Of a stretch of 64,000 nt of DNA, positions 1-64,000 are shown piece by piece (position 1 is the first letter of the stretch; each line of letters opens with the position of its first letter). The notes beneath the pieces were generated by a model. It was not told the DNA's origin. It saw nothing but the letters and a program-made list of their open reading frames with translations, and did not search any database. Made by a program: the position numbers and the translations under genes. This DNA is from Drechmeria coniospora (Eukaryota; Ascomycota; Sordariomycetes; Hypocreales; Ophiocordycipitaceae), in assembly GCF_001625195.1 (NCBI RefSeq), contig NC_054389.1:5204520-5268519 (forward strand). The letters run 5' to 3'.

Positions 1-290
1 TGCTCCATCCGACACCCGTTCGATGAGTCGGGCTGACAAGTAAACGGCAGCACTGCTCGCTCGCCGCGCCATCGACGTGCACTCTGAAGCTTGTGCGCGC
101 CTATTTTCAAAACGGCACGGTCCCGTCTCCAGGGACGGAGTGTGAGCAGGACTTTGACCTGTTCGAGTTGCCCACGCCAGAGGAGTTGGCCATGAAAGCT
201 GGGCAACAGGATGCCTTGTCGACGGCAGCGTACGAACTATCTCTGGGAGGTGATTTTCTGATGCACCGCTTCAGGGTTCGGCCGTCGTAA
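1..290 (+). CDS. alpha/beta hydrolase with TAP-type C-terminal domain, 3' end only
   Basis: Only the last exon is in the window. An intron probably ends at base 50 (branch-like GGCTGAC, acceptor ACGGCAG), because the coding frame has a stop at 24-26. The exon 51-290 then reads HCSLAAPSTCTLKLVRAYFQ followed by NGTVPSPGTECEQDF and ends at TAA 288-290. This Cys-rich end with AYFQ-NGT-P-PGT-C is typical of the TAP C-terminal domain of secreted fungal peptidase-like alpha/beta hydrolases (family knowledge). The catalytic Ser and Asp lie upstream, outside the window; the His of the HCSL motif may be the catalytic one. Substrate cannot be told. A possible poly(A) signal, AATAAA, follows at about 361. 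Confidence 0.7.
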
Positions 291-438
291 GCTGGAGCCC
301 GTCGCAGGGAAGATAATCAGGATGCATCTGTAGATTCCACGCGGGTCCCCGGCTCAAGTTTAATAAATAGATGCTCTGGTGTAAATATTCTGCACACGAC
401 TACCATGCGCCCCCCGCTTCCATTGACTGAATCTCAAC

Positions 439-1053
439 TTAACAAGGCTCGTTCGCGCTCCCTCTCCTGTGGTGAACCTGGTCCGGCATCTTCAGCCCCT
501 TGTCGACGACCTCCTTGACCTTCTTCTCGAGCGCCTCCACGGCATCTTCGACGGCCGTTCCCACGGCATCTTCGGCAGAGGTGGAGGAGGTAGTCCAGTT
601 GCCGGAGCCGCCGCGCCCTCCCATGGCCGACCGTTGCCGGTCGCGGCGCAAGGCCACGGTCTCATCGACGGCGCTCGCCTGCTGTTGCCTGTCATGACCG
701 ATCGTGGGCGGCTGCGGGTCGAAGAAGTTGCCAGCACCACCGCGGCCTGCGCGCACGGGGTGGTCGGAGTGGCGCGTGCGCTGCGGCGGAGCGTCCTGCA
801 ATGGATGCCGCGATGGAGCGGCCGGTGCTGTCGGGGCTTGGACGAGCTGAGCAGACACGAGAGCAGTTAGCTTAGCACAAGACGGACGAACGCAATTCCA
901 AGTAGGAGTGGAAGGGGGGGGGGGTTCATGGAGAAATTGTCGTCGAGTGCCTACTTCTTGCGCGGGAACCGTCTTTGACGCCGGATGGTGGTTTCCCGCA
1001 CCGCCGCGGCCGACGTTGCGAAAGGCAGGGGGGGCTTCGTCGTGAGGCGGCAT
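439..1053 (-). CDS. DUF3602 (Par32-like) protein
   Basis: Two exons, 1053-955 and 846-439, encode 168 aa. The 108-base intron (donor GTAGGC, branch GCTAAC, acceptor CTCAG) is a multiple of three without stops, so the frame runs through it, but its splice signals are clear and it carries a C11 tract on the sense strand. The protein has three copies of the family motif: GRGGAGN near residue 15, GRGGAGN near 67 and GRGGSGN near 110, with a Lys-rich amphipathic tail. The ATG at 1053 was chosen because it begins MPPHDEAPP just before the first motif, as in relatives; an in-frame ATG at 1158 is less likely. The best known family member is yeast Par32, a TORC1-controlled regulator of ammonium transporters. 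That role here is only inferred. Confidence 0.8.
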   Translation of the reverse strand: MPPHDEAPPAFRNVGRGGAGNHHPASKTVPAQEVGTRRQFLHEPPPPSTPTWNCVRPSCAKLTALVSAQLVQAPTAPAAPSRHPLQDAPPQRTRHSDHPVRAGRGGAGNFFDPQPPTIGHDRQQQASAVDETVALRRDRQRSAMGGRGGSGNWTTSSTSAEDAVGTAVEDAVEALEKKVKEVVDKGLKMPDQVHHRRGSANEPC

Positions 1054-1210
1054 GCGGGAACGCACTGGGGGGCTGGCGATGCCGTTGATGCTATGCAGGT
1101 GCAAAGCTCTGGTTTCGTTCTGGCGTCGGCATAGCACCAGTGTTCCGGACCAAATCAAGCCCCGCTTAGAAATGTGAAGGGTTGCGGGTGTATGCTTCAG
1201 GATGATTCAC

Positions 1211-1218
1211 TGACGTCA
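1211..1218. promoter_or_regulatory. CRE/ATF-type palindrome
   Basis: TGACGTCA is a perfect cAMP-response-element palindrome. It lies about 160 bases upstream of the DUF3602 start codon, where a bZIP (Atf1/CREB-like) factor could act. A single 8-mer can occur by chance, so function is an inference. Confidence 0.35.
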
Positions 1219-1916
1219 TTGTCGCTCGCTGTTATGTCGCTGCAGGCGCCATATTCTGCACCCATTGCAATTGGATCTCGCCCCTTTACCGCGAGGCTTT
1301 CGCCCACCAATTTTCACACACCTATGTGACTGTATCGTGTTCAATTTTGAGCGTTGCTCTAGTTGTTGCCCTTTTTGGCCTGCAAGGCTCAGCGGAGAGA
1401 GCCTGAAACGAACGAGACATGCAAGTCACGCGGGTACGCTGCGTGATGTCCGGTCAAGCATTGCAGTGATGAAACAAGCGGACTTGGATCAGGCTCGAGC
1501 GACCAGCAATCGGCAGGAGATATGAGTCACTTGAATTTGCAGTACGGCACCAGACCAGGCTGCGGGAAGCGACGACGATCCGAGACATCGCATGACTTGC
1601 TATTCGTAGCAACCCATGCACAGGTCATGAATCCAGGTGTCACGAGGGAGAGGCTCCCGACGAGCGAGAGACGCGGAAATCACGATCGCAGGCTGCAATC
1701 GCAGAGGCCGGGTTGACGTCGGCTCCTGCTCGAAAATATCGATAGGCAGCAAGGTTAGAGATTGAATGAACGTGCAGGCGTATCCAACACCATGCATACT
1801 GTACAATGCAGGCATATAACGAGGAGTATAGGGAGTCCAGCAGGTCTCAACCCTAGGGTCTTTATTAGGGCACGCGTGGGCCTTTGGTGGTACTCGTAAG
1901 GCAGGAGCAGGCGGCG

Positions 1917-2310
1917 TTAGTAAGGTTAGTAAGCAAGTACAAACAGTACTTGTACTGTAAGTAAGTACTCCGCACCTACAAGTTCACCTACCTACAGTGC
2001 AGGGCCAGCACTTGCACAGTACGGAGTACAGGTACAGTACAAGTACATCAACAGGCACTAACGACATGGTATTATTGCTGTACGGAGTACGGAGTACTCA
2101 AGCATGTAATAAGCGTACGAAATACATTCAGCATGGTACAAGTCGGCAGCATGTTCCCCGTACCTACCTAAGTAGGTACTTACTTAGAATACTGTGCTTC
2201 TGTCCTCCGTACATGTGCGTGCTATACTCCAAACAGAATATTCATAGTACCCCTACGGAATACTTACAGTGCGTCCCGGACTCGTACTGTGCGCAGCATC
2301 ACACCATGTA
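1917..2310. repeat. GTAC-rich island
   Basis: Dense GTAC tetramers with GTACGGAGTAC at 2019-2029 and the overlapping double copy GTACGGAGTACGGAGTAC at 2080-2097. Weaker copies continue to about 2650. Confidence 0.7.
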
Positions 2311-3939
2311 GGTACGGTGCAACTGCTCCATTGACGCGTACCCAAGTCGCTAGCAGCCAATGGGACCCTTGGAACGAGCCTGTTGGGGGAGGGGAAGCCC
2401 CATCCGTAGCCACCCTCGACAGGGCGATGGAATCTGCAGGCCGCTGAAATGGGCATCGATTGTCGCCCACGGAACGGGCGTAACGACCGCTGAGGTGCGG
2501 CGCCGATCGGCAATCACCTCCATCCAGTGCTCGTAGCGCCTTATCCACACTGTACCACGCTACCTGGTAAGTACCTAGTTTTATTACCTCGGAGGTAGTA
2601 GTAGTACCTAGGGGGTCAGGAACATACAGTACTTGTACGTATGCAGTCCCCAACCAAATGGCGACAGACGGCAGGCCGATTACGGAGGGAAAATACACAT
2701 GTCAAGCAAAATGACTGTACCGTCAAAACGCCCGGGTAAAGGAGATGCCACATCCCAGCATACATCCCTCTCCCGGCAGATAGCATCGGTCATTGTCTAG
2801 GATGCTATGCGTCCCGTAGCGGTCCATATGTGAGCACAGCACGGAGTGCATTCGCCGGACCAAACGAGCACTAGTGCAAACTTCCGTGAGTGGTGGCAAG
2901 GGTCTCGAAACTGCTCGCCTGCCCGACTGGATCGACCATATACAAACGCCCGCCAGGTATTACTAGAGTACAAACAGTCAAAGCGCTGGCTGGTGGCAAG
3001 CGGTACAATGGAACGGGGGGAGGGGTGGTGGCGCGGCATCGTGCCCCCAGCTGGCTGCAGTCAGACTGTCCAGACAGGTCGGTCAGGTGAGCGGCGAGGT
3101 GCCAGTGTCGACGAGTAATCTTGCGGGCTGGAAACCTTTTTCGTCGCTCGCTCTGGGCCTGCTCGGGTGTGCATCAAGGCGAGGTGAGCGGGAGGCGATG
3201 GCAACGAATTATTGGATGCGTTGGCATTATTGAGCGGCGCCGTCTCCTCCCCTCCCCCTCCCCCCCTTCCCAGGCGATCCAATCCACGGCTAGGCAACTC
3301 TTTTCGGGTTCCATGTGCCTCCTTCCAGGTACCGGACCTGAATTGGTACATGATGGCTAGAGAGGCCGGTTGCTCCCTGTCTCGCGTACAAAGTTTTTTT
3401 GGTGTTTGGCCCGCAGCAAGAGAGACAGGAGGAGCGGGGGACGAAGGGATGGCAGGCAAGTGGCAGGCAGGTTGAATTGCGTATCGTCGTCGCTTTGAAT
3501 TTCATGTCACGCAATGCGCAAGGAGCATCTCGCCACGGCGTACGAGCTGCGCACATATTAAATGGCAATATCTGCATGCACCGATCCGTTGGGCGTTTGC
3601 GGGGTAGCATCTGCTATCCGCAGCCTCCCCATGCCTGCCCACCTTGGGTGTTGTTTGCTCCCTCGCCATCGTCAGGGTGCCGGCTCGTTGGAGGGCGTAC
3701 TCTGGATGCTGATTGCTCGGGTTGCTGATCTACGGCATAACAAAGCTCCTCCTTATCCCGGCCCGCAGCAGAACGGCAAGTGAAAGTAGCGCTGCAGAAA
3801 GCCACGAGCCGGATGGGGAAGTCCGATCGATGCCAACTCGCCATTCTCACAGATACGAGCGTGGCCCGGTAGGTGCATGAAGTTGGCGACTTGCATACGA
3901 GACTGCTAGCACGGCAAGTTCACCAGTAGGCCTACAGGC

Positions 3940-5510
3940 ACCCGACCAGGTACCTGATGGATAAGTAGGTACTTGGTAGGTACGCTCCATATAACAGGTG
4001 AAAGTTCTGTAGGCGAAAGTACAGCCCACGCGGGGTATCTGCAGAAATGCACGCAGTCGAACATGTAAGTACAGTACAGTCAGTACCGTAGGTGCTTGCG
4101 TGTGTACCTAAGTATGTATTCGTACCTGTTTGCGCCTACTAACAATCCATATATAAGCTCCGTGCTCCGTACTCCGTACGAATATTCACATATGTGCAGT
4201 GCATTCTGTACTTGCAGTTCACACGATCGTGGGTGGTTTACTTGTACTGTTGCGAATGTAAATACTTACTTACTTGTTTGTTGTACATGAGTGCGTGGAC
4301 GTAATTACATGTATGTGTACGTACTTGCAGCGAGGACTGAGAACGGCTGCAGGGCAAGGACGTATGTGTGCGCCTAGCATATGTACACACACATACATGC
4401 ACACACAATCAACACGAAAAAGTACAGAGTATTACAGCGCAAACACCCCCTAGGTGCATGTGTTCATACAACACCGCTACATGCACATGAAGTCAAGTAT
4501 CCGAGCTGCGGGGAGTAATACCGTAAGAGCGCACCTCGACTCGTACAGTACTGTATTCTGTGGTCGCACGTGTCGCCTGTGGAGGCCCAAGGACTCCAGA
4601 CTCCAGCTGTGAGCGTGGGGTGGGTGGAGGGGTGGAACTGGCACTGACCAGCAGACCAAGCCATGTGATCGGCGCACACCTCGCCAGATGCTGACGAGAC
4701 GCCTGCTTGTTCGGGACGGGGACACGCTGCATCGTGTCCGAATGTACTCGGCATTGTGCGTATTTGTCACTCGCGGGTCGCCGAGGACCAATTCCAGACC
4801 AAGCCCGTGGGAGGAGTGAAAGTGGTCGAATGCTGGACGCACATGCATGCGAGTGACCCAGCTCCGTTCCGCGAGGGTGGTCATAGTACTGTTGAAGCGT
4901 GCGGAACACCGAGGCAAGTACGGAGTTGGTACGGAGTTGGTACGGAGTACTGTACTGTACTTATTGGAAACCAGGATCAATCGGCGCATCCGCAATTCCG
5001 ATCTTCCAGTGGAGGCAGGTCCCTCCATGCCTCGTCCGACGGAGCAGCCCGCACCAGCATCCATCCCCTCAGTGGGCGAAGCCGCAGGCATGGCCAGGCG
5101 CTGCCGATGCCCTTCCGTCATCCATTTGTTCCCAAGCCGGTCCTCACGCGCCAAGTATCCGTCTCCATCTGCGTACGCACGTACTTGCTTTGCACAAGTA
5201 CTGTACTATGGATGGAAATACCAGCCTGCCATGAAATGGAGTTGAGACGGACTGAATGAAGCTTCTCACCCAGCGCTCCCTTCCCTTGCCTTTTTTTTTT
5301 TTTTGCCTCAACCAAACAGGACACCACGAATGAAAGGAACAATAGTGGCGGCGGGAAACTCCTCGGCCGCCGAGTGGCACCAATGGCACCATGCTATTAG
5401 CTGGTACTCGTACTCCGTTACTTGTAAGTGCATGTATTAGTACTACCCAGTGCTCCGTACCCCAACGGGTGCTCTTGTACTGTACAGTACTACGATACAT
5501 GCATACCCCG
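3940..5510. repeat. patchy GTAC-rich island with an 11-bp tandem triplet
   Basis: Dense at 3940-4330, with GTACTCCGTAC at 4169-4179, then patchy. At 4918-4950 three head-to-tail 11-bp units follow each other: GTACGGAGTTG, GTACGGAGTTG and GTACGGAGTAC. More GTAC clusters occur near 5170-5210 and 5400-5510. Confidence 0.65.
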
Positions 5511-5839
5511 CTTGCCCAGACTGAACCCCTCAGCTTACCTCACCCGCCGCTGGCGGCGTTCCGAAGTACGTGCACAACGCCTGTAGTCAGCAATACTGCG
5601 TCCATTTTACTTTTACAGCTTGGCAGCCACTGCACTCTTTGATCGGGTGCCATCGCTGTACTCCGTACCTGCAGTGTGTTTGCCCGTCTGTCCGTCGGTA
5701 GGTTTGATTGCTCGTCACGCAGCCGATTTTCACACGCTCCTACGTGCTTGGACCAGAGGAGCAAACAGATTCATATGGAGCAATAATCCGTCGACTCGGT
5801 TCGCGGCGCATTGGGTGGCAATGCCTATTACCCGCTACT

Positions 5840-6350
5840 AACCAAAGTACAGTACGGAGTACATGCACAGTACTTAAGTATAGGTACAGGTACTTCATTA
5901 CATACAGACACGCAACTGCACTTGTCGCGCCTACTTACTTGCTTGCTTATACAATCAAGTACTGTACTCCGTACGGATACCGAAGCAAAGTAATAATCCA
6001 GCCCAGACCGTCCATGTGGACAGAGGCAGGTGGGGAAGCGGAGCCTAGGAACCTTGGCGCTGGTAGGTCAGTGACTGGTGGTTCGACCGATCCACTTCTC
6101 GCTCGCGGCCTCGCTCCGTTTTCGTCTGCAACGGTACAGTAAGTACGGACTACGGGATACGGAGTACAGTGGAAAGGTATCTCGCCCAGTGCACACAGTA
6201 CTGCTGCTGTAGTTGTACACCCACATCAACCTGTGTACAGTACTGTGTTAGTTGTACTCCGTACGACCATCTCTACTGTAGTTGCAAGTATGTGCACAGT
6301 ACAGTGTTTGCAGGACTTACTAATGCACAAGCAGGTGTATTCCTACATGT
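5840..6350. repeat. GTAC-rich island
   Basis: GTACGGAGTAC at 5852-5862 and many GTACAGTAC, ACTCCGTAC and AAGTAC words. No coding signal. Confidence 0.65.
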
Positions 6351-7189
6351 GTCTACCTATACTTGTTCATGCGAATGTCGCCAGGTCGAAACATGAAACA
6401 TATGCTCCGTTCGGGTAGCAAGGATCATCGCCAGCATGGCGCTCGAGCTAGCAAGTGTTTACATTGGTGCTGCCCTGTTCGTTTCCTTTGTCGCTTGCGA
6501 CTTGCTCCAGGCAGGTGCCAGCTCCCACCCAACTCTCTGTGCAATCAGTCCGGACCGTGACCTGTCAGCGTATGGTGTAATCATGGCCGAGCGAGTAAAG
6601 GCAAATGATGAGGCGCCGGTTCCTGAAGGTACCTCGAACTGGTCGCTAGTATTCCGACCAAGCACCGCTAACGAACCTACGGAGCACGTACAGGCTACAC
6701 AATCGGAAGGGATGGGGGCAGACTGCCCTCCCACCGAGCGTCCAAGGCGGCGCCCTTCCCGGTTTAGACACGATGATGTGAACAGCCTGCTTGCATAAAA
6801 TTACATGAGCAAACAATTGCCCTCGACTCGAAGCGAAAGATCCGGGTCCCCGTACCAGAAGCGGGAGCAAAAATCCAGTCACTCTCAGCCTGTTCCCGCC
6901 CAACATTCTTGTTCGTCGTTGCGACGTACGGAGCCGTCCAGGAGGATTGTCATGTTTCTATTTATTCCGCCATGGGCCAATGGGTACCCGCCTTCGGCTG
7001 TGCAACTGAGCGAAGTGTCTGACTTGGTTTCTGATCCGTCGACGCCCCCTCCTCCTCTTCCCCCCCCCCCCCTCCCTTACTCCTCTTCTCCCCTTCTCCC
7101 CTCCTTCCCCCACCACACCCTTGCCCGAACGGCGCCCCCCCATGCAGGCCAAATGGGCGTGCATGTACTGGACTTACTTACTGTGCTCG

Positions 7190-8590
7190 TGGTGGCACAC
7201 GTAAGTAAGTACAGTACAACTACTCCGTACAGTACAGTATTATTATACTTGCAGAGGTACCTATTCCGTACGAATGTTCGAGTACGGTCTACCCTGACAG
7301 TACTGCGTACGAGTGCGACACACGTGCATGTACAAGTACCTAGGAAGGTATAGCAAGGCATGCGCGCACAATTGCGCAACACTGCAAGTACAGTACAGTA
7401 CACTTGTCTGCTCTCCTGCGCGTTTTTACCATGCTCCTGCACCCACAGCACCGTACAGTGTGCAATCGATGTTACCAGGAATATATATGGGAGGCGGGCA
7501 GTCATGTGAGCGCACAGTGGTAACGAACCAACGAAGAAGGGGTCAGCCAATTACTGTCAGGAGGCGTAAATGCTCCGTATTTTGTCTTATTTGCTTTCGG
7601 GGGCGTTTCCCACCTTGAGGGGCATTATCGTCCGTACCAGGATACCTCGTACTTGGTACTCCGTACTACTGTACAAGTACGGAGTGCTGTGCAGAGTACA
7701 TACAGTAACATGCCGTAGATTCCACCTTTGGGACTACGAGTATTACTCTCTTTCCAAGTACTAGACTCATAAGGTGTACGGAGTAATTAGTTGCAATACA
7801 TGTACATGCACCGCATGTCCTAGCAGGCGCCCATCCGTACTGTGCAACATCTGCAGCTGCAAGGCACGGCACGGCACTACTGGCTGCACTTAAGTGCAAG
7901 CATGCTCGCTCTTAGCAAATACGCACGCACGGAAAATTCCGTACCAACGTTGTTGTACAGCTACTTTTGCCTACTATTGCCTACCAATTAATTGGCCTCT
8001 TGATCCGCCCCCAGCCGTCGCTGGCATTTAGGGCTTTCTCCGATGCCAATCGGCAGTTGTGCCCACTGTATTCCAGGGGAGCCAGACACTGCATCGATGC
8101 TACTAGGAACAAATACAGGAATACAGTACTCCGTACGAGTCCATGAACTCTGTACGGATACAGTAAGTAGTGTCAATTGCTTACTACTATTTTTCACTCG
8201 GGACTAGCACACGGACAAGTGCAAGTACTCCGTAGTTGTACAAGCACTGAAAGTAAGTACTAACGTTATCACCATGTACGGAGTACATGCATGCAATACA
8301 TTACAGTAGTGCAGAACGCCAACACCCGCTCTGCTAGTGCATGCACAGACGTACCGCATACATGTACTTACTTACTCCGTACAGTACAACAAGTAAGTGC
8401 TTCAGTTCACAAACTTGCACATACTATAGATGCTCCGTGGTACTTGTACGTTCTCGTTCTGTACTGTATGACCTGTACTGTATCGGAGAGGGGGGGTACA
8501 GCAACGAATACATTAGTACTTACGTGCACTGTATTCTCCGTTCAGGTACCTACAGTACGGAGTACATCTCTGCGCTTCATCGCCGGAAAG
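7190..8590. repeat. GTAC-rich islands in three patches
   Basis: Patches at 7190-7410, 7630-7810 and 8120-8590. Exact motif copies are GTACTCCGTAC at 7656-7666 and GTACGGAGTAC at 8276-8286 and 8555-8565. The spacer DNA between patches has ordinary composition. Confidence 0.65.
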
Positions 8591-9834
8591 TCTCCTCCAT
8601 AATGCTCTCACACCGTCCTTCCGTAGCGCCATGTCATTGTTTGCATCTCACGAGTCCTAACGCTGGCACGATCGCAGCGCTGCAGCTGTACATCTGCCTG
8701 TGCATGGCCTCCGTACCCAGCGCCCAGTGCACACCTCCAGCCAGTGCTCGCCGCAACTCGCATCCCTCGAGGAATCGTTCGTGCACCATGGCACGGTTCG
8801 CTGCTCCTGCTGGTACCTGCTACAGCACCTGCTCAGCCCCAATTCCAGTCTCCACAGGCTGGGCAAGGCCAGCATCGGCCCGGCCAATCAGGCCGCTGCG
8901 ATGGCCTGGATAGCCAATAGCCCCCCCGCTGCCCGCACTCCTTGCCCCCTCCCCACTCCCCACTCTTCGTGGTGAGTCTGTCGCATGCGGCCCACGGTGG
9001 CTCCAGCGCTTGGAAGTCGCTGGAAGATGTTGGCGTGACGTGACGACGGTGGAGGCGACATGCGCCCACCACGGTCCAGCCGGCTAGTACCTGCCAGGTA
9101 TCTCCATACGCTACCATCTGCCTGGCCCGGCACGAGTGCTCTTGTCGGCAGGCGCTACGTACCCGTCATCGGCCGGTTGCTGGTAGCGAGGTACTTGCGC
9201 TGTACACGTACTCGCCTGCTAGCTTTCCGTCGCAGCCCCAACGACGGGTTAACGGCCGCCCTCGCGTCCTCCCTAGGCTCCCTTTGTGCCGATAATCGCA
9301 GCGCCGGCCACGGGGCGATGGAGGTACCGCCGAGTACCACTCGGATGCTCTGCGGCTGCTAGCTACGAACGTACCTTACGGTACACTTCCAAGATGCGAC
9401 AACGGTACCGTACACCGTATCATTACTTACTGTGTGTGCTCCGACATGTACTTGCAGTACTGTACTGTACATGCGCAGCACACCTCAGCCTGCACTGTGC
9501 GGCAGAACGCCGACTTGCTACAGACGCACCCCCACCCACCCCCCATCTTCCGCTGTTGCCTCACACACACACTCCCCATCCATCCCGTACGTAGTCCGCC
9601 TGTGCCTGTCCCAAAATATTATTTCTCCTGCTCGCTGCATTCTCGAGAAATCCTGCCTCCTCTCACAACCCCGACAACGCCATAAACATTGACGACGACG
9701 CACAATCGCTCCGAATTCCTGATATCCTTGCCACGGCCTCACGACGAAGCAGAGGGCTAGCCGCTGCCGGAACCCCTAGCCCTGACAGCGACGACCTGGC
9801 CACCGTCGTCCTGCCTCTCCCCAAGTCGTTGCCG

Positions 9835-11417
9835 ATGGCCTCCTCAAAGGTACGATCCGTCCTGCTGTGCACGCCGCGGAGGCTCCTGCCTCGCCCTTCT
9901 CCCGAGGACTCGCTTGTGCTGATGGTTCCTCCTGCCCTCTAGGAAATGCTGCCCGCCTCCAGGCCACCGCCGCATCAGCGTCCCTCTCTCTCGAACTCCT
10001 CTCCCTCTGGTGGCCTCGCCGGCCGTCAAACCCACGCCCGAACAAACTCCAATTCCCTCCTCACGAGTTCCCTGAACGTCAATCACCGGGTGAGCCGACG
10101 CAAGTCGGTAACCAACCCCGCTCACAACGTTGCCGCTCTCACGGCTGCCATTGCCAGCGGCGAGCAATCCGTGGCCATGCCCATTGCCAACGGCAGCCGG
10201 CGCAATACATTCTCCAAGTCGAGGGTCGGCAGCCTTCCCTCCCCGCCGGCCAGCCTGCCGTCCCAAAAGATGTTGCCGGATGCGAAGGATAGTGCGATCG
10301 ACGACGAGCTTCCCGAAGGATCTGGGGACGAGGGGCCTGCCAAGTACCAGAAAGCGCGTATGAGGCGTGCGAGTGACGGTCAGCCACTGGCAAAGGACTC
10401 TGCCAAGAAGATGAACCGCGTCGAGGTTCGCTGCGAAAAATGCGGCAAGGGCTACAAGCACAGCAGCTGCCTGACAAAGCATCTGTTAGTACCCCTCTCG
10501 CTCCCCGGGCACCATCCTTCCCTTGCATGCCCCTGGGCATTTCGGGTTTCTTCCCTGGCCCGGGAATCGGTGTCATTGCAATCAATGCTCTCTCTGCCCA
10601 TGTGTCTTCCGAGGTGGATGAGTCTTGTTAACGGCTTGTCAGCTGGGAGCACACCCCCGAGTGGTCGTACACCTCGAAACTGCTCATCTCCAAGCACCAG
10701 CAGGTGCAGCTGCTGGAGGCGGCGTCGGTCCTCGTTGCCATGAACGGCAAGGAGAGCGAGGCAACGCCGCCTGACTCGGCCAAAGATTCCGCGAGCGAGC
10801 TCGACTCGGCCTCGCCCGCTGCCTCGCCTTATTCGGAGCAGGCAGAGCGCCAGAGCTCGACCGATACCACGCCGCCGCCGATGGCCGAGGCCTTCAGCTT
10901 CGGAGCCTTGTCCTATCGTGACAGGTTTAACAACGTCGGTGCCGATTTCCCGCGGAGCCATCAATCGCCGTCGCTGAAGCCGTCTCTCCTCTCGGGTGGC
11001 ATCTCCAGCCCGGCTTTCGGGCATTTCCGGCAGCCCAGCCACGAGCGGCGCCCACCATCGTCGGGGGCAAACAGGACCGGCCAAGAGGACCGCGACCTGG
11101 CCGCGGCCGTCGAGCTCCTCAGCTGCAGCTTCGGAAGCAACAATGGCTCGTACGCCACCATGACGCTGGCGGCGGATGCGCCCCCCGTGCCGCCTGTCCC
11201 GGCCCAGTACCGAGGTCAGGACCTGTCCCTGTCGAGCACGGCCTTTATCAACAGCTTCCCGAGCCGGCAGCCGGAGAGCTTCACCAGAGGCGAGCTGCGA
11301 CGCGGTAGCGAGGACGTCAAGATGGAAGACAGCGGCGACGACGACGACTTCGACCTGCGATCTCGCGCCCGGAGCGACGAAGACGACGATGGTGTTTTCG
11401 GTCGCATGGAGGAGTAA
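9835..11417 (+). CDS. C2H2 zinc finger protein conserved in filamentous fungi
   Basis: Three exons, 9835-9849, 9943-10484 and 10643-11417, encode 443 aa. Exon 1 codes only for MASSK; donor GTACGA and acceptor CTCTAG fit well. A single C2H2 finger (C-x2-C-x12-H-x3-H, starting RCEKCGKGYKHSS at about residue 171) continues into KHLWEHTPEW. The second intron cuts the finger between its two zinc-binding histidines. After the finger comes the well-conserved stretch SKLLISKHQQVQLLEAASVL. The N-terminal third is Ser/Pro-rich and basic; the C-terminal half is Ser/Pro-rich and ends in an acidic tail (DSGDDDDFD). This architecture suggests a nuclear DNA-binding regulator, but the target is unknown and I know of no standard symbol. 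Confidence 0.88.
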
Positions 11418-12537
11418 GCGTGAGCACGCGCGGACAGCCTAGCTAGCTGTGCACGACGACGACGACGACGACGACACCGCCGCCGCCGCCGAGCGCGCCG
11501 AGGTTGGATGCGTTTTGGATAAGCTCTGGGGGGGAGGGGGCTGTCATGATTTTCTCCTTTGTATAACGAACTGTTACCGATTATGAGGTGGTTCTGCTCC
11601 GCTGCCATTCTCAGCACCGAAGAGTGGAGGGCCTCGTCCCTGCCGCCGTCATGTTGGGCGACGGAGGGGGACGTGATTGCGCCTCCACGAGGTTAAAGTG
11701 AGGATCCGGAGAGGCGTCGAGCGAACACCCCCAACAAATACCAAATGAAATGTAAAATCAAAGCCCATTGTTCAAAATTGCACACATCGCACTCTGAGGC
11801 GTCGCGTGGTGCTGGTGGCACCCGTAGGCCGACCGCCTCGTGAGGCGGGGAGGGGGGCAACGGTGACGAAAGGAAAACGAAGTATCTGCTGGCTAGATAT
11901 TACCAATCGTACACGGTCAGGGCCAGTCTACATGTAAATATGTATTGATGAACGAGGACGGATTCCTGCACAGCAAGTACGTAAGAAAGTAAGTACACGT
12001 AAACCTGTTAGTGCTGAGCTGTTGTGCAGTGGAGAATCGTAACAGGTGGGGTGTTTCCCTAGCGACGAACATGACGCTGACAAAAATGAGTAGGCACTTC
12101 CATCCACCGTCATCGGACTCTCAATCTACGTCTGGACGTACGTCACGATGAATCGCTCTCGTCCCAGGGCCTCCAGAGCCTGCAAGATAGTGGTGAGAGG
12201 TGCATAATGGTATCGGGGTTATATAAATTCAGCTTAGGAGGTGCTACCAAGTTCCGATGGCAGAGTTGTGTTTCTCAAAATCAATTCAATCATCCATCGT
12301 GTTCCGCGTGTTAGCCTGCGAGGCTGTTGATGTGTGCACTCTCTTTTCTGTCACCCTCCGACGTCACCTTTCCCACCAGTGGCGGATTGAAGCCGACGGA
12401 ACCGCAGACCTTTCGCAACGCAACCTTTCCACCTGCAACTCAACCCAACTATCTTCCCTCATTTGAATGCGCAGCCAAGTCACGAAGTGGACGCCAGAAT
12501 ACGAGAAAAGGACTCCGAGGAACGATCATCTCTACGC
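11418..12537. other. 3' region and promoter
   Basis: No gene seen. An (ACG)n run at 11453-11475 is followed by (CCG)n at 11477-11491 in the likely 3' UTR of the C2H2 gene. A weak GTAC patch lies near 11975-12000. The last 100 bases are CAAC/CCTT-rich like a fungal 5' leader and contain a short upstream ATG frame at 12468. Confidence 0.5.
11453..11491. repeat. trinucleotide microsatellite
   Basis: An uninterrupted (ACG)n run changes directly into (CCG)n just after the C2H2 stop codon, so it sits in the 3' UTR. Confidence 0.85.
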
Positions 12538-13719
12538 ATGTCACCCAACGGTACGGCGACAATGGCAACAACCAAGCGCAGCGCCAAGTCGGAGACGGCG
12601 GTAACGGCCAAGGTGGATGGGGCGCTGGATGGCATCGATACAAAGGCGGCTGGCCCGCCTCAGTTTCACCCTCTTGCCAAGGTCCCATCTCCGCTGCGTT
12701 TTGCTCTTGCGACTGCCATGAGCTTCGTCATCGCGAGTTTGGGGTACAGCATTGTCAGCGAGCTAAGCGAGGGTGAACTGGCATCATTGAGCCGTCGCCA
12801 AGATACCTGGGGCGAGCTGGCTATGCTGGTATCCTGGAGAATGTAGGTTTCCTGTCTTTTTTTTTCGCAAGAACGCTGCGAGCCGTCGGACGAGAACTAA
12901 CGTTGGGTCGAATGCAGCACCGAGCTGGCTGTGGCATGGATTGGCAATTTGGATGGCCTGGATGTGGCCGCAATGGATTTCTTGTCTCACGGGCCCACGG
13001 TACGTGCTTTGTTCAACTTTTCGAATGGGGCGAGTGATCCGGAGTATGCTGACTCCCGATAGCTCTATCTCCTCACCACCTTTTACTCCTTGAGCCGCCG
13101 CACTGCCCTCTCCGCCCTCGTGGTGGATGTGCTCTCGGCGGCGGTGCCTTTTGCGATCCTTCGTCCGCTCTCGGATTTCCATTGTCGCTCCAAGGCCGCT
13201 CGTCGCGAGCTCCTTGACTGGTCGCTGCAGCTGTACACGGCCACGCTGGCAACGGTCATCTACACAGTGACACTTATCCTCTCGCTTCGCTTCTTGCTGC
13301 CGCGCTATCTGGCCATCTACTTTTCCGGCCTGCCTACCCTCGTGCCTGCGTACATGGCGTCCTACGGCGGACTGGTCCCCGTGATGGCACTTTTCGGCGT
13401 CGCAGCGAGCACCTTTATCTTTGCGCCGTTTGCAGCGACGGGCAAGTGCAAGGAGGATGACAAGCTCGAAGATTTTGACCCTGTCCAGGCGACGCTGGGC
13501 CAGACGGTATGGTGGAACGTTTGGGGATATTCGGCCAAGACCAAGGTGGTGATCCGACGAACGACGATGGCCATGTTCGTGACTGGTATCAACACCTTCC
13601 TCGCATGCGCCATGACGGTCCAGGGCGTCCAATCGACAGGTGCCATGGCCTACGCCGCCGTTTGGGCATCCGCAGTCATCTTCACAGGATTGGGCCTCGG
13701 ACTGGTGGGCAGAGAATGA
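12538..13719 (+). CDS. multi-pass membrane protein of unknown function
   Basis: Three exons, 12538-12842, 12918-12999 and 13063-13719, encode 347 aa. Splice sites are good: donors GTAGGT and GTACGT, acceptors GCAG and ATAG, and all phases agree. The start at 12538 is the first ATG in the coding frame; the frame is open upstream only from a TTG. Hydrophobic segments lie near residues 58-80, 140-160, 178-215, 220-255, 300-320 and 325-345, giving about six membrane spans. A basic Ser/Thr-rich N-terminus precedes the first span. I recognise no family motif. Similar uncharacterised membrane proteins are common in Hypocreales (general impression). No function is proposed. Confidence 0.82.
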
Positions 13720-14644
13720 GGCTCGCAGATCAGGATGCACCATTTGGGCACCATTTGGGGGGGCGGACCTGAACGCCATTCGCAGGAGAACCCCCTCCCA
13801 CAACACAAAGAAACAAATGCATGGAAGGTTGTCGCTGATCAGATCATATCAGACGGCCCTCGACTGCATTGGTAAAGAATATACCATCACCACCTGAAAC
13901 AAAAGAACGAGGAAGTCGGCGACTGGATCAAAGGGAAATTTCAGCCGCGGATGAGTTGTATTTTGGGTATCTATGGTCAGTCGTACGCTGTGTCACCTTG
14001 TTGACATTACCTACATGTCCCTCGTCGTTGGTTTCCTATCACTCCCTAAACATTTCCTTTATATCTCTTTGGAGGCTGCCTAAAAAAAATGCCGCCTGCT
14101 AAGCTGCTTGTTACACGATGGCCTAGAATGGACGATGCTGCAAGAGACAGTTGAATCGCCGCAAGGACAACTTAGATGTAGTGGTTCCAGGTCAAAGGAG
14201 AATTATATTCACGATGGACTCTGTCAGCAGATGGACAGTTGGATATTGCGCCTTGATGACGATGCTAGTTGAGACTGGCGCTGAACAAACCAGGCTGCAC
14301 GGAGTACACACACGGCTGAAAAAACAAGGCCGGAGTACGAGTACTTGGGCAGCAGCACCGCCACTAGCACAGCCCCACTTGAGCTTGCCCAGCTAAGCGC
14401 CGCTGCTGTTTGGAGCAGTCGGCAGTGAATAGCCGCCTTACGTAACATTTTCTTCTTCTCCACCACAACTACCACTGGTGGCGTCAATGTTGGCTAAACA
14501 ATCGGTTGCGACGGTGAAGCCGCGACACGAGCCAAGCCCATCTTCATCAAATGGCTGCGCAACCGGCAGGCGCGCCCAGTCCTAGCCTACGACCGCTGAC
14601 TCTGTGATACCGGACGCGTCGGACGCGTCTCGTTGCCCGAGGCC
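13720..14644. other. intergenic region between membrane protein and ING/PHD genes
   Basis: No gene seen. It holds the 3' UTR of the membrane-protein gene, a short T-rich stretch near 14040-14100 and the promoter of the ING/PHD gene. A single ACGGAGTAC occurs near 14300. Confidence 0.45.
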
Positions 14645-17145
14645 ATGGTCTTCGTGGCCGTGGACCGAGAGGCGTCAGGGGATGCCGATGCCGACGTTGC
14701 ATCCCCCAAGAACAGGAGTTCCGTCTACCATGTGTCCATGGACATGGCCGGCACCGGCATCGAATCGCGCGCCGACCCCGACGCCCACACGACTGTTAGC
14801 GACTTTCTCGACTTTACCGAATACCTGCCCTCCGATATCGTGCGATCCCTGACGCTCATCGGGAAGCTCGACGAGGCCTACGCCGATGCCTCGCACAAGG
14901 TGGACGACCTGACGGCGCAATGGGGACGGCTGCCGAGTCTCGCGGGCGAAGAGAGGCCCGACCCGGCCAAGCTGCGCGCCGACATCTCGGAGCAGCTGCA
15001 GCAGGCCGTCAGCTCCCGCGTTTTCTCTCATGCCGAGGCGGTCAGGATGTCGGAGAACGTGATGCGGCACCACGCCAAGGCCAAGCTGCTGCTCTCGAAG
15101 CTTCAGAGCATGATGGAACACTACCCGGCCGAGGAGCCGAAAAGCCCACTGGTGCCCAAGTCGCCGCAGACGTCTCGGGCCAAGTCGTCGGTGCGGCCGA
15201 CGGGGGTGGATGGAAAGAAAATCTCCCGACACAAGATCCCCCGCGTCACCGTCCCTGGCGAAGTGCTGGCGCCCTATGATATCCACTACGACTCCTGCAC
15301 CGACGAAAGCGACATTTCCTCCGACTCCGAGTCGGACATACCCGCGGGCGGGCGCCGCACGCCTGCCCCGGCCTCACGCATCAAGCTGATGGCCAGCAAG
15401 GGCCACAAGCAGGCGAGCCGGCCTTCTCGCCAACCGTTCACGTCGGCGGCCATGACGGCGGCGGTGGCGGCCAACGCGGCGGCCTTGCTGAATCCGCCCC
15501 CGGAGGGCGCCGTCGTCGGCAGCGCGGACGCCCCCTGGCTGCAGCTCACAGCCTACGAGCTCGCCAAGCTGAGGAAGCGCATGAAGAAGAACGCAACCTG
15601 GGCACCGAGCGACACCATGGTGGCGCGCGAGCTGAAGAATTTGGGTCGCGGTCCCGACGAATACCGCGACGCCAAGAAGCAGGCGGCAGCGGAGGGCAGG
15701 CCGTTCAATCCTACGGTGCCGATTCCGATGGTCGACAAAGCCTCGGGCGTGCCGCAGCTTCCGGCGGGAGCCATGAGCGTCGACGCCCTCGGCAGCGGAG
15801 ACCAACCTCCCACCACCAGCACCAGCACCAGCACCAGCACCAGCAGGGGCATGAAGCTCAACGAAGCGAAGAGGGTCAAGCGGGAGGCGTTGGCGAAGCT
15901 CGCCGCGGAAGAAGCCGAGGAGTCGGCGAGGAAGATGGCGCACGCGGCCCAGCTCTTTCTCGGGAACGGCGGCCCCGGCAACTCGCAGGACGCCAGGACG
16001 CCCTCCGGAAATGCCAGGACGGGATCGCGGTCGAACGGCAAGCGGAAGCGAGACGCCGAGGCCGACGCTCCGGAGGCGGAACGAGGCGAGACGCCGTCGC
16101 GTCCTCTGTCGAAACGAAGCAAGACGGAGACTCTCGCGCCCCCCCCGCGCCAGTCCTCGGTCGGTCAAGGCATGGACGGCTCCGGCTCTGGGAATCCCGC
16201 CCTTCTCACGCCCGGCAGCACCGCGGCCGTGACCCAGTCGGTGACGCCGGTACCGATCCCGATGCCTCCGCAGAACCAGTCGGCGAGATCGGCGGCCTCC
16301 CCGACGTCGGTGACGTCCAACGGAAACACCATCACGACCATGATACCGATCAAGCCCCCGGCTTCGCAGACGCCCATCCCGCTCCCCAGGACGGATCAGC
16401 GGCGGACGATGACGCCGATACCGGCGCCGACTCGAGACGCCAACACGAGGCGGGAGACGAGGGGAGAGGCGGCCAAGCGCACGCAGCAGCAAGCATCGGC
16501 TCCGTCGCACGCGGCCGAGCCGTCGATCAGACAGTCCAGCTCACGCGGACCGACGCCGGCACCATCCATGACTCCCGAATCGCATCCGGGGCGGCGGCCC
16601 AGCTCTCGAGGCGCGGCTAGTCAAGAGCCACCGGCCTCGTTGGCGACGGACCGAACGCGGCGCGCCAGCACGGCACGCAACACGCCGGCGCCCGAATTCA
16701 AGCAGCCGCCGAAGCGGACGAAGCGGCCGGCGCCCGGCGTCGTCAGCACCACTAACAGCGGCGGGAACAGCGCCGTCGGCAAGCGCAAGGCCGCGCCGAG
16801 GAAGAAGGCCCGTCAGGCGGCGGAGGCGGAGCTGGAGGAGGTGGATGACGAGGGAAAGCCGATCGATCCGGACGAGCCTCGTTACTGCCTCTGCAACAAC
16901 GTCGGCTTCGGCACCATGATCCAGTGCGACAACCTCGAGGTACGTGCGCGACCCCGGCTCGACGCGAGGCGGCGAGGAAGCAGCTAACGGTTGGGCAGCA
17001 TTGCAAGGAAGAATGGTTCCACCTCGGATGCGTGGGCCTCTCCGACATTCCGGCCCGCACGACGAAGTGGTACTGTCCCGACTGTCGAAGGCTCCTCAAC
17101 ATCGGCGAGAGAGGCGAGGTGAGCGCGCGCGGTGTGAGAAAGTAG
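14645..17145 (+). CDS. ING-family PHD finger protein (Pho23/Png-like)
   Basis: Two exons, 14645-16939 and 16999-17145, encode 813 aa. The N-terminal ING domain (about residues 40-155, from DFLDFTEYLPSDIVRSLTLI) should bind a histone acetylase or deacetylase complex. A C-terminal Cys4-His-Cys3 PHD finger (about 747-797) contains CLCNNVGFGTMIQC, then HCKEEWFHLGC and YCPDC, the H3K4me3-reader type. The intron (donor GTACGT, branch GCTAAC, acceptor GGCAG) falls inside the PHD finger. Between the domains lies a 590-residue disordered Ser/Pro/Thr-rich linker with basic patches such as KRKRDAE. Short ING proteins are 250-450 aa, so this is the long filamentous-fungal form, closer to Pho23 than Yng2 (inference). 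ATG 14645 is the first in-frame ATG. Confidence 0.9.
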
Positions 17146-19766
17146 CACCAAGGATGCGGCCGCCGGCGTCTTGGGCTTTGGGAGTTTCGGCGAAAGGGAC
17201 GGGACTACTGGCGGACGGTCACTTGCGAGAGCTCATGGACAAGCACGCAGGCGGGAAGGGAAGCAATCATCAGAGATATGCGCCGGCGAAGCCATCCATC
17301 CTTTGACCGCCGTTCGATCCTGTACGAAAAGGGGGACAGGGCGCAGCGTAATACCAACTGCGGGCGGGTAAGCATTGAATAGCGTTCGTCGTTCACTCTG
17401 AGTACAAGCTTGTGCGCGCGCATGGGTCGGTCGGGACAGACGCGGTCGTGGTTGGTTTGGGCTACCCTATACCAACACCGTGATGGACGCAGCATCAACA
17501 TGACCCCTACTGATGACATCATCGGTACCGAGCGATGTTGAGATCAATGTGATCGAGTAATTACCGTACTTACAAACACATGGCGCGCAGCACGCTCCAA
17601 TATGGGCGGTACGTGATACTCGCTACATGATACACGGTCCATGACATGGACGGTATGTTTTTCGCCTGAGCATGTGACCAAGACGCTGCCACTACCATCG
17701 CGGCTCTCGCAAAGACACTGGGACAATCCAACGTCGAACCTTGTGCCTGGGATTGCTTAGGCAACCAATCCAGACGGAGCGGAGACAAGATGGATTGCAT
17801 TTGCAACTTGGCTGGCGAGCATTGGTGAGATTGTTGCGTGGTCGTCTATGGTCCTCTCCGCGTCTATGCCTTGATTTGAGGCCTCGTATAAATGGCGTAC
17901 GAGGCATTGCTCACCTGACATACTGTCACGGCGTATCATCAGCAGGTGGCGCCCAAAACGGGCGCCACCAAGGAGAAGGGGGGCGGGGGGGGCGTGCGTG
18001 TCTGAATGAACGTTGATGGAGTCTCCGTGGTGGAGGTTGTTGGGGATATCAGCGCGCTTCGCCTTTTCGGGCCTGAAGGGTTCCCACGGCCGACTTACGG
18101 CGATTGGTGAGTCAGCAGGACATGGCTGATCAATAAGCCAACAAGGTTCGGGATGCTTCTTGAAGTCCGTTAGAAGTCGGCGGCCTTGCGGCAGCAGTTG
18201 TTGGGGATGGCAACTGGATACCTCGCTGGACACGGCTATGGCGGTAACGAGCTGGCATTTTTGATTGTCCTTGGCTTGACCGCCTGCAGAATGGTGGATG
18301 AATGGACGGCCCCGACGCAGCATGAAGGATGTACAGTACATGTACACATCATCACGTACGGCGTACTTGCCACACATTCAGTGCAGTACCGTGCCATGCG
18401 GTGACTCATGCACATGAACATGTACAGTACTTATGCTGGTGCACTGTACGCATATGCTCGTATGTACGGGAACCTACTCCGCACATGCCTACTTACACTG
18501 TACTGTATTAATACATGTACTTACAGTACAGCACAGTACAGTACGTGCTGAACGGAGGATTTACATGTACAGTACACAAACCAAGTACTGGGTACCTAGT
18601 GCCTCAGGTACCAAGGTACCACTATTCCACATCGAAGCCGTGCCATTGTCACTGTTTCCGCTGCTTGCGACAGACTGCCTACCTGAACTTACTCCATGCT
18701 GCCGCTACACGAGCAGGCAGGTACACTGCATATAGCAGGATTAGAGTGGAGGTACGGGTTATCTGTACGCGCAAGTACGTGTGCGTGGACGGACTATTGG
18801 TGATGTGATCCATTGAGCGATCTATTGGCGAGCGGCTGGCGGGAGGTCCTTCGAGACACCGACACATGGCCCGCGCTACGGGGCCTCTACGCTGTAGCTG
18901 CAAGTGACCCGGCAAAGCATCATCCCCCGCGTTCGCATTGCCTGCTAGTCACGACCACCAAGGTACCCTGCAGGTGTCATGGCCCGCCCCCCTCTTTCCT
19001 ACGGCAACCCAGGCCCAAGCCCCCCCCGCCACCCCTCAGCTGGGCCGCCTGCGACACATGCCTACGGTGCGCAATAGCACCGACTCCAGGCCACCACAGG
19101 ACAGGCAGGTACTAACCTTGGCACCCCAAGGCACCGACAAAGGTACGGGCGGACGACCGCTGTGCATGTAGCGTTCTGAAGTCATCAGCACCCGTCCCGA
19201 GGCCGAGCACCGGCCCTCCTCTCACCCTTCCCGTCTCCAGACTTTCGACAGCTTCCATCCCATCCAGCCCGTACTCGCAGACCGTGGACGGTTACCATCC
19301 ACCGAGAGAGCCTTTGTTCTGTCCGGTTCCCTGTTCCTTTTTGCCTACCCAAACCACTCTGCCCATCGTCGTCGAAGCGCCAACCTACGTACCGCGAGGA
19401 AGCCTCCCGCGTCGACGGCCGCCACCGACCGCTGCGACTGTCGCTGCTCCGTCTCCCGCAACACCAACCTCGCACCGACCCTGGGTCTGGCCCTGATAAC
19501 ATCCCCCCCCCCCGGCCAGCGAGGGACCAGGGTGTCTGTCGAACGGTACGCCGACCGTCGTCCCTCACCACCCCTCCCCCCCTCGACCCGCTTCCGCCTC
19601 CGTCTCCGGCGTCGCACTCGGCGCTCGACCCTCCTCCCTCATCAACCTCTCCCTCCTCGTACGAACCTCTACGAACCTCGACCACGGCGACGGCGGATTC
19701 TTGCTCTCTTGGCCTTTCTTCCAGGGGCAGGAAACTGCTCTTGCCGCGCCCCCAAACACCAGTTGA
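17146..19766. other. intergenic region with GTAC island and long C-rich leader
   Basis: No gene seen in 2.6 kb. A GTAC-rich island lies at 18340-18790. From about 19170 to 19760 the plus strand becomes strongly C-rich (CCACC, CTCCC, a C11 tract at 19503-19513), as in long fungal 5' leaders. The long open frames on the minus strand here are its G-rich complement. Confidence 0.5.
18340..18790. repeat. GTAC-rich island
   Basis: Many GTACAGTAC, GTACTT and ACGTAC words, without an exact GTACGGAGTAC. No coding signal. Confidence 0.6.
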
Positions 19767-21654
19767 ATGCCTAGTACGTGGCGACATGGTCCCCTACCCC
19801 TCCCCCGTCCTGTCCGCCGAGACGTCTGGCTGACGGTGGGGCAGGCTCCAAGAAGGACAGGAAGCATGGCAGAGAAAACGGCGGAATCGCGGCGGCGGTG
19901 ACCAAGCAGGCTGCCGTCAGGCTTCCGTGCGTCTTGACCCTCCCTACCCCGAAGCGATCGTTGCCGAATGACGTTGGCTGACGGCGACGCCGGACGAGCA
20001 GAAACGGCCACGGCGGCAACAGCAGCAGCAGCAACAACTCGCCCAAGAGCCTCCCCGTCTCGGACGCATCGTCCCCCCCCGAAAACACGCCCGAGATCAA
20101 GCCGTCGCGGCCGGACAATGACAAGCACGGCCCGTCGCCCCTTCTCGAGGCCCTCTCGACGACGTCCGTCTCCGCAAGCACCGCCCCCAGCATGGCGAAC
20201 GAATGGCTCAAGGGGGCCATCCTGGCGGGCTCGCCCGGAAACCTCATCAACCTGACGAGCGAATCGCCGCCGACGCAACCTTCGTCGTACGAGGACGCCG
20301 GCCGCGGTCTGCATCACGGCTGGCCCGTCGCCCCGCGGCCCCTGATGAGTCCCTCGCCGGCCTCGCTCTCGCCTCCCCGCGACCACCGTCGTCCGCTCAG
20401 CATCCAGATGGATGCCAAGTACCACGTCCACGGCCCGTCACCCCACGCCGTCTCGGCTGCGTCCCACCGCCGGAGCTCTCTGCATTCCCCGTACCCTCAC
20501 TCCAGGGCGAGTCCGCACCCCCCGCTCCCCCATCAAGCTCAGCCGCACTTCTACGGCGCGCAGGATCTAGACCTCACCATCACGCCCCAGTCGGGCGGCA
20601 TGAAGGCGGGAAGCCACGGCCTCTTCCTCGGCTTCGACAAGCTGCCCTCCGTCCACGGCTCGGCCGGCCAGCAGAACGTCGTCCTGGCCGGCTACGAGGG
20701 TGGCTTGCAAGTCTACGCCGTCACCAAACGAGGCTTGGATCGGGTGGCACACCTCAAGGGTCTTCGCGGCGGCGTTCATCATGCCAAGATTCTTCCATGG
20801 ACCGTCAAGGGCGGAAACGACGGCCTGTCCCCCCTCGTCGCCGTCGTTGTGCATGGTCCGGTCCTGTCCCCGACACCCGCCGGCCACGATGACGAAGCGG
20901 CACCTGCTGCGCCGGAGAGTCCTCGCCGGGGCATCGCCCAACCAGAAGGACCTCAAGGACAGCTTGGACGGCCGCCACCCGCACCGCTCTTCTACCAGAC
21001 GGCCGTCGAAGTCTACTCTCTCCACACGAGCCAACTGGTCGACGTCCTGCTGCAAACTCAGAAGCTGCCCATCAACACCGAGGTATCCATCTATAGCCCT
21101 CTGTTCAAGCCGCCGCCGCCCAGCGGAGCCCTCACCGTCAAGGCCGACGCCGGAACCGTCGCCGTCTGCTCCGGCATCACCGGTGAGTGCTGGGTGTACC
21201 GTCAGCTTGTCGAGGCCCAAAACGAACACGCCTTTGCCTGCACCGGCAAGCTCTGGACCACCCTCCAGCAAGGCCACGGCGCCGAGGTCCCGGAGGAGGC
21301 TGCCGGTGGCAAGGCGCATCCCGCGGCCGCATCCCAGCGACCCAGCCCGCAAACTCCGATCCTCGCCCTCGGCGGCCACTGGATCGCCTACTGCCCGGCC
21401 GCGCCGTCCTCGCAAATCTCCCTGCGAGCGCACGTGCCGGTGCCCATCCTTGGCCGAGCCCCCGGAGTTTCCTCCCTGACGCCCCCCCACCTCCCTGCCG
21501 TCTCGGCGGCGGTCGAGCTCCCCATCTCGGACAGCGTGGTGAACAAAATCATGCGGGAGACGACCCAGGAGCTGATCCAGGGTGCCAGGTGGGTTGGGCA
21601 GCAGGGATTGCAGGCCTGGAACTCGTACTGGAACAAGCCGTCGGGTGCGCAGTC

Positions 21655-21690
<36 letters not shown>

Positions 21691-23287
21691 GGCGAGAACA
21701 CCTCCCCAGCCCTGGGTAGCCTCCCAGTCTCCTCGGATGGATGCCGCCCAGTTCCCACCCACGCACGGCCCGTCGTCCAACGCCGCCGTCAAGGAGCCCG
21801 GCCTCGTTTCCCTCCTCGATGCCCAGACGTTGGCCAACTCGACGTCGGCGCACCCCCTCGCCACCTTTGCGACCCCGCTCGGCTGCAGCTTCATCTCATT
21901 CTCGCCCTCTTCCCTTGCCCTCTTCACCGCCAGCACCAAGGGGGACGTCCAGACCGTGTGGGATTTGCTGCGCGTCCAGCACACGCACTCCTCCCCGCTG
22001 CAGTCGACGTTGCCGCAGCACGACAGCGGCGGACCGCTCGTTCGCCAGATCGCCCAGTTCTCGCGCATGACCGTTGCCCGCATCGTCGACGTCGCCTGGT
22101 CCTCACCCCAGGGGGACCGGCTGGCCATGGTCACGGAGAGGGGGACGGTTCACCTTCTGGACATGCCGTTCAGCGCCTTCATGTGGCCTCCTCCCCGCCG
22201 TCGCAAGGTGGCGACGAAGAGCGTGGCGGAAACGCCAGACTCCGCCGTCTCCATCGCCTCCGGCGCCTTCGGAGCGGCGTACCAGGTCGCCAAACCTTTC
22301 GTGACACGCTCCCGCCGAAGCAGCGCCCACATTCCGGCCACCTCCGGGAGTACGTTGAGGGACTCGGCCGCCCAGGGCGGCCGAGCCATCGCTGCCAGCA
22401 TCAGCCATTCTCTCGGAAAGACGGGGACCGCCATCAGTCAGCTGCGGCACACGGGTGAGAACCGCGTCTCGCTTCCGCCCAGTGCCGTGCTGCCCTCGGC
22501 ATCCTGCGTCATCTGGCTTAGAAGCCGCAAGTCGCAGGTGCTGGGTTCCCTTGGCGGCGGCCTCGTCCGCATGTTTCCCTGCACGCCGATGGCCGGCAAG
22601 CGCACGGCACGCGTGAACAGGTACAAGGACGTGAAGCTGCCGCTGCTTCCCGACGACGTCGTTGCGCCCGTCGTCCGACAGATCATGGAGATGGGCGCCG
22701 CCGATGAAAACCTGGAGCTCTCGGACGCCGAAATGGAAGCGACCAACACGACAACGGTCCAGGCTCGAGTGCGGCCTGCGCCGCCGGCTCACGGCATGGA
22801 TGCCGCCATACCGCAAGCCGAGATTGAGTCGAGCGCGCCGTACCAACCGTTCCACACCGATCGGCGAGTGGTGCTTAGCGAGTACGTCCGAGATGGGCCG
22901 GCGGCACACCTGAGCCCCGACTCGGCCATCAACGCCCACGCCGGCTTGGACGAGCAGCCATCGTTGAAAAAGAAGAAGAAGCGGCAGCAGCTGGAAGCGG
23001 ACACGGAGCCTGCCACCGCCGCAGCGTCTGCGTGGGCCTTTGGCCAGGACATCCCCAGCATCAAACGGGACAGGGGACTCGGCGCTCTCGGCGCCGATGA
23101 GGCAGGACCCGAAGACCACCTCGCCTTACCTCAATCCGCCATGGAGCGTGTGATGCAGGTTGGCGACGAAGAGCAAATCGTCGTGACAACCAGACGACGC
23201 CGCCGTGCGCGTCCGGGAGATCCCGACGAGGATGGCTTCTTTGAGGATGACTGTGAGGTTCTCGACTTCGCCGACCAGAGGGTCTGA
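19767..23287 (+). CDS. BCAS3-like WD40 protein
   Basis: Three exons, 19767-19773, 19845-19926 and 20002-23287, encode about 1124 aa. The large exon is certain. The frame is open upstream of the internal ATG 20192 to a stop at 19979, so the first two tiny exons were placed from splice signals (donors GTACGT and GTGCGT, GGCTGAC branch points, acceptors GGGGCAG and GAGCAG) with matching phases. The protein has a Ser/Pro/His-rich N-terminus, then a divergent WD40 propeller (for example VVLAGYEGGLQVYAV and LVAVVVHGPVL) to about residue 730, an inserted poly-Gln run of about 11 and a C-terminal basic/acidic tail. Animal BCAS3 binds phosphoinositides with PHAF1 at autophagosome formation sites. The same role in fungi is inferred. 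Confidence 0.85.
21656..21688 (+). repeat. CAG repeat coding poly-Gln
   Basis: Eleven uninterrupted CAG codons inside the BCAS3-like gene, in a loop between propeller strands. Pure CAG makes length variation between strains likely. Confidence 0.9.
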
Positions 23288-23818
23288 GCCGGTGTCGCAT
23301 CTGCCTGGGAGCTGGCGCCGCGGAGGTGCTGGGGGTGCATTGCTGAAGCCGTGCCGTGCCGTGCCATGTTTAGGTGTGTATTGGGAGCCGGGTTGGTGCC
23401 CCTCGCTCGTCTCCGCCATGAGCCGGACAGGTCAGCCGATCATGTACGTGTGTGGCTCATACATGGAGTATCTGCTGGGTGTTGCTGGCATGCGTTCCGC
23501 ACCCCCTTCCCCTCATCATGCATTTAGTATGCTCCGTTGGATGCATTGACTTCATTGGTACACTCATTTGTATGGTCAGCTTTTGTTTTGGCACAATGGC
23601 GCTCAGCAGCAAGCTGTTAAATAGAAACAGATATGATACCCATCCCCACGCCTCCTCTTCTGATTGCAGTCCACCGGTCTGGATACCGTTGGCCACAATA
23701 CGCGTGCCCACGGACAGACGGCTTCGATTATACATGATGAGGGGTGTGTGTGATGTGCCATGGCACCTGGGGGGGTTTGATATTACAGGTACAGGCAATA
23801 GGCGACATGCACCTGCTC
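23288..23818. other. convergent 3' intergenic region
   Basis: Lies between the ends of the BCAS3-like gene and DPM2, which face each other. No gene, no GTAC island; only 3' UTR sequence is expected. Confidence 0.5.
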
Positions 23819-24228
23819 CTACGCCTTCTTTTTCCCTGCAGCCTTGGCCTTGGCAGCCTTCTTCCGGTTGCTTCGAATCATAACCATGCTCAAGAATGAT
23901 CCCACAACTGCGGAGCCAAGGAGAACGATGATGACGGGGATGCGGACGGCCCATACGCGGGGGAGGAAAAAGTTCTGGAGCGGGTGGTCGTCGTCGACAA
24001 AGGGCTTTCATGCCGTTAACAAGCTGATGATGCACAAACGACGGAGCGGCCATGCTTCCGAGGAGGGTAGGATGTACCATGAGAAGTGTCCAGACGGTGT
24101 AGTAGAGAAAGACGACGGAGGCGGCCACGAGCATGGCAAGGCCAACGAGTTTGTCGAGCTAGAATTGGTCGCGTCAGCATGTCCGAGCCGAGATGGAGGC
24201 AAAAGCGGAAGGGGAACGCGCGAACCAT
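23819..24228 (-). CDS. dpm2: dolichol-phosphate mannose synthase regulatory subunit
   Basis: Three exons, 24228-24226, 24158-24078 and 24004-23819, encode 89 aa, the usual size of Dpm2. Exon 1 is only the ATG, followed by GTTCGC; exon 2 reads LDKLVGLAMLVAASVVFLYY and exon 3 begins PFVDDDHPLQNFFLPRVWA. Two membrane spans (about 8-28 and 48-70) flank the conserved short loop, and the C-terminus is Lys/Ala-rich (KKAAKAKAAGKKKA). Dpm2 is an ER membrane protein that stabilises the Dpm1 catalytic subunit making dolichol-phosphate mannose for N-glycans, O-mannose and GPI anchors. The single-codon first exon is inferred because relatives begin MLDKLVGL and no other start fits; the second intron has donor GTACAT, branch GTTAAC and acceptor AAAG. 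Confidence 0.88.
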
Positions 24229-24888
24229 TGTTAGAACACACGTAGATGCGTGGCGATGGTGATTCCGTACGCAGGCGCCTGCTGAAAAGGAGCGTGGTTC
24301 AGTCGCGGTGCCAGCAAGGGATGCGCAGTAATACTCCGAGAGCTTGTGACGATGCTGTCTAGTTCAAGTGAGCTGCAATATGCGCACGGTACATGTAAGT
24401 ACAGTGCGGCAATACGCAGCACTGCAACAAGTACATACTTATGTAAGTACGCTTGCTAGGCACTACAGTGTGCAGTATTTCCTGCCGCATGTACTTGTAT
24501 TTACTTTTGTGCACTGTACGAATACTCCGTATATGTATTAGGATTAGTTCCCACCAGGAAGCACAGTGCAGCACTTGGCTAGCGCAAGGTACCTTGATGC
24601 ACAGTGTGGTGCAAGTACTTACATAAGTACGGAGTACATGCATGGACTTCATGTGCTTACTTACTTAAGTGCTGCACCGTAGAAGGGTGAGGCAGGGTGG
24701 CGGTGCATCACTGTGGCGCACCGTCGTTCATCGTGCCAGCCTTGCCTTGCTGAGCCTTGTTGGCCCGTGCACCAGATTTCCTTGGTAGAAACTCCAAGCC
24801 AAGACAAACAAGGCTGGCGGAATTATTCCTTTACCATACCATCTCTCGGTTGCTTATTTCCAACCCGACAACGCACCTCACAACGACG
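24229..24888. promoter_or_regulatory. shared divergent promoter region of DPM2 and CWC22
   Basis: The 660 bases between the two divergent starts contain a GTAC-rich island at 24385-24670, with GTACGGAGTAC at 24627-24637. No gene seen. This is one of the few places where an island sits directly between two divergent housekeeping genes. Confidence 0.5.
24385..24670. repeat. GTAC-rich island
   Basis: GTACTT, GTACAGTG and one exact GTACGGAGTAC within the DPM2-CWC22 promoter region. Confidence 0.6.
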
Positions 24889-27060
24889 ATGGCGTCGGCT
24901 GGAGTAGACATGCCGCGTCGCGAGCGTGGAGGCCATCGTGATGGCGGCGACTCATATCGTCCCCAGCGCCCTCAGCGCCCCCAGCCGCCACCGCGCACCG
25001 AGGAGGAGAAGCAGGCGACGGCCAAGGCAGAGTACGAGAAGCTCCTCAACATGAGGTCGGGGGGCACCTACATACCACCGGCGCGGCTGAGGGCGCTTCA
25101 GGCGCAGATAACGGACAAGACGAGCAAGGAGTACCAGCGGATGGCGTGGGAGGCGTTGAAGAAGAGCATCAACGGCCTCATCAACAAGGTCAACACGGGG
25201 AACATCAAGCACATCGTCCCCGAGCTGTTCGGCGAGAATCTCGTTCGTGGGAGGGGACTCTTCTGCCGATCCATCATGAAGGCGCAGGCGGCCAGTTTGC
25301 CCTTCACGCCCATCTACGCGGCCATGGCGGCCATTGTCAACACGAAGCTGCCGCAGGTCGGAGAGCTGTTGGTCAAGCGCCTCGTCATGCAGTTCCGCAA
25401 AGGCTTCAGGCGAAATGACAAGTCGGTGTGCCTGTCTTCGACAACCTTCCTCGCCCATCTCATCAACCAACAGGTCCAGCACGAGATGCTGGCGGGCCAG
25501 ATGCTCCTGTTGCTGCTGCATAAGCCGACGGACGACAGCGTCGAGATCGCCGTCGGCTTCTGCCGCGAAGTCGGCCAATACATCGAGGACATGCAGCCGA
25601 CCATTGCCATGGCCGTCTTTGATCAATTTCGAAACATCCTGCACGAAGCCGACATCGACAAGCGAACGCAGTACATGATCGAGGTGCTCTTCCAGGTTCG
25701 AAAGGACAAGTTCAAGGACAACCCGGCCATCAAGGAGGAGCTGGACCTTGTCGAGGAAGAGGATCAGATCACGCATCAGGTCAACCTCGAGGGCGAACTT
25801 GACGTGCAGGATGGCCTCAACATTTTCAAGTTCGACCCGAGCTGGGAGGAGAACGAGGAGGCGTACAGAAAACTCAAGGCGGAAATTTTGGGCGAAGACA
25901 GCGGCGACGAAGACGACGATGACGATGACGGTGACGAAGATGAGAGCTCCGATGAGGAAGATGAGGAGACCAAAGCCATGGAGATCAAGGATCAATCCAA
26001 CGTCGATCTTGTCAACCTGCGGAGGACCATCTACCTCACCATCATGTCGAGCGCCGATCCCGAGGAAGCGGTGCACAAGCTCATGAAGATCAACCTCCCG
26101 ACGGGCCTCGAGTCGGAGTTGCCGTCGATGATCATCGAGTGTTGCTCGCAGGAGAAGACGTACACCAAGTTTTTCGGCCTCATCGGTGAGCGGTTTGCCA
26201 AGATCAACCGTCTCTGGTGCGACCTATTCGAGCAGGCCTTCGTCAAGTACTACGAGACGATCCATCGGTATGAGAACAACAAGCTTCGCAACATTGCCCA
26301 GCTGTTCGGCCACATGCTCGGCGTGGATGCCATCGGCTGGCACTGCATGTCGGTGATTCACCTGAACGAGGATGAAACAACGTCGAGCAGCCGCATCTTC
26401 ATCAAGATTCTTTTTCAAGCCATCGTCGAGGAGACCGGACTGCCGAAGCTGAGGGCCAAGATGAATGATCCGGTAATGCAGCCGAGCCTTGCCGGTCTGC
26501 TGCCACGGGACAATCCTCGCAACATCAGGTTCTCCATCAACTACTTTACCAGTATCGGCATGGGCGCTCTCACGGAGGAGATGAGAGAGTACTTGCAAAA
26601 CATGCCGAAGCCTGCTCTTCCGGCTCCCCCGGCGCAGGACAACTCGGATTCGGATTCCGTGTCGAGCTACTCGTCCTACACTGGATCGTCCTATTCGCGC
26701 TCGCCATCTCCGAGTCCGAATCGGGGTGCCGGGCGAGGGCGCACACTGTCACGGACGCCACCGCGGCGTGGACGACCGCGGTCGTACTCGGGCAGCCGAT
26801 CGCGATCGAGATCGTATAGCTCGCGGTCGCGGTCGCGCTCCCGATCACCGTCCCGGTCCCGCTCTCGTTCCCGGACTCCCCCCAGGCGAGGGCGTGAACG
26901 CGACTCATACTCTGGCTCACCGGAGCCAAGGTCGCGACGGAATTACGGCAAGAGCTTGTCTCGGTCGCCGAGCCCGGCGCCTCCGAAGCGAAGGAGGCAG
27001 TACAGCGAGAGCAGGTCTCGGTCGCCGCCACCCGTGAAAAGGGGCAGGCGAGAGAGCTGA
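24889..27060 (+). CDS. cwc22: pre-mRNA-splicing factor CWC22
   Basis: A single exon encodes 723 aa. Order: basic N-terminus; MIF4G domain (about residues 85-270, including INGLINKVNTGNIKHIVPEL and RGRGLFCRSIMKAQ); acidic linker of Glu/Asp (about 340-370); MA3 domain (about 376-500, from NLRRTIYLTIMSS); and a C-terminal Arg/Ser-rich tail from about 590 full of RS dipeptides. Cwc22 is a spliceosome component that holds eIF4A3 or the helicase Prp2 through its MIF4G domain. The ATG at 24889 starts MASAGVDMPRRERGG; the frame is open further upstream to an ATG at 24757, but that part looks like leader. Length and motifs match the family. Confidence 0.95.
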   Translation: MASAGVDMPRRERGGHRDGGDSYRPQRPQRPQPPPRTEEEKQATAKAEYEKLLNMRSGGTYIPPARLRALQAQITDKTSKEYQRMAWEALKKSINGLINKVNTGNIKHIVPELFGENLVRGRGLFCRSIMKAQAASLPFTPIYAAMAAIVNTKLPQVGELLVKRLVMQFRKGFRRNDKSVCLSSTTFLAHLINQQVQHEMLAGQMLLLLLHKPTDDSVEIAVGFCREVGQYIEDMQPTIAMAVFDQFRNILHEADIDKRTQYMIEVLFQVRKDKFKDNPAIKEELDLVEEEDQITHQVNLEGELDVQDGLNIFKFDPSWEENEEAYRKLKAEILGEDSGDEDDDDDDGDEDESSDEEDEETKAMEIKDQSNVDLVNLRRTIYLTIMSSADPEEAVHKLMKINLPTGLESELPSMIIECCSQEKTYTKFFGLIGERFAKINRLWCDLFEQAFVKYYETIHRYENNKLRNIAQLFGHMLGVDAIGWHCMSVIHLNEDETTSSSRIFIKILFQAIVEETGLPKLRAKMNDPVMQPSLAGLLPRDNPRNIRFSINYFTSIGMGALTEEMREYLQNMPKPALPAPPAQDNSDSDSVSSYSSYTGSSYSRSPSPSPNRGAGRGRTLSRTPPRRGRPRSYSGSRSRSRSYSSRSRSRSRSPSRSRSRSRTPPRRGRERDSYSGSPEPRSRRNYGKSLSRSPSPAPPKRRRQYSESRSRSPPPVKRGRRES

Positions 27061-28003
27061 TGGATGATGATGGCATGAATGAATACCTCGGGAACATGTT
27101 GCGCGCGGTGGGAGCAGGTGAGGACGGATTGGGATGTCGGAGTGGAACAGATTGATGCACTTTTTGTACAGCATTTGCGGCGAACATTACCATTGCGTTT
27201 CGCATTCTCACCTCATCAAGTTCGCATGCGTTGGAAATTTGGGCTTGTCGAGCACGGCGTGTGTATTTCCATGCTGTATTTCACTTCTCATGTGTCATGC
27301 CCTTGATGAGGTGGACTGAATGGCACAGGCAAATTGCTCCCATTCCTTTCATCAAGACTTCCTCCGAATTCTTGGGTCGCCACCCCTCTTGTGGCACATG
27401 CTGGAAGTTGAGCGAGGGATAGAAATACCTCTTGCACGTTATATGCCGTGATAACGCCTTGGGTTTTCCCGGAGAATAAACTGGTCCTATGCATATCATC
27501 GGAAAAATTAGGAAGGCGTTCCCCTTTCGTACGGCTGTTGGACCTCGTCGCAGGCCATGCATACAACACAAACCAAAACATGAACAGGAACAGAACAGGC
27601 CTCCTCCTGTCGGTTGTGACCATAGTAGCATCACGTGATACTCGTCACTTGCTAGTTAAGTGCCTTCCCGCTCGCTCTAACAACTAGCCAAGCGATCAAG
27701 GACCCAAGATACTCCGTTGTCCGTGGGTACGTACAACACGCGCAACCACTAACTCCCTGTATCTTATCTATAGAGTACCGCATCCTCAGCGACGCCACGG
27801 CAAGCTCCAAGCTTCAAGCCGACAAAATCTTGCCCACTTCAACACCATCGCAACTTCTCCGATCGCTGGCCGGAACCGAACTGCTTCACCATCCACACGC
27901 GACGCATGCGAGCGCACGATTTCACCCCATTGACCGCCATCTTGCTACTACTGTCTCAAAACTAGCGGATTCTGACGAGGCTCGCCTCGGCGAGATCGTG
28001 GCC
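27061..28003. other. intergenic region between CWC22 and PFS2
   Basis: About 940 bases with no gene seen and no GTAC island. The last 250 bases are CAAC/CGCC-rich and probably include the PFS2 leader. A possible poly(A) signal, AATAAA, is at about 27475. Confidence 0.45.
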
Positions 28004-30517
28004 ATGGCTTATGAGCCCCGTGGAGATCCCGGCGATCGCGGGGGACAAGATGGTGGACATCTCAAGATTCGTGGGAGAAGTAAGTCCCTACTTTGCCGTC
28101 GTTTCCTTTTCTTCACTTGCCTCTCCTCGCCCGTTGAGCTGGCTTGTCCCCCCCCCCCCCCGGGCATATCGTGGACCAACAGTTGCATTTGCACTTTTTC
28201 CCTCTCCTCCGTCGCGTTTGTCGTTGAAAGACAACCACGCAAACTCCCCAGCGTCAGGTCGGGTGCGAAGTATTCCAACGCAGTGGTGAAGCGACCACTC
28301 GCATTCAATCATGTCTAGCTTGGTCAATCCCTCGATGCGGCGGCGGCTCATCGGACGTCCTGTTGCCCCCCCGCAGACCCTGTAGGCATGGGCCCAGTCC
28401 GAGTCGATGTTGTTGATGCATCATCTCCTTTCGTGTGCCCTAGGATAAACAGAATTATCTGCCAGAAGCCACTGTAGCAGGTCCCGGAGAGATGAGAGGT
28501 CGAACCCCTATAGTGCTGACCGTGCGCCTGCCTTGACATCATGTCGAATCGCCTCATATCACATCAGCCCCCATCCCCATCCCATCCCATCCTTTCTTTT
28601 TGATATGCAATCCGCAGGGCTAGGAGAGATGGGAGAAAGTGTACTCTCTTTGCGGCGCTGACTTACCATCCGACAGGGCCCGTTACCGACTACAGCGCCA
28701 CTGTCATCCAATGGCTGCGCAACCGGACGGCTTCGTACAAGGGCGGTTATACTGGTGAGGCGGAGAGACCCAGTGCAAGTTACATTGTGGATGTATGTTC
28801 TTTGCTTCGACATCTCATCAGTGTGGCCGGCGTTATTAATCGCGTCTAGATGATCCCGCCGGCGGGCCGACCGGTGTCTGCTGCGGATACCATCCCCTCC
28901 AAGCATCTACACTCCTCCTTGAACAAGATCAAGCACCCTGTCAACGTCGTGAGATGGACTCCGGAAGGTCGCCGGCTCTTGACGGCATCGACGAGCGGAG
29001 AATTCACCCTCTGGAACGGTACTGGGTTCAATTTCGAGACCATCATGCAGGCCCACGACGCTGCCATTCGAGCTCTCGAGTACTCTCACAGCGACGACTG
29101 GCTGATCTCCGGTGATCACGATGGCCTAATCAAGTACTGGCAGCCAAACTTCAACAACGTGCAGAGCATCCACGCACACTCGGACCCCATCCGAGATCTC
29201 GCCTTCAGTCCCAACGACTCCAAGTTTGTGAGTGCCTCCGACGACTCGACCCTCAAAGTCTTCGACTTTGCCATGGGCCAGATGGAGTCCAAGCTAGAAG
29301 GACACGGATGGGATGCGAAGACGGTGGATTGGCACCCTACCAAGGGTTTATTGGTATCCGGGTCCAAGGATCATCTGGTCAAGCTGTGGGATCCCCGAAC
29401 CAGTCGCTGCCTGACCACCCTTCACGGACACAAGAGCACCATCACCAAGGTTACGTTCGAAAAGGTTCGCGGCATGTGCCTTGCGACGTCGGCTCGAGAC
29501 CAGACGGCACGCGTATTCGACCTCCGGACGATGCGAGATATATGCCTCCTGAAAGGGCACGAAAAGGATATTTCGACATTGTCCTTCCACCCGATCCATC
29601 CCAACCTGCTCTCGACCGGAGGCATGGACGGCTCCCTCTTCCACTACCTACTCGACACCCCCAACACCCCTCCCGGTCAGGCCTTGACTGTGGCGCCGTA
29701 TGACAGTATGGAGCCCAGCACGACGCCTGCGCAATCCGTCTGGCCGACGCACAAGGTACCTTTTGCACATGACTACGCCATTTGGTCGCTAGACTGGCAC
29801 CCTCTTGGCCACATCCTGGCTACCGGATCCAACGACAGGATCACCCGCTTCTGGACCCGCGCCAGGCCCGGGGATGTCGACGTCTCCCAAGACCGATATC
29901 ACATCGGCGAGGCCGCGGCCGAAGCCCAGGGCACCTGGGACCGTCGGGGCAATCGTCGACAGCGACAGGAGGAAGAGCAGCAAGAGATGGAGGATGAGAT
30001 GGAGGCCCTCGTCGACCAAGATGCCCAAAAGCTCGCCGCTTCTGGTCTGCCTGGCATCCCGGGCCTTCCCCTGGGCGGCGGTGTCCCCGGCCTGGGAGCC
30101 GTCCCTCCGCCGCCGCCCATGATCCCCGGTGTCGGCGCCGGCGCCGGGGCTCCCCTGCCACCTCCTTTGTTCCCTCTTCCGGGGCTCAACGGAGCGCCGC
30201 CGCCTCCGTTGCCAGGTCTCGACCCCAACAACCCTCTCGACCCCGCTCGTCTCCTCGAGATGATGAAGAAAGCTGGTGTCCCCTTGCCGCCCCCGGGCGC
30301 GCTGCCTCCCGGCCTCATTCCGCCGCCCGGGAATGTTCTTTCGCTGCCCGGCGGCTTTCCGCTGCAAATCCCGCCGCCGCCGCCGCCGCCGCCTCCACCC
30401 GTTCCGCATGTGGAGAGCGACAAGGGCGACACCATCAGACGACGGGCACCTCTTCCCAGCCAAGAGGAGAGCCTGCGTCACGAGCAGCGGCACGGCAAGT
30501 ACACGAGAGCCCGGTAG
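28004..30517 (+). CDS. pfs2: polyadenylation factor subunit Pfs2 (WDR33-like)
   Basis: Three exons, 28004-28079, 28677-28792 and 28850-30517, encode 619 aa. Joined exons read [20 protein letters not shown], the conserved WDR33/Pfs2 entry, then a seven-bladed WD40 propeller (about residues 85-380; [39 protein letters not shown] and similar blades). The C-terminal third is Pro/Gly-rich with runs of proline and basic residues. Pfs2 scaffolds the cleavage and polyadenylation factor and helps bind the AAUAAA region. The first intron is 597 bases, far longer than any other in the window, with a C14 tract at 28148-28161; its donor GTAAGT and acceptor CGACAG are clear. The second intron has donor GTATGT and acceptor TCTAG. 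Confidence 0.95.
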
Positions 30518-30963
30518 GAGCTGCCGAGTGATTTTTGCAGCCAGGCGGAGTGATACCCTCGGAACGGCGTTTTTGGAGGTCGAGTTGCGAGTAGGGGTGA
30601 CGACGTGACAGGGGCGCTTCTACGATGCTTGCGTGGACGCGTGCAGAGGAACGAAAGCGGAGACGGATAAGGGGGACGTGATGCTGTTGCTACATAAATA
30701 AGGCTGAATGAAAAAGCGAGGGCCACCTGAACTATGGGTGCTAATGTACACGGCGATTATACACTAGGATGATGGCGGCGATGCGCGCTTGCGCTCGGGT
30801 CTATCTATCTGAGATATGCGATGAAATAAACTAGGCTGGTGTAGTCTTTCAAGCCACAGGCCAGAGGCGGTGCAATGCAACGATGCAGTTTCGTCATGCG
30901 ACGGTCCTTTCCTTCCTCAAAACGATGGCGATGCGGCGTGATTCACGGTTGATGGTCTATAAC
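30518..30963. other. convergent 3' intergenic region
   Basis: Between the ends of PFS2 and NUC1. AATAAA-like signals occur near 30695 (TAAATAAGG) and at 30826 (AAATAAAC). No gene seen. Confidence 0.5.
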
Positions 30964-32004
30964 CTATGCCTTGGGTGGCGGTAAAGCGCGCTGACCAGGC
31001 TTGTTGAAGGCCTTCTGCCTGTCGGCGTAGTCCTTGATGACGAGGGCGCAGGTGGTGTCTGCGCACAGGCGCTTCCGTCGCTGGATGGGTAGCTTGGTGG
31101 CGAACTCGAGGCCGCTGGCACGCTCGACAGCCTCGATAGGGACCTCGAAGTCGGTGATGGGCTTGTCGTTGGAGATGGGGGCGTTGGGAAGGACGAAGGC
31201 GCCGATGGAGACGTTGCCGCCGGTCTTGCCATCCTCGGCGAAGATGACCTTGTAGAAGTGCGTGGGCACGGCGACGGAGGGTGGACTGCCGATCATCTCG
31301 TACTTGACGTACCACTTGTTGTCGACGGGATCCTTGCGCGGGAGGTAGAGGGGGCCGGTGACGATGCGGACGGAGGGATACTGCCTGGTGAGGCGACGGC
31401 AGAAATCCTCAAAGTGAGCCCAGTAGTCACGGTTGAAGCCCTCGCCGACCTGGGGACACATGTTGGAGAGGTAAAAGGTCTCGTCCATGGCCTTCTGGGA
31501 CCACTTGGCGTCGGCGGCAGGCACTTGGTGACCGCGATCGTAGCCGCTGCGGTGGTAGTCCTTGAGGCCGGCGCGGAACTTTTGAGGGACGGAGTCGTCC
31601 TCGAGGAAGGCGCTGTGCTTGCGATCGCCGTCGCGGATGGCGAGCGAGGCGGGCGTGATGTGCTCGACGACCCAGTGAGGGTTGCGGGTGCGACGATCGT
31701 AGCTGGAGATGAGGGCGGAGCGGTTGGCAACATCGGCCACGGGACCCGGGAAGCCATAGTCGAAGAGGCCGGCCGGGTTGACGGGGTTGGCAGTGCCGGC
31801 GAGAGCGGTGTTGGCGAAGATTTGGGTGGGAGGCAGAGCCGTCGCCGTTTTCGTCCCCGTGGCGGTGGGGGAGACGATGGTCGTGCTGGTAGCTTCGGCT
31901 CTCTTGGCGTTGGCAGGGGAGCGTAGTGAATAGACTGCGGCGGTGAGGGCGGCACCGCCTCCGGCGCCGAGGGCAGCAAACATGGCGAGCGTTGATTTGG
32001 ACAT
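30964..32004 (-). CDS. nuc1: mitochondrial endo/exonuclease NUC1 (EndoG family)
   Basis: A single exon encodes 346 aa. The N-terminus carries a hydrophobic Ala/Gly-rich segment (residues 5-26), as in the inner-membrane-anchored family. The DNA/RNA non-specific endonuclease domain (about 75-320) contains the catalytic DRGH motif at 156-159 within GYDRGHQVPAADAKW, the conserved SNMCPQ and the metal-binding Asn of the NRDYWAHFE region. NUC1 degrades mitochondrial and nuclear nucleic acids in stress and death. The ATG at 32004 (MSKSTLAMF) is preferred; an in-frame ATG at 32040 would add 12 residues. A TATA-like run lies about 35-55 bases upstream. Confidence 0.95.
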   Translation of the reverse strand: MSKSTLAMFAALGAGGGAALTAAVYSLRSPANAKRAEATSTTIVSPTATGTKTATALPPTQIFANTALAGTANPVNPAGLFDYGFPGPVADVANRSALISSYDRRTRNPHWVVEHITPASLAIRDGDRKHSAFLEDDSVPQKFRAGLKDYHRSGYDRGHQVPAADAKWSQKAMDETFYLSNMCPQVGEGFNRDYWAHFEDFCRRLTRQYPSVRIVTGPLYLPRKDPVDNKWYVKYEMIGSPPSVAVPTHFYKVIFAEDGKTGGNVSIGAFVLPNAPISNDKPITDFEVPIEAVERASGLEFATKLPIQRRKRLCADTTCALVIKDYADRQKAFNKPGQRALPPPKA

Positions 32005-32038
32005 TGCGGCGGCAGCGGTGCGTTGGCCGCGGTGTCGC

Positions 32039-32058
32039 ATTTATATGCGTATATATGG
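32039..32058 (-). promoter_or_regulatory. TATA-like element upstream of NUC1
   Basis: On the coding strand the run reads CCATATATACGCATATAAAT, two TATA-like cores 35-55 bases upstream of the chosen ATG. If it is the core promoter, the 5' leader would be very short or the upper ATG would not be used. Confidence 0.3.
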
Positions 32059-33019
32059 TATGTGTATCAATGTGTCGTGTCTCGTGTCTCGTGGAATAAG
32101 GGAAAAGAGCTGGCTTGGAAACGGGGATAAAGCTTGGGACGAGGCGAGTAGAGTCAGGCGGGCCGGACGTCGTCGTGATCTTGGCTGCTGGCTCGCTTTC
32201 GACGGCTCACGAGGAAGGGGTGGGAGACTAGTCTAAGGGCGCATGTGCTTAGTTTCGGGGTGCTGCTTCGGCCACATGGGAGAAAGTGACGTTTGGTGTT
32301 GACGATGCCGCGTGACCAGAGCGAGGAGGAGGAGCGTGAAGCTGCTGGGAGCTGCTGCAACGTTGGAGCTGGTGGGCCAGTAGTGGCGGGAAGGCCAACT
32401 GGGGCTTTTCCGCTGTGGCTGTGGCCGCGGTTGTGGCTGGTGCAAGTTCTGGTACGAAGCCTAAATGTAAGTGTGAAAGTATCATCAATATTAACCAACT
32501 TGAACTTCGTACACCTAACCTAAGAACATGTACGTAGCATGTGTTGGAGGAGTATTCTTGCGTGCTTGAACATCTGCAGAGACCAGTACGCACCAGGTAC
32601 TGTGATGCAACGACATGGAGAGAAGGAGGCTGACGGGCACCTACAAGGCAGCGTATTCATCCCCACAGGTCAAGTGCGTAAATGGCCAGCTGTGGCGGCC
32701 GTCGATCGGTATTCCGGTCGCCGTACGAGCTCTCATGATGATTGGCAGGTATGCAAGTTGGGATTGGATGGCGACGATGCAAACATCTGGCCATTTATTT
32801 TTATCTACATATCCAGTGCAGTAGGAATCATGCCAGCTAATTTCAATATAAATCTAAATGTACTCATGCTGACGTGCAATCATGTGTATTAAAATATCAT
32901 GCATATTGAAAGCTTGGACTCGTCGTCTGCTGCCGGTATATCGGGACCAAGACGACCCTTTGCCCTGTGTTGCAGTCCATTTCATCGCATCTCACTCCAT
33001 CCGTTACGGCCACAGCTGG
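32059..33019. other. intergenic region upstream of NUC1
   Basis: About 960 bases with no gene and no strong GTAC island. AT-rich near 32790-32900. Confidence 0.4.
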
Positions 33020-33563
33020 TTACTTGCTCGGTGCGGCGTGGAGTGCAGAGCCATAAAGGCCAGCCCCTTGTTTTTGCACGGGCCGCTGGTTCCTCAAGCC
33101 ATCTATTTCTTCTCCGAGCTTGTCCTGTGCGGTCGAGTGTAGTGTTTAGCGTCCTGTCGGTGGCAGACGACGATCGCAAAACTGGCTCACTCACATATCT
33201 CCTATACGCCATATACGCAGTTTCTCGAGAGGTTAATTCCGCTTTCTTCACAAGGGAAGCAAAGGATTCTAGCTCTTGGCCGTTTATAATATTCTTCATG
33301 AGTTCTCGGACAGGTTTCATGTGCTCCTCTTCGTCCTTGGACAGGGTATCAACGGCGGCGAAGGCATCGTCCAACGTGGTTTGTCCGATTTTCGAGATCG
33401 TTTGAACATTGTGAGTTATGAGCATGGCCGAACGTTCAACGGCTCTCGCGTATCTCCAAGCGCTAAGTGCGTTCAACTGTTCCGCTTGGACGCTTTCCAT
33501 CGACCTGGCCGGTGCTTGAGCGGTCACGAGCGCTGCGAGAGTGAGGGCTGGAAGGAGCTTCAT
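33020..33563 (-). CDS. small secreted protein without cysteines
   Basis: Two exons, 33563-33195 and 33124-33020, encode 157 aa. The 70-base intron (donor GTGAGT, branch CGCTAAAC, acceptor CGCACAG) is placed because the unspliced frame turns into a basic, improbable tail, whereas splicing gives RRYDKLGEEIDGLRNQRPVQ and a stop soon after. A signal peptide is evident (MKLLPALTLAALVTA, cut before QAPARS). The mature part is helical and charged, with no cysteine and no membrane span. I do not recognise the family; it could be a secreted all-helical protein of the hydrophobic-surface-binding type or a lineage-specific effector-like protein (inference only). An upstream in-frame ATG at 33608 is unlikely, since it would bury the signal peptide. 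Confidence 0.7.
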
Positions 33564-34842
33564 GTTGAATGTGTGGCAGCTGAGGGTGGATGGGATGAAT
33601 GTGAGCAAAGCATGTCAAAGACACGACCAAGACTTGGTGCGGCCACGTCATAAACCTTTCTCGAGCGCCCAGGCCCCGGCAACCGATGAGATGGCGGCGG
33701 CACTGGCGGGCGAGCCAAGGCCGAGTGGGAGGAGTATCACCTCAAGATGGCGGGCGAGCTTCATCAAAGAGAAGGAGAGTGTGGATTGGAGTCGTACGGT
33801 TTCGTCCTAGCTGAATGACTTTGCCTCTCCGATGAGGCAGAATGGGGAGGAATTAATTTGATCAGCAGGGTCGGTACCTGCATTGCCACCGCCGGCCCAC
33901 CGACATGGGAGCCCACAGATGACGACAAAGTCAATGAGCGAGCACGGCTGCAGGGGAGTCCAGGTAAATCTACCTGTACCGCAGGGGTGATTGGCAGTTA
34001 AAACAAATGCGCAGAATCCGTAGATGCAGCACGGAGCACGTGTTCTGTACGGCGTACATGCCCGTAGATTCAGGAAAGGAAACAGGGCCAATGGGTGATC
34101 TGTGCAACCGGCATAGTTACCAGCATCGTTACCAGCATCGTTACCGCAAGCCGAAGATGAATCGATGCTTATCGGCATCGACCGAGTAATGCCGACATCC
34201 CCAGTCCGCCTATTGCCTGGCGTCCCATCATTTGCGCCATCGCTCGAACCTGTCCGACCTTTATGCGTATGCTTGCGCCCCCTCCCGAGGGGGTTCTGGA
34301 ACTTCGACTGTCCCCTCCGTGCCATAGGCACACGTGCACAGGTCGATGCTTGCACTCGCAGCGTCGAGGGCGCCATAATGACCTGTGTCCCGCCCTTTCA
34401 GACCCGCGGCCCATGGTCAATCTACATCGTTTGGTGACCCGCACAGGAATACCACGTACTCTACGGCAAGTACCCTTCACACTCAAGAAGCTCGTCGACG
34501 CGAATCGTTGAAAGATGCGACAGAAATCACAGGGGACTCGATGTGGGAGGCTCGAAAATAGCATTAATGGTCGGGTGCTATGAATCCCTTCGAGCTTGGC
34601 GCCCGAAGTCTTCTCGCTTCACGGGTTCGGGCGCTTCGTTGCCGGCATCGACGCAACCCCGCCCCTCTCTCTTCACATGAGATGCCCTTCAAGGGTAAGG
34701 TGGTGAAAAAAGGGTGAGAATGGAAATCATAATCGTTCGCCTGACCCTCCACCAACAAGTGCGCGGTCCAGGGCAGCTGCATCGAGAATCCAACTGTACT
34801 GTGTCTTCCCAGCCGACCAACGTTGTGCGCAACGGCGACCGC
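33564..34842. other. intergenic region with short tandem repeat
   Basis: No gene seen in 1.3 kb. A 12-bp unit ending in CATCGTTACCAG is repeated about 2.5 times at 34118-34147. No GTAC island. Confidence 0.45.
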
Positions 34843-35598
34843 CTACAAAATAATGGCACCGACGAAGAAGGCGGCGGCGGCAAAGAAAGGAGCGGCGGGC
34901 CGGCCACCGGCGGCGGCGGCGGCGGGAGAGGCGGTGACGGAAGGGGAGGCGAAGGTGCTGCTGCTGTTGCGGGACGCCGTCTGAGAGCCGAACGTGGCCG
35001 GCGGCGTGGCAGGCCGAGACACGCCGGACGGGCAGTGCCAGTGGTCGCCATGAGGCGTGCAGCTGGTGCCGGTGGGCTCGGCATGACCGTGGCCCGTCTT
35101 CTCGCCCTGGGCCGTGGCGTCCTGAGCGGGCGGAGTCGTAGGCTCCGGGACGCCGGACGGGCAGTCCCAGTGGCCGTGGTGAGGTGTGCAGCTGGTGCCG
35201 GTGGGCTCGGCATGGTCGTGGTCCGTGTCCTCGCCCTGGGCCGTGGTGTCCTGAGCGGGCTGCGTCGTAGGCTCCGGGACGCCGGACGGGCAGTCCCAGT
35301 GGCCGTGGTGAGGTGTGCAGCTGGTGCCGGTGGGCTCGGCGTGACCGTGGCCCGTCATCTCGCCCTGGGTCGTCGTTTTCTGAGCGGGAGGCGTCGTGGG
35401 CTCGGGCACGCCGTCTGGGCAGTGCCAGTGGTTGCCGTGACCCCTGCACGTCCCGGTGATGGATGGTGTTGGCGAGTTGAGAGGCGAAGGCAGCGGAGTC
35501 TTGTCCACGGCGGAGTCCTCCACATGCTCATGCTGCCCATGGGGGGTGGCGACGGCTAAGCCGACGAGAGCGAACGAAAGCCACGCGGTAGGATGCAT
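34843..35598 (-). CDS. GPI-anchored protein with four tandem Cys/His motifs
   Basis: A single exon encodes 251 aa. There is a signal peptide (about residues 1-17) and a C-terminal Ser/Ala-rich stretch ending in a hydrophobic tail (about 236-251), typical of GPI anchoring. Between them the motif C-x2-H-x2-H-W-[HD]-C occurs four times, at 51-60, 94-103, 137-146 and 180-189, exactly 43 residues apart. Each is followed by CP-[DS]-GV-PEPTT, a linker with H-x-H-A and PTGTSC. Paired Cys and His suggest metal binding, most likely zinc or copper, at the cell surface (inference). Single copies of this HWHCP-GV-type motif occur in other fungal surface proteins (recollection, not a database result). No cysteine lies outside the motifs. 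Confidence 0.85.
   Translation of the reverse strand: MHPTAWLSFALVGLAVATPHGQHEHVEDSAVDKTPLPSPLNSPTPSITGTCRGHGNHWHCPDGVPEPTTPPAQKTTTQGEMTGHGHAEPTGTSCTPHHGHWDCPSGVPEPTTQPAQDTTAQGEDTDHDHAEPTGTSCTPHHGHWDCPSGVPEPTTPPAQDATAQGEKTGHGHAEPTGTSCTPHGDHWHCPSGVSRPATPPATFGSQTASRNSSSTFASPSVTASPAAAAAGGRPAAPFFAAAAFFVGAIIL
34995..35450 (-). repeat. 129-bp coding tandem repeat
   Basis: The four 43-residue units of the GPI protein are also DNA repeats. About 75 bases around 35143-35217 and 35272-35346 look identical, so the middle units duplicated recently, and copy number may vary between strains. Confidence 0.8.
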
Positions 35599-35611
35599 CT
35601 TTATCTGGCTC

Positions 35612-35648
35612 GACTGGACCGGACTGGACTGGACTGGACTGGACCGGA
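35612..35648. repeat. GGACT pentamer repeat in a 5' leader
   Basis: About six or seven GGACT/GGACC units lie just upstream of the GPI-protein start codon, in its 5' leader (AGTCC on the coding strand). Confidence 0.85.
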
Positions 35649-36949
35649 GAAGGAAAACGACGATCTCGACAGACGTGGGGAGAGAAGATGGGGGGACGCG
35701 AGGCTGGCTGGCAGAGGAGCAACGACGGCTGATTAAATACTTGCATCCGACGGTGCATTATTGTTTACTGGCAAAGCGGGTAACAGCTTTTTCGATGGAC
35801 AGTTCATGCCGCCCCGTACTCGCGCTCTCTTGTGGCACTCGAAGCCTCGACGCGCCCGTCTCATCTGGCCGAGGGCCCACAACGCAGGAGGCGAGGCCAA
35901 TATGGGTGCCCGACCATGTTGATGGTGGCGGAGAGGAGAGATGGCTATCCGCCGAGTTTTGCATGAGGTGCAAGCGCCAAGATTCGGCTGGTGAGAACCT
36001 CTCTGGACCGGTTGCTGATCCTTGCAAAGAGATTTCCGGGGAGGGGAGAAGCGGAGGAAGGGGGGTTTACGATTGGTTCCCCTGGTCGGGTGATGAGGGC
36101 ACTGATCATCTTCGTCCACATGCCACTTGCCCGACCTACATGTATTGCATGTAAGTAAAACGAGCATGAGGTTTTAGCCAGTACGGCGTGACTTACTTGC
36201 AGTACAAGTACGATAATACTCGCACCTCGCTCCACGAGGAGGATTGGTCAATGCGGTAGGGGTACGTGCTGTTGGTGCTGGAAGGCGAAGGAAACACTCG
36301 CAACGATCGACGATGGCCCATGACGCGATCCCTGGACGGCATACGCGGTTCACGCAGAACGCATCGTGCTGCTTTCGACTCTCGATTCTTGTCGAGCAGG
36401 CCGCGCAGCAGCGACCGTCCGATGAGGAGGAGGGGGAGACGACGGTCTTCCTTCTCCTCTCCCCCGTCGACCGCAGCTCCTGCCTTCTTCATTGATCGGT
36501 TGCTGCAGGCACGACCAACATACAATATTACTGCATACGCACATGCGCTCATTTGGGGTATCATGACGTATTATTAATTACACGAATACATGTACTGTAA
36601 ATGTATGCACGTACCGAAACAAATCGATGCAAGTGCGTTCGGCCAAGAGCGTCATGCTATTGTGTAGGTACCTACTTGCTCACGTTCGTGCAGCTGCTCT
36701 GGAGTGCGTGGTACTGGCATGTACAGACAGACGTTGACCACACATGCCTGAATGCTCCTCAGCCGCTCGCGTGGCCGATGACTCCTTCGAGTATGCGTAC
36801 GGACAGCAACTAGATTTAATCTACAGTACATGTAGTTGAGGTTGCGGCGCAACTGGCCACAAAGTTATCCGCTCACGTCGGTGCTCATCGTCCGCGGCGG
36901 ATAGTCTGCCTGCCAAGTTTTTTTTTTTGAACCAACTTCGAAGGACTGT

Positions 36950-37450
36950 CAATGCAAGTACTGAGTGCGGAGTGCTGCACGTTGTGATATGCATATTAGT
37001 ACTTGGGTGTACTTACAGTACTGTACTGTAGTCTGTGCTTGTGGGTGTAGCGGGTGTAAGTACACGGTGGTAATTACTCCGTAAGTAAGTAAGTACTCCG
37101 TACTTACTGGTATATTGCCGTGGAGGAGGCACTCGCACCTTGCGTGGAGCACATGATATTCCTGGTAATTTACTCCGTAATTACTTCGTACCCTGATGGA
37201 TGAATTGGCGACGAATGAGCAGTCGGTACTCCGTACAGTTGGTGCGACAAGCAGGGTAGGTACCGCTGAGGACCTTGATGGTGCGTTGGCACGCAATGCC
37301 GCCCCTCCTCCACTCGTTACACCGCGCCGGGTAAGTACGACGTAATACTTCATACTTAAGTACTGCACCTGGACGCGGCTGGTGTAATGCCTGTGTAAGT
37401 GTACACTGCGCCGTGCCGAGTACAAGTACCTACTAGGTACTTACAGTAGG
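36950..37450. repeat. GTAC-rich island
   Basis: Dense GTAAGTAC, GTACTCCGTA and GTACAGTAC words, with the run CCGTAAGTAAGTAAGTACTC near 37079. No coding signal. Confidence 0.6.
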
Positions 37451-38769
37451 CTGCTGATGCATCAGGGGATGGGATGGTTTTTGCGTCAACCCGTCAGCCG
37501 CATTCTCGAAACCGGTGTGGTTACGTTGTTTCGGCATTGCTCACGCTGCCTTGTTTCGTTTACATTTACTTGTACGGAGAACTGTGCTCAGGAAAGGGTG
37601 CGCATGGTAGTACCTGAGCTAGTAGGACGATTACTGCAAGTACTTGCAATGGCAGCATGCAGGGCGACGATGAGTAGGGACGGAGCAGGGCCTACGCGTA
37701 CGAGTAATGGCACATAATCAACAACGCCCGCAATCCCTTGCTTCTCATACCGTGCCGATGTCGAATGATGGCCAGGCCAGCTGATGATCCGTCCCGACGT
37801 CCCATCATCACAATGCGCTCGCTCCCTTTGGCCGATATTTGGTTCTGTTCTTGGTCTGATGACCAGCTCCCGCAGAATCGGCAACTAGGCATAGGCAAAC
37901 GCGACGAGCAAACCATGTACTTGCTTGTAGAGTGCAAGCACAGCCACTAATTACCGTTCGTCCAGCGAACGGATCGACCGAGGCGAACCAGCTGGATGAC
38001 AGCCGGTGAGCCCATCTCCGTTCATGTTGGAGGACAACAGAAGTCATGCATGCTGGTCGTGTCGCAGACGGAACAAACAAACGCTGTTTCGCGACATGGC
38101 GAGCATGCGCGGTGCGCGCCGTCGGGCGACGAGATGAGATCGTCGTCTGACGCCTTCGCCCTGAGTGCATCTGGCACGCTCGTGCTCGTCCACGGGCTCG
38201 TACACCCTCGATCGTAAATGTGCCTGCATGCGCCTCGTGCTGCCACATGCTGCCGCATGCATGAGCCAGCACTGCGTCGACAGCCTTGGGCGATGCGAGC
38301 ACGTGGCCGGAACTCGAGCAGAAAGCCACGAAGGTGGGAGCTGCATCGTGCGAGCCCGGCCAGGACGAGATTTCGGTCCACCATGACCAGCCCCCCCCCC
38401 GGTTCTCCCTCTGCCGCGCTGCGGCGGCTCCGAGCCCGCGCCGGACGCTGCGGCATCGGGCGGAACTTGGCTTCTGCGGCTAAGGCTCGTAGGACATGCT
38501 TCCTTCTGCCGACGCTGGATAACTCCAATGAAGCAGCCACTCGCCGCCCCTCTCTCTTGGTATTTTCTGCCAAGCTCCAGCCCACCAGCCCACCAACCCA
38601 CCGTCGTTACAGTAAGTACGTTTCTTTGCTCCTTTGACCGACACTGGTAGAGTCGTTAATATTTTCTTCTCTTTTGTTGAGCTTTTGGACCGACGCTAGG
38701 ACAATCGTCACGCGTTGACGACGTGTGTGGGTGGATGGCGGATACCCTATGCGCACACTGCTACCGCTA

Positions 38770-39310
38770 CTATGGTTATCCGATCTAAGTACGGAGTACT
38801 ACTATGGCTATCGATCTACCTCTCAACGCCGTTGTATATGTACTCTCGAGGCGTTTTGCACTTGCGTATCTCCGCAAGTGTGAACTACTACTCGGTACCA
38901 TTCAAGCAACATCTACTCCGTACATCAACAGCACAAGTCGTCGGTGTGCATGTACATGTACTTGCGAGTATTGAATGCCCGTACTTACTGTACGGAGTAC
39001 GGAGTGCATGTCCTCCATTGTAGCTGCAAGTATGGCCTGTACTTTTTACACGTACATGCAAGTACTGGAATGCATTATGCGTATGCTTGCACTGTAGGTA
39101 CTCCGCCTGGAGTACAGAGTACTGTACGGAGAATTACTCCGTATTACTTCGAACTACTTACTTGTACATGCAACAGTACGGAGTGCAGAGTACAAGAACG
39201 GCGCAAACGGATGAATAGTGTGCTCATAAGTACTTGCAAGTATACGCAAGTCCTTCGACGCGCAATTAAGTACTGCTGCACACGTATTACTTGAACTCTA
39301 CAGTACATGC
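38770..39310. repeat. GTAC-rich island
   Basis: GTACGGAGTAC at 38789-38799 and 38990-39000, many GTACTT and CTCCGTA words. Confidence 0.6.
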
Positions 39311-40008
39311 TGGTCCATCTGCATAAACTTCCCAATCGGGGTGGAGAACCTTGACGGTCAGTTACGTCTCATCCCCCCCCCCCGAGCTAGACCAAACTGA
39401 GCGAACCCATCAGGATTCGCGCCGACGACGAATCACAACCTCCTCAAACCTCAGCGATACCACCAGATGCCGCAGGCCTGCGTCGGACGGCAGTAAATAT
39501 CAATCCTTCTTATCGGTGCGCGTCCACTCTGCCTCCTGCTCTTTGCACGATCTTGGCTCCATGCTGACCCAACGATGACCTAAAAGCCCCTCCTTTCACC
39601 CTTCGCTTCCGTTTCTGGAAGAAATAAACCCCATCTCGTAGCCTGTCTGACCTGTCTTGACCTGTCCGTCCCGACTTTGACCTGTCCTGCCAACTTTGTC
39701 GCTAGCGTCCGTCATCCGCTTCGTCGGCCCCCAGCCAAGTTTTGCCAAGGCCAACTCGTCCGCTGCAGCCCAAGCAGGCGCCCTCTCCCATCCTCTTCAT
39801 CGACACCGCCTCCGCAGGACGAACCAAAGACAGACACCTCCCCCGCTCTACTTACTGTACATTGCTCTCCGCTGCTGCAGTGCTGAGCTGGCCCATCCCG
39901 ACGTCCCCGAACGAAGCGCGAGGCTCGAGCCTCATGATAGTCCGTCCGTGTCGAGTCGACGAGACCGACTGCTAGCAAGCCGTGTGCCAACGAGCCAACG
40001 AGCCGAAG

Positions 40009-41837
40009 ATGCTGGCCTTTTTCGACGTCGACAATGACACCCGCGGGTGGATCATGTGCATCGTCAGTGGCATCGGTACGTCGTCGCTCCCTCATCTCGA
40101 TTCCCGGCTGTCCACGTGCGAGTCCATGGGCGACGCTGTGGTGAACCGTCGTCGAGGTCGGATCTGACCCCCCCCGTTCATCCTGCAGCCTGCGTCTTTG
40201 GTGCCTCGATAATATGCGTCGACGTCATCGTCCGAATGCTCCCCGGCAAGCGCAACTTTCGCATCCAGGACAGCAGCGCGTTCCTCGCATGCTCCCTGAG
40301 CCTCAGTTTCGGTGTCATGGTAATGAACCCCCCCCCCCCTACCCCTCCATCTCCCCTCCATCTCTCCCTCCAATCCCCTCTCCTCCCCCGCCGAGCCATT
40401 CTGACCGTGGATCCTCCCCAGATGTTCTCCTCCCTCTACAGCATGCTCCCCGAGTCCAAGGGCTACCTCGAAGATGACGGCTGGGACCATCAGTCGGCCG
40501 GCTTTCTCATCATAGCCTGCTTCATCTGCGGCTTCCTCGGCATACAGACCCTCTCGCGCTTCCTGCACCAGTACATGCCTTCCCACGTCGTCGACTGCGA
40601 CCACACCCACGATGACGCCGCCGCCGTCGACGGCCACTCCTGTTCCGGAGCCCGCAGCCGACGTCATTCCAGGGTCAGTCGCGCTCGCAGACGCGGCTCG
40701 GCTGCATGGCAATACCACTCCCACACCTACCCTCCCGCCAAGAGGGACGCGGCGGTGCCGGAGAACGGTTCCAGCGCGACCGAGACAACCGCCTTGCTGG
40801 ACCCGGTGAGGAGCAACCCCGTCGTCCCGCTGTCCAAGGGGCAGCCGTCGTTGGCGACGAGGGGGGAGGAGATGGCCGAGCAACCTCTGAGCCCCCGAGT
40901 GGGGGGTCGGAACCGGCCAACGACATTGCCGGCCGATGGCGGCCCTCTCAGGCGCAGGTCGTCCATGTACGACGTCCAGAAACGCGTCATGTCCTTTGTC
41001 AAGGATACGAAGTGCAACTGCGACGAGGAAGGCTCCTGTTACGGCTACACCGACCCCTGCGGCCAGGAGTGCTTCAAGCACGTCGCGAACAAGTCTGCCA
41101 ACGGCACTCGCCACGCGACCGTGCTGCGCACCACCACCGGGCCCTTCTACACCCCCACTGGCTCCGTCTTTCACTTCGCCTCCGACCATAGCCACACCGA
41201 TGGCCTCGAACCCATCAGCCCGCGCTTCCGCACGAGCCGTGCGACGTCGCGGGATACCGTCGTGCCCGCCGACGAGTTCGTCCCGGACGAGCATGTCCAT
41301 CTCTCCGTCGACGAGTGCGAGGCCGAAGCGCAGCAGCACCACCATCACGTCCCCGCCAACGCCTTCCTCTCCATCGGCCTCCAAACCTCCATCGCCATTG
41401 CCCTCCACAAGTTCCCCGAGGGCTTCATCACCTACGCCACCAACCACGCGAACCCGACGCTCGGCTTCAACGTCTTCATGGCCCTCTTCGTCCACAACAT
41501 CACCGAAGGCTTCGCCATGGCCCTGCCTCTCTACATGGCCCTCGGCTCCCGCTGGCGGGCCATGTCCTGGGCCGCCATCCTCGGTGGCCTCTCCCAACCC
41601 TTCGGCGCCGCCATCGCCGCCCTCTGGTTCAGGCTCGCCAGCAGGACCCACCTCACCCCCAACGCCGTCGCCTACGCCTGCCTCTTCGCCGTCACCGCCG
41701 GCATCATGGTCAGCGTCGCCCTCCAGCTCTTCGTCGAGAGCCTCAGCCTCAACCACAACCGCAACCTCTGCATCTTTTTTGGCTTCCTCGGCATGGCCTT
41801 GCTCGGCCTGAGCAACGCCCTTTTCGCCTCACACTGA
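40009..41837 (+). CDS. ZIP-family zinc transporter, ZRT3-like
   Basis: Three exons, 40009-40075, 40189-40319 and 40422-41837, encode 537 aa. The first two exons give three N-terminal membrane spans (from GWIMCIVSGIACVFGASII). A long cytosolic loop (about residues 115-355) holds His- and Cys-rich stretches such as DCDHTHDD, CNCDEEGSC and HHHHV. The C-terminal half has five spans with the ZIP signatures HKFPEG and HNITEG, whose His and Glu residues bind the transported metal. Length and layout match yeast Zrt3, which exports zinc from the vacuole. Both introns have sense-strand poly-C tracts (C8 at 40168-40175, C12 at 40328-40339) and good donors (GTACGT, GTAATG). The gene symbol is left open because orthology was not tested. 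Confidence 0.9.
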
Positions 41838-42448
41838 CGGACAGCCAAAGGCGACAGAAACGTTTTCGCTGGACAGGCGTGCGACAGGCTTCGCATCGTC
41901 GACGATGTGACGTTTTCTATCGCCAGCTGGTTGCTGGCCAAGCACGACTTGACGTACGCTTAATTGTATTCGTATTCGTGAATCAAGGCTATGAATCATG
42001 AATCAGGAATCGGGAATCGGGAATCGGGACATGGGGACATGAGGAATCAGGAATCAGGAATAGGGGCGCCGGATTATGTTTTCTTGGCCCATCGTTTGAA
42101 TCGCTCCCCTGGTTGGTGGCAACCAGGACAGGGTGACCAATGCACATAGAATACCTACGAACATGGCGAGCAACGGTCGTTGGGCTTGACAGTATCTCGC
42201 ATGCTGGCTTCGGGCGTATCCGCAAGCATTACGTCGCACTGCTCTCTCAATCCGCCATAAATAGATACGCTTCTGCACTGCCTAACGCTATGATTCTATG
42301 ATGTGGTGATGCCCGTCGTGAGTTGGCCCGCATGCCATGTCCCAGCACCTCGTGCGGTGCGAATAAGTGCCACGATAAGGGGCGAAGCAGAATACAATAC
42401 ATACATGACGAGCAGCACGAGACGGTCGCAGAGTCGGCACCGGCGCTG
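41838..42448. other. convergent 3' intergenic region with heptamer repeat
   Basis: Between the ends of the zinc transporter and TFIIIA genes. Contains the heptamer minisatellite listed next; otherwise no gene seen. Confidence 0.45.
41992..42064. repeat. heptamer minisatellite (GAATCRG)n
   Basis: About eight degenerate units of GAATCAG or GAATCGG, interrupted by GACATGGGGACATGAG, lie about 155 bases after the zinc transporter stop codon. Confidence 0.85.
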
Positions 42449-44007
42449 CTAACATGCCAGAAAAGGATCAATGCGGCACTCCAACGTGCCTGGAGGATCC
42501 CGTGCAAGGAGCAGGATGTTGGCCTCGTCCTCTTGCCAGTCGTCCTGCGGTGGACCATAGTCCATCTGCGCCGCGAACAGCTCCTCCTCCTGCGTCTCCT
42601 CCTGCGGCAACTGGTCGGACCACACAGACTGGGCATCGCCTAGTCCGAAACTGGAAGGCTCTGGAAAGAGCGCGTCGGTGCGAACGACTCCTGCGTCGGC
42701 TTCTCGGGACGGGCCGTGGTCCCTGGCCGTGTGCAGGTTGAGGTCATGATATCGTTTAAACTTTTCGTCGCAGTGGGGGCAGGTGATGACCTGCTTGGCC
42801 TTGGTGGCGGTACCCGAGATGTCATCGATGATCCGATCCGCTTTGGCCTTGCCCGGCCTCGACAGCTTTGGCCGCTCCTGACCCAGGTGAATGAAACGGA
42901 CGTGCTCCTCCAACCTGGCCTTGGTGCTGAACTTGTCGCCACAAGCCTGATCGTTGGACCATGCTTCGAAGCCGGGGCCGGCAAAGTCGACGTCTCCGCA
43001 TACGAATCGGAAACCCTCATGGGCGGTGCGAACGTGGGTGTTGAGGTTGGATCGTTTGGTGAATCGCTTTCCGCAGCCAGGGTGGGTGCATGCGTGCGTC
43101 TTACGGTCCTCGACCGTCTTGCCGGAATGGTGCATCTCGACATGGTGTTCCAGATCCCATTTCGAGCTCGACTTGAAATCGCAGAAAATGCAATTCTGGT
43201 GCTCCTGCTTGAGGTGCTGCTGGAGCAGCAGCTCCGTCGTGAAGCCGACCCGGTTCCCCGTCCCGTCCTCCTCCGCTTTCGAGCCGCATTCGAGACACCA
43301 GAACTTGATGGGCCCGTGCAGCTTCTCCCGATGTCGCTTCAGCGCTGGCTTCGAGTCAAACGCGGCCTGGCAAGCTGGTTCGGGGCATTCAAACGCTGGT
43401 TTGTGCAGGTGATCCTTTCGGACATGCTTGTGCAGCGTTTCTTTCTTCCGAAAACTTTGACCGCAAGTCTGACAGCGGAACCTGTCGGCACCGTCGTGGA
43501 CCGCTTGATGCCGCTTCAGCCGCGTTCCGGTGACGAAGCTCTTGGTGCAGCCGTCCCTGTGGCAGATGTACTTGCGGTCGTGCGTGTGGGCGGCCTTGAC
43601 GTGCTGCTTCAGGTGCTTATCCTCAATGTAATCCTTGTCGCAGTCGTCGTACGGACAGCGAAAGGGTCGGGAGTTGGTGTGCGAGTTGAGATGATCCCGC
43701 AGACGGGCTGGGCGGTTAAAGGACTTGGGACAGCCCGGCCAGGTGCAGGCAAGAGTCTTGAGGTCTGAGGGAAACCTGGTCCGGGGCGTTGTTGCTGCGG
43801 TTACGGGCGAATCTGGATCGACCATTGAGCTCGGTGTCTGGACGACTGTGAAGTCGTCGTCGCCGTCGTCGAGAGCTGAGGACAGGTTAGCGAGGACAGG
43901 ATCGTGGGTCGGCACCGGCACGCACACAGGGTCGCCATGCCCTCGACATGCGGCCTCTTCGATGGAGAGGCTTCAAGTCCATCATCCGGGGCCGGCCGCT
44001 TGCTCAT
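42449..44007 (-). CDS. transcription factor IIIA
   Basis: Two exons, 44007-43926 and 43875-42449, encode 502 aa. The 50-base intron has donor GTGCGT, branch CGCTAAC and acceptor CCTCAG, and its phase joins MATL to SLDDGDDDF. Ten C2H2 fingers follow (about residues 70-425), for example CTWPGCPKSFNRPARLRDHL and CTHPGCGKRFTKRSNLNTHV. Finger 6 has an enlarged loop, and finger 9 has a long insert between its cysteines, as in fungal TFIIIA. The C-terminus is acidic. TFIIIA binds the internal control region of 5S rRNA genes and 5S rRNA itself and recruits TFIIIC. The start MSKRPAPDDG is preferred over an in-frame ATG at 44106. The neighbour RPB6 is part of RNA polymerase III and is divergently transcribed. 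Confidence 0.9.
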
Positions 44008-44386
44008 GGTGCTGCAAAGGGACGGCGGCACCTCGCCGTCGTGAAGGGTGAATGGTTTCCAAGTCGCAGGCCGGTTCGTTTCGTCAGGCGTTGGCAGAAT
44101 GGGCAACTTTTAAGGCGGTGAAGTGAAATTCTGGCTTGGTGACGACTCTGACGAGCGACCGGGTGGATCGGGCCCACGACAAGACAGGCCGGCTTCTGGT
44201 TGGCCCCACCCATCAACAGAGCGTGGGTCTCGGAATAGCCACGGCAAAACAACGAGCTTTCATCGCCAACAGCTTTTTTTCCGTGGCAGTTTGGTCGGCA
44301 GCACTCGCAACGAACGACGGCAATTCCCAATACTACAAGCCCCCCTCCCACCCCCAAAGCACGCGCGGGCTCTGTACCATCTCATC
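44008..44386. promoter_or_regulatory. shared divergent promoter of TFIIIA and RPB6
   Basis: Only 379 bases separate the two start codons. No GTAC island and no gene; a poly-T run near 44273. The pair encodes two parts of the RNA polymerase III machinery, so a shared control is plausible. Confidence 0.5.
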
Positions 44387-45032
44387 ATGTCTGATTTCGG
44401 AGATGACGACGTCGGCGTGGGCGGGTGAGTCCCCCGAGATGCCTTCCCTCGGATCCTTTCCTTGGGCTGACACGGGCGCCTCATAGCGACGAGCCCATGC
44501 TGGAGGAGGAGGAGACGACCGAGTTCTACGACCCCGAGGTCGTCGATGAGGAGGATGGGGAAAACGTAGGCAACGGCGAAGATCAGGACCATGTCGTCAT
44601 CTCCGGCGACCCATCGGCGGCCGCCAATGCGCTCAAGGGCGGCGACAAGTCGATGAAGGACAAGAAGATTCCCGAGAGCGAGCGGACTACAACGCCGTAC
44701 ATGACGAAATACGAGAGGGCGCGCATCCTGGGCACCCGGGCTCTGCAGATCAGGTACGGGGTGACGGGATACCGTTGCGGATGGTGGCAGGGGCTCGGCT
44801 AACGCATCGCTCGCCGGATAGCATGAACGCGCCGGTGCTCGTGGACCTCGAGGGCGAGACGGATCCACTGCAGATTGCCATCAAGGAACTGCGAGAGAAG
44901 AAAATTCCGCTGATTGTCCGGAGGTATATGCCGGATGGCTAGTGAGTCGGGTCAGGCTGCGATACCGTGCCGAGGGAAGGCTAACAACGAGCCAGCTACG
45001 AGGACTGGACATGCGAGGAGCTGCTGCAATGA
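44387..45032 (+). CDS. rpb6: RNA polymerase I, II and III common subunit RPABC2
   Basis: Four exons, 44387-44424, 44487-44753, 44822-44941 and 44996-45032, encode 153 aa, the usual fungal size. The acidic N-terminus ([20 protein letters not shown]) leads to the conserved core [20 protein letters not shown] and then [30 protein letters not shown] and the closing [12 protein letters not shown]. Introns are 62, 68 and 54 bases, with donors GTGAGT, GTACGG and GTGAGT, and all phases agree. Rpb6 (omega-like) stabilises the largest subunits of all three nuclear polymerases. No oddities were seen. Confidence 0.95.
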
Positions 45033-46958
45033 AGGGGAAGACGAGAGGGGGGGAACACGGGCCGATGACAGTTGGTGGCCAAACGTCCGGGGCGAACATG
45101 CCTGAGGCAGACTGCTCGAACTGAGCCATTCCGCTCCCTGCAGGCTCCTCTGCGGCTCGCGCTGACAGTGGTTTGACGGTGCATGAGCGCGGCGTTTATG
45201 AGATTTAATCATGTTTAGGAAATAGATGAACAATAAGAATGACCGAATTTTGCATCTGCCAATTGCCTGCAGTGAGGGTTATCACTTGCCCGGCAGAGAT
45301 TTCGACGGCCGCGTGGCGTAGGTGCAATCGGGACGGAATGGGATGGGCGAATGAGACGGTCGTTTGGCATCCTTCACCTAGCCTTCATGACCCGCGGGAA
45401 TCGCCTCTGGCCACGCTCTTCTTGTGAGGCATGGCGAGCAGGGCGCGTGCCGACCAGCCGACCTACAGTACCTTGATATCCAGTACCTCGGTACCTTCTC
45501 CCACCGCCGACGGCCAACTAAGCATCCTAGATAGGGCTTGGGCTCTCTGCTGACGGTTTGGAGTCGCCATCTTGCCGGGACTTGGTGCGATACGTCAAGC
45601 GACGAAGGACCATTCAAACGTCGCCGTGGTGTACTCCGCACTCGCGCGCGTACTTCGGAGGTCGACAGAGCATGCGGTTGGCACCGAAAAGCAATCGGCG
45701 AGTTTTCCAGCGACTTGACGCCAGTCCTGCTCCGCCTCGACACCTTCATTCGTACCTGTGCTGTTATTTCTGAGTTTGATTTGATGGGGTGGACCGCAAA
45801 GGAAAGAGTCTGGCAGCTGTTGTCAGCTCTCCCCTCGCCGATGAAGCTCGCCGATGATGCATCATGCATGGCCTGACCACGCCGTCCATTACTTGGGGGG
45901 AACATCGAGCTTCCGCAACGCTCGGCATGGATCATGTATGGATGAAGCCCGGCGAGCGAGGAAAGAGCCGAGGACAGAGGCCAATCGTGATGTAGCTGAG
46001 TCGGGCCGAGCCAGCAAGCAAGCGTGGGCCGATGCAGATGAAGGTGAGTGCGCAGGGCAAACCAAGTTTTGGCTCGTGTTGTTGGACAGCCATCACTGTC
46101 GTCTTGGAGGCGTCCAGCGTTCCATCATTAGTCTCCAGCTAGAAGAACGTCGCGAATGACGTCGAAAACTGCTGGCCAGCAAAAGAAATCTTCATGTACG
46201 GAGGACTTGTACACCTACATGTGCGGAGTAAGTATTAGTAGGATTGTACAGTTAGTTACCTGGATGGCCGCGTCGATAGGCGGAAATGGAAAGGATAAGC
46301 TGTGGATTGATCGATGGGCGTGTTGGTGCGGAGTCATACGAGGTATTACTCCGTACAAGACCAGCACTTCTGCGTTCCGTTTAGCAAGGGACGAAGTGCG
46401 TGCAAGGATTGTCGCTGTGCAGGTGCTGGGACTGGAACCGCCCAGGTAGTGAGTGTATGGAGTGCTGTGCTGACATTCAGTGACGCACTTGGTGACTTAT
46501 AGGCACCAATAGACGTACTCGTAGATACCTAGTAATTAGTACTGATGATGCACTGACTCGGGCATACATGCAGGACTAGGTAACGTTAGTACCTGCACGG
46601 AGTAAAATCCTTTGTACTTACTCAGTACTTACAGACCTACAAGTATTAGTACAAGTACTCGGTGCGTTCGAGTGAGTAGTACTTGTCATGGACGTGCGCC
46701 TGAATGGTACTTGGACTCGGTCTTGGTCACCACTCGGCGCTCAGCGTCACACTCACTGCAGCAGCAACACTATAAAACAGCCAACCGGACAACCAACCAC
46801 CCACCCCACAGCAAGCTTGACCGTGGCCCAGCCTCAACGTCACTTACTTGCACACATTTGTTCCAACTACTAGCAAGCACGTCGTATTTCTTTACCTGCC
46901 CAACATTTCTTTCTCGGAAGCCTCTGCTCTGAAATAAAGCTCGCCGAAATTCGGCAAG
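45033..46958. other. intergenic region with GTAC island
   Basis: No gene seen in 1.9 kb. A GTAC-rich patch is at 46190-46690; the last 200 bases are CAAC-rich leader of the secreted-protein gene. Confidence 0.45.
46190..46690. repeat. GTAC-rich island
   Basis: ACTCCGTAC, GTACTTAC and AAGTACTC words, no exact GTACGGAGTAC. Confidence 0.5.
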
Positions 46959-47512
46959 ATGAAGGCGTTAGACCTCGTCGTCGTTCTGGCGTCGGCCGCC
47001 GCCGTCGCTGCTACGCCGATTCAGACACGGGCTCTAGGCGGTGTAAGACTTTCCCATTTCTCACCTCTCTTGCACCTTCCTGTCCCTCTTCGTCATCTCT
47101 CGTTCGCCTCCACTCATTCAACCCCCCCCCATCTTCTCTCCTTCTTTTCCGTTTCTTTCTCCTTCGCTTCTCCCGCCACCCAGCTGTTGGTTCAATATCG
47201 TAGGAGCTAACGGGCCATCAGGTTCTTATCTGCACCGGACCTAACGCTACAGGTACATGCATGCACAAGGTGGTCTCCCTCAACGTCTGCCAGCAGCTCG
47301 AAGCGCCATTCTACCGAAATGCAAGCACATTTGCGCCCGACAGAGAGCCTTTTGCCTGCTCCCCCCGCGCTTTCGACTGTCAAGGTATCTGTCGGAGCCC
47401 GACCGGCTGCACATTTGGTGCCGTGGATTTCGCCTACGAGCACAAGTTCAACTTGAGTGCCATCGGCTGGAACACCATCATTTCGAGCTTCGACTGCTTC
47501 CTGAAGGAATAG
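46959..47512 (+). CDS. small secreted protein with eight cysteines
   Basis: Two exons, 46959-47042 and 47222-47512, encode 124 aa. The 179-base intron has donor GTAAGA, branch GAGCTAAC, acceptor ATCAG and a C9 tract (47122-47130); an earlier CAG acceptor would meet a stop. A signal peptide of about 19 residues ends at AVAA-TPIQ. The mature protein has eight cysteines (VLICTGPNATGTC, VC, AC, DC, IC, GC, DC), two NxT/NxS sites (NAT, NAS) and the layout of the fungal family with opening V-x-I-C-T-x-x-N and a central F-x-P-D. Such proteins are often host-induced or effector-like. Its function is not known, and no enzyme motif is seen. Confidence 0.8.
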
Positions 47513-48454
47513 ACAGCCTCGATGGCGTCGATGCCAAAGGAGTGCGAGCACACTTGCTTGTTGTGCCTGTATGCCTCGCAGCTTCATTAACGCTTGGTTC
47601 AGTATCCATTCTCTGTATACCGTAAAATAAACTACTCTCTCTAGCCACCATTTATGTACATGTATAATACTGTCAAGTGCCGACGACGGCGAAAACCAAC
47701 GTTGTGAACCAGTGTGTGTGCCAATGCTTGGCGCTCGAAAGATAGAAACATGTACGCCGAGAATAGGCACCAGCAGAATGGCATAACGCTGCTCCAAGCC
47801 ATGGTGCTTCCCCATGTGGGTTCGGCCTCCATGATAGCGGTGGCTGCCTTTCCTACGTGCCTGTGCACATGCACTCCGTAAAGTATCACGTGTTGTTACT
47901 GTGCTTGCTTGTACCCGGTGCTGCCAGTGGTTGGTGGAGTGATGGAGGCGCCCAGGAACAGGTTCCAAATGCAAGTACGGTAAAGTACAGTAATTACAGC
48001 ATTCGGCACATGTAACTCCTGTGGTTGTACGGCAGGGACGGGAACTCCCTGCTGGAATCATGGAAGCCCCAACCCCCCACGGCCCACTTTGGCACCAAAT
48101 CATAATTACTTACATGTACAAGAAAGTACGGAATACACTTGTGAATGTTTACTGTCACGTCAAGTACTTATAGTAAAGGTCTTGTACTCGTACTTCTGCA
48201 GAGACATGTACTTACTGTGCTGTAAGTGTACTTGCTGCAAGTATTTTAACAAGTATACTTACAGCAGGTGTACTGTAAGTGTACAATGCCTAGCCACCAG
48301 TCCAGGTACCCTGCTGGTGGGGTTGACCAGTGTGGCACGCCCCGTCGTCACCGATGCCGAGCCATGATAGTTCCCCGCGCACTCACCAGCTTGCCCCTCA
48401 TGACACCATCATCGCCTCACCACCGCACCGTCAACCACAAACGTTGCCGCCGTC
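47513..48454. other. intergenic region with small GTAC island
   Basis: No gene seen. A possible poly(A) signal, AATAAACT, is near 47626. A GTAC-rich patch at 47970-48310 precedes the leader of the hydrolase gene. Confidence 0.45.
47970..48310. repeat. GTAC-rich patch
   Basis: AAGTACGG, GTACTT and GTGTAC words in the hydrolase promoter region; no exact 11-mer. Confidence 0.5.
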
Positions 48455-49490
48455 ATGGATTTCACCACCAAAGCCACCATCACCGCCTTTGGCGGCCGCA
48501 TCCTCAAGCTCACCCACCAATCCAGCTCCACCTCGACGCCCATGAACCTCAACCTCTTCCTCCCCGGCCATTCCTCCAGCCGTGACCCGCCGCGAACACG
48601 CACCAGCTCAACGGACGAGCAGCGCACCCCTCTCCTCGTCTACCTGTCCGGCCTCACCTGCACCCCCGACAACGTGACGGAGAAGGGCTTTCTGCATGCC
48701 CACGCTGCCCGCCTCGGTCTCGCCCTGCTCTTCCCCGACACCTCCCCGCGCGGCACCGACCTTCCCGGAGAACATGATGCCTACGACTTTGGCAGCGCAG
48801 CCTCCTTCTATCTTGACGCCCAGACCAAGCCCTGGGCCGCCAACTACCGGATGGAGTCGTACATCACCCGCGAGCTGCCCGGCCTTCTCTTCAAATCCTT
48901 TCCCGAGATCGACCCGGACCGCGTCTCCATCGCCGGCCACTCCATGGGCGGCCATGGCGCCCTCACGCTCTACCTAAAAAACCCCGGCATGTACAAGAGC
49001 GTCAGCGCCTGGGCGCCCATCACGAACCCGTCCCGCTGCCCGTGGGGCGAAAAGGCTTTTCGGGGATACCTCGGCGACGACGAGGATGAGTGGAAGAAGC
49101 ACGACGCGACCGAGCTGGTCAAGGCCTGGAAGGGGCCGCTCAACTGCCTCATTGACGTCGTATGTTGGCTGGCTCTGCTTCCCGTCCATTCGATCCTCCG
49201 TCTGGTCAGCTGATGCTGGTGTGCACCACAATCGCAGGGGACCGCCGACGACTTTTACAAGCAGGGACAACTTCTCCCAGAGAACTTTGAACGCGCCGTC
49301 AAGGAGGCCGGCATTGACGGCCTCGACCTTCGCTACCAAGATGTAGGCGACCAGTTTCGGCCCTCGCCCTACCCTCGCCCTTCTCTAGTAAACTAACCAT
49401 CTCCAGGGCTACGACCATTCGTACTATTTCGTGTCGACCTTTGGCGAGGATCACATCAAACACGCCGCCAAGGCTCTTGGCCTGGTGTGA
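48455..49490 (+). CDS. S-formylglutathione hydrolase (esterase D family)
   Basis: Three exons, 48455-49159, 49238-49342 and 49407-49490, encode 297 aa. The nucleophile Ser163 is in GHSMGGHG, Asp239 or Asp240 is in the GTADDF motif at the start of exon 2, and His274 is in GYDHSYYF at the start of exon 3, so both introns lie next to catalytic motifs. The conserved PLLVYLSGLTCTPDN oxyanion loop and NPSRCPWGEKAF match the family. It hydrolyses S-formylglutathione to formate and glutathione in cytosolic formaldehyde detoxification. Introns: donors GTATGT and GTAGGC, acceptors CGCAG and TCCAG. Confidence 0.95.
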
Positions 49491-50043
49491 TTTTCGACGC
49501 CATGCCGCGAAGCAAAACGGAACAGCGAGGCGAGCAGGCCAAGTGCTCGACGATGATAAGTTGATAAACGTATTCCAATACGTACACGCGTAATGTAGTG
49601 CTCGCCCCTGCACTTTTCACTCATTCAAGGTAGGTATCTAGTGCGCGCCGAGAGCAGTGGCCCATCACCCCGCGGTTGGCGTCAGCAGTCGCCGCATATC
49701 CACGTCAAACGCCCGCCGTCGTCAGTCATCGCCTCCCCCTACACCTAGTCAACTGCTGTCCCGGCAATCCAAAACAAGAATCGCGACAGATCTCAAAACA
49801 GCAAAGTGCCATCCGTCCCACCCATAAAGCATGATCCCGTAGTAAGTCGTGAGCCCATGATTCGCCGGCCCATCAATGATGAGGCGACGGCAACGCTGCC
49901 AGATGGTCTTTCAACAGCACGTCCGCAGGCAGGCAGCCGTGGGTGTCCCCTGGCTCCCGCTCACCTGCGTCCGCGTCCGCGACCGTCCGTGTCCGCGTCC
50001 GAGGTCAAAGTCGAGGCTTGCGGCCCAGCCACAAACCGTCCGA
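49491..50043. other. convergent 3' intergenic region
   Basis: Between the hydrolase and AFI1-like gene ends; no gene and no island seen. Confidence 0.45.
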
Positions 50044-52678
50044 CTAACTGATCCTCCTCTCCGAGCCGGAGCTCACCCCACCCTTCTCCAGCTTGACCCG
50101 CATCTCGGCATCTGCTTCGCGTCGAAGGCGCTCGTACGCGAGCTTCTCGAACCGGCTCATGCTCTTCCACCAGTGCTGTCCCGCCTCGTGCTCCGAGATG
50201 CGCTCCAACAGCTCCGCCGTCTTGAGCCGCACCTCGCGATCCTTGTGGAACAGGCCCAGCGCGAGGTAGAACAACCCGGCGTGCGATTCGGGTGCCACGT
50301 CGAGCAGCAGGCAAATCTCGTCGTACGAGTGAATGTATTTGGAGAGCGTCAGGTAGATATCGCGGCTTTGTGTCGGCGAGAGCCGCTGCATACGCAGGCG
50401 GTCGTGCATGTGAGCGAGGTCGAGGCCCTTGAGCGGGCGAACCGTGTACACCTGGGCGAGGTCCTGCCTAGGGATCAGCTGCTGCTTGGGGACGGGAGAG
50501 TGCGGGAGGGAGCGGAGGAATGCGACTCACCTGGATGTAGCTGTAGTAGCTGCGGGTGTTGCGCCAGCCCTCGATCCTGGTGACGTTGCCGGCAAGCTCC
50601 TTATTCTTCGCCGCGTCGTCCGCCCACACGTACCCGTGCCCGCCGGTGCCGGGGATCGTCATCTCCTGGTCTTCACTTCCTATGTAAAGCGCGCTGGCTC
50701 CGTACACACCCTCCTCGAACTGGGCCGCGATTCGAGTAAACTTGAGAACCCAGTCCCGCCATTTGGCCCGAATCACCCGCTCGCCGTGCCTCATGGCCAC
50801 GCTCTTGAGCAGGTCCGTCATGAAGGCAGCATCGCCCGTCAAGTCCTGGTTGTTGTTGGTCGTGCCGCTCGCCATCGTCGCCAGGTTCGGATGCTGCTGC
50901 TGAAAGTACAAGAGCCCTTCCGTCACCGACGGCGGCTCGATCTTGCTGCTGATCTTGATGCGCCCGGTAGGCAGGTCGCAGAGGATATCCCACCACTCCG
51001 GGTGGTTCTCAAACGTCGGGTTCGTCACGCCGGCGATGAAGCCGGGGACGTTGAGCAGGTCGTCGATCTTGGTCAAGTCCGTGTAGGGAAACGCGTGGCG
51101 GGTGAAGCCTCGCAGGATGCCCCCGGAGGCGAGCGCGCATGTGGCGAGGACGGCCTCGGCCACTTCCCCTGAAGGCATGTTGTGTCCGAGGAATATGATC
51201 CGCTTCTGCGTCAACAGTCCGTTGACGAGCACCATGATGGGGTGCGTGTGGGTGCCGTTGGTCGTCAAGTGCGGGTGCAGCGGAAAGGGCTGCGGCGACT
51301 TCACGTGCGGCTCGGAAAAGTTTTGGATGAGCTTGATGAGAGAGAAGTCGCCCACGGTTTCGGGCATGACCGCCGTCGGCACTTTGATCGGTATGGGGAT
51401 ACCCTTGTACATGACCTTGCTCTCGAACTCGTGCGTGTCCCGAGGGACCGAGTAGGTGGACTGGCTGCCGCCCTCGACGTGAGCCTTGGTGCCGGCCCTG
51501 GAGATGCCCGCCAGCTTCGTGGGGCTGTGGTTTCCGTTGCTGAGGCCGTTCGCGGCCGAGCGCTCGAGGTCTTCGGCCATTCGAATCTGTATCATCTGCT
51601 CGAATTTCTCGACGAACAGGTCTCGGTTCTCGCTCGCGAGCAGCAGATGCCGCTCGAGGATGCTCAGCCGGGGCATGAGCGACAGATCCATGGCGTTGAC
51701 GGCGTCGTACAGCATGGAAAGCGTCTCCGGCACCGGTGATTTGAAGTACTCCTCTAGCGCTAGGAGGAGCAGAGGCTAGCGGCGACGGTGATTAGCTCTG
51801 CGCTTGAAAGTTTGAGTTGAGGGAGAGAGCCAATGCCTGCTCCTCTTGCTCACCTTGTAAATGTGCAGAAAGGGGTGCCGGGTGCAAATGGCCATGGCCT
51901 TGACGATGGCGCCCCTCTTGGCCGACTTGTCGTGCTTGGTGTTGACCAAGTTCAAAACGTAGACTAGCGGCGGCCCTTCGCCGCCTTCTGGCTCGCTATC
52001 GAGTGATTCGTCGGCCGAGCCGTCGTCGGCGCCGTCGTCGTCTCCGTCGTCGTCCAGCCCCGCCTCCTCTTCATTCTCTTCCGGTATGATTCCTGCCGCC
52101 CGGGCGCGTCGTATTCTGCGACGACGCCTTCGCCGGTCCTTTGCCCGTCGCTCTTCATCCTCGTCCTCTTGGCTCGTGTCTTTGTGGAGGAAGAATATGG
52201 TCCAGTCCTGGTTGCGGGCGTGTGCCTGATCTGGCAACATGAGCTCGGCCAGCATGTTCTCATCCCCGGTGATGGCGATGGGGTACTGGTGCTCCATGAC
52301 GGGACCGCGGTCGATGTCGAAGGAGGCGACCAAGATGTACTCGACATGGTTTTCAGCCGAGGAGCGAGGGTACTGTGACCGTAGCTTCCTCGATGATTTA
52401 GAATCGGCATTGGGCCGGCGCGGTGCCGAGAGTGACGAGTGCTGGGAAGAAACGTCAAGGGATGGCGTGATGGAGTTCGAGCTCGGGTCGGATATCCGGT
52501 CGGTGTCGGCCATTGGGAGCTGATGTGATGCGGACGGATGGGAGGCTTGCGACGCTTCTGATGGGGATCGCGACGGAGGGAACGAGGTCAGGGAGGCTCG
52601 TGCGTTTGTCAAGGAAGTATTCGACCGGTTGATGAGGTTGGTGTATCGAGGCAAGTACGGCAAGGCGGTCGTCGCCAT
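50044..52678 (-). CDS. AFI1-like protein with SPA (DENN-type) domain
   Basis: Three exons, 52678-51854, 51775-50531 and 50463-50044, encode 829 aa. The Ser-rich N-terminus leads to the Afi1 docking region (about 110-275), with [20 protein letters not shown] and [21 protein letters not shown] low-complexity basic/acidic insert lies about 180-235. Exon 2 continues with [14 protein letters not shown] and the SPA/DENN-like part ([38 protein letters not shown]). Exon 3 is helical. Yeast Afi1 links the GTPase Arf3 to polarity and cortical sites. Introns: donors GTGAGC and GTGAGT; the second uses acceptor GGCAG, since the earlier CTAG would shift the frame. The start ATG 52678 could be replaced by an internal Met near residue 56. 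Confidence 0.88.
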
Positions 52679-54770
52679 GCTGGAGATGCGGCAACAGTCC
52701 GTCCTCGCGTTCTACACCTAAGCGGGACCAGGGACGGCTGCCATGAAATCCGCCGGTTGCTTCTTCGCTCGCTCGACGACCGATGGCGGCTTCGCACTCG
52801 TGCAAGTACTCGTCTTCATAGACCGATGCGTACATGTATAAGCACCCGGTCGTATATATATCGCCAGGGCGATGGCGGTATGAATTGGTGTGCGGCACCG
52901 CCATGCGCAGAAGAGAGGGCAATCGAAGACGGCAGACGAGGCGAGATGAGCGAGTGCGGGGAAGAGGGTTGGCAGGCGGCTTCGTCCGGAAGACGAGGCT
53001 CGGTGCTTCGACGAGAAGCAATTCTGCCTCAGCCCTGGGTGTCGAATCGCAGGACCGTGCGATGGGTAGTACGCGAGGCGATCAATCGGCAAACGTCTGG
53101 CTACCGGCCATGTGCTGCGACCTGGTACTCCAAGAGTCCCATCAGGGGCTGGCCTCGTCCGATATTGAAGGGCGTCTTTGTGGAGGGGGCAGGCTCGGTC
53201 TGAGAGCCTGTGAGTGGCCAGTTTGGCCCCTGAGACAGGCCGTTCATAGGTCACTTTCAGGGTAGAGGTCAATGGGGCCGCGCTATTGGCTACAAGTTGC
53301 GCGCATACGTTCTGCTACCCGTTTACCAGCAACGTTCGCCATGATGCATCCGCCTTTATCGGGACTAGCTCTAGTTGATAAATGACAGCAATCTGCATCC
53401 TTCGCGCCGTCGATAATCATGCAACGGCACGGAGTAGACTGGCAAAATTCATGGCCTACAGTAGTACTTACACGTACTTGTCCTTGTAAGTGTAAGTACT
53501 TAAGTAAGTGCACGAGCAAAGTTACAGTACAAATTACTTGCAACTTGTAATTGCACTACGGAGTCCATGCACACTGATAATACGTACTCCTACAGTACTA
53601 CGTAGTTGTACACGTACTTGCACGTGCTGATCAGCTAAATTACACATGCACGTTGGTAGTACATACAATACGGAGCAAGTATCCTTGCTTATTTGTTAAC
53701 AGTGTCTCGAACAGAGTATTACATAAACATTGAGGTATCCATGTTGGAACTTGGGCATGAAGGCTTGTTGTATTGTACGGATGAGGAATATGTGCTCCGC
53801 AAGTGTACATGCCCTTCCAATTATCCAAGTATCTACTCCGTACTCGGTACTAGTAGTTGTAGTACCGACAGTACACAGTAAGTACATTTGCGTTACAGAA
53901 CGCTGCATGTTCCCATACTGTACGTCACCCCGAGCATGCCTACCTAGCCTTGACCTTTGATTTTCCCCCCAATATTTCTACGCGGTACTTGCGTGTAATC
54001 TACGAGTACAAGTACGTACGGGGAGAACCACGACATATGCGTGTAAATCTGTTACTGTAATCCCTACAATAGGTGTACACGTACGGAGCACAAGAACGGA
54101 GTACTCCGTGTGGAGTACGTACCTGAATCAGTATTAGTGCGCTCCGTACAACATTTATTTCTTACTTACGTATATGCGCATGTGTACGTACCTATGTACA
54201 GTGCAAGTCAGTAGTGGTACGTACTTAAGTTCATGCATGAGTACAGTACGGAGTACGGAGGACGCATACTAAATACATGTATTACTCCGTACGCGGACAG
54301 ATAATGCACTTGCACTTACAGTACAGTACATGCACAGTAGTAGGTGCAGGTGTATTATTACTTACGAACGAGCCTGACTGCCAAGCTTGCCAAACTCGGG
54401 ATCCTCGGCGCAGCAATGTTCATCTTGGGGCCCGGGCACATTTCGGCAGCAAGCCACACCCCGACTCCAGCCACAGGCGCCCCGCCGATTGCACCGCCAT
54501 CTAACTCTGCTCTTGTCAGTGGTGCATGTTGATTGTTTACATTCGCTAGCTGTGCTCTTTGGACGATTGCTGGAGTCTTGGACAACAATAGATACACAGT
54601 GAGACACCGCACATTCAAGAAGCGACGCCGAAGCGATTGCGATAGGATTTAATAGTCATTGAAGACCTCGCTAGTCTCCATCATTACCTTTCGTTTCGCA
54701 TCTTCCAAGTCAATCAACTCGCAGCTCGAGACCGTTGCTTGACCAACAGAATTGGTCACGACTCACGACC
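52679..54770. other. intergenic region with large GTAC island
   Basis: No gene seen. The GTAC-rich part is 53455-54370; the rest is ordinary. The last 150 bases are the leader of the myosin light chain gene. Confidence 0.5.
53455..54370. repeat. large GTAC-rich island
   Basis: One of the densest islands. GTACGGAGTAC at 54246-54256, and the perfect palindrome ACGGAGTACTCCGT at 54096-54109, which contains CGG-N6-CCG. Long runs of GTACTTAC and AAGTAC. Confidence 0.7.
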
Positions 54771-55776
54771 ATGGTAGGGGGGCCACTGTGGTGCCCAACC
54801 CCCCCCCCCCCCCGCAAGAGAGAGGAGCTCGCTAACAGTGCCATTTGCCATCGTCCGCTTGTGCAGTCTGTTTCAGCATCATACAAGCCTTCTCCTTTGG
54901 GATACGGATCTTCTCCTCCAACTCGCAGCTCGCCCTTCCGACGACCCGAATCTCCTGCCTCGCCTTCGCCGCTGCGACACACGACACCCACGACGTCCCC
55001 TACCAAGGCCCCGGTGGCAAGTGGGGGGTCCAGATTCGCGAGGCCAACTACTCCGACGAACATACCGGAGAGTTGGGCCACGAGGGACCGGCCCGTCACC
55101 GACAACATGATGGCAATGCCGCAGAAGCCCGGGCCGCTCTCGAGAACGGCGACGTCAAAGTCGCTGGGGAGCGGCAACGCGCTCTCTCAATTACAGCCTG
55201 CGCAGGTTAGATCGCTCCGAGACGGTTTCCAGATCTTGGATCGGGATTGCGATGGGGTTGTCAATCGCGACGATGTCACGGACATGCTGAGCCAGCTGGG
55301 TAATGGCGCCCATGTTCAAAGATCACGACAAAGTCACGTTGGAGAGCTAACGATTACAAGGTCTGCCAAACGGCCCTTCCGACGTCGCACATTTTTTCCC
55401 GCCATCGCGGCCGCAGACGATTGCCCTCGCGGGCTTTCTGAACTCGCTGGCCGAGGCACTCGCCGCTCTCTCTCCCAGTGCCGAACTCCTCTCGGCCTTC
55501 TCCGCGTTTGACGACGATGACAGCGGCCAGGTCGACTGTGCCGAACTTAAAAACGCGCTGCTGAGTACGGCATCGGAGCCTGGGGAGTGTCCATTGACCC
55601 AGGCAGAAGTGGACAAGGTTGTCAGCGGATTCACGGGCCGCCGGGCCTTTAACCGCAACATGAATGCGCAGCTAGGCGCAAAGAAGGGCGACGTGTTCAA
55701 ATACCGCGAGTTTGTCAATTCCATCATGAGCACCAACGCTGCCGAACCTGCTTCGAACGAGAGCTCGGAAGGTTGA
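54771..55776 (+). CDS. myosin regulatory light chain (Rlc1/EF-hand)
   Basis: Three exons, 54771-54773, 54867-55299 and 55361-55776, encode 283 aa. Exon 1 is only the ATG; the 93-base intron (donor GTAGGG, branch CGCTAAC, acceptor GTGCAG, C15 tract at 54799-54813) is a multiple of three and open, so a longer unspliced form cannot be excluded. The Ser/Pro/Arg-rich N-terminus (PFRRPESPASP, TSPTKAP) offers phosphorylation sites. An EF-hand with loop DRDCDGVVNRDD at about 125 and a second region DDDDSGQVDCAEL at about 195 show the light-chain pair; the C-terminus resembles calmodulin-like light chains. It should bind the IQ motif of type II myosin at the cytokinetic ring. Assignment to Rlc1 rather than Cdc4 rests on the N-terminal tail. 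Confidence 0.8.
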
Positions 55777-56249
55777 TGGAGGAATGAGCCAACGCAGAAC
55801 CAAGGGACTATGCCCATCCCCTTTCACGTTCGGCCTGTACGCTAGGGTAATCACTGGATATTCGTGGTAGTTAATTGTACATATAGCACTGTTGAGCCAT
55901 CTCGATAGCATTTCTACCTTGTTACTGAGGCGCTCGCAACATCACAACATCACATCAACGCAATGATTCGCACCCCATCCGTTGACAGCTTGCAAGCATG
56001 CACAAGAGATATGGATGCATGCACATGGAACTCGTAGGTCGCCAGTGTCTTTACCACGGCGTCATGAGGAACATTCTTGATAGATGGGATAATCAGATTG
56101 CTGAGATGTGCTTGTTAGGGGCATCTGGCCAGTAGCCAACGTCAGGCAGGATAGAATTCGTCAGACATCTTGAATCCTGTCGCATCCAGATGCAGCTACG
56201 TCCGGACCTACAGCGAAAGCATTGGTATGGATTAATGAAATAAACGAAC

Positions 56250-56600
56250 GTACAAGTATTTTCCCTTGTTGCTGAAAGTGCAGCAGAGTACTCCGTACAC
56301 GGAAAAGGTATCGTTGCTAACAATAGTACGAGCACTTCTACGCACAGTGTACGCATACATGGTACAAGTGCTCCGTACTCTGAAGCAATTAAGTGTGTGG
56401 TTGAAATTCTGCCTGTACGGAGTACAGTATACATATGTACACCTAAGTACAGTACTGTACTTAAGTCGGTGTACAGTACATGTACTTGCATGTGCTACGA
56501 CAAGTGAGTACGGAGTAATATTACTTTCAGCAAGTATTTACGGAGTACTTGTATCCAAGTGCATGTGCTGTGCGGAGTACATGTGCTCCGCTCCGTCACT
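56250..56600. repeat. GTAC-rich island
   Basis: GTACGGAGTAC at 56415-56425 with GTACTCCGTAC-like and GTACAGTAC words around it. Confidence 0.6.
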
Positions 56601-56662
56601 GCAAGTCCGATCTCGCTCGCACCCCGGGTGGTAGGGGCGGGCCGCCTCTCCCCCGCCCCACT

Positions 56663-56675
56663 GAACCTTCTAGAA
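56663..56675 (+). promoter_or_regulatory. perfect heat-shock element
   Basis: GAACCTTCTAGAA has three alternating GAA/TTC units at the canonical spacing (GAA-n2-TTC-n2-GAA), the binding form for HSF1. It lies 2.2 kb before the J-protein start and 0.9 kb after the myosin light chain. No nearby heat-shock gene is clear, so use is uncertain. Confidence 0.4.
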
Positions 56676-57764
56676 TTGCAACCTCATAAATGCAAGTCCT
56701 CGTTAAGGGAATTCACCAGCCACCCAGCCAAGGACGCTTAGACCGCCCTTCAATCACAGCAGGGAACTAGCAATGAACGAGCCCCTGCAGCTCGTTGCTA
56801 GCACAACAGTGAGCATGCTACAACGAGACGTTGCTGATTGGAGCACGCGCAAAGCAATCATACAAACAGGCTGGCTGGACTCGGTCGGGAGGTTGGGAAT
56901 CACATCCGAAATGTCCCTGCTGCGGCGGCTGTTTCACCGCCCCTCCCAATGCGGACAGGGCAGGAGAATGGCGTGCTCAGTGATGATGGGTTTGCGAAGA
57001 AACCATCGTTCGTACAAGCTTCAGAGTACACATGGATGTGCACCATGCCCTGTGCGAGCTGATGTAGCATCAACCTGCGTAGTGGGCGACCGACACTCTC
57101 TCGTAGGGTTGAAAAATTACCAAGCTTGGATCATCTACTGCCTAACGTGCGTGCACATATATCCATATCCGTATATCCAAGTTCGAATCTCTATTAGGCA
57201 GGCAAGGACTGACTAACTATGGTTCGTAGAGCGCCTCTTAACTATATCTTCATTCAAAACCAATCATGGGCTATTCAGGGAGCATGCATGTACAGTACTT
57301 GTCTCTTCATGTGGGTGGTCTACACCTACAAGAGCTCCCTTGAAATGGTGGCATGTAGCGAAGGAAAACAGAATGCAGCCAGGTGTTGAGCAACGCATTG
57401 TATGTGAGATTATATGGCAGCGATTTGCAACCCTTTTTGTCCATCTTGCGAGACCGTCTCACAAATGGCCCTTAGCGTTTCCCATCGCAGATGCGCCTGC
57501 CAGCAGCAAATCGACTCTGTCTGGATACACCATTGTGGACTTGCGTTGCTCGCTTCCAAACCATCGCCCTCGTGGCTGTTGAAAGCACCGGCATGAACAG
57601 GAATCCTGTCGTTCTCGCCGTCAGGGTCGCAGCTGACGTTGCAACTCATGCGAAGACGTCTGCCCGGCTTCGGGAGACTGCTATGTGACAACGGGAGGAA
57701 TTATGCAGTTGATGAAGATATCCAACTTGGGGGAGGGCCCTCCGATCGGTCTTGTCAATATAAT

Positions 57765-57960
57765 GCACGTACATGTACTCCGTACTCCGTATAGTAATCA
57801 ATGTAATTACAAGTACTCCGTACGGAGTACGGTGTATTACATGTTCTCGTACCGACGAGAATCTACTTTCATGCACGGAGCATGCACGGAGTGATACAGC
57901 AAGTACGGAGTACAGAAGAGTACTCTGTGCTCTGTACGACTGCGCCACAGGACGTACTTA
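57765..57960. repeat. GTAC-rich patch with perfect 18-bp palindrome
   Basis: GTACTCCGTACGGAGTAC, a perfect palindrome, is at 57813-57830; further copies are GTACTCCGTAC at 57775-57785 and GTACGGAGTAC at 57903-57913. Both motif orientations meet here. Confidence 0.75.
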
Positions 57961-58839
57961 TGTACCATCAGCGCCCTCAAGGCGATCTGGGCCTTCGTTT
58001 GGGAGTGAATCGTATCCAGGAAGCGAGGCGTGCCAAGCACCATTTCGAACCAGCAGACTTCGTTCAACCTTTCAGTACCCTCTTCCCTAGCACACAACTT
58101 GGCTGGGGGGGGGGGGGGGTTGAAAGGCCCCCGAATTTTGCTCGTGTTCCAGTGCCGAACCGAATGGGTAGTAACCGCATCGGTAGTGACAGAGCTAGCT
58201 GGCACTTGGGGTTCGGGGCACAATTTCATTTCTCGCCCTGCCGCGGTGACGAGGGGTGTGAATTTTGTGCGGGTGCAGCGTGTATTAAATAGGCCCGAGT
58301 GTTGGTCGTAATTCCATCGTCGACATTGTGTCTTGTGTCCGTATCTGCGAGTGCATGTACTCCGTATATTGTGTGCCTGCGTTGGACTCGGGCGTGTGGT
58401 CTCCGACTCTGTTCTTCCCAAAACTCCCAATCACTCCCTCACATGAACAATCCCGACGTCGCCCGACGACACACATTCATCCTTTCGCTCCTCTTCCACT
58501 GCTCCTCCGCCAGCATTGTGCTCGTTGCCTGCCGAGGCCTCCGCTCAGCTCGACTAGACCGAACTCATCGCCTTGGTCGACGAACGAACCACCTCACGAC
58601 CGTCCCGCACCACCCGCATCGCGCCCCATCATCCGCGTTCCGCCGCTGTTGCATTCGCTCTGGGCTTTTCGGTGGCCCAGGCTTTGCCCCCTTAGCTCTT
58701 AATGCCCGTTTACTAGGCGGCCCCCCCCCTCCATTCCACCGGCTGCAGTTCAGTATCCGGCATAACCTTGTTTCGGGACAGCCCTTACTCGTGCTGGTTT
58801 GAATACTTATCGTCGTCCCTGCGGCAAGCCAGTGCCCCA

Positions 58840-61155
58840 ATGAAGTTCTTCGGTGGTAGTAAGAAACCTTCATCGTCAGCAAAGAAGCACGCTTCCAGTT
58901 CTAGCGTCGACGACCGTGACGACGTCCGAACCCACTCTCGCTCAGCGCCGTCCTCCCCCACGAAATCGTCCACATCCAGCAAGTCGGCGAAAAAATCGTC
59001 GGCCAGGCCCACGTCCACCTCCGCGTCCACCACGTCCACGGCTGCGTCGCACAAGGGTTCGACCAGAGACTCGTTGACAAAATCTTCGTCGTCGCCGCGC
59101 CGCTCTCGACTCTCCCGGCATTCAACCGAGCCGACGACGTCGTCCTCGTCCTCGTCCTCCCGCCGCAGCAACAAATTCGATAGCGACATCCACCCGTTGA
59201 ACCTGCCTCCCGAGGAACGCAAGCGATACTCTGCCCTGTCCAACTCCGCCATGAGTGGCAGCAACTCGATGGATATCGACAGCGAGCCTGTCAACGGCAA
59301 CGTCAACGGCAACGGCCGTCGCACCTCGACGCCATTGCCCTCGACTCCGCCGCCCAACCCGTCGGCTCAGTCGAATTTTTCCGTGCCCATCCCCAACGGC
59401 ACGGCCAGTCGTGACGAGGCTGCTCCCGTTCCGCCGCCTCACAAGTCCAACCCGTCCAGTCCGCTGTCGACGCCCCAGGACGATGCCGAATCCTACAAGG
59501 CCGCCGGCAACAGGTTTTTCAAGGACAAGAACTACTCCAAGGCCATCGAGCAGTATACCAAGGGTGAGCCTGCGAAGCCGTCTCCGCCCGCCGATGAAAT
59601 ACGGTAAATTCGTACCTGGCCGCTAACGCACGAGCCAGCCGTTGATCTTTTCCCCGACTCGCCCACCTTCCTGAGCAATCGCGCGGCGGCGTACATGTCC
59701 GATGGCCAGTACGAGGCCGCGCTCGAGGACTGCTCACGCTCCGCCGACGTCGACCCTCAGAACCCCAAGGTCCTGCTCCGGCTGGCGCGCATCTACACCG
59801 GACTGGGGCGCCCCGAGGAGGCCATGACCACCTTTGGACGCATCAGCCCAGCTCCGTCCGCCAAGGATGTGGCCCCGACAAAGGAGATGCTGCACCACAT
59901 GAACTCGGCCAAGAACTGCCTGAACGAGGGGACCGCCGGCTCCATGGTCCTCCACGCCCTCGACCTCGCCGAGCGCGGACTGGGGCCCGACGTCGGCAAG
60001 CCCCGCAAGTGGCAGCTCATGCGCGGCCAGGCGTACATCGCCATGGGTCGCGAGAATGCGCTCGGCGAGGCCCAGAACATCGCCATGTCGCTGCTGCGCA
60101 AGAATAGCCAGGACCCCGAGGCCCTCGTTCTTCGGGGACGCGTCCTCTACGGCCAGGGCGACAACGAAAAGGCCATGCAATGCTTCCGCATGGCCATCAA
60201 CTGCGACCCCGACTTCCGCGACGCCGTCAAGTGGCTGCGCATCGTCCAGAAGCTCGATCGCATGAAGGAAGAAGGCAACGTCGAGTTCAAGGCCGGACGG
60301 CTGCAGCCCGCCATCGAAAAGTACACGGCGGCGCTCGAGATTGACCCGTCCAACCGGAGCATGAATGCGAAGCTGCTGCAGAACCGAGCGCAGTGCAAGA
60401 TCAAGCTCAAGCTGTACGACGATGCCATCGCCGATGCCGAACGAGCCGTCAGCCTCGACCCAAGCTACACCAAGGCTCGCAAGACAAAGGCCAACGCACT
60501 GGGACAGAGCGGCAAGTGGGAGGATGCCGTCAAGGAATGGAAGTCCATCCAGGAGCTCGACCCGGAGGACCGAACGATCCCGAAGGAGGTGCGCAAGGCC
60601 GAGCTGGAGCTGAAGAAGAGCCTGCGGAAGGATTACTACAAGATCATGGGGCTCGAGAAGGACTGCGGCCCGGACGACATCAAAAAGGCATATCGCAGGA
60701 TGGCCGTCAAGCTGCATCCCGACAAGAACCCCGGCGACCCGGACGCCGAGGCCAAGTTTAAGGATATGCAAGAAGCCTACGAGACCTTGAGCGATCCTCA
60801 GTAAGTGTTTGCACAACGAAGAAAGATGAAAGAATTCATGGCAGTGTTGGCTCTAACGCATAGCAGAAAGAAAGCGGCATACGACAACGGCGACGACCTC
60901 ATGGATCCGGCGGACATGTTTGGTGGCGGCGGCATGGGCGGCGGCATGGGCGGCATCGACCCGGAGATTCTCTTTAGCATGATGGGCAACCAGGGCGGCT
61001 TCGGCGGCGGCGGCGGCGGCGGCTTCCGCACGGCTGGTAGCTTTCCTGGAGGAGCGGGCGGGTTTCCCGGGGGCGGTGGTTTCCCTGGCGGTGCCCAGTT
61101 CAACTTCAACACGGGCGGCGGTCGGCAGCGAGGCGGCGGGTTCCCTTTTTCGTGA
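58840..61155 (+). CDS. TPR and J-domain cochaperone (DNAJC7-like)
   Basis: Three exons, 58840-59563, 59639-60800 and 60867-61155, encode 724 aa. A disordered Ser/Lys-rich N-terminus (residues 1-205) is followed by TPR repeats (about 210-555), for example [20 protein letters not shown] and [22 protein letters not shown] domain (about 570-640) has the HPD motif in [11 protein letters not shown], then a Gly/Phe-rich tail ([13 protein letters not shown]) ending GGFPFS-stop. It should bind Hsp70 and Hsp90 C-terminal EEVD tails and stimulate Hsp70 ATPase. Exon 3 acceptor TAGCAG was chosen because it gives DPQKKAAYD; using the AG three bases earlier would give DPHRKK. After the TGA at 61153-61155 the same frame stays open (see findings). 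Confidence 0.92.
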
Positions 61156-61530
61156 CCAGCCGACACGGATAAGGCGTGCTCGGGCGAGTGCCCGGAGGCG
61201 GCGTGTGGCGAGGACGAGGAAAACGACGAGAGCAGGGAGGACGTCGCTGATGCGGCCGCGTGGGAAAATGATGCGAGCGGCGATTGGGCGAAAAGGTGGC
61301 GGGACGGCAACGACGAGCGGCGGCAGGGCCGACAGGACCGACAGGACCGACAAGACAGTCGTGCCGAGTTGGTCGAGACGACTCGGCGCTATGGCATGGG
61401 CTTGCTGGCGGCTGCCGTCCTGCTACCGCCGCTCCTCGCGCTGCTGATGGTCCTTGCCCTGGGTCTCGTGCTCGCGTGTAAGACGTATGTTTGGCCACTT
61501 CGGAGGCGAGGAGGCACCAAGACTGGATAG
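61156..61530 (+). other. open in-frame extension after the J-protein stop
   Basis: The frame after TGA 61153-61155 is open for 124 codons and ends at TAG 61528-61530. It is Glu/Asp/Arg-rich at first, then has a hydrophobic segment (GMGLLAAAVLLPPLLALLMV and on) followed by a short Arg-rich end, like a tail anchor. Third-position GC is about 76%. It could be 3' UTR with chance openness, a readthrough extension, or an alternative exon. Confidence 0.4.
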
Positions 61531-62042
61531 AATGGCGGTTGGGTGGAGGATGCGCGTACAGCGTGCTCGCACAGGCATTTTTGCACGGCGTTTTCTCCTT
61601 TTGGGTCTAGACATATTGAATCAGATGGCCGAAGTCTTCGGGACCGAAACAAGGTGGGCGGGCAGCTGCAAGGGCGGTTGCGATATTTACATTGGAGTGG
61701 CATTCACATCTGACGAGCAACCATTACACGAAAATGAGTGCCGGTTGGAGATGGGGATGGTTGGTAGACATCGTATCGACTGCGCTATCGCTCTTTACGC
61801 CTCAGCTCCGTAGTGGAGGAGGTCACCTCGAAAAAAATCAACGACTCGCTTCTGCGGCTCTCGCTGATGCCTAGCACAAAGCCTGCTGCTCGACATCTGG
61901 GTATCATGCGCCAGGGGACGCTAGTTCCGCCGCAGTACGGCATTATGCCGTAGACTCGGCCACAAGGGCCGGAGGGGCGGGTTAATATAGGTAGAACGGC
62001 AGGCAGCTTGCCGTTGCCGCACTCGTGGACGCTGTTGTCAAA
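61531..62042. other. convergent 3' intergenic region
   Basis: Between the J-protein extension and the end of MED10. No gene seen; an overlapping plus-strand frame at 61454-61813 has no motif. Confidence 0.4.
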
Positions 62043-62861
62043 TCAACTCCCTGTCTCGGCGCGACCGAAACCATCGGCCATGGTCGAACTGGCACTCTGC
62101 GACTCGGCCAGCTGCCCTCCAGGGACAGGACTATTGCTCAGGGCCTTATCGTCTGCCGAACCCAGCGGTCTGCCGCCGGTGGCTTCGAGAACGCGCTCGA
62201 CGTCTTCTCTGAGCTCGGGCATGGCGCTGGCCATTTCGGTCGCGAGGACGTCGCGGAAGGAGGCAAACGCGTCCATCTTGCCGCTCATGAGCTGGTTGCC
62301 ACGGCGGACAAGCTCGACGAATTCTCGTGTGTAGATGTCGGGGTTGCGACCATTCTCGACGTACTCGAGAAGCTCGGGCGGCACCGAAGGGAGGGCGACG
62401 AGTGGTGACGTCGAGGTTGCGTAGATTGCTTGGATTGAACGAGAAAGAGTTTCTCTGTCGTGCCACCACGTCAGCCATTTTATTCTTTGGAGGGGAGGAG
62501 AAGCAGAGAGAGGAGGAGCAGAGGGGGGAGCAGAGGGAGGAGCAGAGGGAGGAGGAGACGAGGGAGGAGGAGACGAGCGGAGGAGTAGCGGAGGGGAGGA
62601 GGACGAGCGGAGGGACGGAGTAGCGGAGGGGAGTGGCGATAGGAGACTGACATTTCGTTGGACATGACGTCACGGCTGGGGCGACCTGTGGTGTCGTAGG
62701 TGGTGACCTGGACCATGATGTTGTAGAGGTCCTGGATGATGTCCTTGAGCTGCTCTGCGAGATGCGTCAGTCGTACGAAAAAGGAAGGGCCAACGAGGGA
62801 AGGAGTGCTTCATGTGCGTACGCTCAAGTTCATCGTGGCTCACTAGTTCGACGGGCGCCAT
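62043..62861 (-). CDS. med10: Mediator complex subunit 10
   Basis: Three exons, 62861-62822, 62754-62652 and 62454-62043, encode 184 aa. Joined sequence reads EQQLKDIIQDLYNIMVQVTT, then GRPSRDVMSNEIETLSRSIQ and the family block VPPELLEYVENGRNPDIYTR, then EFVELVRRGNQL. MED10 (Nut2) is in the Mediator middle module. Intron 1 (67 bases) has donor GTACGC and acceptor CGCAG. Intron 2 (197 bases, donor GTCAGT, branch GGCTGAC, acceptor ACAG) is mostly a CTCCTCC-type microsatellite. The length fits fungal MED10 (150-200 aa). The start ATG 62861 opens MAPVELVSHDELE. Confidence 0.93.
62501..62643. repeat. purine microsatellite in MED10 intron 2
   Basis: Degenerate GGAGGAGC/GGAGC units on the plus strand (CTCCTCC on the coding strand) fill most of the intron, forming a long polypyrimidine tract. 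Confidence 0.85.
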
Positions 62862-63109
62862 GATTGCGGATGTGCGGCTGGCGTTGAGTTGGTCGTGGTT
62901 GCAAGAGTAAAGCAGGTCGCACTCTTGGATGGAGGTTGCGAGTTACCATTGATGCAGCAAGGCCCAGTCCGTGCCAGAGTGGACCGACCTCGCACTCGTA
63001 GCTCCGACTTTCCTAGGCAAGGAATATGAATAGCCCGCCCCACACCACGGGACGGACTATTATTATTACTTCTCCTCCGTGTTCGGAACACCTGCCAGCA
63101 ATTATAAGT

Positions 63110-63480
63110 AATACTGCACTTCATACATGTAGGCGGTCTACTTGAAAGTACATGAGTACTTACGGGAATACAGCTACTTACAAAGTAAGTACTCCGTACT
63201 TGTACTTACTTAAGTAATTACAACCCAAGCTTGTCTTGTTCGGCGTACTTGTTCTAATATTATATATGTGTATTGTAAGTGGAGTACTTGTACAGTGCGT
63301 ACTTATTCTTGTACAGTACATAGTAAGGAGTATGGTGTACTCCGTAATTAATTATTACTTAAGTAAGTACTTTAAGTACTACAAGTGAACGGTGTGTACT
63401 GTACGGAGTACTTAACTACTCCGTTCGAGTACAGTACATGTATTTATTGCACTGTACGGAGTATAGTACACCTCATTCCT
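63110..63480. repeat. GTAC-rich island
   Basis: GTACTCCGTAC at 63189-63199 and GTACGGAGTAC at 63401-63411, plus self-complementary runs of ACTTAAGTAAGTAC. Confidence 0.7.
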
Positions 63481-63740
63481 CCAAGGGCAGAGGACTAGCA
63501 CACTTTGTCCCACCTCGAACATACGTGAAAGTCCCTCGTCCACGATGGTCTCGGCCCAGACAATTCCAATATCACAAGGTCGCCACCAGGCGTAAGTGCA
63601 CGTGTAGAGCCGCAACGTTCGAATCCGCGCACAACGCCCAGTCACGTCCAAGACATACGCAGAGGAGCTGAAGCCACGACGGACAAGCCAGACCGACCCT
63701 TCCGACCCTTGCCCCCTGTTCGCCACTGCGAAACTGCTCT

Positions 63741-63764
63741 CTTCCCTTCCCTTCCCTTCCCTTC
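63741..63764 (+). repeat. CTTCC pentamer repeat
   Basis: Nearly five uninterrupted CTTCC units in a pyrimidine-rich tract, possibly the 5' leader of a gene that starts near or beyond the right edge. Confidence 0.85.
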
Positions 63765-64000
63765 ACTTCTCCTTCTCTTCTTATTTCAACAATCTTGCTG
63801 ATGGAACTGCTCTCGTCCTCCTCGCCAAGCCTCTCGACCGGATTTGAGTTCGAGAGGAGCGCTCCTCGGCGGTGATTTTATATGGCTTGTATACCCTCTC
63901 CCTACCAAGTGAACTAGTGCTACTCGCCTCATCTGCAGCGCTCCATAGTTGTGATATACCCTATCCGTACATCCTCGCATGCTTTCCGTCATTCAACCTT

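Follow-up and report, generated by a model that had tools for sequence, protein, structure and literature searches.

A GTAC-armed 11-mer as a probable gene-control site of very wide use in Drechmeria coniospora

Introduction

In budding yeast, the general regulatory factors Reb1, Abf1, and Rap1 have strong sites at a large share of promoters; to our knowledge, the general promoter factors of filamentous ascomycetes are poorly known. In cyanobacteria, the highly iterated octamer palindrome HIP1 occurs thousands of times per genome, within genes too, and its function is unsettled. Binding sites of Zn2Cys6 factors carry a CGG triplet, usually paired. Ustilaginoidea virens belongs to the Hypocreales, the same order as D. 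coniospora, and Aspergillus belongs to another class of fungi.

Two published motifs stand closest to the word described here. According to the available text of one report, the top ChIP-seq motif of SomA, a Flo8/LisH-type regulator, in Aspergillus fumigatus is GTACTCCGTAC, present in 119 of 476 shared ChIP peaks and missing from the other 357, with 426 SomA-bound genes (PMC7667024). The same text describes EMSA in which purified SomA bound motif-bearing fragments, mutation of the agd3 site, written there as GTACTCCGTAT with one final-base difference, abolishing the signal; for one gene, two SomA sites are located in the ORF and the 3′ UTR (PMC7667024). An EMSA on the meaB promoter has also been published, and we count it in favor of protein binding. 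In U. virens, the accessible part of a second report lists the 9-bp core TACGGAGTA as one of six MEME motifs in the ChIP peaks of UvCGBP1, 74.52% of which are in promoters; the EMSA-tested site of that factor is C/AAGGGG (PMC8344781).

Read as its reverse complement, the SomA motif is letter for letter the D. coniospora word GTACGGAGTAC. The two systems thus share an identical 11-mer, which in A. fumigatus lies upstream of many targets and has been tested by EMSA. They differ in that the motif marks a quarter of the A. fumigatus peaks, whereas D. coniospora carries thousands of copies, as putative binding sites, within a family of GTAC dyads. The likeness to the UvCGBP1 motif extends to the 9-bp core and the mostly promoter-located peaks, but that motif is one of several for a factor with another tested site.

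Results and discussion

Abundance and sequence specificity of the 11-mer

In the window, the whole 64-kb stretch of D. coniospora DNA analyzed here, GTACGGAGTAC occurs in 27 exact copies on the two strands (Table 1) against a chance expectation of 0.03, and none of 100 dinucleotide shuffles of the window reached that number. An earlier note on this DNA had counted about 18 copies by eye in a dozen islands; its observation is confirmed and proves to have been understated, and at a 500-bp cut the copies form 12 clusters spanning 2019 to 63411. The excess extends to the genome, where 8,489 copies in 32.83 Mb compare with 21 of the reversed word. Set against the 8,281 genes given in the D. coniospora genome paper, as far as its text was available, this amounts to roughly one exact copy for each gene. 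The accessible portions of published D. coniospora genome descriptions do not mention the 11-mer, and Rfam at gathering scores gave no match anywhere in the window.

The abundance is specific to the middle triplet. Genome-wide, versions of the word with GAG or AGG in place of GGA number 74 and 79, so that the GGA centre is more than 100 times commoner than either permuted triplet tested. For this reason a plain GTAC bias confined to noncoding DNA, one of the explanations offered previously, is insufficient. Change is also uneven along the word: G-to-A variants number 960 at position 1 but 278 and 283 at positions 6 and 8, the tested inner-base changes being rarer than the tested edge change. 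Each 11-mer unit contains one CGG triplet, with no second CGG or CCG inside a single unit. The word resembles HIP1 in the extreme over-representation, to thousands of copies in one genome, of a short palindromic word, although the GGA centre keeps it from being a perfect palindrome. HIP1, by contrast, is prokaryotic, perfectly palindromic, and not excluded from genes.

The companion words reported from the same islands are real, GTACAGTAC and GTACTTAC each occurring 33 times in the window versus 0.24 and 0.75 expected from dinucleotides. We rejected hairpin or quasi-palindrome mutagenesis, with GTAC as a 4-bp stem and GGA as the loop, as the origin of the word. A structural cause should favor other palindromic arms, and therefore the scarcity of CATG-GGA-CATG, which keeps the GGA centre and has 22 copies genome-wide, counts against it; other self-complementary tetramers do little. 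As side observations, CATG at gap 2 occurs 53 times versus 13.4, and certain loop-free inverted 4-mers are likewise over-represented, for example TACA-TGTA (89 versus 14.5).

Position relative to genes

Gene calls were made over a 314-kb sample with a periodic Markov HMM built for this analysis rather than taken from annotation. In HMM-called coding DNA, which makes up 116.7 of the 314 kb, we found none of the 119 sample copies and none of the 27 window copies, in agreement with the earlier remark that the word is absent from coding exons. An HMM-free set of 51 greedy stop-to-stop frames of at least 350 aa (92.8 kb) contains 5 of the 119 copies; four of these, all in one frame, stand ahead of its first ATG, and the fifth is in a frame with an HMM coding fraction of 0.0.

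The density of the 11-mer between genes tracks the number of adjoining promoters. In the sample it is 0.83/kb between divergent genes (63 copies in 76.3 kb), 0.42/kb between tandem genes (41 in 98.7 kb), and 0.09/kb between convergent genes (1 in 11.3 kb), with a divergent-to-tandem ratio of 1.99 (permutation p 0.001) and an order that was unchanged in nine settings. The general GTAC word is likewise promoter-biased, at 14.6, 10.8, and 4.3 per kb. A copy lies within 2 kb upstream of 39 of the 71 called genes. The 250 bp immediately before coding starts are sparsely populated (4 copies in 17.0 kb), and the excess on the upstream side becomes borderline at distances above 750 bp from genes, where 12 of 78 copies are downstream (p 0.05).

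The 11-mer has no significant orientation bias. Assigning each copy a single time, to whichever start is closest within 2 kb, gives 41 to 33 (p 0.42), and copies facing exactly one start divide 26 to 29; a per-gene count gives 42 to 39, but enters copies between divergent genes twice and so is pulled toward equality. With two palindromic GTAC arms around an asymmetric GGA/TCC centre, the site would probably be usable in either orientation.

Table 1. Copies of the 11-mer and a related array in the window
Feature	Position	Strand	Evidence
11-mer copy	2019..2029	+	exact match
11-mer copy, overlapping 2087..2097 copy (heptad doublet 2080-2097)	2080..2090	+	exact match
11-mer copy	2087..2097	+	exact match
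11-mer copy	4169..4179	-	exact match
Short tandem array of related unit GTACGGAGTTG, leading into perfect 11-mer copy	4918..4948	+	TRF
11-mer copy	4940..4950	+	exact match
11-mer copy	5658..5668	-	exact match
11-mer copy	5852..5862	+	exact match
11-mer copy	5964..5974	-	exact match
11-mer copy	6254..6264	-	exact match
11-mer copy	7656..7666	-	exact match
11-mer copy	8126..8136	-	exact match
11-mer copy	8276..8286	+	exact match
11-mer copy	8555..8565	+	exact match
11-mer copy, upstream of CWC22-like gene called at 24860 (+)	24627..24637	+	exact match; HMM segment; Pfam MIF4G/MA3; homologue names
11-mer copy	37093..37103	-	exact match
11-mer copy	37226..37236	-	exact match
11-mer copy, upstream of ZIP-transporter gene called at 40150 (+)	38789..38799	+	exact match; Pfam; HMM
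11-mer copy	38990..39000	+	exact match
11-mer copy	54246..54256	+	exact match
11-mer copy	56288..56298	-	exact match
11-mer copy	56415..56425	+	exact match
11-mer copy	57775..57785	-	exact match
11-mer copy, overlapping 57820..57830 copy in inverted order	57813..57823	-	exact match
11-mer copy	57820..57830	+	exact match
11-mer copy	57903..57913	+	exact match
11-mer copy	63189..63199	-	exact match
11-mer copy	63401..63411	+	exact match

Although plain GTAC bias fails, a sequence-specific mutational or repair process acting in open, untranscribed DNA could make GTAC words, GTACGGAGTAC among them, without function; depletion from exons and transcribed flanks would then reflect purifying selection or transcription. 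The promoter bias of the general GTAC word is what such a regional process would produce, and many other GTAC words are enriched, including GTACAGTAC (8,731 genome-wide versus 501 for its reversed control) and dyads with linkers A/T and AA/TT/AT. GTAC clustering declines smoothly with distance, and one-mismatch variants (15,363, or 23,852 minus the exact copies) are 1.8 times as numerous as exact copies, a ratio that a family born and decaying neutrally could yield as well. We nevertheless regard this process as unlikely, given the preference for GGA over the two permutations tested, the uneven change along the word, the fact that GTAC alone among the 16 self-complementary tetramers behaves so to such a degree, and the recovery of the identical 11-mer in Aspergillus, as the accessible SomA text has it.

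Flanking sequence and repeat structure

High copy number and dispersal are what would be seen if a tiny mobile or replicating repeat inserted as a unit, and the earlier note had listed such a repeat among its explanations. The flanks of the 119 sample copies speak against it. Target-site duplications are in no excess over shuffled flanks, matches of 2- to 7-mers numbering 8, 4, 0, 0, 0, and 0 versus 5.7, 3.4, 0.30, 0.11, 0.19, and 0.08 expected, with one 8-mer match versus 0.03. Strong conservation ends at the edge of the 11-mer, beyond which these copies have weak base preferences and no conserved unit. Similarity between islands is likewise short, 21 to 48 bp in the best 15 of 179 BLASTN pairs, and we consider insertion as a unit very improbable.

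A satellite or microsatellite built from tandem 7-bp units is hardly credible. Heptad doublets do occur, as at 2080-2097 (Table 1), but of the 109 heptad arrays in the sample, 100 consist of a single unit, eight of two units, and one of three. TRF reported 25 rows for the window, one of them the short related-unit array in Table 1; neither the 11-mer nor its heptad is the repeated unit of any row. The earlier view that the islands are not microsatellites is borne out by this lack of head-to-tail arrays in the 314-kb sample and the window TRF output.

A putative promoter element and its candidate reader

The bias toward promoters, the specificity for the middle triplet, and a published ChIP-seq and EMSA motif of identical sequence all argue for the remaining suggestion, a factor-binding site. 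The earlier note had a Zn2Cys6 factor in mind; SomA, the single reader known from publication, is of the Flo8/LisH type. The 11-mer probably serves gene control on a very wide scale and is probably not a jumping element or the product of random bias. Our favored reading, which we hold with some confidence, is that GTACGGAGTAC is a putative protein-binding promoter element set in islands of related GTAC dyads, its likeliest named reader being SomA/Som1/Flo8. The 11-mer and its weaker GTAC relatives, with linkers A/T and AA/TT/AT, would together form islands of about 100 to 300 bp, mostly upstream of genes, through which a bound protein may affect transcription. Local duplication plus point change probably gave rise to the sites, and selection acting on their inner bases probably maintains them.

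Of the named candidates, SomA, alone or with a partner, appears the likeliest reader: its top ChIP-seq motif in A. fumigatus is the same 11-mer, and mutating the motif there abolished EMSA binding. However, some 8,500 sites far exceed the 426 SomA-bound genes, and therefore most sites cannot form a SomA regulon as ordinarily understood. A search with the LisH profile PF08513 found five places in the genome, with translations that read as GID8, RanBPM-like, TAF5, GID9/MAEA, and NudF types; no SomA-like LisH gene was among these five, and SomA may be intron-split or too divergent for the profile.

It is a real possibility, if the less expected one, that the element is protein-bound but that its reader, instead of SomA, is a promoter factor of general action, comparable to Reb1, Abf1, and Rap1. 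The sites of those factors likewise stand at a large share of promoters; their sequences differ. On such an account, the motif would owe its appearance in both the SomA and UvCGBP1 ChIP-seq lists to the sheer number of promoters that carry it. Since the TACGGAGTA core occurs in peaks of an unrelated factor, the SomA association could be promoter co-occurrence. The frequency of about one copy per gene, the outcome of the PF08513 search, and, in the available published text, recovery of the motif for unrelated factors in two fungi far removed from each other and in only 119 of 476 SomA peaks all fit a reader other than SomA. The binding of motif fragments by purified SomA and its loss on mutation, described in the accessible EMSA account, argue the other way.

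More speculatively, TACGGAGTA with GTAC arms might be a general promoter element of filamentous ascomycetes, bound by one widely acting factor at most promoters. The SomA motif and the UvCGBP1 side motif would then be its shadows, and other GTAC dyads, with linkers A and AA/AT, would be sites of the same or sister factors. We put this forward tentatively and think it rather doubtful. An 11-bp site present about once per gene, mostly in promoters, would be a candidate basic piece of filamentous-ascomycete promoter design. The abundance of the 11-mer also bears on the published SomA motif claim: a motif so common could recur in many ChIP-seq experiments, and motif-defined SomA regulons therefore need a check against genome-wide background.

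Other occurrences of the word

Several apparent links to published work were dropped. The 11-mer string is part of a primer for FvCon7 and for A. flavus SntB, lies inside one element for the A. fumigatus SINEs, and comes from a synthetic GAL4 reporter for Zscan4; the motif of SclB is AATTCCCCG. Matches to the 18-mer GTACGGAGTACGGAGTAC occur in six IMG/VR stretches, within or adjoining related heptad runs of the TACTCCG/TACTCAG type in four (L009, L010, L012, and L013) and in a run of about three units in two (L011 and L014). They are of no use as a fungal comparison, the two with ORFs read being phage-like (L014) and bacterial- or phage-like (L012), neither fungus-like. Primers carrying the 11-mer in A. 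flavus, A. oryzae, and Coccidioides indicate that the word exists there and nothing more; those of A. flavus and A. oryzae represent a common stretch.

Abundance and sequence specificity of the 11-mer

We searched the 32.83-Mb genome of Drechmeria coniospora (28 contigs), in which the window occupies C1:5204520-5268519, for the 11-mer GTACGGAGTAC, whose two GTAC arms flank an asymmetric GGA centre (TCC on the other strand). The window holds 27 exact copies in 12 clusters, against 0.03 expected by chance, bearing out and enlarging an earlier note's estimate of about 18 copies in a dozen islands. The excess extends to the whole genome, with 8,489 exact copies (4,201 + 4,288) compared with 21 (6 + 15) of the same word read backwards. 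Given the 8,281 genes reported for this species (PMC4792172), this amounts to approximately one copy per gene. Allowing up to one mismatch yields 23,852 words, of which 15,363 are one-mismatch words distributed over 33 variants at a mean of 466 each; the reversed control yields 686. Proteins encoded in the window are similar to those of the order Hypocreales, and the CWC22-like protein has matches in Trichoderma, Metarhizium, Tolypocladium, and others among the 120 of 4,411 matches listed.

Permuting the centre to GAG or AGG between the same arms leaves 74 and 79 copies genome-wide, respectively, and swapping the arms to CATG around GGA leaves 22. We also used a sample of 314 kb, made up of the window, the 200 kb that follow it on C1, and 50 kb of C2. 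In its 197 kb of non-coding DNA, GTAC pairs are conspicuous at three spacings: gap 1, where 139 of 154 pairs are separated by A or T; gap 2, where 102 of 153 have AA/TT or AT; and gap 3, where 119 of 179 have GGA/TCC. GTAC is the commonest of the 16 self-complementary tetramers and the only one with an excess of that size at gaps 1 to 3, CATG showing a lesser excess at gap 2 (53 versus 13.4). Together, the spacing and tetramer comparisons make the 11-mer the sharpest member of a GTAC dyad family. Genome-wide, GTACAGTAC occurs 8,731 times and its reversed control 501 times. Other words are also strongly overrepresented in non-coding DNA, in the window and across the sample. With both strands counted, TAGGTACCTA occurs 28 times versus 0.3 expected and GTACATGTAC 78 times versus 3.9; a further example is AGTAAGTA, at 122 versus 9.3.

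Exclusion from coding DNA

Coding calls from a periodic Markov HMM cover 116.7 kb of the 314-kb sample. None of the 119 copies in the sample overlaps called coding, upholding the earlier note's claim that the word is absent from coding exons, and none lies inside a putative intron. Seven of the nine window frames submitted matched a Pfam family, six above the curated cut-off (CWC22 MIF4G/MA3, WD40, ZIP, C2H2, SPA, and TPR-DnaJ) and one, ING, below it; the HMM strand is consistent with all seven. Because the HMM was trained on the same DNA, we repeated the count on 51 long, previously chosen frames, which contain 5 of the 119 copies versus ≈35 expected by length. Four of these five lie upstream of the first ATG and the other in a frame that the HMM rejected.

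Island structure

In a 264-kb stretch, GTAC clustering is strongest within 100 to 300 bp, with a weak tail further out, and GTAC density within 100 bp of an 11-mer is 33/kb versus 12/kb in non-coding DNA overall. The short mobile or replicative repeat suggested earlier is not supported, since target-site duplications show no excess around the 119 sample copies, one 8-mer match aside, and flanking base preferences are weak (54 of the 119, for instance, have A at −1). Nor is a satellite, as 100 of the 109 arrays of the heptad (the 7-bp repeat unit of the 11-mer) in the sample are single units. When 73 islands were compared with one another by BLASTN, 179 pairs had E below 1e-3, and the best 15 of these span 21 to 48 bp; similarities this short are what islands with words in common should show, and do not point to one long ancestral element.

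The 11-mer is also present within heptad runs on IMG/VR contigs, bacterial or phage arrays that look like a separate, tandem phenomenon. The 314-kb sample contains 35 runs of at least nine C or G, of which 7 overlap called coding, and nine-C words in non-coding DNA number 135 versus 0.77 expected, overlapping words counted.

Coordinates of individual features in the window and on IMG/VR contigs (C/G run, at least nine C or G; heptad run, TACTCCG/TACTCAG type)
Feature	Sequence	Position	Strand	Remark
Overrepresented words	window	2161-2190		
Open frame	window	19982-23287	+	1101 aa; no Pfam match at E 0.001
Tandem repeat	window	35021-35431		129-bp unit, ~3 copies; overlaps minus-strand frame called at 34853-35720
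C/G run	window	914-924		
C/G run	window	7060-7072		
C/G run	window	19503-19513		
C/G run	window	28148-28161		
C/G run	window	38391-38400		
C/G run	window	39373-39383		
C/G run	window	40328-40339		
C/G run	window	47122-47130		
C/G run	window	54799-54813		
C/G run	window	58105-58119		
C/G run	window	58721-58729		
Heptad run	L009	5413-5480		
Heptad run	L010	1-110		
Heptad run	L012	5745		
Heptad run	L012	9179		
Heptad run	L013	23-65		

Promoter bias

The 11-mer is a genuine genome-wide dyad, specific in its centre and, in the sample, biased toward promoters. Using the 105 of 119 copies that lie between two called genes (the remaining 14 were omitted), we obtained densities of 0.83/kb in divergent (n = 16 regions), 0.42/kb in tandem (n = 37), and 0.09/kb in convergent (n = 15) intergenic DNA, a proportion of roughly 2:1:0 that parallels the number of adjoining promoters. 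The divergent-to-tandem ratio is 1.99 (permutation p 0.001); binomial tests, which ignore clustering, gave 0.0007 for divergent versus tandem and 0.022 for convergent versus the rest. This order is kept in every comparable length band, some cells of which hold few regions, and over nine settings of merging and minimum gene size.

Copies are sparse in the 250 bp next to coding sequence on either side, with 4 in 17.0 kb before coding starts and 1 in 15.5 kb after coding ends. More than 750 bp from any gene, the downstream side has 12 of 78 copies (p 0.05), which weakens a strong promoter reading and indicates that the bias is partly depletion in transcribed flanks. A copy lies within 2 kb upstream of 39 of the 71 called genes. 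Orientation is not significantly biased (41 GGA versus 33 TCC, p 0.42), each copy being counted once and assigned to the nearest start within 2 kb.

Published counterparts and possible readers

ChIP-seq of the Aspergillus fumigatus regulator SomA gave 476 shared peaks and 426 genes; the motif that MEME ranked first, GTACTCCGTAC, is the reverse complement of the 11-mer and occurs in 119 of the 476 peaks (PMC7667024). In EMSA, motif-bearing agd3 and ega3 fragments were bound, and mutation of the agd3 site, printed as GTACTCCGTAT and differing in one final base, blocked binding (PMC7667024); a second paper includes an EMSA with meaB. Both this recurrence in Aspergillus and the specificity of the centre weaken a mutational process as the source of the word, which we regard as unlikely. 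Variants in the sample are concentrated at positions 1, 5, 9, and 11 and scarcest at positions 3, 4, and 6 to 8; genome-wide, position 1 has 960 G-to-A changes, compared with 278 and 283 for positions 6 and 8, respectively. We read this sequence pattern as probable constraint on the inner bases. Mutation context effects and other GTAC background words could contribute to the unevenness, and the ratio of one-mismatch to exact words (1.8) is by itself compatible with neutral birth and decay too.

Most simply, the 11-mer is probably a protein-binding promoter element, for which SomA or a general promoter factor may be the reader. A LisH profile search of the genome found five places, of the GID8, RanBPM-like, TAF5, GID9/MAEA, and NudF types from their translations; the profile may have missed a SomA domain that is split or has diverged too far. 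Absence of SomA would be surprising because its LUFS/LisH domain has been aligned with counterparts in fungi such as F. oxysporum, N. crassa, and M. oryzae (PMC4631450). Among the matches listed from the open-licence PMC literature, we found no paper that describes the 11-mer as an element iterated throughout a genome. For UvCGBP1, an AGGGG-binding factor of U. virens, ChIP-seq gave TACGGAGTA as one of six motifs (PMC8344781).
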